Shown piece after piece: positions 1 to 64,000 of a DNA stretch of 64,000 nucleotides. The stretch spans positions 620,001-684,000 of the forward strand of contig NW_002476418.1 of the NCBI RefSeq assembly GCF_000189635.1, in the 5' to 3' direction. How positions within the stretch are numbered: position 1 is the stretch's first letter; the number at the start of each line of letters is the position of its first letter. A program made the translations under genes and the position numbers. This DNA is from Tetrahymena thermophila SB210 (taxonomy: Eukaryota; Ciliophora; Oligohymenophorea; Hymenostomatida; Tetrahymenidae). A model generated the notes under the pieces. The model made no database searches. It saw nothing but the letters and a program-made list of their open reading frames with translations, and was not told the origin of the DNA.

Positions 1-3000
1 CTGACCGAAATCGATTAAAATGATAAAGGGAAAGCTACCCTCAATAAAAAGGTTCTTCGATTAAGATCCCAGCCTTGTTTCTATATCTATCCCTATTACT
101 TATAACGATAAAAGGTTGATTGCATATAGAAATAAATATTGCAAAAAGCCTGAATGCATTTATGATAAATTACAAATTTTAGATAAGCAGAAAAAAGCAA
201 CTTAAACATAAACCCAAATTCCAGAAATAGATGATATGACATTTTGGTGTAACATATGCTTAAATACAATCGATCCAAAGGAGTTTTTACCAGATGAAGA
301 ACTATAAAGGATTATTGATAATACTTGGAATCAAATTGATGAGTTAAATAAGAACCCAAACACAAAAATAAATTGCAAAAGAGTTTAATTGTTTAGAGAT
401 GGTTCGTGGGAACCTATTTTTGTATAAAATAGAGAAGGGAGAATAGTACGCAAAAATCAAACTGTAATAAACAAGGCAATAGTGTTACCATAATTAGAAA
501 ACTGAAGCAGTGAAGAGTTTAAATTTCTCTATGAAACATACCTTAATGAAGCAGCAATCAAGTAACCAGATTATGATGAATTAGTTAGTTTCTCTCTCTT
601 TCCTCATCCCATTCGACCTGATCAAGGGTTAAGAGAACTTAATGCTTATTTTAAACTGAGCACAATTCATTCTCTTACAAAGCAATACAAAATGGAGATT
701 TATCATGGAGTAAATAATATAGTGAAAATAGGAAAAGACCTTATGAGAACATACTTAAAATATCTAGAAAATTAAAGCTACGTAACTTCAAAAACTGGAA
801 GAAGATATTATGTCATAGGTAATTAAAATAAAATACTTTATGTATTTATTTCTGATAAAAAACGTAGGGTGTGAAGTGATGATAAATGAAAATAAATCGA
901 AGGTTGAAAAATATAAGTACTTCTTTTTTGATAAAGGAGAAGTTATTCAGTAGTACAGATTGAAAGACTATGACGATTTGATCTTGCTTTTTAAGTTTGA
1001 TAATTAGTGGTTTGTTACTCTATGGAAAATACATGAAAATGAAATCTACTTAATAGATTATAAAACAAATTCAGAGGATAAATTTGGAAATGTAATTCAG
1101 ATTGTTAAAGATTTTCACAAGAAATTTTTTGATTTTTAAATCCCTGGGAAAGGTATCATTATTTTGCCTGATAACTTTAGCTATAAAGTGCAGGAATCAA
1201 AGAATGACGATTGTGGAGATTTGTGTATGGCTTTTCTCTATTTTTATATTATAGGTAGTCTTATTATTGAAATCAAACTCACTCCTCCTAAGAGAGCTAA
1301 TTTTGCTATTTCTTTTGGATGGCTTCTGCTCAAAATATATCACGAGTAAGAGTACAATTTCAAAAAAAACATTAATAAACCTCAAACGATGCTGCTTTAA
1401 ATTAGTAAACACGCTCCTTCTTCTTAGAGCAACTTAGAAGAGGAAATTTAATAAAGAGACTTGCAAGAACTGTAAGAAGGATTCGGATTTAGGGAGATAT
1501 TTATGGGAGATGGAATAAATAAACTTCCTAAAAATGAAATAGGTAATACGGAAAATAAGGTAATAAGAAAAACTCCTATTCCGAACATAGAAGATTATCC
1601 TGTTTCTGAGGAAACTTTAGAGATGAATGATCAATCAGAAGAAGAATTTAGAAAAAAAATTATTTTTGTAGCATCATAGAAAGATCGTGAGGAGTTGGAT
1701 GAGAATTATAAAAGACAAAGTGCAAAAAATTATTAAACAAAATAAATTCTTAATTCGTTCGAAATAGAGCCATATAAATTCAACAATAGGAGTACTGCTT
1801 AAGATTAAATTATTTAAGAAAAGCGTATTTAAATTTATTTTTTTAATTTAGTTGAATGAAAATCAATAATTTTGTAATATTATTTAAAAGCTGCTTTTAA
1901 CTAACAAGAAAGGAGATCTGCAAACAATAAATTAAACTAAGATTCCTTTTAGCTTAAACCTGAAAGTATTTGGTAACACCTTTCGTCTTAGCCTGATCAG
2001 TTAGAATAATCCTCAATTAGGAAAAAGGTAGAAAATAAAAGTTAGCTGCAAAAAGCAGGAGACTAAATTTTAAGCTAGTCTAGCTATTTAAGCAGTAACT
2101 AAATGTCTTAGCAATAGGTAAGTCCGATAATGAAATAAGTTTAATAGCAAAATCAGTAATCTAAAAAAATTGCTTAACTTTCTAAGCAAGAGTTTGAAAA
2201 ACAAAAAAAAGAACTTGAAGATAAATTAGTGTAAATAAACAATCAATTCATCAAAAAGCAAGACATCATTGATATTTTAGATGATATTAGAAAAGATGTC
2301 AATTTCGAAATGAAAATAGAAATGAGGAAGCTTGCAGAGGACATCAAGCTAGAATAAGAAAAAAAGGCTATTGAAGATGAGCTAAGAAAGAAACACTTCG
2401 AAGATTATTTTAAGTTTTTGTTAGCTTATTATTATGAAAATGATATTTAATAATATTATTAATTACTAGAAGAATACAATAATCGTTTAAGATAGTTTGC
2501 TGTTTCAAATTTACCAGACAATTTATTTCTATAATAAGTTAATTAGCCTTAAATGAATAATAACTCTTCTTTGTCAACTGCAGGATAAACACTTCCTTTT
2601 GGTAGTAATATTAATTCTTAACATACGCCTTAGAAGGGTTACAAATCTAGTGAACAGCTTTACGAAGGTTATTTCAATAGAGGATCTATGAAGTATGCTT
2701 CTAATCTAGGTAATAAGCCTCAAGCTTGGAGCATAGAACCCAAGTACTTAGATAATGATAATAATTTTAATAATGGTAATATAAAAGTTCCAAAAAATGC
2801 TGAATTTAGAAGCCCTGGATTTAATGGATTTGCAATTTCGCCAGAGAAGTCTGAAAAATACAAAAATAGAATTCAAAAATATCTATTTGACGACTTGTAA
2901 TTTGGATAAGCAAGAGCAGACTATCTCAAAGAAATAAGAAAAAAATAAGAGCAGAAAGAAAGAATCTAGCATGAACAAATTGAAGATTTAACCAGGATAA

Positions 3001-3311
3001 ACGATAGAGGATTAAAATTATTTGGTGGCGATTATTACAAACAATAAAAAATATAAAATTAAATAGAACAAGAACGTAAATATTAGCAATTACTACTTAA
3101 CCCAGGTGGATAGCAATAAAATTAAAGAAAAAGTTAATTATTTTCAAAATACAACTCTTAAACTAACCTTTAAGATTTATATAATATGAACTAAGATTTA
3201 TATACATCTAAAACTAACAATAATGTTAATACGGTCAGTTCTGGATATAAAACTTTTGTGCCTACATCTAACTCTATTAAAATTACTAACAACTCATACT
3301 AAAATTTTTGA
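1..3311 (+). CDS. SP-RING (PIAS/SIZ-like) plus C48/Ulp1-like protein with coiled-coil tail, 5' partial
   Basis: The first available ATG is at 20, but PIAS-type proteins usually have more N-terminal sequence, so the gene probably enters from the left. Residues coded about 80-400 match an SP-RING: a CKKPECIYD zinc knuckle, then FWCNIC, then the RDGSWEPI signature that follows SP-RINGs in SUMO E3 ligases. After the intron at 819-867 (49 nt, restores frame) comes a C48-like core: NQWFVTLW, LIDYKT, KVQES and DDCGDLC align with the H-D-Q-C signature of Ulp1/SENP proteases, but the His position reads Gln (TAG at 1005-1007). A second intron, 1825-1890 (or to 1908), joins a Q-rich tail with a coiled coil near 2190-2460 and a basic helix near 2900-3100. 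An in-frame TGA at 503-505 is unexplained: a small unrecognised intron (for example 464-517), two genes, or an error. The domain calls are inference from motifs; single-gene status is uncertain. Confidence 0.6.
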
Positions 3312-4644
3312 AATTTAACTTAAATTCATAATTTTAAGATTATTGATAAACTTAAATTAATTTGCTCAAATTATGCTTAACCGAACGCTCTTACTTTCAA
3401 TTACTTGTAGGGTAATTTTTATTAGTTTTCTTGAAGGTAGTCATCTCAAATCTGAAAACTTTTAAATCTAAAATTAATTTTAAAAAGATAATAAATCTGA
3501 AATCTAAAAACTGGACAAAAAATAAATAACATTGATTGAGTCTGTTTGGCAAGTTTGAAAAGATTAACATATATATTGTGATTTAGGGTAGAATTTTAAC
3601 TCTTGTTCTGATGCCTAAAAAGCGATTGATTTAGTTACTTTAAGATACTCTATTAATTAGCAAGGAGTTTAAATAATACCTTTATAACTAACTCTTTTAA
3701 TATAATAATCAAGGCGAAGTAATAAATTATTGATAATTTATTTATTTGTATTTTCCACTTATATTGATTATTTTCAATATAATTTATGATTGTTATATAA
3801 TGAAACATTATATTCCTTCATTTATTTTTTAACATTTCAAAAATAGAATTCATTGTCTTTTTGGATATTTTAAAGATATTAATACAAATTTATTTAATAA
3901 TAAAATTAAAAGTAGGTTCAAATAGATAAACAAATAAAATACAAATTCCCTTTTGTTTAATTATTTTAAAACTTCATTTTGTTTGTTTGTTTGTTTTCAA
4001 TTATAATTTTTTACAAAATTTAATTTGTATTTTGTAATTAAATACTAAATTTTTAAATACAATATTTTATGTAACTGATAAATTATCATGTCTAAATAAG
4101 ATTTAATTTCAAATCATGCATTATTTTACATAATACAATCATTTTTTATAGTTTTAAAATAAAAATTAATTTATACAATCAATCATAATTTTTTATTTTA
4201 TTAATCTAATTTTTATTTCCAAAATGTAATTAATAAGAATTTATTTTGTCAAGCTTTGAATTAAATGAATTCATTTTAATTTTTTAGTATTTACTTTTTA
4301 AAAATAAATAATTAGGATTTCTTTTAGGAAAAGTTATTAATTTCTAGGTTATTAAAATGTGTTAAAATTGAAAAATATTTTTTTTTTGTTGCATTAATCT
4401 GATTTAAATTTAAAAAGAAATATATCTTGAAGAAATAAATTAGCATTGAGTGATTAATTGAGTTATTTGGTTCTTGTGATAGATAGCAAACAAAAAATAT
4501 ATCTTAAGGGTTTAGTAATTAGAAAGATTCCATGATAATAAATATAAAATTACGCATAACTCACACAGAAAATAAAGTTGCTTAAAATATATTTTGCTTA
4601 TAAAATTAATTTATATTTAATTGATTAAATGAATGTGTTTTTAT
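3312..4644. other. Intergenic, convergent 3' ends
   Basis: This AT-rich spacer lies between two genes whose 3' ends face each other. It has many short A and T runs and broken GTTT repeats near 3980. I see no coding frame, RNA gene or mobile element in it. Confidence 0.6.
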
Positions 4645-5187
4645 TCATGGATATTCATTGTCTTCAGATATTTCTTCATAACCAGCATACTCATTTTAGA
4701 AATCATTTTCGTTGTAATTTTGCTTATTTTAATCCTGATGATCATACTTTTAATTAGATTCATAGCCTTCATAATGGTCATCTCCTAATTTTTGAAATAA
4801 GTAAGTAAATTATACTTAAAACATTCTTTTTAAATAAAAAATGAAATACCTAAATTAAGTTGTTGTTGGATTCTATGAACAAGAAGAGCTACCTATTTAT
4901 ATTTATGTTAATATTAATATGAGCACAATGAATAAATTCATTCCAATTATTTAATTTACTTATTAAATTGATACAACATTTTTATTGAGGTAAAGTGGAT
5001 GTTCTAAGAACAATCTTTTTGCAACCTTTTCACAGTCAGGGTTCATAACTAAATCATTCAAATCTATGATATAAAGTCTCTTTTTTTTATCTTTTTCATT
5101 TAATTTATATACAAGTCCAATTTATGCAGGATTGTATTTTACAACCCATTTCAAAGGAACTAACTTAGTAGGTAAACCAGTTTACAT
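4645..5187 (-). CDS. CEP19-like basal body/centrosomal protein
   Basis: Three exons, 5187-4960, 4892-4850 and 4784-4645, give 136 aa; introns 4893-4959 and 4785-4849 are GT...AG, and the exon lengths sum to a whole number of codons. The core has KYNPAQIGLVYK, then a basic turn (KDKKKR), LYIIDLNDL, and a helix with VVSIQQ continuing into VALLVH. This order and spacing resemble animal CEP19 (FQPPAIILIYE, then a basic turn, then the QVSLRQLEKL helix). CEP19 sits at the centriole distal end and recruits RABL2 for IFT-B entry into cilia, which fits a ciliated cell. The last 45 residues are acidic, Gln/Asn/Tyr-rich and not conserved. The middle exon is only 43 nt, so automatic gene finders may miss it. 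Identity is inferred from pattern memory, not a database search. Confidence 0.55.
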
Positions 5188-6487
5188 TTTATTTTATATG
5201 CTAATATGTTATTTTATTTTTTAAATGTTGCTTCTTCTTCTTCTTGTAATAAGATTTAGCTGCTGTTCACTTAAACGTTTCTTCTACCTTTAAATATATT
5301 ATCTAATAAAGTTATGGTCTTATAATTATTTATTATAAAAATTAGCTTGATCTTTGTTATATTTTTTGAATTGGCGTTGAAAAATTTCAAATTAATTTTA
5401 AAAATTGCATCAAAAAGACCATATAAATATAGAAAGGTAGTCAAAAAATATTTATCTAATCTCCCAAGCACATATAAATTAATAAATAAATAAATATCTA
5501 ACTCTATTTTATTTTTTTATTTATAGAGTGAAATAATTATCATCATATATGACATGGAGTTATTTGTAACATAAGGATTGAAATTTAAAAATAAAGCTAA
5601 AGAAAATAAAAATCTGGATTTAATTTTTAAAAATTTAAAAATTAATGAATATTTGACTCAATAAATCATCCAATTAAAAGATTATTTTTTTTGAAAATTT
5701 ACAAAAATAATTAATTAATAAAATATTTAGCTTGCTTTGTCTTTCATAAATAATTTTTCATTTTTTGGAACTTTTTAATAAAGAAACAGTTTTTCTACTT
5801 GAATGAATAAATGAATTATCATATCATATTATTATAGTTATTTTAAAATCTAATTCTTTAACAATTATTTAAACATATATTCCATAAATAAATATAAATA
5901 ATTTCAATTTGAAATTTCATCAAAACCATATCTTTAGTTAGAATTTCGAAAAAGATAAATAAATTATTTACAAAAATTAATTCTATTAATTGATTAAAGA
6001 ATTATTATTTAAAAATTTAGCTAATCAAAATTAATTCAATTAGCATTTAAAATTTTAAAATTAGAAGTATGTATCTATCAAATATGGTAGGATGACCAAT
6101 TTTAATATTTTTGTAAATTATTTAAGTATGTATGTATATCTTTTATATATATAAATAAAATATTCCAACTTGAAAATTACATTAAAGGTGTATCATTTTT
6201 TCTTCTTCTAACTTTTGAAATAAGATAATTAATTAATCTATACAGTGCATATAATACTAATTTCATTTTTAACTATGGTATTTTAACTTTATCTATGTTT
6301 TAAATAAATGTTTGATAAAGAATTTTTAAGATTTAAAAATAAAAAATCATTACAATTTTATTTTTAATTTAACATTTATTTGTTTACAAAAAACTAACAA
6401 AACTAAAAAATAAAATATATTTATTTATTTATATAAAATTGATTGATTATTATTGATTATTTAATCTATTAAAACAATTCATTTAAA
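5188..6487. other. Intergenic/promoter region
   Basis: AT-rich spacer upstream of the CEP19-like gene and downstream of the oxidoreductase gene. A slightly more G/C-containing stretch at 5225-5290, just 5' of the CEP19-like start, encodes Arg/Glu-rich runs on the minus strand but has no in-frame link to the gene; it is probably 5' untranslated sequence. Nothing else is recognisable. Confidence 0.5.
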
Positions 6488-7585
6488 TCAAGCTTAAAAT
6501 ACTATTTTTCCTCTAGTATGTCTGTTTTTCATTTCTAAGAGGTAGTGCTTTAATTCTTCAAGTTTTATAACTTTTTTCTCTATGGTGATTTTCTTATTTC
6601 TATATAAATCAAGGAATATATCTCCATAATATTTAAGATCTGATTTATGAGCAGATGAACCATATAGATATGCCAAACCAAGGGTAACATTATGGACAGA
6701 TTTGCTAAGACCAAAAAGACGATTAGTATAATCAGTATTTTCTACTGCTACAACAAGTTCACCTCTAAAGCCAAGAGTTTAAAGACCTTCTTCAGTTGTT
6801 TTGCTATCAACCAAGTCAATCCAAACATCAAGTTGATTATCTCCAAGGATTTCTTTAACCCTTTTGCCTACATTTTCAGTATTGTAATCAATTGCGTGAG
6901 TAGCTCCTAAAGAGAGAACAAAATCGAAATTGCTCTTAGAACATGTTGAAATAATTCTTATGTTCTTCTATTCTTCTTCATCGAAATTGTTTTCTTTCCA
7001 TAATTTGAGAAGCTACAAAGTAAAATATCCAACACCACCAGCTCCTGCAGTAACTACAATATTTCTAATATACCTATTAGAAATGCTATTAGGATCTTTA
7101 TAAATAGGTAATCTTAATTTAATCATAACAATTTAAAGAGCAGTGTATCCTGCACAAGGAATAGTTGCTAAATCAGTATAAATTGACTCTCCAACTTATT
7201 AAATCAAATCTTAGGGAACGATTGCAGCAGTTCTAATGTCTTGTACTTTGTATTCTCCAAAAGCTCCGTATTTACTTTTAAGGCTTCCATGAGCCAATAA
7301 AACTGTCTCATTCACCTTGTATACGTTAGAATCTACTTTAGGGCCTAACTTAACTACAACACCGATATGGTCTATACCAACAGTTCTTGGGAACTAGAAA
7401 TCAAAAGGACCACCTTCATTATCACAGCATTTATAGTCAACAGGATTGAGAGCTGCAGATTTAACTTTAACAAGTACCTCATATTCCTCCAATTCAGTAG
7501 GGAGAGGCTTTTCGACTAATTGAATACTTTCAACACCCTTTTGAGGGCATTCCCAAACTCTGTATACTTAAGGAAGATCAGTCAT
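6488..7585 (-). CDS. MDR-family NAD(P)H-dependent oxidoreductase (quinone reductase/zinc-free ADH-like)
   Basis: One uninterrupted exon of 366 codons, 365 aa, stop TGA at 6488-6490. The N-terminal GroES-like half has VLVKVKSAALNPVDYK and GIDHIGVVVKLG, typical of medium-chain dehydrogenase/reductases of the quinone oxidoreductase and enoyl reductase type. The Rossmann half begins near residue 180 with the dinucleotide motif GAGGVGYFTLQLLK, followed by TCSKSN and LGATHAIDY, the usual cofactor-phosphate and YNTE region. The structural-zinc cysteines of classical alcohol dehydrogenases are not visible, so a zinc-free member is likely. The length is normal for the family. The protein should be cytosolic; the substrate cannot be told from sequence alone. 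Confidence 0.85.
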
Positions 7586-9037
7586 TTATTAGATAGGTAT
7601 TTATTTATTTTGCGTTTTGCTAATAATACAATTTATTTTATTCAAGTATCTTTGTTTATTTATTAAATTATTACTAAATATTGATATTCTTGGTTCTCAA
7701 ATTTATATTGATATTAGAATGGATATCTTTTTATATAAAAATAGATAATCTATCATCAATAGAATAATTCTCGAAGTTTTGTAATACTTAATCCAAATAT
7801 AATATTTTTAAAAGGTTACTGTTTAAAATTATAATAAATTTAAATATGAAGAAAATGCATTAAAATAAAATAAATTTGTTGAAAATATAATAAAATAAAA
7901 TAGATTTGTTAAATTTAATCCATATAAAATAATTTTTATTATTGATATTAATAATAAAAATAAACTAATACAAAAAGCTGTAATTTGTGTTGTCTGCCAT
8001 TCATTCATCATTTAGTCATTGTTAATTTTGCATCTAAATCTTTAAAAGTAATTTATAATTTGCAAAGAGTGAATTAATTAGTTCTATTTATTCGTCTCTA
8101 AATTAATGCATTTAATTAATAAAAACATTCTTTTAGAAAATTTAAAGAAAAATTAATCAAAGATTCTGATAAAATAAAAATGTAAATAAATTTATCTTCA
8201 AGTAATTAATGTTTTTTTCTTATTTTAATTAATAACTAATACTCTGACTAGTAATAAGCTAATCATCATATTTACAGATTTAAAATTTATCAAAATTGTT
8301 ATTTTAGGATACTTTATTTTTAGAAGACTATTACTGTTAGTTATATTTAGCAAAAGTAAGCTATTTCCTTCAAAGTTCTTAGAAGAAATTTGATCAAGTT
8401 AATGAATCACATTTATATCTAAATATTATCATTGAAAATTATTGAACTGCTAAGTTCTTAATTCAATTTATTTAAAGATAGTTAGATTATAGATAAAAAA
8501 TATTTTTTTAATCCATTAAATTATGAATGCTTAAATATCTGTTTTTAATCAAACAAAAATATATTAAATACAAATAAAATAGCTCATTTTTTAAGACAAG
8601 TTTTTAAGTTGATGCTTTGTTTATAAAATGGGTTATTTAACAAAAAGGTTTTGCCTTTAAAAATTATTTTTTAAATAAAATAAAAATTTTTTTAGAAACA
8701 TTTTCTGTCATTAATTATGAAAATATGAAAAATAATATATAAAAGCTTAATTAAAATTTACTATTAATATTGCTAAATACATTTATTGGTAAGCCAACCT
8801 TTTTAAAAACAAATTTAATGTTTGTAAATTGATGCATTCAAAAAAATACATTAAAATTTTTAATATTCAAAGAAAGTTTTGTTTTGAAAAATTTGAAAAA
8901 TATTTTTTAATATAATCAAAATATAAATGAAAAAAACATATTTTATAAATATATTTTTTATTTATTTTATCATTTGCCTGTCTTTGAAAAAAATAAACAA
9001 TCAATAATATTTTTAATTATTTAGTATGATTAAAAAA
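7586..9037. other. Intergenic, AT-rich
   Basis: About 1.45 kb of AT-rich DNA upstream of the oxidoreductase and downstream of the next minus-strand gene. It contains short imperfect repeats such as the AAAATAAA-TTTGTTGAA pair at 7850-7915. No coding frame of useful length with ciliate codon use was found. Confidence 0.5.
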
Positions 9038-12000
9038 TCATAATTTTCTATATATGAGTTGGCATTATCGAATAGTTTTCATTATTTTATCCTCATAAAA
9101 TGTAAAATAATCATTGTCTATATATTCACTAAGCTTGTTATAAGCCAAAACATATTTTTTTTCATCATCTCTATCTAAGCAATCTCCAACTTTTATAGCA
9201 TGAAGAACAAGATTTGGATTGTCGTATTTCATTATTTTTATTGTTTTGCAGAATGCAGGGATGCAGAAATTAGCATCTTTGATATGCTCAGAAAGATGGT
9301 TTAGTTTTTTAAGGTAGAAGGGGCATTCTGGACAAAGACAGAACTTCTTAGCTAAATTTGAAACATTATTGAAAGTTATTTTGACTTCTTTTTATCTTAG
9401 CAACATAAAAAGCTGATTATGGCTGACTGGTTTGATATTTATATGGAGTGGAGCCATTTTTTCTTTGTACACAGCCTATAACTTTTACTGACAAATTTGC
9501 ATGACCTTTTCAAACTTAACATTCATAATTTTATTGATTTTTTATGCCTTAAAAGTTCTGTAAACTTTTTTAATGTCAGTCATCAAAGGTGTGGAATTTC
9601 TTACATAACTATTATTATGTCTCTAGATATGATAGAGCCAGAACCATAAAATCTCTCCTTTGAACTTTTCACCACTCAGGAAGTATTCACAAATATTCTT
9701 AAGACTTACAAAGAAATTATACTTTCCAAAATTCAAATATTCGAATTTCTTTTTATTCAAGCGTAATCTATATGATTTATCAACAGAAAATACCTCATCA
9801 ATTCTTGAAGTACTCTCAACTTCCATCATCATTTGTCTCACTGTAGGGAATTCAAGGACTCTATCAATATACTTGTTGACTGTTTTTCTACCAAAATCTT
9901 TTAACTTTTCTACATCGAATCCATTAACTTCGAAATAAGAAGTCATCTTTGCTGGATTTTTAATTCCTCTAAAATTGTATAAAAAATATAATTTAAATAG
10001 TTATTTTTGACATTTTTTGTTACCTTGCAACTATTTCTTGCATGATAGCCTCAAGAATTTCTTTGATTAGAACTCTATCGGTAAGTTCACCTTTTTTAAC
10101 AAGGTAAAAAAGGACTAACAAACCTTTTGAAGGTCCTTGACACTAAGTTGGATGACCTTCATGATATGTTACCATACTTAATCTTGGATTGGTAACAAGC
10201 ATCTTGCAGAATTCGACGAAAAATTTGCTTTCACTGTAAACAATACAGACAGAATGATAGATTTTATCAAGAAGATCAGTAATAAAATCTGATTTTTCTT
10301 CATTCAACAAATAAATGAGAGTATTTGCTAATAGTGCAAAATAGGCCTCTTAGAAAATGGTGTCAACATTGTTCATCACATTAAAAGTATTCAATACATG
10401 GAAAAACTTGGATTAGAGTAAAGGCTTTAAATCATAATCCTTTGGTCCAAATAATGGAACAACTGCATCAATAGTTTCTTTGATTTGGGTGCTTTTTATT
10501 AATAATTAATTCAAAATATTTAGCTTTTATAATAAAATTTACTTGTAGTCGTCTTAGTCTGTCTCATATCCTGCATTTAAAATAAGCTTTTTATCAGGAG
10601 TATTTTGAATAGAGATGGTATCTACATACTAGTTGATTCTAGCAATATCTATCACCTTAACAAGATAAGGGTTAATCATTGATCCATTTGTGCGCTATAG
10701 TCTTTTGATAAATATAAAAACATATAAATAAACACATATTAGAAATATATTTAATAAATATTTTTTACTTTACTCCAAGACCAACTAAAGGAAAAGAGGA
10801 AATAAGGTTGTATTGATTTTAAATAAGTCCAATAGCATCAAAAATGTCCTCTTGTAAGATTATGTCCTTAAAATTTTCAAGAGTGATTATAGATCTTACT
10901 TCATCACTATCAGGATTAATTTCTTTCTAAACTTACCTTAGTTTAGCAGCAAAATTCTCTTTAATTTTAAGAAACTCTTAAACATCAAGGCCCTGCATTT
11001 AAATAGCTCTCTAATGGAACTTGCCTACAATAGTACCAATTTTTTATCTTTCTTTTAGCTACTCATCACTTAATTAATCTGAAAAAAAAAATAATTAGAG
11101 CTTAAATGAATTTGAAAAAGTTAAAATTACCTAAAAGATTGTTTTCTCCTGATAAATCTTTTAAGGATTTAATTAGTAATTGAACCTAGAATTTAATTTA
11201 ATTTCTTTGTTTAGAGAGAAATCTTTACTTAACAGTTAATTTTTAGCCGACTGTGATTTCTTCTTAGTTTTAATTTAAGGCTTCATTCATTTGATATTTT
11301 AAAAAATTTTCCAAATAATTCTAGATTTCCTAAATTTCCTCTTGACCAACAGCATCTATCTAAGTGAGTTAAACGATTTCATTCACCCAAGTTGTAAAAA
11401 TATTTACTAAAGACTCTATATCAAGGTTGTTTAGTCTTTCGATTCTGTGGTTTTAAAAATCACTCTTCGCCAAAAACCACTCGCCTTGATATTGATGAGA
11501 AACTGCGACACTTCCGCTATTTAACTTAGTATTTTAAAAATTAAATTTTTAAATTTAAGTTTAATGAAATTTATTTAAACTGAGATTATTTTTTAATTCT
11601 AAGTAATTCAAATAGGAATTTTTTTTGAAAGAAATTAAATGAAAAGAAATAATTCATTTTTTAGAGTTAAAAGTTTAAGATTTTTTCTTTAAAATTATTA
11701 TTTAAAAAAACAATTTAAATTTGATAGATTTTTACCAGCTTTGAAGGTTTTGACCAAGGAAATTACTAAAGCTCTTTTTCAGCATTTAGTTTGATAGTAA
11801 ATTTTAGTTGTTAAACTATTTTTTGAGAAATTAATTCCAAAAACTATAAAAAGCTTTCGTCTGTTTTTGGCTTATTTTTTGGCATAATTTGTTCGTAAAT
11901 AAATGCTTATGAAGGATCAGAAGGGAATTTATTGAAAAGGTCCGAAACAAATGCTTGCTTTTTTAAAAAATCTAAATCTCCTGTGTCAATAAATAGAATT

Positions 12001-12585
12001 TTAGACTTTTCTAATTTGTGAGGATAAAAATTTTTTGTCAAATCTCTGATACCGATACACTCTATGGATTTCATCATCAAAACAACAATTAAATTTGATG
12101 TCTATGACAACTAAATAGTTTTTTCAAGGATTTTTTCTAAGATAGAGTTTAGGACAAAATACTTAAATTAGGATGCCTTTTCTTGGTTTATTTGTTAAAG
12201 CTTGTCCTTTTTACAGTAAAGGGAAAATTGCTGAGCAAAGTATTCTTTTGTTTTATCTGAACATTATAAGTTATAACCCTCAAATAGCTATCTGTTCTAT
12301 ACCTTTCTCCAATCTTGAATACTAAATTGAGACATCGAGTCCTAAAACCCCATAGTGATCAATTCGAAAAATTCAGTATCTTGTTTTATGAAATCGTATA
12401 AAGAATTTTCAATCAACTTAGTATAAGTGTCTTCATTGTCGTACACAACTAATATATTTTAAAATTTAGATTAAAATTTATTTTATTGTTAAAAAATTAC
12501 AAAAAACTTTAGTTTTAGTTTTATTTTCTTAAATCTAAGGAATCTTATAGAATTAAAGCTCCTTGATTTTTTCTGCTTCTTCCAT
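9038..12585 (-). CDS. Large uncharacterised protein, 1032 aa
   Basis: I do not recognise this family. Six exons are separated by introns 12449-12500, 11525-11735, 11079-11130, 10695-10773 and 9969-10023; all are GT...AG, all restore frame, and exon lengths sum to 1033 codons including TGA at 9038-9040. The start MEEAEKIK precedes a hydrophobic strand VFFVYDNED formed across the first intron. The protein looks mostly alpha-helical, with alternating Leu/Ile/Phe and charged residues, no signal peptide and no clear membrane segment. A short cysteine cluster, CLCPECPFY, lies about 110 residues from the C-terminus and might bind metal. Its even hydrophobicity and size recall helical-repeat scaffold proteins, but this is only a suggestion. 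Confidence 0.75.
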
Positions 12586-12720
12586 ATTTTCGTTATTTTA
12601 TTTATTTATTAATTTAATAATAAATATTCATTTGAGCTAAACGAAAATGTTCTATTATAAAGAGCCTCCTAAGCATAGAAAATTATTATTTGTATATTTT
12701 ATTCGTTCTTATAAATATAA

Positions 12721-12802
12721 AAAGAGTCTATTAAAATTCATGTTAATATTTATAGAGTCTATTCAAATTCATGTTAGTATTTAAAGAGTCTATTAAAAAA
12801 TC
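12721..12802 (+). repeat. 31-nt tandem repeat, about 2.6 units
   Basis: Units start AAAGAGTCTATT at 12721, ATAGAGTCTATT at 12752 and AAAGAGTCTATT at 12783, each followed by an AAATTCATGTTA-like core in the first two. Period 31 nt, with few differences between units. Confidence 0.8.
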
Positions 12803-13544
12803 TTTTATTTTTGAAATAATCTAAGGAAAAGAATTACTTCTAATTTATTTATATTTGATCAGAAATATAATAATAAATTTATAAAGTGGATATCATCAAT
12901 TAATTATTCATATCTTCATTTTACTTAATAAAAGAAATACAGAAATATTACTTTCATTTGAGCAAAATTATTTTGCAAATATTTTATTTAAAAGTATTTA
13001 GAATAAATAGCTTAAAATTGAGAAAGAGGAAAAAATAAAAAAATATCTAGTGGTATAGATGCCACTCCATTATCAATAGACATGTTTAGTAGATATTTAT
13101 TAAATATATGCTAAATTATATAGTTAAATTTTCTTTTATAAAGTTTAGTATATCCTTCTTTGAAATTTGAATGAAAATTTTGTAGCTCACTCTAAAATTT
13201 AATTTTAAATAAATAAAAATATTTAATAGGTTTTTATTTACATTGATTATTATAGTTAAGAGACCAAAAAATGCTGGCTCTTATTCACTAAAAATGGATG
13301 ATAAGTATTTCAACTTACAAAAATATATTATTTGATTTACTAAATATATATTTTTACCTACATAAATGAAGAAAAATTTAAGAATAAATAAATGAATTAG
13401 ATTGCTAATACATTATTTTTCAATATTTTACTTAACTTTTCATTTTTAAATTAAAATAAATACAGTAGATTATTGTTAATTAAGAACTTTTTGAGTGGTA
13501 TTTGTATTTCAAAAATGTCTATAATATTGATTTTACGTTTTATT

Positions 13545-13880
13545 TTTATCAAATTTTTAGGTTTTTAGAAAAAAAGGAAACTGGGTGTATGCAAAATAAT
13601 GATTTTTTATTAATAATTACGAAAACGAAAATGCCTTTACAAATTATAAATACAAAATATAAAATAAATAAAATTAACATTTTATAAAATTCAAAATAAT
13701 CATATGAAATAGTAATAATTACTAAAATACCTTAAAAATAAATTTATAAATTAATAAATATAATAAAAATTAATTTTAAGATGTATTATGAGTGCATTTA
13801 TATGTGCGAGTATTTCTATTCTATTCTATTCTATCACCAATTTAATTCACACTTTTTAAATATTAAAGAAAAAACATATC
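13545..13880 (+). repeat. Dispersed repeat, copy 1
   Basis: Two blocks are shared with 14245-14442: GGAAACTGGGTGTA with flanks (13562-13600), and a 110-nt block with GTGCATTTATATGTGCGAG followed by a TTCTA microsatellite (13757-13878). The copies differ by point changes and by about 150 nt more spacing between the blocks here. The origin is unknown; it may be a decayed element or a segmental duplication. Confidence 0.7.
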
Positions 13881-14015
13881 ATTAAATAGTTAATTAGAAG
13901 GAAAAAAAAAAAAATAATAATAAGATTAATTAATAATAAAATCAAAAGTTGAAAATAAAATGAGTAGTTAAATTAACAAGAAAGAACAAAAAAAAGCAAG
14001 TACAATAATAAGAAA

Positions 14016-14216
14016 ATGAAAAAGAAAAAAGAGCTTTATTGTTTTAATTAGTTTTTATAATTAAAAATATCACAATCCAAAACAAATAAACTGTTTTTAC
14101 CCAAGGTTAAGTGCCAAATAGAGAGGTTAGTACAATTTGCTAAACCAGAACCTAAGCCTGATGCACCTTTATAACCAATTTATGATTTGAAACAATAAAT
14201 AAATCATTTGATTTGA
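14016..14216 (+). CDS. Small hypothetical protein, 66 aa
   Basis: An uninterrupted frame from MKKKKELY to TGA at 14214-14216. The second half, KCQIERLVQFAKPEPKPDAP, has protein-like composition with Pro, Cys and acidic residues, unlike the surrounding DNA. A short upstream ATG frame (13961) precedes it. It lies between the two copies of a dispersed repeat, so it could be a captured fragment of a larger gene. No family is recognised. Confidence 0.3.
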
Positions 14217-14244
14217 AACAATAAATAGAAAAAGGTTATTAAAT

Positions 14245-14442
14245 TACCAAATTTCTTTGGATTTTTTGAGAAAAAGAGGAAACTGGGTGTAAGTTAAATA
14301 ATCAAAAATTAGATATTGATTGAATTTATAAATATAATAAAAATTAATTTTAAGATGTATTCTGAGTGCATTTATATGTGCGAGTTATTCTATTCTATCA
14401 CCAATTTAATTGTTACTTTTTAAATATTGAAGAAAAAAAATA
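14245..14442 (+). repeat. Dispersed repeat, copy 2
   Basis: Second, shorter copy of the 13545-13880 segment. It has GAGGAAACTGGGTGTAAG at about 14276 and the GTGCATTTATATGTGCGAG block at 14366-14384, followed by a shorter TTCTA run. Same orientation as copy 1, about 590 nt away. Confidence 0.7.
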
Positions 14443-15059
14443 TATTGATCTTTGAGGATTCTTTTTAAAACTTTTGTTAAATTAAACTATGTAATTTAAT
14501 TCATTAAATAAAACAATATTTTTATCGCAAAAGAAAAGTACTAAAGACATTATTAGATATTATGAGAAGATATTTGCATATTCAAGGGAAAAATTTTTTT
14601 CAAAAAACTTAAATAATGAGAGTATAAAATATACTATTTCTTAAAAATAATTAATTACATTTATTTTTATGAAGAAAATTAGTTGACCGTATAATAAATA
14701 TTATTAGAATAAGAGATATTAGGAACATTTAGAAATAAAATTTAAAAAATCATTTTCAAACAAATTTATTCTTTATGTAAAATTCAAATGATTTAAAAAT
14801 AAATTTAAATAATTTTAAATGTCAAAAAACAAATAAATAGATTGAAAAATAATTTATTAATTATAGAGAAAAAACAAATAGATAGATATTGATTACTTTT
14901 TAAATGTAAAGAAAGATACTAAATATAATATTATTTAATTAATTATAGTAGTTAGTTAGTTAGTTGTGATCATTTTATTTAAGGGAGAAATAAATATTAA
15001 GAAAAGTTGCTTTATTTTCAATCAAGCTGATTGATTTTTAGTATAATGAATTTTTTTAG

Positions 15060-15103
15060 TAGATAGATAGATAAGTAAATAGGTGGTAAGTAGGTAGGTA
15101 GGT
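15060..15103. repeat. GATA/GTAG microsatellites
   Basis: Runs of AGAT (15060-15072) and GTAG (15088-15101) in the 3' flank of the kinase gene. Confidence 0.8.
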
Positions 15104-15214
15104 TGATTATTTGATTTTTATTTGGAAAAACTAGAATTTTAAGAGTTTCATTTGTTAAAAATTTACATTCAGGAAAATTCTTAAGGATAAATTACTTAGT
15201 TACCGAATTTATAT

Positions 15215-18200
15215 TCAAGCATGCTACTACTGCTGCTGCTACTAAAATTACAAAGCAGCATTTGATTCTATTCGCATTCCTGCACTTTGATTCCTTTGAT
15301 TTCGGGAATCTTCATTATTTTCATTTACACTCTTTTTAGAAATATCATGCTAAGTTTCAAGCTTTTTAGATAACTTTTCTGTAAACACATTTTCTGTTAA
15401 TTAATTTATTTAAGATGAATGCCCTTACTACAAAGTAGGAGCTTTTGTGTAGGCTGTAAATATTTGTGATTGAGACTACTATGCATAATTAAGTTAGTTT
15501 AAGCATTAAGAATTTCCCCCAATAGAAGCCTGTATGTGCTGTAACTAGATTATTTCGTTTTTTTAATTCTTATTTCCTGTTTTATTTTATGTAGACATTG
15601 AAAAGCTAGAGTTTCCACTAGTAAAAGGAGTTCCACTGAGTGAAAACTAAAAGTTGTTGTTAGTAACTTTGACTGTCTTGCTTGAATCGCATTCATATCC
15701 CTTAAATAGCTGTTATACTTCATCTTTTCTAAGCAAAATAGCATTTTGTTTGTCAATTTCTGTTTGCTCACTAGCTATCTTTCCTGCAAAATTATAAACA
15801 CAACCCTTCTGTTTATTTAAATCAAAAATAATTTAATTTAAGCTAGAAATAAAAAAATTAGCCAATAATTCATATTGAAATAAGCAAAATAATTAATATT
15901 CCACTATTTAATTTCAAAATAATGTATGATTGATTGATTGATAATTATTTACTCCAACTAAAAATAATTTATTATAGATAACTATTTATTTTTAGAGTTT
16001 AAATTCTTTTAAGTTTAAGAAACCAAATTTATGATTTTTAAAAACAAAATAGTTAGTTTACTATCTTAAAAAAATTATTTATTTTTTTAGATATTCATTA
16101 ATTATTCTCTATGCCTATAAATATTATCAATAGTTAATTTATTATTTAAAATAAATTATTCTTTTTTGACTTAGAATTAATATTCATTTTCTTTTTTTTT
16201 TTCATTCAATTTAGAAGGAAATTTAATGTTAAAAAAATACTTTAATTTTTTCAAAATAAATTCAAAAGAAAATCTTTTAATATTTTTTAATACAGGCGGT
16301 TTATATGGTGCTTCTATTTCATTGTTATTCAGCTTTTACCAAGGAAAACTTTTAATCCAAACATGATCTTTGACTTCTTGTGGCCCATTTACACCTAAAC
16401 GATTTGAAGGCTTTCTTTAGATTAACTAAAAAGAAGATTTAATACTACTGTTTATTTATTCAAAATTAGTTTTTTACTCTGTTGATAAAGTCAATAGCTT
16501 CTAGCGACCATCCTTTGGGAATTTCTTCTCTCTTTATTTGAACTTACTTAGCCAAAATTTATTCCCTCAACTCCTTTCTATCTTTAGCTTTGTAAGGCCT
16601 CTGTTAATAATTAAACATAATTTATATATTTTTAGTTAGTAAGTAAATATGTAACATATTTATTTACTTTTCCCATTGCCATTTCATACATAATAATACC
16701 AAGTGCATAGTAGTCTACAGCGACTCCATAATTTTATCTCATTAATATTTCAGGAGCTGATTTATTTCAAATATTTTAATAAATTAAATTAATTTTAACT
16801 AAATTATATATTTATTTTAAATATGATCAAATAACTATTGAAGTAAGTTTGTTTTACCAATATAACCTGGAGTTCCACTTGTTTCGTTTGAGTTATCTGG
16901 TTTCCAAATGCGAGAAATGCCAAAATCAGTTACTTTTAGATAGCCTATTTATTTTGAATGTAATTTTTTAGAAACTAAAGTCAAAATTAATTGTTTGTTT
17001 TTTGCAATTAAAATGATGAACTTTTACATAAATTACTTGCTATTTTTCATTATGAAAAGTTCAATAAAAATAAATTCAATTCATCAGCTAGACTCAAATA
17101 TAAAATAAAAATATTTTTTACCACTTTCATCGAATATCAAATTTTCTGGTTTTATATCTCTATGAAGAATGTTTTATGAGTGAATATATTCAAGAGCACT
17201 GACTATGCAGCAAGCAATGAATTCTTTTTTTAATTTACAAATTTTATTTAAATATATAAATTTCGATGTTTATTTACGTGCTTGAGTTTCACTAAAGGGC
17301 TCTGTTTAGTGAATTAAATGATATCTGAGATCTCCGCCTCCTATAAAATCCATAGTGAGGTACAAGTTTTCTCTGTCTTAAAAAGAATTGTGCATATTAA
17401 CAATTAGCCTTTTAAAATAAAATTATTATTGAATATTAAAGATATTTCACATTTAACTTTATTTTAGTTAGCATCTCTATTTAATCAAACATGCATTTTA
17501 CGTCTTTTAAGATTTGTATTTTCATATTTAAATAAATCATTTTGTTTTTATTTTAAAAATATAGCCAAGTAGGAATAAAGTTTTGAAATTAGTTATTTCA
17601 CTAGCACATAAAATTTTTACGGATGATTAAGATGACTTAGGATTTTTCTTTCGTTTAGAACAGAATTTACACTCTTTTTGCTGAGTATTTTAACCTTTGA
17701 CATGATTTTCATGGCTAATACTTCTTTGTTCTTGCGCTTTTGTACGTTCCAAACCTTATTATTGAAAAAAATATTTATATGATGTTAATTAACAGTGAGC
17801 CAATAGCTATTTTTAAATTTCTACTTTAAAAATTCATAAAAATTATGTCAGATTAAATAGAAATCTTATCAAATATTGAACTGAAATTAAAAACTTATTA
17901 ATTACTTTTCCAAAGCCGCCCTTCCCGATTACTTGATTAAATATGTAGCCTTGCACATTATCTAAAATATTTTTAAGTTAAAAAACATAAAATAAATAAA
18001 TAAACAAATCAGAGGTAATTGAATGAATATTCTCCAAGCAAATTATTAAGTTAAAAAGTGAATAAATAGGTTAGTTAATTAATTAGTTAAGACGCACAGC
18101 GTATTTTATAACTCTCATTCTTATTACAAAATGAAATTAATTAAAAAAAACCTGATGAATTCTTCTTTGCATTCTCAGATGAAGAAGTGCAATTACCCAT
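15215..18200 (-). CDS. AGC-type Ser/Thr protein kinase, N-terminally acylated
   Basis: Ten exons give 498 aa; introns are 17962-18151, 17755-17905, 17409-17620, 17224-17277, 16945-17121, 16757-16857, 16601-16667, 16426-16477 and 15809-16293, and each phase was checked. All kinase landmarks are present: GKGGFGKV glycine loop near residue 30, AMKIM lysine, GGGDLRYHL, HRDIKPEN near 145, TDFG near 164, GTPGY and APE, and RKPSNRLG. After the core, QLFKGY near residue 338 is an AGC hydrophobic motif, so the family is AGC; GGDLRYHL is shared with STK32/YANK and PKA/PKG. The start MGNCTSSS is a textbook N-myristoylation site with an adjacent palmitoylatable Cys, which suggests membrane anchoring. The last 150 residues are Gln/Asn/Ser-rich and end in poly-Gln. 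The full catalytic set suggests an active enzyme. Confidence 0.9.
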
Positions 18201-19837
18201 CGCTTATTTCTTAGATTTTTTGTTTTTTTATTTATATAAAATTAATGTTTTATATCTAATTAGACTTTATCTATCAGCCTTTATTATTATTATTATATAT
18301 ATTTTTTTAATACAAAATAGTATACATTACACTCATATATAAACAAACATACATTTAGACAGAAAGAAAGACAGACAGACAGACATACATACATAATCTA
18401 CTAAATTTTTTTATATAGCATAATAATCAATCACTTTTGGCAGTTTTTATCATTTAATTCTTAAATTTTCACATATTTAAATTGAAAAAAAAAAAAATTA
18501 ATCCATTCAAACGAGGAAGAGGTTATTTTTAAAATCAATGTTTTTTCATTATAACTGGCTTTTTAACCTTTTAAGTATAAAATTATCATAGCTTTTAAGA
18601 TAAAATTTGATTTCTAATTCCTCTAATTATTGTAGGCCTGTCACTCTACACCTATTTAATTTATATTACTATAATATAATAGACCTCTCCTTTTTTGCAA
18701 ATTAAATAATACTAACTTTTCAAAGAGCTTCTTAAACTTTATCATATTTATATACAAAATAAACCCACACAATACAAAAATAATTTTTTACTGTTTTTAT
18801 TTATATCTATGTTAAGAAAAAATATCTTATTCAGCTTTATTTACATTTTTTATATTACTAATTATAATTTATTATTTGTAGTCAAAAAGTAATCGCAATA
18901 TTAATCACTAAAAATATGTAAACAAAAAATTTTTAAGAGGAAACATTCAATGAAAAAAAAACCATTTAAATTAAAAATATTTGTAAAATTTAATTAGAAA
19001 TACTCTTTGATAAAAAAAATGAAAAAAATTGAAAATATTTGTAAAAATTATTCAAAAATAAACCTATTGTTAATATTTTTTATTCATTTATTAAGAATAG
19101 CAAGGAAAGGATATGTACTTCATAATAATTTTTTAATTTTAAATATTTATTTATATCAATTCAATAATAATTATTGATCAAGTTTAAAATATAATTTATT
19201 TAAAGATATTAAAATAGTTCTTTAAGTTAATAAAGTATTTATTTTGTCTTTTTAGTATTTTATTGAAAAAGATCTTGAAAAAAATTCTTGTTATTAATTA
19301 CCATAATAACTTGTTATAAGTGTTTAAACGAATCAGTGATGCTTTGTATATATTTTAAAAATTATTCACTCTTGTTATTTAAAATGCATACCCAAAATAA
19401 AGGATGAGTGAATGAAGTATTATGGTAACAAATATATAAAAAATAATAAAGTTTCTCGAAGAATAAAAAAATCATACATTTTTTAAAAGTAAAATTAGAT
19501 TAAAAAAATTAGTTTTAGTTAGCACTTTTAAAAAAGTATTTAACATTTTACTTATTTTTCAAAATTTATGAAGAGTAAAAGCTATTTATTTGTTTCTTTC
19601 TTTATTTATTTATTTTTTTATTTAATTATTAATGAATTTAAATTAAATTATCTTGAAGGCTTTTGACTGCAAAGAAAATTATAAAATCAAAACTTACAGG
19701 CAAGCTGTTTAAAATTATTATTTAAAAATAAACAAACTTGATAAAATATATACATATTTTCTTATTGCCTACAGAATTGGCATTAACATTGTTAATACTT
19801 ATTATTTCAAAGTTCAAATAATCATTCATTCATTCAT
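18201..19837. other. Intergenic, promoter side of kinase gene
   Basis: AT-rich spacer with a compound tetranucleotide microsatellite just upstream of the kinase (18356-18395) and long stretches with almost no G or C. No coding signal on either strand. Confidence 0.5.
18356..18395. repeat. AGAC/ATAC compound microsatellite
   Basis: AGAA, AGAC and CATA tetranucleotide runs in a row, about 160 nt upstream of the kinase start codon. Confidence 0.8.
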
Positions 19838-19846
19838 TCATTCATC
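19822..19846. repeat. TCAT microsatellite spanning a stop codon
   Basis: About six TCAT units. On the minus strand they read ATGA, and the TGA of the membrane-protein gene (19838-19840) falls inside the run. Confidence 0.85.
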
Positions 19847-21912
19847 TTAAGCTCCTGCTTTGAGCTCTTCAAATTTACTCTTGTGCTTAGTTAGTCCTTT
19901 AGTTAAATAGTAATAGTAAAATCCCCAAATTATTACAAAAATAGTTCCAATAATTAAGTCTAAATAAATGTATATGTAAATTAAGAAATCGAAATTATCT
20001 AAATAATCTTTGTAGCATTTTGAAAGAAGTTTTAAGAGATAGCTGTTATGCAACTTAATATTATAAAGAGATGATTCAGGGAATTTTGAGTATTGTTTAT
20101 TCATGAATTCAATTGTCTTTTAATATTTGCTTAATGACTACTAATCTTATGAATCATTTACTAAGACAGCGCTCCATTCATCTCTTATTTATTTTATCAA
20201 TTGTTTTAAAGCTTTAATCTAGTTTTAGATTCCCTATTATCCATTTTCATTCTATGGTAGAGCGCAGAGGAATTTGCCTGACTCTCTAAAGCTCTAATAA
20301 TTCTCTACTGAAGGTGTATCTATGGGTTACTTTTAGCTATAAAAGTAAAATTTAGAAAATATAATCAATACAATAAAGAAGTTACTTGTTGTAAAACACC
20401 AAATTGGTTTCACAGAATTCTGCACAATCTTCCAATTTAAATTGGTAATCAAAATACTAGTTGCACTTATAGCTATTCTATAAAACCGACAACTCATCAT
20501 AAAACCTGCATAAATATTTTATTGAAACATTAATAAACTTGATTTAAAAAAATTACGGTTGAAAGTGCTTGGATAGAGTATTTACAGAACCTTTTGTAGT
20601 TTTATATATTCTATCATCGTTTTATTCTACTTTTGATAGAATATTCTAAATAATTTCATTATAATCATATATTTTTACTGAACCTAGCATAATAGATTCA
20701 AATATATAGTCAGATGCAAATTAAATATCAGTGTATCTATTTATCAGAGAAGTTGAAAGAGAGGTAGCACTGCTAGTGTTGTGACTGAATTCATTAAAAA
20801 ATTTTACTTGCAAAACTGAACTCACTATCATGACAACAAACAATAAAAATAGAAGAAACCCTCTCTTAGACATGGAGTACTCCTCAAACGATATCAAAAC
20901 TTTATTCAAAATACTTATTGCAGAGTACATTCTGAAAATTAAGATAAAAAAAAGGAAGAGTTTAAAGCCTACAAAAATATAGTATATCAAAAAGTATTCT
21001 TCCAAAGAAGAGTTGTAGTGATCATTCATATGACTGATAAAGCTTTCAAGTTCTTTTCTGTAATATGTAAAAATATATTGCTGTTCTTCCTCAAATTCGT
21101 TTTATTAGTTTTTTAAAGCAATTGATTGTCTTCCTGCAGTGAAGATTAAGTTCATCAGATTCTATGCCAATCCAAGTCCATTCTAAGAGATGTTTCTTGA
21201 ATTTAGCATATCAATATTAGGTATTCCAACTTTCTTCTTTTTGCCTTAGTTCATCCTTATGCTCAGCATGAAAAATTCCTGAGAATCTTTATTGAAAGTT
21301 GTCTTTGTGTAATTTAGCTATTTTCAATAAAATATTTTTTATTAATTTATTATTTTTAAAAAATTGTTGAATCTCATTGAAAAAAAAAAACATTTCTTAT
21401 TCTTCTTTATTTGATTGTTTATTTTAAAACTTTTAGCTTTTCAATTTGAATGAATTTTTCAAATGCAAAAGCAAAAAAACATAAAAATTAAAAATGGAAA
21501 TCTATAAAGCATCTAACAATTCTGTAAATAATTGAAAACAGCTTCAATAATGGCCAATAAATTTAATTGTTTTTAATCAATTACCTAATCTAAATGGTGA
21601 TACAAAGCTGTAGTGTTCTGAATCCTGTTTATTTAAATTAATTTTTTGATTATTTATTTAATTATTTGAAATAAAAATTTACTATTGATCAACATTGATT
21701 TGCCTAACTTTAAATCCAACATACGGAATAAAACTAGATACTTCATTCGTTGTGATATAATCATAAGGCAATTCTGTAGTTATAGCTCTCGCTTAAAAAG
21801 CATATCTATGAACTGCAAATGTTGCCATAGCTAAAAATACTATAAAAATTCCTGATGTATTACAAACCATCACATTTGCTTTTTGCAAAAAGAACTTTCT
21901 TCCTTTGGCCAT
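19838..21912 (-). CDS. Multi-pass membrane protein, 549 aa
   Basis: Five exons (introns 21625-21682, 21318-21584, 20506-20556, 20337-20385) sum to 550 codons with TGA at 19838-19840. Membrane segments visible: one near residues 20-38 (GIFIVFLAMATFAV), two in the middle (YFLIYYIFVGFKLFLFFILI and GFLLFLLFVVMIVSSVL) and one near the C-terminus (LIIGTIFVIIWGFYYYY). Long soluble loops lie between TM1 and TM2 (about 130 aa) and between TM3 and TM4 (about 225 aa). The second loop has at least three Cys (KCNQYF, EDCAEFC) and helical stretches. A basic start (MAKGRKFFLQK) and the acidic end ELKAGAQDE suggest both termini are cytosolic. I do not recognise the family; the topology resembles tweety- or prominin-like four-to-five pass proteins only loosely. 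Confidence 0.8.
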
Positions 21913-22562
21913 TTTTTCTTTTATCTTTAACCTACTTATTATAACAAACCTACTCTCTTTTATATTGCTTTTGAGTTCTTTGTACTATTTTTTTGAGTTA
22001 GTTGTGTGTGTGTGTTGTTCTGCTTATTATTTTATTATTCAATTATATTTAAATATTAATTATCGCTTTTAAATATTGCAAATTTTGATCAAAACAATTT
22101 AAAAATAAATTATGTGAATGAACAAATAAATAAATATATGAATCTATTCATATATCAAAGATTTATTTTGCATAAATAAATTATTCATTCATAAATGCGT
22201 TTGAAATTTCAAATAGAAGGTAGAATCAAATTAATTAATTAATCCTTTTATTTATTTATTCTTAGTAATTAAAGAAAAAACAAATATCTACTAATAAACA
22301 TATAGATAGACAAGCATATAATGCATAAATTAATCTGTTTATAAATAAATACAAATGGATTGATTGATATTATATTTGATAAATTTTATCATAATTAGTT
22401 AATTATATTAATTAAACTTTGATTTATGTTATTAAATTAAATTTATTCAGTTTAATATATTTTATTTATTTATTTATTTGTTTTATATTATTATTAAATT
22501 GAGGTTTTATAAAGGAAAACTATTAAATTCAAATTTATTTTAGAATTTCTCTATGAGCATAT
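21913..22562. other. Intergenic/promoter region
   Basis: About 650 nt between two minus-strand genes. A GTGTGTGTGTG run at 22005-22014 lies about 90 nt upstream of the membrane-protein start. Otherwise it is AT-rich with TTTA/AATA runs. Confidence 0.5.
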
Positions 22563-24278
22563 TCAAAAAGAGTCATCTGATAAATCATTTGAAGACTCGT
22601 TTAGTTAGTTGTTGAAAGAACGTTTTGTAGCTTGAGTTGTAGCATTTGATTGCTTTCTATTTAGAGAATTGCTTATATAATATTTTCCATTTATTTAACA
22701 AGGATTTGTGTTGAGTCTTGAGGAAAGATTATTACTATTATGTGAAATACTAGATTTTCTAGAATTAAGAGGAGGTTTAAACTGAATTGGAACCTCTCGA
22801 CTGATGCTAGCTGAATACAAATCATTATTTTTTGCTTGCTTAGGTAATAAATTGAGCTGCTGACCTGTAGAATGGAATGAATTACTAAACTTTCTTTTGT
22901 TGTTACTTGAATTATTTACAAAGTTAAAATTATCTATCAGAGAATTTGAATAGCTTGTATTTAAGGAATTCTATGCATTACATGCTGTAGACTGTGCTTA
23001 TTGTGGAATAAATTAAAACTATGTGGTATTTTATTATCCGTTTGGAGTTTAGGAGGTAGACAAAGTTGGGTCTTCTTAATAGGAAAGTTTTCTAGAAATA
23101 GTGAAATTCTTTTCTAATTAATCTAATTTGACATTATCTTATTATTAAAATTCCAAAGCCATCTGCTACTAATTTAAAGTCTATTACTATTCATAAGATT
23201 AGTTTATTTTTTTATATTTTTTTATCATTTGGAATATTTCTTTGTTGTTCATTTTGTAGTTTGACTCAATCAATTTATGAATAGGATGATTTGAAGAAAG
23301 CTATTTGCAATTACTTTTGCTTTCTCTTTTTTTAAATTTATTATCCTCCAAATCACTACTGCTGCTCACACTGCTGTTACTTCGGCTTCTTTGCTGTTTA
23401 TGAGACTAGCCTTTTCTATTAAAATTGCTGTAATCTTATTGGTTAATAGCATTTGATTTATTTGAATAATCTCTGTAATTATTTGTAGTGGCTTAACGCT
23501 CACTTTTAATAGAACCACATTTTATTGCAGTATCTTCTTAGTTAGTATAAAAGTTTGTTTGTCCGAAAAGAATTTAAGGCTTTATTTGAGAAACATGAGT
23601 TATTTTCTGGCTATAGTAAAAGTCATCTAAACTAGATTCATCTTGGTATTTCTATTAAGTTAGTTGCAAATTAGTCCCCTATTTTATCTAACTTTCCAAA
23701 TTTTTAACTTGCAATTAAATTGAATTTTGAGTTCTCTCCTTTTCTTTTTAAATGTCCTTTTCCATGTCTTCTTTATACTTTTAAACCTTTTACTCATACT
23801 CCTCTTTTGCTCTTGAACAGCACTCTTCAAACCTTTCATTTATTTTTCTAAGCTTTTCTTAGAGATTAATGTTTTCATCCTTCTCAATATCGCGCATTTT
23901 AATCATTAGTTGCTCCATTTAATTTTGTGCCTGAATAATTTCCTATTTCTTTTTATCAATAAAATTCTACTTTATTGACTACATTTTTTCTTCAAGACTG
24001 ATAATTTAATGGTCGTATTTTTATGACTAATATTGCTTTTCTTAGCATTTATTACTAGAAAAATTTCTCTAATTACTTTTAAAGTTTTTTTCTCCACTGT
24101 TGGTTGTTTAATTAAGTAAATTCCAATTATTTTCTTTATCATCTTATGTAAAATTATCTCTTTCTCTCAACTTTGAAGTTCCAATAAGAGAAATATTAGG
24201 ATGCTACTTCATCAAGTCCATTTCTTGCTTTAGTTGCTTTATGCTTCTCTAATAATCTTTGATACCACTTTTATTCAT
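22563..24278 (-). CDS. Q/N/S-rich coiled-coil protein, 571 aa
   Basis: A single intron-free frame of 572 codons ending in TGA at 22563-22565. Residues 1-60 are mixed. Residues about 85-210 form a strongly charged coiled coil rich in Glu, Lys and Gln, for example RINERFEECCSRAKEEYEQK. Residues about 290-320 contain a short Ser/Arg stretch, RSRSNSSVSSSSDLED, likely a phosphorylation cluster. The remainder is low-complexity Asn/Gln/Ser. There is no catalytic motif, signal or membrane segment. The profile is that of a cytoskeletal or basal-body-associated scaffold, but no family is recognised. Confidence 0.75.
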
Positions 24279-24820
24279 TTCTTAATATCAATCTCAAATA
24301 AATAAATAAATCTTTGTTTGTTTGTTTGTAGTTAATTAATTCAAAAATCTTATAAATAATACAAATCAAACTTTTTGAATCAATTACTTACTTACTATTA
24401 AACTAATATTTCAAAAATTCTAAATTAATTAATAAGTTAAAAATTAATTAAAATGTTCCTCTTCTCACATTCAATTTTCAAAAGTAAATTATATTTGAAA
24501 TACAAACCATATTTTTTATTCGTTAAAATCCATTCTACTTTAAAAAAAAACAAAAGATTATTTTTATCATTCATTATTTATTTTATTTGATCTTTGGTTT
24601 CCATTTTTATTTGAAGATTTTTATTGTTTAAAATTGAATAAAGAAGCAACTATAAATTAAAAATTAATAAAATTTAAAATTATTATTTTTACTAATTCAA
24701 ATACCTATCAATAAATACAATTTAAATATTTAATTGAGATAATTTATTAATCAATTTAATAATAAATATTTATAAATTATATTCATGCTAATAAAAAAAT
24801 TAAGGTCTTCAAAATGTTTG

Positions 24821-26110
24821 TTATTTAAAAAAATCTAAGTATTCTGATGTTACTTACTAGTTTATAATTAGTAAGAATCTTTCTATAAATAATAATAATT
24901 TAATTTTCCCCAAACCCATAGAAAATTCTCCAACTCAATTTATTTATTTTTTTTTCCATTCATAAAAAGCATTTTTTTATAAAAGAGATTTAATTTTAAA
25001 AAAGCATTAAATTATTGTTTTAGTTTTTAATATAATTTTAATTCTCTTATAGATTTATTAGATTGGAAACATTTTCTATTTTTACATTTTTTAATTTTGA
25101 AAAAAGAACTTTATTTAAGAAAAATATAATCAAAATAAGATAAAAATATCTTTCTCAAAATTATAATTTATTTGACAGTGATTGAGATAATCTAAAAAAA
25201 ATCTGATCTTACTAGCTTACAATTAATTAGAATCTGTGTATAAATTAATAAATAAAAATAATTTATTTTTCCCCAAAAAAAGTTTGTCATTTCAATTTAT
25301 TTTTTTAAATTTTACATTCATAAAGCATTTTTTAAAAAAGCATTAAGTTGTTGTTTTAGTTTTTGATATAACTTTAATTCTCTTATACATTTATTAGACA
25401 GACAGACTGGATTAATATTCTATCTTTACATCTATAAATTTAGAAAAAATAATGTTTATTTAGTTTCATAATATAATCAAAATAATATATATAAATATCA
25501 TCTCTAAAATGAAAATTTATTTGGTAGAGATTGAGGTAATTTAAAAAAAATCTGATGTTGCTATCTTAAAATTGATTACAACCTGTGTATAAATAAAATA
25601 ATTAAGATATTTACAAAAAAAAAGTATCCACTACATTTTTTTAATTTATTTTTCCATTCATTTTTTTAATTTTATTTAATATAAGATATTAATTATTAAA
25701 ATGCATCAAATTATTTATTGTTTTATTTTTTAAATAATTTTAACTTTCATATACATTTATTTGAGAGACTAGATAATAAAATAATTTAGTTTTTTAAGCA
25801 GCTTTTTTTTCAAATCTAAGAAATATAAAAATCTGATGTTGCTAGCTTACATTGATTAGAATCTGTGTATAAATAAAATAGTTAAGTTATATACAAAGAA
25901 AAGTCTCTAACTTAATTTATTTTTTATCTTTTGATTAAATAAAAATATTTTATTTTTAGAAGATATTTCATTTTTAAAAAATACATTGAATTATTTTATG
26001 TTTTAGTTTTTAATATAATTTTAATTCTCATATATATTTATTAGACTGGATAAATATTCTATTTTTAAATCTATAAATTTTGAAAAAATAATGATTTATA
26101 AGCATAAAAT
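24821..26110 (+). repeat. Four-unit diverged tandem repeat, period about 280-360 nt
   Basis: Each unit has the same order of landmarks: ATCTGATGTT...GCTTAC (24841, 25201, 25550, 25831), then AATCTGTGTATAAAT, then a CATTCATAAAGCATTTTT block, then TTTTAGTTTTTAATATAA, then CTCTTATACATTTATTAGA. Units differ by many point changes and short indels. A weak fifth start may follow near 26110. Confidence 0.75.
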
Positions 26111-26246
26111 AATCTTTAAAAGTTACGAGGTTTTGATAATTTGATATTTTATCTTTCATATAAATTATTAATTGTAATTGTTAAGTTTTTAAAAATCTGT
26201 AAGGGTAATTTATTCATTTAACAAATTTTTTTAAATTTTTAAAAAC

Positions 26247-26300
26247 TTGTTCGTTTCTCCCGAATAACGAGGGACGAGGTCTGGATCATTACGGTATTAA
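26247..26300. other. Isolated GC-rich patch, possible structured RNA
   Basis: About 49 nt are roughly half G+C by hand count, inside DNA that is otherwise about one-fifth G+C. A TCCC/GGGA pair around GAATAACGA (26258-26274) could form a small hairpin. There is no coding frame through it and no tRNA or 5S consensus. The function is unknown; a small ncRNA or a remnant of foreign DNA are both possible. Confidence 0.3.
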
Positions 26301-27394
26301 TATAAAAAAAATTCAAGCATAAACATAATAAATTTAAAAAAGAAAGAAGACTTTTTATTTAAATTTATTGATATTAATTGTTATTTGTTCTTCTGATTTT
26401 TTCAAACCATATTGAAATAATTTAGATTTCTAAATTTATACTATATAATTACTTTTTCTAACTTTTGATGTATTGGTATAAATAAAATAATTTGAAGAAG
26501 TAGTTTTTTAATTCTTTTAGATACTTTACAGTTGATCATAAGAAAGATTGTAATTAGGGATTTCTATCTTGACCAAATTTCATAATTACACTTATTTTTA
26601 GATATTAGAAATTCAATATTTATTATAATTTGAAGAAATATTGTTCTTTATTTAATAAATTTAAAAATTTTTAAATTAGCTCTGCGAATACTTTAATAAA
26701 CTTACTTACACTTATTTTTTAGAATTTCTAAATTTCCTTTTCTTTTTCATGATTACTTAAATAACAATTAGTGCATGAAAGTTAAATGATTAAGGATATT
26801 TCATTTTTGTATTTGACTTTATTATTTAATTTTAAAGTGCTGTAAAGCATATAAAAGAATTAAGAAGGGGGTTGTTTACATTTATTTTAGTTGCTTTTAT
26901 CCTAAAACATATTAAGATACTTTAGACTACATACATCATTTGACTAAACTCTCTTTGTTTATAATTCTTTTTTAGTATTGAAGATAAATAAAATAATTTA
27001 AAAAAGGTTAATATTTAAGTTATTTCTCATTAATTATAGTGCTTTCCTAAAGTAAAATACTTTTAATTATACTATGTGACTTTACTTTATCATAATAACT
27101 TAAATGATTAAAGTATAAATTGACTATTTTAATAAATAAATTATTCAGGTTTACTATCTGATTTTCTTTTAATTTGAATTAGAGATATCAAAGTCTGTCT
27201 TTAGAAAATAACAATTTAATTTTTCTATTAAAGAAGGATGTATTTAAAAATTGCATCGAAAATCTATAAATCAAATAATTACAAAATAATCAAAAAACTT
27301 ATTAGAAAAAAGATAAACTACAAACGCAGCATAAAAAAAAGTAAATAATAAATATCTGGATTAATAAATAAAAAAAAAAAAGACTTACTGCAAA

Positions 27395-29526
27395 ATGGGT
27401 ATGACTCCTTCCTCCAAATTAGTTTAGCACATTTAAAACTAGCAGCGCGAAAAATGTAAATTTTAATGTTGAAGGAAAAACCCCTCATTAACTTTATTTT
27501 TTAATCTTTAGAATTGAAATTTTTAGAAAAATTATCATAGTCTTTAAATAAGACACCTTAAGAGGCAGAATAAATAACTTGGATGATGCAAAATAAGCAA
27601 TACGAAATTGACTTTTTAATTCTTGGAACAGGTGGTAATGGTGTTGTAATCAGGGGTTATGATAAACAAGAAAATAAGCCTATTGCTATAAAAATAATGA
27701 AATTTAAAACAAACGACTAGTGCGAGCGCCTCCTCAATGAATTTAAATTACTTTAGCAATGTTAAGGAACTTAAATCTTAAGAGTAAAAGAAATTTACAT
27801 AAGCTATAAAATGAAGCTCTAATTTATGATTATGGAATACTGCCCATGTAATTTAATAAAAACATATATAAATTCTTTCAATGAGCATTTATGCAATTAC
27901 TTTTGGTTTAAACAAATTAATTTGTGAGCATAAAATTAGATTGTTTATAATACTCCTACATAGATAATTAATTAATAAATACATAAATTAATTCATCTAT
28001 TTATTGATTTATTTGCTTATCCATCACTAATTCATTCATTGATTCATTAATTATTTCTTTCATTTTCTAATTGATCTTATTTAATTTTTTATTAACTCTT
28101 TTTTAATATTTACAGTTGACCTTAAGACGTATTTGAAGAGAATTGAAGAAAAAAGAAGCAATATTAAAATAGCTTATGTACTTTAAATTTGCTAAGAGTT
28201 AGTGTCAGGCTTAAAATAAATACATGAAAATGGAATTATTCACTTAGACATCAAACCCGCAAATATTTTATTTAGTCCAAATTCAATCTGGAAATACTCT
28301 GATTTCGGACTTTCTCGCAAGTTCAAACATGTAGTAAACAACAATACTAAGAAATAGACAGATAACACAAATGATAATTAGGGCTAAAATGGATCAGACT
28401 CACCAACTTCTCCTAATTCGAGCGAAACAATTGAAGAGAATATGATTAAATTCATTAAAATAATTCCAGTAATATTTTAGTATTTCATATTTCAAAATAA
28501 ATAAATGAAAAAGGATAACTAGACCTAAAAATAAATTACAAACTTTGATTTATTCATAGTACTTTTTCCAACGCGAATATCCTAAATTGCATAACAAAAA
28601 TAGAAAAAAACTTCGATACTAAATTCCCACTTTGTGTAATAAAGTTATCATTTAAAATCCTTAAATATTTTTCATGATAAATTTTAAGGAATTCGCGCTT
28701 GTTACTATTATTACTAGATTGATTTATAAGAAAAATATTCAGTCTTGTTTATCGCCTGAATTTTTTTTAAAAAAATTCATAAAACTGGGAAGTCTACAAC
28801 TCAATTAATTTTTCTTACTGATTCACTAACTGGCTTAATGCCCACTAAAATTATAAAATTCTATTTCATTTATTCATTAACTTATGTTCTGAATGTAAAT
28901 TTATAACATTTTTTTTAAAAATTAAATAGGAAGGTTATACACCATAGTATGCATCTCCAGAATAATACCAGATTGTTAACAACAAGGATTTCACTAAAAA
29001 CGTCACAGATAAAAGTGATATTTACAGCTTGGGTATTGTCTTTTTGGAGCTAACAGGCGTTAAAATTTCGAATGAAATTATCTAAAAAATGAAAACAGAC
29101 GCTAATATAGATCCATCTTCTTAGTTCAACCCATAGTATCAGATGTTTAATGAAACTGTACTTAAGAGAATGCTCTCTTTTGATCCTTAAATGAGACCAA
29201 CTCTAGAAGAAGTTTAACATCAAATTTAAAAAATCCTAATTAAAAATAGAGATAGAGGAATTAGTTCAATAACTAACTCACCTATGAATGTTGTAAGAGG
29301 AGAAACTTAGAAAAAATAAAATTAAGTCGATATAGATTTCACTAAGCTTGCCTGCGTTGATGAAAATGAATTCTCTAATGATTACCAAAAGCCTGAAATA
29401 TTTTATATTAATCAAGGCGGAATAGATTTAACTTAATAAGATATCACAGAAATAGTTGCTTCAACAACTAAAAAGATCGATATAAACGTCAATTAGCAAA
29501 ATATAGACTTCATCAAGATCAGATGA
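27395..29526 (+). CDS. Divergent protein kinase with HLD catalytic loop
   Basis: Four exons, 27395-27455, 27512-27847, 28116-28468 and 28930-29526, give 448 aa. The start MGMTPSS could be myristoylated. Kinase landmarks: glycine loop LGTGGNGVV near residue 58, IAIKIM lysine near 85, HLDIKPANI near 175 (HRD arginine replaced by Leu), SDFGLS near 195 and ASPEQY near 258. The missing HRD arginine is typical of kinases that do not need activation-loop phosphorylation. The activation segment is long, with an insert rich in Asn, Ser and Gln (about residues 205-235). The 130-residue tail has no clear domain. The last intron (461 nt) falls in the activation segment. The group (CAMK, NEK or ciliate-specific) cannot be decided by eye. 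Confidence 0.85.
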
Positions 29527-30436
29527 TGAAAGGATAAATGATATCAAGCATACATTTCTTAAATATTAAGAATTAAATCTAAAATTAACGAAACCTATCT
29601 ATACAAAACAATTCTTTAACATATATAATGTAGAGGTGAAAAGCATTTCTCTTAAATCAATAGCAATTAATTTACACAAAAAATATCTATCTATCTATCT
29701 CATAATAATTAATAAATTATATAATTAAAAAAATACTTATTTATTTTTGCGCATTCTGTAATTATCAGCCACAAGAATGAAATTATCTACAAATCTTACT
29801 AATAACTAATATTAATCATTTTAAAATCACAAAATCCCTCTAAATAAATGATACAAATAAATATTATAGAAGAGTATTGGGTATTAGGGAAAAAACTAGA
29901 TTATATCTATCAAAGGCGCTAATCAAATTGATAAAATTAAGAAAATAAATAGTCAGTCAGTGAGTCAGTTGTCTGCCTGTCTATATTCCCATAGCACTCA
30001 AAAATATTTGAAAACAATAGCATTAATAAAAAGAATAAATAAATTAATAATTAATGAAGCAAAAATGCTAATAAATGAACCAATCAATCAAATCAAATAC
30101 TCTTTGTTTTAAAATGCTCTAACTTCTTTTTTCTATATTATTTTTATCTATCTATTTATAAACAATCAAATAAATGAAAGAATAAATAAATAGATAAATC
30201 TTAATCTTCATCTTCATCTTATTACTTAAAAACCAAATTTAAATTATATTCAATTATATCAAACAATTTACTTTACAAAACCTCTTAATATGCATAAAAA
30301 TCTCATATTACTATTGATGTGTTTTATATTAATTTGTATTAATTTTAATCATTTTTAACATTAATATATAGACATTTATATAATTATAATTTTAAATAAA
30401 TCTTTACACTTTAACTATTTTATATCTATTAGTGTT
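29527..30436. other. Intergenic
   Basis: AT-rich spacer with a TATC run at 29684-29700 and GTCA/GTGA units near 29952. No gene seen. Confidence 0.5.
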
Positions 30437-31696
30437 ATGAAATAATATTTAGAGGACTTAGTTACAGATTTCTATATATATATTTATTAAATTGGGATAG
30501 AAAATAATTAAGAAGAATTTAGTTAATTTGTCTCTGATGATTATGATTAGAAAAAAACAAATAATAAAATCAATAATTAGTTAATTAATAGATGCATAGA
30601 AGATAATATAAGTGAAGATTCTTATCATAATTATAATAATTAACATTAGTATTCCCTCAATAATACTAAAAAGAAAAAAATTCTCAAATATCAATTTAAT
30701 TTTATATACTCGAAAAATAAATTAATAATGATACAGCTGCGATATTAAAATTAAATTCATGTGTCACTTTCATAAAAGCTGGGCTTATTTAAAAATAAAA
30801 TTTTCTAATCAGTAATACTAAATTGTATTAAGTTGTTAATATTTTTTCACCAAAAAATAATTCAATCTAAATTATCGCATTTTAAAAAGCTTGAATAATA
30901 ATTAAATGAATAAACCTTTATTAATTTCCTCCTTTACAAAACACCATTACATATTTTATAAAAAAATCTAATTATTTGTAACCAAATTAGCACATTTATT
31001 ACCTTAAAATACAATCGAAAAAAGGGAAAGACTCTGAATACTCAAATTATTTTGAAATATTTACCAAAAAACATAAGGTTATTATTTTCATTAAGAATTT
31101 AAGTTAATTTATTTTTTCTTAACCAAAAATTTAATCAATAACGCAATTTGTATTTCAGTTAAGGGATAATTGAAAATTAATTTATTTTATAAGCACAGAT
31201 TAAACATTTATCGATAATTATTCTATTTCTAAAATAGATTAAATAAAAAAAAATTAAAATGTTTCTAATCTCCTTGACAAGCAAATTTAGCAATTGGATT
31301 GGAATATAATTCGTAAATTTTTATATTAAGAAATTTTGTAATTATAGCTAGATCGTCTAATTAGTCTACATAGAACTAAACATAAAATGCATGAATTTTA
31401 TATTTAAAAATATTTAAAAAAATATTTATTTTAAAAACATAATGTAAAAAAATAAGCAAACACTATTACTAAAAATATGCTATTTTTAATATTTATTAGT
31501 AATATCTTTGTAAAATAATTATTCCAATCTACTTTGCCTATTTAAAACAAGTAAAACTTAATACAAAAAACAAATAAATAAATGTAATAGTAATTATAAT
31601 CAAACCAAATAGAACTTTAGATATAACTAATAATTTTAAATTGAAGATTATTAAAAAACTCTATTTAATTTAAAAACTTAACTAGACACTCAATGA
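30437..31696 (+). CDS. Possible lineage-specific protein, 419 aa, running into a repeat array
   Basis: A frame from ATG at 30437 to TGA at 31694-31696 has 419 sense codons without TGA, checked line by line. The first 110 residues look protein-like: acidic MKQYLEDLVTDFYIYIYQ, then Asn/Gln/Asp-rich. After that it becomes Leu/Ile/Lys/Gln-rich, for example LNEQTFINFLLYKTPLHILQ. G is rare in the local DNA, so long TGA-free frames are easier by chance than elsewhere, and this lowers confidence. The last 85 codons coincide with the first unit of the 31430-34010 repeat array. It could be a young or decaying gene. No family is recognised. Confidence 0.35.
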
Positions 31697-34010
31697 ACAT
31701 GATTGTTACTAAAAATAAGATTTTATATTTTAAATTTATTAGTAATATCTTTGTAAAACAATTATTATAAATATGTATATTAAAAACATTAAACAACTTA
31801 ATACAAAAACAAATAAATGTAATAATAATTATTATTAAAATAAATAGAATTTGGATGTAATAAATAATTTTAAGTTGAAGGGTAATAAGTAATAAAAACA
31901 TAACTTAAACACTCAATGAATATGATTGTTATTTAAAATATGATATTATTCTATAAATTTATTATTAGTAATATCTATATAAAGCAATTATTAAAAATAT
32001 GTATATTAATAACATATACAACTTAAAATAAAAATAAATAAATTAGATGATAAGTGGAATTTATCCATATAGACTTTTACTTAGGATGTAATTACTTACT
32101 AATTTTGAGTTCAAGGATAATTAAAAATTATATTTACCCTAATATACCAATTAGAGCCCCCCGATATTAGAACCCCTCCTCTCAAAATTGAGAAAATCAT
32201 TGAAGGATGATAAAAATTATGTTAAATATAAATAAAATACAACTTAAACCCTGAATATATATGGTTATGCTAAATATATTTATCTTATTTAATTTTAAAA
32301 TTTATAGCTAATATTTTCGTAAAACAATAATTAAAATTTTATTATGTACATTTTTATACATAACTTAAGCACTCAATATAATTATTACTATATTATGTTG
32401 TTAATTTAAAATATGTATTAGTAACTTCTTTCCAAAAATTTTTATATTTAAATTAATAAAAAAAACTAAATAATGAAATATTAAATATAATAAAGCCAAT
32501 TAAAACTTCACTTAGTTTACTTATGATTTAATTAATAATATATTTAAATTATGATTAATTTAAAAATATATCTTAAACCCTGAATACATACCATAGTTAC
32601 TAAAAATATCTTATTCTATTTAAATAATTATTATTTATATTTTTAAAAACAATAATTAAAACTCCAAAATTTATATTTACAATACATAACTTAAACACTA
32701 TTACTATAATATGCTTATAATTTAAATACTTTATTTGTAATATCTTTTTAAAATAGCAATTATATATAAATCCATTTTGTATATTTATTAAGCAAAAACA
32801 TTTTAAGCATCTTAAGTATGATAAAAATAAATAAATTATAATTAGTATGAAATTGCTAATTTTAAGCTGATAGATATAAAAAGCCATATTTAATTTAAAA
32901 ATCAACTACAACGTTGTATATTTTTATTAATAAACATTTAATTTTCTTTAAAAATTTATTAGTAATATCCTACAATATAATAATTATTAATCCATTATTT
33001 TTATTTGAAGTTAAAGTAAGAAATAAAATTCATTTTAAAAATATAACTTAAACACTAAATATTACTAAAATTAATTATAATATTAAATTAAATTATTTAA
33101 TTGTTAGTATTCTTATAAATGATCATAAATTATTAGTTCATTATTGATAGAGAGATATATATATGTAATTCATGAAGCTTAATACTAGAACTTTAAATAA
33201 AAATAATCAAATCAAATAGTTTATCACAAAGTTTACTAGTTTTAATTAGAAGTAGAAAAATAATATTCTTAATAACATGAATACATTTTTTCTAAATAAA
33301 TATATACCATTCAAATTTTTAAGAAAAATAAAAGTTATAACTTGATTCTATGTATAATCCATAAAGTTTAATTTAATGATGCTATTTAAAAAAATTTTAA
33401 ATGAATAAAACAAAGTCAAATAGTATTTTTCGTAAATACATTTATTAATTTGAAGTGAAGGAAAACTATTAGAAATTATATTAATTTTAAAAATATAACT
33501 TAAACACGAATTAAGTATTACTAAAATTGTACTATTTAATTAAATTATTTATTAGTTAATATTTGTATTAAACTATAAATATTAGTTCATTATTAATTGT
33601 AATATATATATAATTCATGTAGCTTAATATAATGAAGCTTAATAATCGAGCATTAAATAAAAATAATCAAGTCTAATAGAATTTTACAGAAAATTTATTA
33701 TTTTTAGTTGAAATAGAATAATAACTTTCTTAAATTTAAATAAGACTTTAATACTGAATGAATACACTTTAACTAATTAAAAATATACCATTCTTTTGAT
33801 TAAATTAAAAAAAAAATTTATAACTAAATTCTATTTATAATTAATTCATAAAGCTTATTATAAAGAGGCAAATTAATAAAATATTAAATGAATAAAACAA
33901 AATCAAATAATATTTTTTTAAAATGAATAATTTTAATTTGAAAATAATAAAATTTATATTTATTTTAAAAAGAAAGACAATTTAAACAAGGACTATTTCT
34001 ATAAATATAC
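31430..34010 (+). repeat. Degenerate tandem array, about 10-12 units
   Basis: Recurring landmarks in the same order: AACTTAAACACTCAATGAA-like (near 31683, 31905, 32232, 32364, 32564, 32687, 33044, 33494, 33733), TTACTAAAAAT, TTATTAGTAATATCTTTGTAAA, AATATGTATATT, and AACTTAATACAAAA...AAATAAAT. Unit length varies from about 130 to 330 nt because of internal losses. Two minus-strand frames within it (31665-31901 and 32600-32905) are repeat by-products, not genes. Confidence 0.7.
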
Positions 34011-34918
34011 CTATATTCTTTAAAATTTTAAATCTTTAAAAAATCATATATTAATTTTCTATCTATCTATTTATTAATTTTATATAGAAAAATAATGCAA
34101 TTTTTAATTTATTTTAGAAAAATAACTTTTACAAGAAATAAATTATCACTAAAAATATATTTTTAAAAATAATAAAATAGTAAGTAATATCAAAAATTAT
34201 ATTATTTTACTTTAAAAGTGTAAGTATAAGTTAAATAATTCAATTTTTAATTTATATTTTGGATATTTTTTAAAATTTACTTAGTTTGTTTAAGCATTTT
34301 ATCTTTTATTTACCTTTTTCTCAAAAGTATTTTATATATTTATTAGATTTATAATTTATTCTTAGTTCCATAATAAATTAATAAAAAAGTTAATAATCTC
34401 TTTTGTAAAAATAATAATAATATTATAATTTTTACTTTAATAAGTAATTAACTTATCAATAAAAATTTTAAATAAAGTATTTTGTTTTTAACTAGATTAT
34501 TTTGAATAATTTAAAATCTCAATATCTTAATTATTTAAGTAATAGTAGTAGTATTTTGAGATAGAAATAAATATAGTTTTTTCATTTTATGTGTTTTGCT
34601 ATTCATTTAATAATTTTAATTTTTTTAAATTACAACTTTATGTTAAAGCTAGATATTTTTGTTTAATTAAATTAAATGAAAATTACATGCTTTTTTCATT
34701 TAAATATGCTTATATAAACTTTTTTAATCATAGGAAAGTAAAAAGACTGGAAAAAAATATAAATTTTAACTAAAATAGGTGTAAAAATAAATGAATTACT
34801 CGAAAATTATTGTCAAAGGAATAACAAAATAATAATATTTATTTATTTACTTTGGACAATTATTTTAATTATATATTTAATAAAAAACTTATATTAAAGT
34901 AATTTTTTTTTAGAATTA
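34011..34918. other. Intergenic, very AT-rich
   Basis: Follows the repeat array and precedes the 3' end of a large minus-strand gene. It is nearly pure A/T with tiny microsatellites (TATC near 34064, AGT near 34545). No gene supported. Confidence 0.5.
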
Positions 34919-37900
34919 TCAACGATTAGTGTGTTGATAGGCATCATATGTAGGGTATGGAGTTGTATAACTGCTATTTACATTTAAATTATTGCTTATC
35001 ATGTTGTTGCCCATTGACTACATAGAAGTATTTAGCGAATTTCGAGGTGGTGTTAAGCTGCTGTTAGAGAATATAAGCCTTCTTTATTTTGGTTTCGTTT
35101 GGTCCTCCAATCTTCTTTTTTGTATATTTTGTAAGTAATACTAACTGTTAACGTCTTATTCTTTATCTTATGGTCTAAATGAATTCATTCCTGAAGTTTT
35201 TAGATCATTGTATGGAGTCACATTTGCTATCACTAAATTTTATTATTCATCTGAGTTTTATGTTTTTATTACTCCGTAATGAGTTCTGCTTTATGGACTT
35301 TAATCAAATATTGGTTTTTTTTGAATTTGCTAGCTTTATTGCTGATAGTTATTAGGATTTTGAATTATTGTTTTTATATATGGTTGAGGTGATATAATTT
35401 ATTATTGCTAATAAGGTTAGTTGCTTTTGATTAAATTTGTTATAGTTCTTTATGGAGTAGTAGGGTTTGAAATTCTAGAATTATCACCAACTGTGTTAAA
35501 GAAATTTGAGTTCTGTTATGGGCTATTTATAGATAAATTATTTTAGGTAACTTTTGTTTGCGAGAAGTTAGGGTTAGCTGTTTTTTGAGGTGAAGGACTA
35601 AGTGATTGTCTTTCATATTATTGCAGCTATTACTATTAGTTAAATTTATTTTAACTAGGAATCTATAAAAATTTGGTAGATGTGTTAGTCTGATAATATG
35701 TAAAAGAGTCTTAAGTTTGTCCAAGTGCTCTAGGAGTTAAAGATATGTTGTTTAAAGAGCTATTATTCAAGATATAGTTGTTGTTATTATTATTATTGCT
35801 ATTACTTGTGTTTTATAATCTGTTATTACTAAAACTGTTGTTAGTTATATTTTAGGACAGACTTACACTGGTTGATTTGTTGGGGGTATAAAAAGGTTGT
35901 TTGTTAGTTATTTCATGCAATTATTGCTCTAAACTTATTTTTTTATTCTGCTAAGTAGTCTTGCTTGCATCAAATAGATCAACCTATTTATGTTAATTGT
36001 TCTAGAATAAATTTCCTAAATCCATTGATAAATTAGATTTAGAATATGTGCTTCTTTCATTTTAATAATTCGGAGACTTTTGAACTCTATCCTCAAAGAA
36101 ATAATTTTTAGTTGATTAATTTTAAATATTTTCTATTGTGTTTAATTCAGGTTTTAAATTGTGAATGTCATTTAGCTCATTTTGCTTTCTTTTCAAGTTA
36201 ATAGTCATTTCATAATGTTTATTGTTATTTTCCTGAGATTGTTTAAAATCAAAGTAACTTTATGCTTTACGATGACTACCTTGATCGCTTGTATTTGTAT
36301 TTGTATTTATTTCTTATTTCTATTTTTAGATTGCTATTGATATTTCCTTCGGTTAATTTTAATCCTTAAAATCAATTTCATTCTTTTTAATAACTAGCTC
36401 ATATTGGTTTACTTATTTTGTTAATATTTAAATTTATTTCTCAAGACCTTGTATTTTATTTTTTAGTTTATCATTCTCAGAATTCAATTACAATATTTTA
36501 TCGATTAAAACCTCCTTAGTTGCTAGCTATTAATAAAGTTTATTTGTTGAATATTATTTATATTATTAAAATAAAATTAAATAATACATTTTATGCCTAT
36601 GGAGAACTATAATTATTATTTTTCATGTTATCCTTATTGACACTGCTCGCAGAAGGTGTTAACTTGAAGTTAATTTAATCTCTCTACTTGAGTTACTAAG
36701 TCAAATTCTCAATGACATTATCTTTTTCTTTTAGTAAAGTTGCAAATTGAGAGTTCTCCTCTGTAAGCTAATCAGTCCTCTTTTTTGTTTAAATCTCTAA
36801 GTGCTTTAATTTCTAAATTTCCTATAATTATCTAAAAAATGTTCATTAACAAAATACAAAATTATCATTTAAGTAATAAAGTTATAAATTTATTAAAAAA
36901 GTTGATAAATATTTATTAAATATTTACTATTGTATTCTCTCTTTTAACAATTTAGATTCCTCAGTATTTTTAATTAAATCTTCTTTAAATAACTCATTTA
37001 TCTTCTGGTGCTATTGGTTTTATTCTCTTAAATCTAAAATTTACTTTTGCTGATCTTCTATTTTCTTTTAAAGAAGAGGAACGTTTTGATGCTTTACAAT
37101 ATCTTATTTAACTTTATCTATCATCATTAACTTATTCTTTAATTCAATATACATGTCTTTAATTCTCTCCTTTTAAATTAATTAAAATTATGTTCATTTA
37201 TATGTTTTATTTTAATCAAACCAAAATAATTAGATTTTCAATTAATAAAATTTCAATTTTTAAATAAACAAAAAAAATTTTTTAAATTCATTTTTATTTA
37301 TTTATTTAATTTAAAGCTAAAAAGTTTAAAATAATTGTTTAGTATTTACTTATTCTTCATTTTTAGGCTATTTTTTTTTAATTTCTTAGATCTCTTACTT
37401 AAGATCCTCGCACTCTTTTAAGGAATCTTGCTTATCATTTTGAAGCTTTGTATTTAAATTTAATAGTTCGTCGATTTTCCTTTACAATAAATTATTGTGA
37501 TGAGTAAAATTTTAGACTTATTTCTGCAAATCTGTGACTATTTTTTCGTTTTTCTTACTATTTTCTTAGCTATTTAACATTTTTGTTAGCTACTCAAAGT
37601 TATGTTCTGGCTCTTTCATATCTCTAATTTTATGCTAAGAATTTGTGGCATTAATCTTTTATTGATTTTTTATTTCTTGTCCAACCTAACTTATAACTAT
37701 TGATTCGTCACTTTCATCGATGTGATTGCTCAGGACAGATGGCAAATTATTAAGCTTGAATGAGTTAAATTTTCCTGATCCTGCCATCATTTATTTAGCA
37801 GATTCATCTTAGCTATATTTTTGGTTGCTTGAAGATGAAGAAGAAAATCCACCAACTTTTGAATTGCTTTGGTCATTGTTGACTATTTAATAGTCTTCTT

Positions 37901-40900
37901 TGATTTCATTAGAATCTTTTCTATCTACAATTCTTTATTTACTTTTATGAGCTGAATCTATTTAATTTGTTTAAAAATTTATATTTTCAAAAGAATTATC
38001 TTCTGATTAATGAGTAGTGTTTGATAGAAGTCTTCTATGAGCAGGTACATCACTGTTATTCTGTAATTATTAGTTATCAGTGTTTATTAATCTACTCACT
38101 GTCTATGTGAAAATATTTTTATCTTCTGATTTTTAAGAAATCTATGAATTGGACTAGTGATTCAATACTTGAGGTGCAAGTTATAATTATTCTTAATGGT
38201 TTTTTTGGGTGAATAAATTCAAAGTTTATTATATGGGCAGGCTTTCACCCTCTAATTCATTATCATTTTGTTCATTTTTCTGTGTAGAGATTGGTTTTTA
38301 ACCAAAAGTATTACTGTAATCTATCTACTTTAGCAGACTAGGTGGTAGATTTAAATTGATTACTTTATTGTTGTTAATAGGAGGAGATATTGTTTCTGGT
38401 ACATTGTTATTAACTACTACATTTTAATTCTTCTGCTAAGAAGTAAAGTTTTCTACTTTATTTTTAGAATTTTGATTGATTGGAGATTTTTGTTAATCTT
38501 AAGAAAAGTTATCTTTAGGAGACAGACTTACGTTTTGTTGATTAATTATTTGTTAATTGTTTTGATCAATCAATTACTCAAATTACTCTTAGCTATTTAG
38601 GTTCTGCTCAGAATTGTTTTAGTACTGCTAGTAATAAGAATCTTGATTGCAACAGGCAGAGTCGTCTTAAGTTTTTAAGAATTCAATTTGTCTGTCTAAG
38701 TGATTGCAGTTTGTTCTTTTTTATTCATTAGAATGAATAGCCTGAGGAGATAGGTCTATCATTTAGTTTCTAATGAGGATTTCGCTCTTGTTCTTTCTTT
38801 CTGCTTCACTGTCTAAATTATCATCTTCGAATACTTCATTTTTATCGCTTTCTGGATAATAATTTTTATCATCAAGTGTGTCTTATATGAGGATCTAGTC
38901 ATTTTTATTGTTTTGTAAATGAGCTTTAATAGATTAATTTTCTATTAAATTTTGACTATTTTTCTTGAAGCTACTTTTGACATCTCTTAAAATCTATTCC
39001 TTTCGAGATTTTTGAGCTTGATTATCTGTTTCTGAGTGATCATTTTAATCCTATTAGAAAAAATATTTTTAATCTTAAAAAATGTATTAAATGAACTTAC
39101 TTTAGGAAAGACAATAGCTTTCTATCTATCTTCATTTTTTGGAGAAATAAATTATTCGCTATTGTCATGATTTGAAGATATAGAGGGACGAGAGTGATAT
39201 CCATTATGGTCAATTTATTAAGAAGAGTTTGTTTGAAAATTATGTAAGGATTATTATGACCTGTGACTTAGCATATTAGATTTTTCTGAGTGCTCAGTAA
39301 GTTCTTCTATGATATCAAGCTATTCTGGTTAAGCTGGGACGCTGTTAAAGCCGATGATCCATGCACGTATTTTTCCATCATCATCTCCAGTTATAAAACC
39401 TTCTGAATTGAGCATTTAAATTGTCACAATATTGCCTTTGTCCTTACTAAATTTGTCTTTGTTAAAATCCAAGATGTTATAAATTCATATGGAACTATCA
39501 CAGCTCAATCCCATTTCTAATTCATTGATTGCATTTACAGCATTTATTTTATTATATGTGATATTTTCTTTTATTTTTATAAGCTTCGTTACCGATTTAT
39601 CCACAATATCAAAATTGTTATTGTTCATATTTCTATCTGCAGGAACATTGTTAATCCCACTATCAGATTTAGTAGATTTTATCGAATTATAATGGTTATT
39701 GCAAGCTTCAGCTTTAGGCAATTCCTCTATTTTTAACACAAAAAACCTATCAACTGCAACGCTTACAATCAAAGAATATTCCTCAAAATATATTAGCTTT
39801 AATATTGGCTGATCTAAACCGCTGCATAAGTCTATCGAACTTATGACGCTCTTCCCCCTCGCATAATAAACATTACCATTGTTTAACCCAATAACTATAT
39901 CTTCCTACAAAATTTACAGTATGCATGTTACTCCTGAACCTTAGCTAGTCTAGGAGAAATCGAAGAGTACTTCCTTCAAGATGTACTGTTTATCTTCTTG
40001 TGTAAAGCTATATTTATAAACTAGTCCATTATTGCACCCGATAAGTATATCTACATCATTGCTTAAGCAGCAAATTGAAGTAAATTGAGTAGTGGCTTCA
40101 TCATATTCGCCTTTAGCCTTAAGAGGATGATCTATCTTCTTTTCTAACTTATGAGTAAGCCAATTAAAGTAAAGAAATCCTGATTTGGCCAAACAAATTA
40201 AAAATTCTCCATTTATTTATAAAACAAAAACTTCTTTAAGCATCTATTTCGCCTCATCATTCTCATCTATTTGCATAGTCTGCAGCATTTCCCCACTTTT
40301 CCAGTTCCACACTTTTACTAATCCATGTTCACACACGCTCCCAAAGCAATTATTATTAATCCTAACAATACTTTTAATGCCAGAGCTATGAGCCTTATCT
40401 TATTCAGTTTCTTCCCTTTCAATACCCACAATTAGCTTTGATTGGAGCTTTCCCTTATTCTCCAAATATTTGCGTGCCTCTTTATAATTTCAGAAAGCTC
40501 AAATCAATAAAATTTAAAATACCAAAAAAAATTATAAATTAAAATCTTTTCATGCAAATTTGTTTAAATAAAATATTTTGAACTTATTTTATAGTAAAAA
40601 TACCCTAAAACAAATCTAAAAAGATGTTAAAATCACTTGAAAACCACTTAAATATTTAAAAAAATAAATATTTATCTTGAGATTACTTATAAACGAATTT
40701 ATTGATGCAAATAAAGTGCTTGCTTTAATAATTCTAGTTCAATATATTTTTATCCAACAAAAACACTTTTGCATTGAATATAATTAGGAAAATTTCCGAA
40801 TTTACTTGAAATAGGAAGAGAGTTTGAAGAAGTAGTTGTGATCCACTCATGGAGCAAATCGATTTTTTCGTGATTTATGCAGTTTATTATAGTCTACCTT

Positions 40901-41586
40901 TGTGTTGACTTAGATGAAACACCTATAACGCAGTAGCCATATTAATAATCATTTACAAATGCAATATTGTCATAATTTATGACATTAAATACTGTCAAAT
41001 AATTATATGTGACATCCATAGCTAATGTTGTTTAATATTCTATCATTTCATTGGAATTAAGCCCTAATAATATTATAGGATTAGAGGCTGTTTGAATATC
41101 AAAATCATCACTTTTCGCATTTGCTAAAATTCCTAAATAACCTAATTTGTTTCCAAAATCTTCTGCTATTTATATAATTGCCAAATCATATTCCTAGTTT
41201 TTATCAACACTTTCGAAGAGCTAATTGTATTTTATACCAACAAGAGGACAACTGTACTCTTTATTATAAAAGCTAACGAATTTTAACTTTTGACACACTT
41301 CTTAATTGCCTTTTTCAATGTATTTTACTAAACTATGACTACTTGCTAAAACCTGATTCTTGCTGATAAAGCAGCAAACTGTTAAAATTTAATCTTATTC
41401 ATTCATGATTGCTCCGAATGAAGAGAAAGGATACTTCTCTTATTGGTCATTTTGTAAGACTACAGATTCAAAAAGCTCAAGCGATTAATCTAAGCAATCT
41501 ATGTTTTAATAAAAACCAACATATCCTTTTTTAGCTTCATTAATTATGATCTCAACTTGTTGATCACTTGATTATTAAATACTCAT
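34919..41586 (-). CDS. Pseudo-trypsin/WD40/coiled-coil protein, member 1, about 2020 aa
   Basis: Exon 1 (41586 to about 40690) encodes a chymotrypsin/V8-like fold: SSFGAIM, ILTVCCFISKNQVLASSHS (His in the TAAHC slot), EYDLAIIQ (Asp slot) and FGNKLGYLGIL. The nucleophile region reads YDNIAFVNDYQYGYCVIG, with no GxSG. After an intron (about 40480-40690; two donors possible) comes a WD40 region with VKVWNWKSGEMLQT, ISSIDLCSG and DDGKIRAWIIG. An in-frame TGA at 39485-39487 lies within a WD repeat (DSSI-stop-IYN), where a basic residue is expected; a 39-nt intron or an error could explain it. Further introns are 39051-39100, 37170-37349, 36832-36927 and 36527-36587. The tail is Asp/Glu/Gln/Asn-rich with coiled coils (about 37500-36500) and ends in a low-complexity Asn/Gln/Ser region. 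The paralogues lie at 53720 and 61114. It is likely a scaffold, not a protease. Confidence 0.8.
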
Positions 41587-42602
41587 TTATTTTGAAACAC
41601 TTTTTTATTTTTAAATCACTAAGTGCTTAACAACAACCTAAAATTCAAAAGAGCCTAAAAAACTATTTCTATTTCACTTTTTGCTTCTTTTTTCTGCCTT
41701 CTATATTTTGGTAATAAAAATACTTTCTCCTTAAATAAGCTTCTAATAAATAGACTTTATTATTGATTGTGATTAATCTGCTATATTAAAATAATAAATT
41801 TTTATTTTTTCTTTTCCTAACAGAAAAATTTTCAATATAATAAATTATTTGTTTTATAGATACCACTAAATTTTTTGCAAAATGATAAAATCTTATTAAA
41901 CAATATATTTTTTTAGAAACTTTGTGATAGTTAAATTGTTATTTTACAAAATTTTGATTAATTAATTTATTAATTCTATCTTAATTAATTAACAACCATT
42001 ATTAATGAAAAGAAAGAATAAGTAAATACAAGCATAAAAAAAGAATAATAAATATCATAGAAAATAAATCATCTAAATAAAATATTATATTTTAAATATT
42101 TATCATACAATATTGAGATAAATTAATTATATATATATTGACATAGTACCAATAATCATCACTCATAAAAATAATATAGTAAATAAATATAAAGAAGCTT
42201 AATCAATCATTTTTATTTATTAAAATAGAAATGAAAACAATCATATATTTATATAAAATAAAGTTATTTTAAAAAAAAAATAAGGCAGAAATATTTAATT
42301 TATTTGAGAAGATAATTTCGGAATAAATTGAAATTTGCAGAAAAAACTTGAATTATTTAGATATAATATATTTATTTATTTATTAATAATTATATTTATT
42401 GATAATTTAATATTTGATGGATACTTTTTTAATTATTTTAGCAAGAAAAAATAAATTGAAATTAGAATATATCATTTTTGATTTAGGAAAAGAAATCTAA
42501 TTTTTGGATCACTTTAATTAATTATAGAGAATCAAATATATTTATTTATTTATTTATATATTAATTAATAAATACAACATATTTATTTGCATACTTTTTT
42601 AT
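41587..42602. other. Intergenic between two minus-strand genes
   Basis: AT-rich, with ATTTATTTATTT runs near 42369, 42539 and 42545. It is the likely promoter of the pseudo-trypsin/WD40 gene and the 3' flank of the next gene. Nothing else recognised. Confidence 0.5.
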
Positions 42603-43859
42603 TCAAATCAAAACTTTTGGGTTTAAAATAATATTTAATATAATGTTTTTAATATAAATTTGATCAAATTTTTCTGCTTTTTTAACACAGACAGCATGGA
42701 CATAACTTTAGCTCATGAGATATTTATATATATCTCTACGGAAAAAAGATGTCAAACGATTATAATAATTGATAAATTCTATAAAGCCATCATATCCTTC
42801 ATACTATGGATCTTTTAGATAGTCGTCTCTTAGCTAAGTAAGCAATTGAAACTCTCTTTCTTAAATTTTTAATTATGATTATCTTTCTAAATATTAATCA
42901 TCTTGTAAAACTTCTTCATCTGGTTATATTTATTCGTATTGTTATTAGAAACGTTAACTTAAGTATAGTTCATAATCTTCTTAGGTGGGTTTGCCTGAGG
43001 AGAAAAATTAATTAATAATCAAGAACAAATCAGTTTTTTTGTGACATCCTTTCATCCTCTCAAACATTTTCATAGGAATATCAAAGTCAAGAAGATTCTC
43101 TCTTTTTTGCTTAGAAAGTCTTTTAAAGTATTTTGATATGAATCCCTTAATTTAATTTTTAAATTATAATGTTTTGTCATTTTTAACATTTTAATTTTAA
43201 TTTGCTCTATATTAAATCTTAGTAGGAATTTCTTTATGAATTGTCTTTCTTTTTTTTGGTTATTATTTTTCTTTCATTTCTTTTTACTTCAAATATTTTT
43301 TAGGAATATTGTCTCCATGTTTTAATTAATCATCTTCAATTAAAGTAGAACTAGAAGGTTCATGTCTTTTTTCATTTTATAAGTTATTGCTCTAAGATTG
43401 GTGTATATTTTTCAACTCTTCTTCTACCCCATTTCCTTATTGCTGTCTGATGCTTTATTGTATATTTATTATCATGGTATTATCTTCTTTTCCTTGCTCT
43501 TTATTATTCAGTATAAAACTTTCATCATTAAAATCTTTAATTTATGGAGTGAGCATAGAATTAATCTGAAAGCTTTAAGTATCTTCATTAATCTAAAAAT
43601 CATTTTTTGGTTCATAATTTGAAAAATAGTTATTTTCAATTTACTCAAGGATACTATTGCAGAAAGAAGTGAAATCTTACTAAAATTTCAGTAATGCATC
43701 TCTTTATTAAATGAGCTTAGTTCTTATTTACTATTCAAAGAGAATTTAGTTTTTTTTATCTGAATAAGTGATAGATTCTTAATTATTATTTATTTATTAA
43801 TTGAAAAGTTTATTATTTTTGTTATCAAAAATATCGCAGCGATTACAAGTTGCTATCAT
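42603..43859 (-). CDS. Uncharacterised Gln-rich protein, 418 aa
   Basis: A single frame of 419 codons, starting MIATCNRCDIF and ending in TGA at 42603-42605, with no intron. The CxxC at residues 5-8 is the only possible metal-binding pair. Residues about 165-215 are basic (KEMKEKQQPKKRKTIHKE) and may be a nuclear localisation signal. Residues about 230-270 form an amphipathic helix region ending in MFERMKGCHKKTDLFL. The C-terminal 130 residues are aromatic and acidic, including YEGYDGFIEFINYYNRL. The family is not recognised; a DNA- or RNA-associated role is possible only from the basic patch. Confidence 0.7.
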
Positions 43860-43885
43860 TCTATCTATCTATCTAACTAACTATC
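43857..43885. repeat. CTAT/CTAA microsatellite at a start codon
   Basis: CTAT units then CTAA units, directly upstream of the minus-strand start codon at 43857-43859. Confidence 0.8.
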
Positions 43886-46800
43886 TTTTGATTTTCTTCT
43901 CTAATTTAATTTAATTTTCCTAATAATAATAATAATTAATTATTTATATATCTTTTTAATAACAAATATCTCTATTTCGTGAAGTCTCTAATTAACTCTA
44001 AAATAGCGAATTAATTTTTACTTTTTCCACGATGTATTTATTTTCTTAAAACAAAGATAATTTAACAAAAAGTTTATTTTTACTTTTATTTTTAAAAAAA
44101 GCTATTTTTATTGCCTATCTATTCTATTTTTCTTACTCAAATACCTTCCTTTAAAAATTTCTTATTTTCTTCTTTAAATTTAAAAATTGTTCAAGCCATA
44201 TTTAAGTAATTTGACATTTATTGTGATATATTCAAATATCATTTATCAAAGATAAAATGCATAATTTTCTTAAGATTTATATATTCTTATTTATTAAATC
44301 AAATAATTAATTTCTAGTAATATAAACAAAATTAATAAGGAAAAACTTTTTTATTTATCTACTCTATCAATTTTTATACTACATGCAATTAATTTCATTC
44401 ACTTAAATAAATGTATGAGAGAAAAAAAGAAACATGAGTTTTAAATAAATCCATTTTCAATATTGCTTCTTACAAATTTCTAGAATAAAAAAACGAACCT
44501 TTTAAAATAATTTACTAGTGGTCTATAAATTTTAACTTATTTCTCTTTTTTTAATAAAACAATTAGTAAAAGTGAAAAGAGAATTAATGAAATTTATTTA
44601 CTTATGTAATTTTAAGAGTTAGTCTTAAAAATTATGACACATTAATAGAATTTACTTAAAATTAATAAACAAATAAGAAAGATTCTTTTACATGAATTTC
44701 ATAAAAACAAACATTAGAAATAATTAATATTTTTATTTATTTTAAATAGATTATTTCTATAAGAATTTAATTTTAAATTCAAGCTGTTCGTTTAAATGAG
44801 CTTAATAGTTTTATCATTTACATCATACTTATAAATTATTCTATTTTAAGATTCATTAGATTTAAGCTAACAAATATATTTAAGTGTCAAAACTTTTTGT
44901 ATCTAAATAGCCAAAATAATTTTTTATTTAGATAAGTATATTTTAAATTAATTGATAAAATATCTTATTTTATAATTTAAAAATATAAAACAACATTATA
45001 AGTAGGATAGTTTTTATTTAGACTTTTAAATCATTTAAAGATTATTCAAGTTCTTACACATAGATTAACTGGTTAGTATTAAATTGCTTCATAGTTAGTT
45101 AAAATATTGATATGTAGAAAAAGATATTAATCATTAAATTCCTTAAATTTAAACAACTTCACGAATTCTAAAAAGAGAATTGCAAATATATTATTCATAA
45201 AATATACAATTTTCTTTTCGAAATTAGATTAAATTTTTATTTTTCAATGGTAAAACTAAATATCTCACTATTAAAGGCATTACAAATATATTTTAGAATA
45301 ATTAGATCATTTTTATTAAGATTATAAATTGATAGAAACAATAATTAAGCAATATATATTTTTAGATTAAGTATTGATATGCAATATAATTAGTTAGTTA
45401 AAATATTTATAAAAATACAAATGATAACAGACATTAATTCTAAATATTTAAACTGCTTCCTTAATTAAATATAAGAAATTTAAATAACCAAATTTTAAAC
45501 TCTTTTATCTAATTTGATTCAATAAAAATTAATGATTTATTTGAGTATATATATTTATATAAAAGAAAGACTTTTATTTTACTACTTAATATTCTACCAT
45601 ACATGTATCTATCTATCTATCTTTTTGAAAGATAAGTAAAATTCATTCAAGGTTTTTTTTTTTTTTTAATTATTATGTTAATTTTTTATTAAAATGATAT
45701 AGATTTTGAGCCATAATCGATGCTATCTAATGCTTTTATAATGTTTAATGCATTTTTTTGAGAATTAAAAATTAACTTTGAAAAATACAAATTTATAGAA
45801 TTGTTTTGATCAAATATAAAATTAATAAATATGTTTGTTCATTTTTTATATTTGAATGAGAAATGATAATCAGATTACAGATTATTAATATTTAACAAAT
45901 ATAATATTGATATGAATAATAATCATTTAAAAATTTAATACAAAATAAAAAAATACAAATAGATAACACTTCATAAGGTGTTTGTTTAATTCGAATATTC
46001 TGCTAATCTTTTATATCTTAACAATTTAGTTTTCTGTAAATCAAGATCAGAGAGTATAAAAATTATGTATATTGATTTTATTTGATTTTTACTAAAATTT
46101 TTTTCTTAATGGATAATGGAAAAAAGAATTTTTTTAAAAAGAAAAAACATAAATTTTTGATTTGATTTGCTAAGCATGTACTTTAATATAAAGTTTACAA
46201 ATATAAATATGCATTTTTTGATATGTAAAAAACAATACAAAATATCTATAAAACTAATTTTTGAGTTTATAAATTTTATTTAATTTTCCTTAAAAATGCT
46301 TAATACAATTTAGAATTTAGTCTTAAGGTATATCATGCAAGCAATTCTGAATTAATAAATTATTGTATCTCACTCATATTCTTTGGTAATAGTTGTTCAA
46401 ACATTTTAATACCCAAACCTGTTATATGTATTATGATTGGGATTTAGATCAGGAGTTTTGGGGATGTTCAATTCTATCAATATTACTCTGATTTTATTAA
46501 TACATTATTGTATATCGCTCATATTTTTTGGTAATAGTCGTTCAACCCTTATTTTAATATTGCCCAAACTTGTTCTATGTATTATGGTCTATGGGATTTA
46601 GATCAGGAGTTTTAGGGATGTTCAATCCTATCAATATTACTCTGAATTTGTTCATTAGCATCCCTGTACGTATATTTGCAAGTATAGTTTTTATTTGATT
46701 TAAGGAGAGATTAAAAATAAAAAATTATTTTGGCCACTCGTTAATTTAATAAAACTTTATAATCAAAATAAAATTATTTATTTAATTTTAATTAAGAACT

Positions 46801-47280
46801 TTTTATTAATTAATTTAAAATTATTAAATTTAATGATATGATATTACACAAATAAAGAGCAAACTATCTCTTTATGAAATTTATTGTTTTTAGAATAATA
46901 TTACTGTTAAATATTTTATCTCTAAGTCTATGTATTTATGTGTGTATCTAAAAAGCAGGTTTACTTATTTCAATCTAAAGAAAATGAATGATGAATAATT
47001 TTTTGTTGATAAATATTAAGAGTAATAAAAAATACTAATAGAAAGGAACTGAGAAACTCATAAAGAACATCAATAAAATAAGAAAGAAAGATTAAGATTT
47101 TATAGAAAATAAATCATATTAAATAAAAGATATCTAATTGATTATACTTACTTAAATTGTATTTTTAAGTTATTATTTATCGCAAATTATTTTTGATTAC
47201 TATATTTTAATATTAATTAGAATATTTGGTAAAAGATAAAGGAAAATTTTAGTAAAAAAGGTTTTAAAAATTAAATTAGC
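43860..47280. other. 3.4-kb intergenic region
   Basis: AT-rich DNA between divergent genes. It contains a TATC microsatellite at 45604-45621, a 17-nt T run near 45652 and two tandem Tc1/mariner transposase fragments (46351-46655). No host gene frame seen. Confidence 0.5.
46351..46655 (-). mobile_element. Tc1/mariner (IS630-like) transposase remnant, tandemly duplicated
   Basis: Two direct copies of about 150 nt (46351-46495 and 46496-46655; period 154 nt between matching PDLNP codons at 46439-46453 and 46593-46607). On the minus strand each encodes the C-terminal DDE signature: NIPKTPDLNPI, then in another frame IEQVWAILKQGLNDYYQKI. The jump between frames is explained by about 14 extra bases between the Pro-Ile and Ile-Glu codons, present in both copies, so they duplicated after that change. 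No terminal inverted repeats were found. It is a dead DNA transposon fragment; the rest of the transposase is absent. Confidence 0.7.
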
Positions 47281-49116
47281 ATGGATCCATTTTAATTGCA
47301 TTATTAATAATAAAAGGAAAGTATAGAAAAGATTTTATATAATGTTAGGGAGGCAACCGAATTAGAAGTAATGGCTAATACTTTAGATTTTATATCAAAA
47401 TTATGCTAAGGCTAAGCTGAGGTAAAGCTGACTTAGATTTAATGCAAGCTTTGCTTAGAGGCTATTTCAGGAAGAGATGAAGAATTATTTTAAGTAATTT
47501 GTGAATGCAAATAGAAAAGCTTAAATAAAGATATTTTCCATAATAAATGCTTTTTAAAATATTGCTTAGCTTATGGCAAAACCAATTTTAAGTGTAAAAA
47601 TGATTAATGTTTTTAAAATAAATTGAAATAAATAGAAACATTTTTAAATATCTAAGATTTTGTTTGCTAAATATGCAATTAAACACTTTCAAATAATTTC
47701 GAAGATACAGTAAAAACAGGATGTGAGTGTCCTTTTAAAAGAGTTCATAAAGAGTGCTTAAGTAAGCAATACAGAAATTTCTAAATAAAATAGCATTAGG
47801 TACTTTGTTAAGAATGCAATAGCTATTTTAGGGAAGAAAATGTCATTTAGTGTATCTAAAATTATTAATATGGGTGTACTACTTGCTACAATTAAGCCAG
47901 TAACCACATTTATTGGGATTGTGTTCCAATCGACTGTCATCCTTACATGATGTGCAGAATTTGTTATGAAAACTTTAATTTTAATGACTTAGATTTTTCT
48001 TAGCAACTTCTGAATTAAATTAGATGTCATCATCAAAGAGATTGCAATAAATATCTTAGCTATCATTCATTGAATCAGTACTTTAATAAGTTAGAAAAAG
48101 TAGAAAATAAATAAAAGGCACAAGAAATTTTAAGCAAAGGTATCAATTTAGAAAATTATTTTGATGTAGCAAAGTGTCCTGGATACATATTAAAGCCATC
48201 AAATAAATCATCTGCATATTATAAATATTTGCAATAATCAAGCAATACCCATTATATTCTTTATGGATGTTTGTTTGACAATAGAGAATTAGAAGAGGCA
48301 AGTTATGATCTAGATGATGATAAAGTAGAAATTGTTAAATGCTAAAACACTTTTGAAGCAGATGTAAGATATCAAATGCAGAGATGTTCTAACTGCAATT
48401 ATAAATTTTGCTACAAATGCTAACTTCCTCATTTTGGTATTCCCTGCTCCGTTTTTAAAAATATCAAAAATAATGCAGGTCTGACAGAAGAGAGTTTTTT
48501 AGAATCCAGCAGTTTTGGATAAAACACTGATGATCACAGGCCTTTGCTATTGTTGTTAGATTTAGATATGAAATTATTTTAGTTATGTAATTAGGTAAGA
48601 TTCAATAATGAAAATACATAGAATTTACAATTACAAAATAACTAATTAAATTATTATTTCAATTACCCTAACAGGAAAGATGTTAATGTAATTCAAATTA
48701 ATATTTAATACCTTTATGGACAATAATAACAAAATTATGATTCTTGGCTCTGCATGTATCTTCCTATATTGAGTATTGAACATTTAAAATAGTGTATTAG
48801 ACATGGAATAGAAAGAAATGCAACTAATGAAATTTCTTAAATGACTGATAAATACAAAGAACAAATCATTCAAAATGGAACCATATTGTACTCTGAATAT
48901 GAATATGCCTTAGATATCTCAAATAGTCTTCCTTTATCAGAAAATCAAACAGTAAAAATAGTTCTACTTTGCAAGGCTCATCCTGAGTCCATAAAAAAAC
49001 CATTGTCATACTAAAGTCTTTATGTGTCAAACTAGACACTACTAAATGACCAAAGTTAAATTAACAAAGATTAAAATGCAATTATAGCTTTCTAAATTTT
49101 AGTATTCAAACTTTGA
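47281..49116 (+). CDS. Cys-rich RING/RBR-like protein with degenerate ART domain
   Basis: One uninterrupted frame of 612 codons, 611 aa. Residues about 50-400 carry repeated CxxC/CxxH pairs: CKLCLEA, CECKQKSLNKDIFHNKCF, CQICNQ, CECPFKRVHKECL, CQECNSYF, CTTCYN, CRICYENF and CSNCNYKFCYKC. Their order resembles chained RING/IBR zinc modules, as in RBR-type ubiquitin ligases. The last 190 residues align with the ART domain of the neighbour at 50839 (shared NYP, INIQ and LYG, then VKIVLLCKAHPESIK against YRIIFQCRLNSRTVK). The positions of the catalytic His (MYLPI here, GYHGT there) and Glu (SLYVSN here, GEYYVV there) are changed, so transferase activity is unlikely. A regulatory or substrate-binding role for the pseudo-ART is inferred. 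Confidence 0.8.
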
Positions 49117-49384
49117 ATGAAATCTAATTTGCACACAAATATGTTTAAAACAAACAAACAAACAAACTAATAAACTAATAATTTATAAATAATTCTAAAG
49201 ATTGAATTAAATGAGAATAAAAAAACAAACTATTTATTTTTTAAAATTTAAATTCATATTTTTGTAAAAAATACATTTATTTGCTTTCTACAAAAGTTAA
49301 ACCAAAGTATAAGATATTTATTATTATTCAATAAGTCTTTTAATTAACTAAATACTATTTAAAATAATGATAAAAAACACCCTG

Positions 49385-49512
49385 TGGTAGAATTATGAAA
49401 AAAAAAATTTACTATTCTATTATATTTAAATCAGGTGACTAAGGAGGGAAGTAATTCTTTTTATTTTTATTGTAAAAAGCTATTTACTATAAATGAATTA
49501 TGAAAACTACTA
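49385..49512 (-). mobile_element. Tc1/mariner transposase fragment
   Basis: On the minus strand one frame reads FIIHLQQIAFYNKNKKNYF followed by PPQSPDLNIIEQ. This matches the Tc1/mariner C-terminal pattern (an IHxA-like motif, then SPDLNPIE). Only about 40 codons remain and no terminal repeats were found. It differs in sequence from the 46351 fragments, so it comes from another element or subfamily. Confidence 0.6.
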
Positions 49513-50480
49513 TTGTATTACTAAAATATTCATCCTTCCATTGTAAATTACTCTAAAAATATCTGCAAAATTTAACTGTATAAGGTAGAATCTATCTATT
49601 TTTTCTTCTATTCTTTCAATTTATAATCCCCTTCTGTTGATATTATATCCCAAATGAATTTTACTAATTAAATATATATATAAGAAACCACATAGGATTA
49701 TAAATATATTATATATATTTAAGAAGTAAATAGATTGTATAGATATTGTATCATATAATAGTTAATAGAAATTTAGTTTATAAATTATGATATAATGAAT
49801 AGTCTGGAACAAATTTATAAACACAATTGTGCATATATTTTTTAGAAATTTACTTTCCCATATATTAATTTTATATTAAACAAATTTTAATAAAATTGGA
49901 TATTAATTTGATAGGAATTTTAATGATTTAATTAATATTCAGTGAATTATTTATTTTGAGGATCTTATGAAATAGCTAAGTTCATGGCATGTATAGATAT
50001 ATAGATATAATATATGTAGAGCTTCAATATTCAAATAATTTTAAATTAATAATTTCTCTCTATTGATTAAAACTTAAATTTTGTAAAGTAGGATTCAGGA
50101 TTACTAGAATTTATAATATGTGTGATTTTATAAATTATTTAAAATATAATAACACAAATTACTTTCATTTGATATAATAAATAATTCAACACTTTTATAA
50201 TAAAATATAAATAAATCAATAAAAATCATGTTCTTTAAAAGATAAATAGAACAATAAATGATAGGAAAGTACTCAATTAATTTATTGATATCAAAATTAT
50301 TTTTGATAAATTTTTAGTAAAGATAATTTATTTTATGTGCTAAATTAATTATTCATTAATATCAAATTTATTTTATTTTTGAGAATAATATAAAATATTT
50401 TAATTATTTGTCTTTAACTTTTAGTATTAACAATAATTAATGAAATAATGATATAAAAAAATTATTTATTTATTTATCTT

Positions 50481-50513
<33 letters not shown>
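50481..50513. repeat. TCTA microsatellite, about 8 units
   Basis: A perfect TCTA tetranucleotide run, 330 nt upstream of the ART gene start. Confidence 0.9.
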
Positions 50514-50838
50514 TGATACAATTTATTTGAATTTAAAAATAATATATCAACTTAAAAAATGGTTTTTTAAAAAAATATATTTAGAATATTTATAATTTCT
50601 AATTTTCAAGAATTTTTAATATTTTATCAAATATAAATAATTTTTATTTTATTTTTTTATATCTTTTTTTTACTTTGATAAATTTATATCAAAACTCTTT
50701 ATTTATTTTCTAATTTTCAAGAAAAGAAATTAGAATATTAAGAAAAAATATCAATCAAATTTTTATATGTATTTATTTACTTTAATTAGATAAATTAATA
50801 TAGAAACCTTCTTAATTGTCAAAATAATCAACTTTAAA

Positions 50839-52821
50839 ATGTCTCAATAGCTTTAATATATTTAAATGATATTAAAAAAACAAAAATAAGAAATAAATTT
50901 ATTTGATTTTAACTATTCAATTGATCTAATAGAAAAGTTATGCAAAGCTAAATGTTCTTCTGTGAAAGTTTCAGAAATTGAAAAAAAAAAATGTGTAATA
51001 TGTAATTAATTTATTTAGTAATAACAAAAATAATTCTGCGATTGTTTTATCCATGAGTAGTGCTTTAGTAATTACTACAGATAAGAATATGAAAACTAAA
51101 TGTAAGCGGAATTTTCCTCAATATATAAAAATATTCCAACTTCAAATCAAAAAATAATAAATTGTTATTTTTGCTAAAAAAAAATTTTTTCATCATTGGA
51201 TTTTATTTTTAAAGAGCTTAAAAATTAAAAATGCTCACATTATAAATGCAAAAAAGCTGTAGGAATGTAAAAAATAGAGTATTATTGTTAATGCGGCTAA
51301 AATATATAATTTCTCCATTAAGAATGCTTTATTGTTGAGTATAATGAAGCAAATTTTGAAACTGAATAGATGAAATGCTAAAAATGTCGCTTCAAAATGA
51401 AGTTCATAGATAGCTAATTAAATAATCGAAAATAAAAATTGTAATATCATTGTGATTTGTGTCAAAAATAAGACTAAATTGATAATTAAATTCCCTTTTA
51501 TTCAGCTATAATTTGCAATTGTAATAAAATATATTGTTAATTATGTTTTTCAAAGTATCTAGAATAACATTAACAACAATCTTTAATTTATTTTTAAGAT
51601 GAAAGCATTACTGAATTCTAATGTTTAAGTCAAGTACCAAAATGCAATGTGGATCAGAGATAATTAAAATAATTTTAAAGGACTAAGGCAGGCAAAAAAT
51701 TTCTCAATAAGGTATATGAGTGCCTTAATGAGGAAATGATTAAAAATGAAAATATATTAACATGCCCTGGATTTTATTTTAGGGATAAAAATAGTGGAAA
51801 AGTGGAAAAGCAATCTGCTTAAAAATATATTACTATGAAGAGATAGTCTGAGTTTGATGAAGATGTTAAAAAAGAATATTAAGAAAGTCTTCAAAAGCTT
51901 TAATAAAAGTATGAAATTATAGAATGCAACAACAAATTTTAAGTTGATTTTTAAGGGGATGAAAGAATATTTAAATGCAGTAATTGTGAATATCTTGATT
52001 GCAGAAATTAGGAATGTAAGTCTCCACATTTCAACTTATCATGCGAAATATTTAAACAACTTAAATAATTTAAAAATCGAAATTAATAAAATATAAGTTA
52101 ATTAAATAGTAATTATCAAAATGCAATTTATAAAGTTAGATATGAAAATTAAATAATTATTGTAGATTAATAATTTTATAATCGTTTAAAGGAGGATCCG
52201 AAAAATTAAATTGACTTAATTGAAGAAATCAAAAATCCATTTTTCTAAGCCTGCAATTTACCCTTTGATCTATTTGATCCTCAGTATGATAAAGATTGGG
52301 AGTAATATAAAATTTAAAATAAACTATAGTCTTCTAGAGGAAAAATCAAAGGAAAAGATATATAATACAATTATCCTATTCATTAAAATTTATTTGGATA
52401 TGGAATTAATATATAAAAGCTTTACGGTAAATAAGATAATCTAAAATGGCTGAGCAGAAATACAGATGAAGACACGTACATTGTGGGTTATCATGGGACT
52501 AAATCAATAGCTGCAGTATAAGGTATTATAGCAAATGGATTCTAAGCTGGTGCTGGCTAGGCATATAAAGGAAGTCATTGTCCTTATACAAACACGATAG
52601 TTGGAGTAGGAGTTTATTTTGGTGCAAGTATCAATGTTGCATACGGGTATACATCTCCGATAAGAATATAGAATCAAATATATCGAATCATATTCTAATG
52701 TCGCTTAAATAGTAGAACAGTAAAAAGCGCTTGTTAAATAGGAACAGTCGGCGAATACTATGTAGTAAATAACCCAAATGATATTAAAATTTATAGAATT
52801 TTACTAATTAAAGAATAATGA
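50839..52821 (+). CDS. Cys-rich RING/RBR-like protein fused to ADP-ribosyltransferase (PARP/ART-like) domain
   Basis: One intron-free frame of 661 codons, 660 aa, from MSQQLQY to TGA at 52819-52821; another in-frame Met follows at residue 10. Residues about 30-320 hold chained zinc pairs: CVICNQ, CDCFIHEQCF, CYFCQK, CSHYKC, CQCGQNIQFLHQECF, CQKCRF, CDLCQK, CNCNKIYCQLCF; a last set, CSNCEYLDCRNQECKSPHF, lies near 410-430. Residues about 530-660 are a clear ART fold: VGYHGTKSIAAVQGI, then ANGFQAGAGQAY, VGVGVYFGASINVAYGY, IIFQCRL and GEYYVVNNPNDI. His (GYHGT), Tyr (GVYF) and Glu (GEYYV) fit the H-Y-E triad of PARP-type transferases. The protein may couple ubiquitin- and ADP-ribose-type modification; this is inference. 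Confidence 0.85.
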
Positions 52822-53719
52822 AAGTTATAAATTACATTCAAAATATAAAAATTAAAAAACTTTTATATATTTGCATTAATTATTTTATATCCTACGATAA
52901 TACATCCATCTATTTTATAAAATATTACAGAATAATCCGAATTAAATAAGTTTATAAATAAATGAATAATTTGTAGATGGTCTTTCATTTATTAATAAAA
53001 ATGAATTATTTTTTTGGATTTAACTCCGCAATTTTACTTAAAGAATTTTTTTTATAATGAGTTTATCAGATATATTATTTGTTAAAAAACTATATAATAT
53101 AACAATAAAATTACCTCAATATCTAAAATTTCAGTGCATAGTCTTGAAAAAGGCAGTACCCTAGGGTACTTACTATAATTCAATAATAAAACAAGGAAAA
53201 AATGTTTTTCAAAATGATTAATTAATGAGAATATACAGTAATTTAATAAATATAAATAAACATATAAATTTTAAATTCATTGACTTTGCATGAGAGAATA
53301 AACAAAAAAAGTATTTTTTATTAATTATAATCAAAATAAATATTTTCAAAAAAATAAAAGCAATTTTTAATTTATAAAATGGAATTAGGGTTTATTTATT
53401 TATTTAATAAATACAATAACTTAATAATTTAAGAATTATTGCTATTCTTTTGGAAGGAAATAAAATGATTAGTAAATCTAATTGCTTACATTGATTGATT
53501 GATTTGTAAAAATTAACAGATAAAAAACAAATAAATTATTTGAAATTATTATTAGCCCTAATTTATTTATTTATTTTTGATTGATTTATTCATTTTGAGG
53601 ATGGTTGGTTGGTTGTTTTTTTAATTTATTTCTTTGAAAAATAGTTGTTAGGATCATTTAATATTTTCTAATTAATTTAATAATTAATAATAAAGAAAAC
53701 ATTATTTTATTTTATCGAA
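52822..53719. other. Intergenic
   Basis: AT-rich spacer between two plus-strand genes, with short GATT and GGTT runs near 53485 and 53600 and a G-containing patch (GGCAGTACCCTAGGG) at 53151-53165. No gene supported. Confidence 0.5.
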
Positions 53720-56700
53720 ATGGATAATTAGTTTTTACCTCCTATTGAGAATATTAGTTTGCAGCGAGGATTCAAGCAGTTTAATCCTGAAAAGGGTGGA
53801 TCACATTTATTAGAAAACACTAATGAATTTGATAAGTTTCCTTATACATGCTTCGGCTACCTTAGCTTTAAAGACAAAAATACTAATAAAAAAAAATTAA
53901 TAGGTTAAGCAGTTCTCATTGGACCATCGCATATTCTAACTTCTGCCAATAGTATTTACGATTTTACAAAGCAATATGAATCTCTATTTAGCTAGGGAGA
54001 ATTAGAATTTTATGGTGGTATTGATTTAGATATTTAAACCAAGGTTGTTTCGATTTACTGCAATAAAGAAACAATAAAAGCAAGCAAATCCTATGATTAA
54101 CAAAACTTTGCAATGTGCATCTTAGAAAAAAATATAGGAGAAAAGCTAGGTTATTTGGGAATAATCACACCTCTGCAAATGGCTTTATTTGAAGAAATAT
54201 AATTTAAATAGCAGCCTGTATTAGTATTTGACAGTCAGCAATTATTAAGTGGTTAAATTTGTGATGTAGATGATAAAGAGATGCTAATTTAATTCAAAAA
54301 TAGTGATGGAGTAATTATAAATTAAATAGATTAAGAATATCACTCAATTTAGGAACAAAGTTTGGAAAAAAATTAAGAAAGTGTTGATGACGAATAAGAA
54401 GAATAAGAAAGGGATTAAGAATAAATGAGAATGGAAATTATAAAGAACAACGCATAGGCCACATCTTAGTTACTCAATAATATAGTTTTTATACATGACA
54501 AATTGTTTGGTTACGCCATACTTTCAGCAGACGCCTAAAGAGATGGAATTTATTACAAAAGTCAGTACCTTACATGCTTCCACCTCTATCAGATGGTTTT
54601 CTGGTATTAAGGGCTTGAAGTAAATCAAAAAGACTAAACATAAAAGAGTAAAAATTTCTTTATTTAATAAAATTTTAATATTTTCTTAGAAATTATCTTT
54701 ATTACAAATTTACAAATTTGTTGTTCATTCATACTAGCAATATGCGGTATCAAATATATAAAGATACTATTTTATTTGATTAAATTATTAACTAACATCT
54801 CTTTTTGTAAATAAATGTTCTTTTTTATTTTAGTTTAGGAGATGAAATATCTTGAGAATAAGGGAAATATGAAAGTTGAGGAACCAGCTGAACAGGAGAA
54901 TAAACCATTGGTTTGTTTAAAGCAGCTAAATAATTAGTTTATTTTTACAGGAAATGAGGACAGCAGTGCTAATTTTTGGCATTTAGGTTCTATGAATATC
55001 GGATAATCAGTTTAGAAAGAAGTATTCGAATATAATTTCAGAGATAGTACTTTCAATGGTATTGCAGACATAGTTAGTGAAGGATATTATGCAGTTGCTA
55101 TAGTTGGAAGATATGCAATACTTCTAAACTGGCTCAATTTTGAATTGCTCGAGGCTAAGTAGTTTGATTATGATCTCACCTGCATTATTAAGAGATAACA
55201 GAGATTCAAGTATTTAGTTGGGGATGCACAGGGATAGGTCATATACTTAAATTTAAATTGCAATACTCTCCAGCTAGAAGAGGATTAGGAAGGCTCTCTT
55301 AGATCTAGATAGCAAAAAAATATGCATGGACACAAAAATACTATAGAAAAGCTATGCCTAATCCCAGAGAGGAATCAATTAGTTGTAGCTTCTTCAGATG
55401 GAATAAGAATTTGGGATGTAAAATCAAAGAAATTAGTTACTAATATTGAATCTGAACAGAAAAAAGCTGTCACCTTTATTGGATATTCAAAGACGCGACT
55501 TTACATTGCAGGTGAAGATTAATATCTTAAAATATACGATCTTTCGGGTAAATAATAGAAATCAATGAGATTTTAGTATCCTATTAAATGTGGTGTGTTT
55601 TTGAATTCTTCAGAAATAGCTTTATCTGATGGCAAAAACTTGAAAATTATTAATGTTATTACAAATGCTTAGGATTACTATTCGATTCATAAAAACAATA
55701 TAACTCACATTTGTAAGATAAATGAATTTTAATTTATCACTGCTGATACAAGAGGATCATTGTACAAGTGGACTCTAATGTCTAATGAAAGCGAGTCTAG
55801 TCTTTAGTACAGAGTTTCTGTTGAATTAAGTAAAGCGGCTAAGGTGAACTTCTCTGATTATTCTCCTGAGAAAGTCGCTAAATTCTTTTAATCTAATTAG
55901 TCTCCAAACACAAGCTCATTCCACTCTTAAAAATTTTTATAGATGAAAGCCAAAATTGAAACTCAAAGAAACCTAGCTAAGTAATTTCAATCAAATAAAT
56001 TATTTTTTATAAATCAATTACTAATGAAAATTTAATTTAAAGTTAGGGGATTTATGAAGGAAGCTAGAAAATGGTGGGAGATCTCTATTCTTAGGAGAAC
56101 TATTATCTAAAAGCAAAAGTTAGAAATTTGGAAAGTAAAGTTAATGCAGCTAAGGGTGAATACAGTGAAAGTCATAAGGATTTTATCAATAACTCGTCAT
56201 ACAGTAAGCTAAATGCAAGCTCGATAAATAATAATAGTAGCACTAGAAATCTTAGAGAGAATTCATCTAGCATCACTTTGAAAACTTAAAAGGCTTAGAT
56301 TAAAGTTATGGAATAAAAGTTGAAAGAATAAGAGGATCTTGTTCTTAAAATTCAAGGAGAAGAGTAATTGCTTAGAAATAATGCTGAAAAGAAAGTGAAG
56401 CAAGAAAAAAAAGTTTACATGGAAAAGAATGTTGATGATATCAAAAAAAACTCTTAGCGATTTGAATCTATGATACCTTTGATTCAAAATGATATTGACC
56501 TGCTTAGAAAACAGCTTAGTTTCATGAATGAAAAGTTGAGTGATAAACAGGAGAGAATCAGAGATAGGTCAAGTTCCCTTCAAAAGAAGTAATCAGAATT
56601 AAAGCAGTTCCACAACTAAATTCAAAAGAGAGAATAAGACGTGTAAGAAGAGCTCAATAAAAAAAGAGAGTAAACCAAATAGCAACAAGAACAAGACAAA

Positions 56701-59700
56701 AGAGAAATGGAATAGCAAAGACAGCAATTTAATGAGTTTATTAAGGTAGATTAAGACCATGTGTAAGAAGATGGTGATGAAGATGATAATCAAGCTTTAC
56801 ATGATAACTAATTTGAGCACATTTCTTAAGAGCTAGATTAAACAATTAAGAATAGCTAGAACTTCATCAATAGCTAAAGAAACCTTAATTCCTCTTTGCA
56901 ATAATATGTATAGGCAAATATCGATGAAAGTAATGAGTCTAACATGAAAGCCTCTTAAATTTCTTCAAAAAATAGAAATGATGAAATAAATAACTCTCTA
57001 GGAAGCAGCTGTGTTTTAAATAATAAAAAAATAACTAGTTCTGCATAGGCTAGAAATATTATGAAATCAAATAGAGAAGAGTAAAGTTTTTAGAACTAGC
57101 AAGAGATGTCGTAAAATATTAGTAATTCTTCAAGAAATAACTATAAAAATTAAATTAGCAACATAGAAGAGGAGCAGAATTCATACAAGTATACCAATAG
57201 AAAATCCTCACCAAGCAATTATGGAAATTCTTAAATTATCAGTGAAACCAATGAAAAACTATCTCACAGGAATAAAATAGAAATTAGAAAAGCAGCTGAT
57301 TAAGAGGGATAAAATACTGAATAAACTGAAGAAAATCTTAAATACAGCTTTATAGAACAATAGTTTTTTAAACTTTAGCAACAGGTAGCCCAGTTGTAGC
57401 AAAATTATGAAGAAATAAAGCAATCAAATTACTCTCCCTCTAAATTGTAGACTATTATCATTCCTCAATAAAGTTAATTCATAAGACCTAGTGAATTTAA
57501 ACCTGTTTTGAGAATTCAATAAAATGTATAAGGTTCCAGTTCAAATTAAATCTACAACACTCCTGAGAGTCCTAATTAACTATAATCTGCTTTAAGAATA
57601 AATAATTTTGTAGGTTATAATTAAAATATGCAGCCTCAATAAAGCAGTAATATTGCTTAGAATTCTCCTCCTAAGCCATATTTTGGTACATCAGCAACAA
57701 CTCGTTCTCTTTCTCCTAACTTAATTGCAAATAATAGTGGATAAACTTATAATCAAATGAGCTAGTTTGGAAATTCATAAAATTTATAATTAAACAGCAG
57801 TTCTCAATTTTACATTAACAATTCTCCACAAAAAGGTTATGATTAATAAATTTTGCAAAAATCTTAAATACATTAATCTCCTGGATAGATATTGCTCCTT
57901 AATAATTCCTTGAATTAATCATTATGTGAAGGTATTTCAAGTAGCAACACTAAGTAGAAAACTGCTGAGTAGGTCAATAATAAATCCATTTAGGGAGCAA
58001 CAAGCAGCTCATAATAAAAATAAAGGCCGTCTTCTTCTTTAAAACAAAATTAACTATAATTGGAACTAATGAATCAAAGTAAAAATACAAACTAATTTAA
58101 CATTTATAAAATGAGTTCTCCTGCTGTACAAAATATATCGTAACTAAATTAATTATTAGCAGCCAACACAAGTTCTATCAATAATCCTTCATTGCAACAA
58201 ACTGATTTTATTTAACAGCAAAAGTTATTGTTATAACAATAATAGTAGCAGTTGATGTAGCAATAAAATCCTTTGCAAACGACTTAATTTTAAAACAACA
58301 TCTAAGCAAATAATGAAATAAATTATGAAAATGAGTAAAATTAAATAGCTGATATTTAAAAAGAAAGAAAAATTAGCAGCAGATAATCCAAACAATCTAT
58401 CATATCTAACAATCAGAATATTAGTATGGAAGTGACATAAGTAAAGCAGCTTTAAGAAGAGAATTTATCTCTCAAGAAAAAGCTTCAAGAGCATTCTAAA
58501 TTGATTTAAGAATTGCAATAAATAATGCAAAATTAAAGCGAAGAAAATTCCAAGCAATAAGAAATAAGCTTATCAGAAAAAGAAAACTTTAAAGCTCAGT
58601 ACTAAAAATTAGTTGAACAATCGAACGCTTAACAATAAAATATCCAATAGATTTCGGAGTAAATTGTTAAATAAACTCAATACATAAATTAATTAGAATA
58701 AGAAAAATAAACTCAGCTCTTTTCTTATAATGAAATGGCTAAGCAATTTGACAGAGAAAAAAATTAAATGGTAAATCAAATAAATTTGAAAGAACTTGAA
58801 ATTTAATAAAAGAATTCAGAAATCTTGTAATGTTAAAACAGCATAAGCTAATTGAATATCACAATACAGTAATTAAGGTAGATGACTACATATGAAGAAG
58901 TAGAAAAATTAACTAAACAAATAAATGTGATGGATAAGATGATAGAGTAGCAGAAGAATGAGTCAAAGACTTAGAAGTAGCTTCTAATGGGATAAGAAAA
59001 AGCTATTGTTGATGGAAAGAGAATTGAGCTTGAATTCTAGCAAATTCAACTGTTGAATCAACAGTTAAGTAATGAAAATGGCATTCTAAAGTCAAGAATG
59101 TAGTTTTTAGAAGCCGAAAATAAACAATTGAATTAAAAAATGCTTGTAATTAGAGATGAAATAGATGGTAAATATTAAAACACAATTTTGGAATTGCAAA
59201 AATTGATGTAGGGTCATGCAAATAAGCAGATCAACATTACTCAAAGTGTTGAAAATATTAAATAGGGAGTTCTCAATGGTTTAGATATTAATGCTTTGGA
59301 CAAACTGATTGAAATATCACACAAAAAGTAACAGCTATCAACTACTTAGAACTTAAAACAATCAGTGAGTTCTATTCCAATAAGTTAAGTACAAGGAATG
59401 CAATAGCAAAATATTATAAATCAAAGTTATCAGCCCATGAGAATTACAGATTAGTTGGTTGGATCAACAAATTACGAGCAATAAAAAACTTATTAAAAAA
59501 GAATAAATTATAACCAAGAATAGCAACTAGTGAATTTAGAATCTACTTCATCTATCAAAACTTTCAATCCAGACGATTAAAGAAGTGTCCAAGAGCAAGG
59601 AACTATGAATGCCCAATAAGGTCGCTTCTAAAGTAGATCAGTCTCTCCTCTAGGTCTGAATAGCCGTGGTTAAGGTTAAGGATTTAATTCATCTCAGCAA

Positions 59701-60003
59701 AAATCTCTAAGATCAGATAGATCAAACAAAAAATTTGATTCAGAATCTATAAAAACCTTCCAGCCTGATGGTTTAGAAGTCTCAAGATCAGATGAAAACA
59801 GTGATTCTGACTATTTAAGTAATATGAGTAATCTGTAAATAACAAACTAAGATTAATATCCATTAAACAAAAAGTCTTCTCTCAAAACTAGTAAAACTAT
59901 CATAAAACAAGGAAACAATAAATAGTAAGTAGTTTTGGTTGATGAAAACGATATTTAATAGAAAAAAAGGTAAGAAGAGTAAGGAATGTGTGCATAACAA
60001 TGA
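53720..60003 (+). CDS. Pseudo-trypsin/WD40/coiled-coil protein, member 2, 2011 aa
   Basis: Three exons (introns 54648-54833 and 55981-56042) sum to 2012 codons; TGA at 60001-60003. Residues about 40-300 follow a V8/trypsin-like fold: CFGYLSF, then AVLIGPSHILTSANSIYDF (Asn in the catalytic His slot), NFAMCIL (Asp slot lost), IGEKLGYLGI and NNIVFIHDKLFGYAILS where GxSG would be. An acidic insert rich in Glu/Gln follows near residue 225. WD repeats span about 54840-55880, for example SSDGIRIWDVKSKKLV and AGEDQYLKIYDLSGK. From 56043 on it is coiled coil and Gln/Asn-rich disorder, with a second coiled coil at about 58430-59330. No catalytic triad remains, so a scaffold role is inferred. Member 3 lies 1.1 kb downstream on the same strand. 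Confidence 0.85.
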
Positions 60004-61113
60004 AAAAGAAAAGTTGTTATATTATAATTAATTTAAGTCAATTATTAAAATATATTAAAATTTAATTATTAAAATTTTTATTTGTATTAAATTTGATAAA
60101 CAAATAATTTGTAATTTAATTCTTAATAATTAATCAAATAAAACCAATATGTATCAAAAGCTTAAATACATTCTTTTCATTTCTATCAACTTAATAAAAA
60201 AAAATTTAAAATGTATGTAAATTTATTGGAATCGTTTCAAATGTAAAGTAAATAAATAATTTCAAAAATATTTATTAAATTAATTAAAAACAATAAATTA
60301 ATTAATATTATTTTTTATTAAATGTTTGTTGATGCATTAATTATTAAAATGCTTGATTATGTTATTTATTTATTTATTTTTTGCCATATTTTTTAAAACA
60401 AAACCTTTTTAAATTATTTTAATAAGATTTTATCAATTAAAATTTTTTAATATAAATTAAGCTCTTGTTTCATTAAAAAATAAATAAATAAATTAATTAA
60501 TGGTGATTAGAAAATAAGCTAATAATCAATTATAATAATTAAAATTATTTCATAATAAATCATTGAATTATAAGATTAAAAAAACAACAAAAATAAGATA
60601 AATTTCTATTCTTAGGAATTAATATTTCTACTAAATATATAAAAAATTTAATCTATAAAATCTCTAATTTAATTGATTTTGTATTTTGAACATACTCAAA
60701 TGACTAATGATGATGGGTTGACTTCACAAAAAAATATAATTTTTGAGATAAAATTTTTTTAACTTAAATAAATTAACTTTTTTTGTTCAATAAAGTTAAC
60801 TAAGGTATTTTTTGATAATAAGAATCAAATATTTTAATTTTGGAAAAGGAATTCTAAAAATTGATTAGATAAATGCTATGATTACAAGTAATAGTATTAA
60901 TAATATATCTTTGAAATTGCAGTAAGACAGACAAATAAATATCTGTTTTTTTTGTTGAGTAATAATTATGAAAAGTATTTTATAATAAAGTTTTGTTTTG
61001 ATATTCTAAGTGTTTTCTTGATAATTTTTATTACTTTATAAATTTTTTCTTATTCGTGATTTAGTTTATTAATAGATCTTTCATTAAGCTTAACAATTTT
61101 TTGCAAATTAAAC
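60004..61113. other. Intergenic between tandem paralogues
   Basis: AT-rich spacer between members 2 and 3 of the pseudo-trypsin/WD40 family. No coding frame or repeat element of note. Confidence 0.5.
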
Positions 61114-64000
61114 ATGAATTCAGAATTAGAAAAATTAAATTTTAGCTCGTATTTTCCTTACCTAAAAATTTAAAAACAATAAAATGAGATTGTTTGTGGT
61201 TACCATTAGATAAACACATAGTAGATAAACTAATTCTGTACTAGCCAGTATTTTGGATTAGTTAAAATTCATGATTTCAATACATAATTATTACTTTAAA
61301 CAAATTGCTGTATTCTCATTTCTCCAACCCATGCTATTACTGTTAAAGATTAATTTTTGAATGAAAAAGGAGAATTCATTTATAAATTAGACTAAATTAA
61401 TGTGGCTTTTAGCGAGTATAGAACATAAATTATTTCTTACATCTTACTTGACAGATTTATTATATTCAACCTCCAATTAAACTTAGGTGATATATTTGGA
61501 TATGTAGGATTGGCGTAAAGATAACATGATACTATGAATTAGGGATTGAATTTGAATAATTAAGACCAAACTCCTTTCATTCAAGGGTTTAATGAATACG
61601 GAAGTATTTCTTACTTCTAAGCTATTGTCTATAGAGAAGATTCTAAAGAATATGAAGCTCCAAATTGTGGATTTGTAAGATTATTATAAGGTTGTGCCAT
61701 GCTTAAATAAGATAGTGAATTTGGGATATACTTACATGGATTAGTCAGTTACAGTGATGAAAAGTAAAGAATAATAATACAAAAGTTAAATTTTACAGAT
61801 ATTTTTGTTATAGCTGAAGTTATCCTTGCAGCTGGAAATACTTTAAGTGAATAAAAATTAGATATTTCTGCACTTTATTCAATAGACTAAAAAACATTTC
61901 TCAACCCAAAATCTAATATATATAGAAAGAGTTTGGGATTTGAGGAGAACATATAGTCGTTAGAATAATTAAATAAATAATAAATTTAGCTGATTGATAT
62001 TAAAGTAATAAATTCTCAATTATTGTGCGCAATTTCAAAATAAGGCACTTTATTTATTATTAATATGGATTAAAATTTAATTGAACACACCATCCAGCTG
62101 GATGAGCAGCCTTCTATTGTTTAAGTTATTCATGATGAGTTGTTTATTGGTCTTAATAAAAAAATTATTGTAATTAATTATGCTTAGGGCTATCAAATAG
62201 CCAGGACATATAATTTTTATTCTTAAATTTTAAGCTTGAAATAAATTGATGACAATTTAGATTGCAATTCATAGAATTGCTTATACATAGTTGGATGCTA
62301 TGATGGACTTTATTAAATTAAAATGAATGAAAAAATACCTTAAAAAATAGAAATTCCTAACTTTAAGATAGACAAAGTACTTAACATTCAGATTAATTAA
62401 GAAACAATTGATTAAGCTCCTATGAACTAATATAATATTCTTTCTAATTTTGACTAGCTTATCATAAGTGCAGCAGAAAAAATATTAATTATTGATAGAA
62501 ATTAAAGGATTGTCAAAAAAAAGTTTATTGCACATTCTAAAAATGTTTATATTATAGAACAAGTGAGAGTTAATCTCCTCCTCTCAGGTAGTTCTGATAA
62601 ACAATTGATATTGTGGGACAAAAAAACAGGTCATTTATTGAAAACAATACAGCACACTAATCCTATTTATAGTGGTTACTTGCTAAATTAGTCAGAGCTG
62701 ATCACAATAGATTATAACACAATTTGGATATTTAACACTATAACATTCTAGAATACAAAATATGAATACCACAAAAAACCAATTACTTGCTCAACCAAAG
62801 CTTCTAGTAACTCATTCTTAACTTGCGATACTTCTAACTAAATAATTTTGTGGAAGGCTGATAATTTTGAAATAGAGTCTTTTATGGAGTCTAAATTTGT
62901 AAGAACTTTTTTCAATATATTTTTAAATTTATTTGGTTTTATTTTTTTTTCATATTTATTTAAAAAGCACTGAGATATTTTATTTAATTGATTAAATAAG
63001 CAAAATTAAATAATTCTTTTAGGAATTAAATGCAAACAATTTTTGAAAACATAAAAAAATTTAACTCAAATGTAATTTTTAAATAAAATGTATTTAATCA
63101 AATGAATTAAAATTTAAATAATTAATTTAACATGAATTTATCAAATATAAGTTTTAATAAAATTATTATAAATACGAATTAATTTATAGAAAATAGGAAA
63201 ATTGCCAGAACTTTAAACCTATAATGAAAGAGATTCACATTGCTTAGAGTAAAGATTTAGCGAGAACGAATGTGATTTTAACTATATTCCTCAAAATATT
63301 AAAGGTCCTTCTCTATTAAAGTATTAAATTGAATTATAGGAGTAAAAAGCTGCTTAAAAAGAATTGCATTTTATGTTGGAAGATTAAATATGCTAAAATA
63401 TAGAAGAAAGATTACTCTATTAACAAAAAATAAAGCAAATGAAATTTTTTATAGAGGAAAAAAACAATGATGTTTAGAAAATTATAACTACATTAAGCAA
63501 GAAAAAAGAAAAAATAACTAATGTATTCAAGGAAGCAAATCAAAACTAAGAAAACTCTAATTTAAAAATAGCTCATTTGAATTAGGAGTTAAAATAATAA
63601 ATAGATTTATAAACATCTAAAGTCCTCGATTCAGCAAGTTTATAGAATTAAGAAAATCAAATGACTGTCAAAAAGCAAGCTAATATTTACATTGATGACT
63701 GTCTTTAAACAAATTAAAAAGCTCCAAGTCAAATGCTCGGTGCAGATCATTTAACAAAAAGCTCATATTCTTATCAATTTTCAACTGAATAGACTAATAA
63801 ATCAAATCTTAATTCCTAAAATTTAACATAATTTGAGATAGGGTAAACGAATAACTAAAATTATAACAATTATGGTTCTTTAAATCAAACTTAAAGTTAA
63901 AATAACAAAGCTGATTAAATAGGATAAAATCAAATAAAATCAAATGAGGATCCAGTCTAAAAATAATAAGATGTATTATCATAATATTAAACAAACAAAA
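61114..64000 (+). CDS. Pseudo-trypsin/WD40/coiled-coil protein, member 3, 3' partial
   Basis: ATG at 61114; the single intron seen is 62899-63189, after which the frame runs open to the window end. Residues about 25-250 keep the chymotrypsin-like outline: FGLVKI, CCILISPTHAITVKDQFL (Asp in the His slot), LGDIFGYVGLAQ and GCAMLKQDSEFGIYLHGLVS, where GxSG reads GCAM. WD-type repeats follow, for example LSGSSDKQLILWDKKTGHLL near residue 510 and NQIILWKADNFEIES near 580. After the intron comes a Glu/Lys/Gln coiled coil (LLKYQIELQEQKAAQKELHF) and a Gln/Asn-rich stretch. The linker between protease-like and WD40 parts has no intron, unlike members 1 and 2. It lies head to tail with member 2, so a local duplication is likely. 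The rest lies beyond the window. Confidence 0.8.

Follow-up and report, generated by a model that had tools for sequence, protein, structure and literature searches.

Three genes in a window of 64,000 nucleotides from Tetrahymena thermophila (the whole stretch analysed, C129:620001-684000) appear to join a protease-like domain to a WD40 propeller and a long glutamine-rich tail. This locus raises the question of whether these genes belong to one family and what role a protease fold may play after the loss of its catalytic residues. The answer depends on the gene models, the extent of the family, the homology of the N-domain, and the state of its catalytic slots.

Gene models in the window

Genetic code table 6, in which TAA and TAG encode Gln, gives 71 open frames of 200 aa in the window, whereas table 11 gives none; the GC content per 2 kb is 15-29%. 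An alternative in which UGA encodes Trp in this organism is disfavoured. TGA occurs inside none of 150 scored WD40 matches (873 candidates), and it is the terminal stop of M1, M2, and M3. The two TGA-bearing rows of the propeller searches are M1 itself and L049, in which the TGA lies at the very end of the open frame. Hand splicing of M1, M2, and M3 used GT..AG introns between 50 and 326 bases long, and the resulting gene models are predictions made from sequence only. The predicted features are as follows.

34919..41586, minus strand: gene M1, ATG at 41586, stop at 34919
41586-40806, 40479-39101, 39050-37350, 37169-36928, 36831-36588, 36526-34919, minus strand: six exons of M1, hand splice model
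40828..41439, minus strand: M1 N-domain, V8/trypsin-like, with H84 in the His slot, D134 in the Asp slot, and Ser absent
39302..40479, minus strand: M1 putative WD40 propeller, Pfam propeller matches below cut-off, aligns with M2 and M3
39485..39487, minus strand: in-frame TGA of M1, codon 592 of 1985
34919..39301, minus strand: M1 Gln/Asn-rich tail with coiled-coil segments from heptad scoring
53720..60003, plus strand: gene M2, exons 53720-54619, 54839-55980, 56043-60003, hand splice model
53831..54619, plus strand: M2 N-domain, V8/trypsin-like, with N77 in the His slot, N in the Asp slot, and Ser absent
54839..55828, plus strand: M2 putative WD40 propeller, seven blades by hand strand count on the predicted model
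55829..60003, plus strand: M2 Gln-rich tail with coiled-coil segments from heptad scoring
61114-65025, plus strand: gene M3, exons 61114-62898, 63190-65025, hand splice model
61228..61839, plus strand: M3 N-domain, V8/trypsin-like, with D79 in the His slot, R in the Asp slot, and Ser absent
61849..62898, plus strand: M3 putative WD40 propeller, from sequence matches and alignment with M1
63190..64000 and on past the window edge, plus strand: M3 Gln-rich tail, from composition and heptad scoring

The order of N-domain, WD40 propeller, and Gln/Asn-rich tail was found in all three genes, as the original prediction had claimed, and its coordinates for the three members (M1 34919-41586 on the minus strand, M2 from 53720 and M3 from 61114 on the plus strand) were correct. 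M1 has 1985 codons, with the stop counted, and contains one internal TGA. M2 (2000 aa) and M3 (1206 aa, with the last 1025 bases outside the window) have intact frames. A frameshift in M2 near 54556, where the +1 frame leads to a Trp-containing helix, was considered and is unneeded. By hand reading, the unshifted frame has a GTAAAT intron and runs into EMKYLENKG, which resembles ARKYLENKG of M1, so no frameshift is required. A Pfam scan of other window frames (ten and nine, M3 aside) matched an alcohol dehydrogenase and a kinase and nothing else.

The internal TGA of M1 was missing from the original prediction. The residue aligned to it is Trp in M3 and Lys in M2, and the 1392 codons downstream contain no second TGA. 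One candidate intron spanning this position was checked by hand, and it creates a new stop. The TGA may represent a nonsense change in a broken copy, an assembly error, or readthrough.

Family members, propeller, and tail

The original prediction described a three-gene family. The layout held in the three window genes, but the count was too low, because the family comprises at least seven genes, with C206, C327, C97, and C172 located elsewhere in the genome. The searches covered a 101 Mb assembly of 445 contigs and were seed-based and six-frame, so seven genes is a minimum. With the propellers of M2 and M3 as queries, C206, C327, and C97 were retrieved, and C172 was retrieved by the M3 query only; the best non-self matches of the M1 propeller were C327 (4.5e-5) and C97 (6.7e-4). 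All four additional genes have the same kind of N-domain upstream of the WD40 part and Gln/Asn-rich sequence downstream. The profile of the three window N-domains, run on a local set, matched trimmed C206 (4e-10), a further protein of the same genome termed L023 (1.7e-7), C172 (2.3e-4), and C97 (2.1e-3). C327 is absent from the window-profile matches listed, so its membership rests on its propeller, its layout, and the four-member alignment. A profile of C206, C327, C97, and C172 matched trimmed M2 (1.3e-7), L023 (1.9e-4), and M1 (3.4e-4), with M3 at only 0.22. As a genome-wide query, the C206 N-domain found that of C172 at E 2.1e-6, and the C172 N-domain found itself only. Propeller matches L041, L042, L046, L049, L051, and L052 were judged by eye to be other WD40 proteins and were not counted; C206:321078 and C133:149098 were also left out of the family count.

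The middle part of these proteins is predicted to be a seven-bladed WD40 propeller. The model of the M2 propeller (mean pLDDT 70, pTM 0.71) has strands for seven blades by hand count, and Foldseek with this model returned WD40-type propellers; the top sequence match of the M2 propeller is the designed eight-blade Tako8. Pfam WD40 (PF00400) gave 23.2 bits for M2 and 20.7 for M3 against a cut-off of 27, with the M1 piece unlisted, and other Pfam propeller models matched the pieces of M1-M3 below their own cut-offs, with a best E of 5e-12. The propeller fold is common to WDR5, F-box/WD proteins, COPB2, RACK1, and other WD40 proteins, and this similarity is generic and does not indicate orthology.

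The tails contain 13-19% Gln and 11-16% Asn, where the stretches of C206 and C97 include the propeller and end at the segment edge. With a home-made heptad score, the best window was reached in 100 shuffles by 2 for M1, 1 for M2, 6 for M3, 2 for C327, and 0 for C172, so that the signal of M3 is marginal. C206 (76/100) and C97 (81/100) have no heptad signal in the stretches scored, which include the propeller and end at the segment edge. The long Gln-rich coiled coil originally proposed is replaced by a Gln/Asn-rich, low-complexity tail with separate heptad segments in some members, not a single coiled coil.

The component parts are of known kinds, and no name for the whole layout was found in Pfam, NCBIfam, or the open-licence papers searched; trypsin and WD40 are not mentioned in the main text of PMC3341644. 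The N-domains are unmatched by the Pfam trypsin models, a possible reason for the lack of a name. Pattern searches gave 45 stretches in viral DNA (viral_contigs) and 27 in prokaryotic DNA (genome_contigs), of which none was confirmed, and these counts have no bearing on other ciliates.

Homology of the N-domain and its catalytic slots

The N-domains of the other window members share 25-27% identity with that of M1. When the three-row N-domain profile was compared with the PDB up to E 10, the top match was glutamyl endopeptidase 1p3c (E 0.043), and the remaining rows were two ribosomal L3 sequences (0.33). L023 (C220:249722-251362) provides a bridge within the same genome. It is the single Pfam Trypsin match in its own genome, above the Trypsin cut-off, and its N-domain is homologous to that of the family. 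Among 4,471 local open segments, L023 was matched by the three-row profile at i-E 1.7e-7, and with L023 as a whole-genome query the M2 N-domain was the first match after itself (E 2.6e-4). A seven-row family profile scored 31.3 bits on L023, a value reached by none of 40 column-shuffled profiles (at most 4.4 bits), and 40 shuffled L023 sequences scored at most 5.7 bits against the family profile. With L023 included, all ten PDB matches of the eight-row profile were trypsin-fold (best E 0.004). Without it, nine of ten matches of the seven-row profile were trypsin-fold (best E 0.044), and the one unrelated row was 9rgl_F (E 0.16).

The AlphaFold model of the N-domain also matches trypsin-fold chains, with a mean pLDDT of 46 and a second half below 50. 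The original prediction had named a fold comparison as its check, and this low-confidence model, whose matches are trypsin-type, does not refute it. Pfam trypsin models (Trypsin and Trypsin_2) matched none of the seven family N-domains at E up to 5 and only L023 among the eight scanned; at this setting HMMER filters discard most matches above approximately 0.1. NCBIfam gave no match for the N-domains of M1, M2, and M3, and single-protein whole-genome searches with them returned self-matches only. L020, L021, and L022, which keep GxSG-type motifs, were absent from the 40 best rows of the three-row profile. Three routes, namely the PDB profile, the same-genome bridge L023, and the predicted fold, support a trypsin/V8-type fold without catalysis. 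They agree with the V8/trypsin-like reading originally given, and sequence homology of the N-domain to the PA clan (chymotrypsin fold) is supported, less strongly without the L023 bridge.

Catalytic slots were read by hand in the order M1, M2, M3, C206, C327, C97, C172; L023 served as the hand anchor for every Ser slot and for the C97 row, where automatic alignment slips. His occupies its slot in 1/7 members (H, N, D, S, D, K, D), Asp in 2/7 (D, N, R, Q, D, F, R), and Ser in 0/7 (Y, L, L, T, Q, F, N). The GYxG turn and other structural residues are retained. The window readings H84, N77, and D79 reproduce the His slot originally reported for the three members. GxSG is absent from M1, M2, and M3, as had been claimed, and no intact His-Asp-Ser triad was found in the family, including elsewhere in the domain, where the original prediction had placed its own counter-test. 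Judged by sequence, the family lacks the triad with GxSG that marks an active S1 serine peptidase.

The closest known relatives of this domain appear to be the V8-like/glutamyl endopeptidase and exfoliative toxin group, which we take to be S1B. The likeness consists of the first-barrel strand pattern, a GPxHxLT-like segment, and a YDxAI...GxxxGYxG segment, together with the profile and fold matches to the family N-domains. In contrast to that group, the family has no catalytic Ser (0/7), keeps His in one and Asp in two of seven members, and is fused to a WD40 propeller and a long tail. L023 also looks inactive; its slots read H, D, and N, with His and Asp kept and GMNGGP in place of GxSGGP. 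It differs from the family in that it passes Pfam Trypsin and has no WD40 in the frame examined. By hand reading, its N-domain is followed by leucine-rich-repeat-like sequence, with one weak PDB match of the F-box/LRR type (E 0.12).

Proposed role and alternatives

These genes probably encode a family of large pseudoprotease scaffold or adaptor proteins, built from a PA-clan binding module, a WD40 propeller, and a Gln/Asn-rich tail. The V8/trypsin-like domain, having lost its catalytic residues, would be retained as a binding module, and the seven-bladed propeller would provide a second binding surface. The two folded N-terminal domains would gather partners, and the tail, in which several members have coiled-coil stretches, would multimerise or tether the protein through self-association or attachment. 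The layout, the homology, and the loss of catalytic residues are shown by the sequences here, and we infer the binding role and multimerisation. A non-enzymatic scaffold or adaptor would be the most economical function, and a cytosolic location is probable, as M1-M3 have no hydrophobic signal-like start by eye. The dead-protease anatomy of the original prediction is upheld, and its scaffold or sensor role may be kept as a working interpretation.

It is unlikely that decay has left the N-domains, and some of the genes as a whole, as functionless relics, with M1 already a pseudogene. The in-frame TGA of M1, the free drift of catalytic slots between members, and the low member-to-member identity are consistent with decay, but the frames of M2 and M3 are intact through 2000 and 1206 codons, M1 has no further TGA over 1392 codons, and the layout is retained in seven genes with the GYxG turn and other structural residues preserved.

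By analogy with bacterial proteins, the family could also work without an NTPase in a conflict system (self/non-self or stress), as its sensor or adaptor, an equally improbable reading. As described in PMC7159879, bacterial vWA-MoxR conflict systems carry inactive trypsin domains. The likeness, drawn by description, is that a non-catalytic trypsin domain is kept in a multidomain protein; these systems differ in being bacterial and in having other partner domains (PMC7159879). The family is multi-copy and divergent, as such a sensor might be, but the Pfam scans run on pieces of the window genes gave no NTPase or effector domain, and no STAND/NACHT NTPase was found in the five separate pieces of M1-M3 scanned, which stop short of the M1 and M3 tails. 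MamO, according to PMC4794232, is a repurposed bacterial serine protease that binds metal. Compared by description, it likewise puts a protease fold to other use, and it differs from the family in being bacterial and metal binding (PMC4794232).

There is little chance that the N-domain is another small beta-barrel resembling the PA clan: the low model confidence, the weak PDB E-values without L023, and the missing Pfam match would allow it, but the L023 bridge with its shuffle controls, the trypsin-fold PDB matches (10/10 and 9/10), and the trypsin-type predicted-fold matches oppose it. Some PA-clan enzymes are Cys proteases with G-x-C motifs, M1 keeps His and Asp, and GYC is present in 3/7 members (M1, C206, and C172), but a still-active protease using the Cys of the GYC[VI]xG strand, like PA-clan cysteine proteases, is hardly credible, because Cys is missing in 4/7, the His slot is His in 1/7, and the strand comes after the expected nucleophile turn in the hand alignment to L023.

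Returning to the scaffold or adaptor reading, a more specific form of it is proposed tentatively, at slightly below an even chance. One genome may hold at least seven cytosolic pseudoproteases whose N-domain is unseen by Pfam, and the V8-type fold would serve as a peptide or protein recognition module on a propeller scaffold, with active-site residues drifting independently in each copy of an unnamed ciliate family. The Pfam trypsin models missed all seven N-domains, which shows that family libraries can overlook such domains. In such a family, the loss of the triad would be traceable from M1, in which His and Asp are left, to copies with neither, and it would record a protease fold becoming a binding module.

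In-frame TGA in M1 and other features

The propeller of M1, the minus-strand family member of the window, contains an in-frame TGA, and the 1392 codons 3' of it contain no other TGA. Two further features were recorded in the window.

39485-39487, minus strand: TGA in the M1 propeller; M3, another family gene, has Trp at the same position
27238-27924, plus strand: fragment of a protein kinase domain (Pfam, E 4.1e-12)
6491-7645, minus strand: zinc-type alcohol dehydrogenase-like frame (Pfam scan)

Elsewhere in the genome, numerous strong WD40 matches extend across about 60 kb of contig C185 (74187-133978); these may mark WD40 genes arrayed in tandem.

Trypsin-like domains of the genome

A GYC[VI]xG strand is common to the N-domains of M1, C206, and C172 (three of the seven family members). 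Across the genome, the Pfam model PF13365 had three matches and PF00089 had one.

L020 1384-2268, minus strand: Trypsin_2-type protein, motif GHSGSP
L021 1276-1965, minus strand: Trypsin_2-type protein, motif GSSGGA
L022 202-2181, minus strand: Trypsin_2-type protein, motif GSSGSP
L023 436-2079 (C220:249722-251362), minus strand: trypsin-like protein, above the Pfam cut-off

The nucleophile motif of L023 is GMNGGP, in which Asn replaces Ser, and its C-terminal part was judged by eye to be LRR-like. L023 is probably a second kind of pseudoprotease in this genome.
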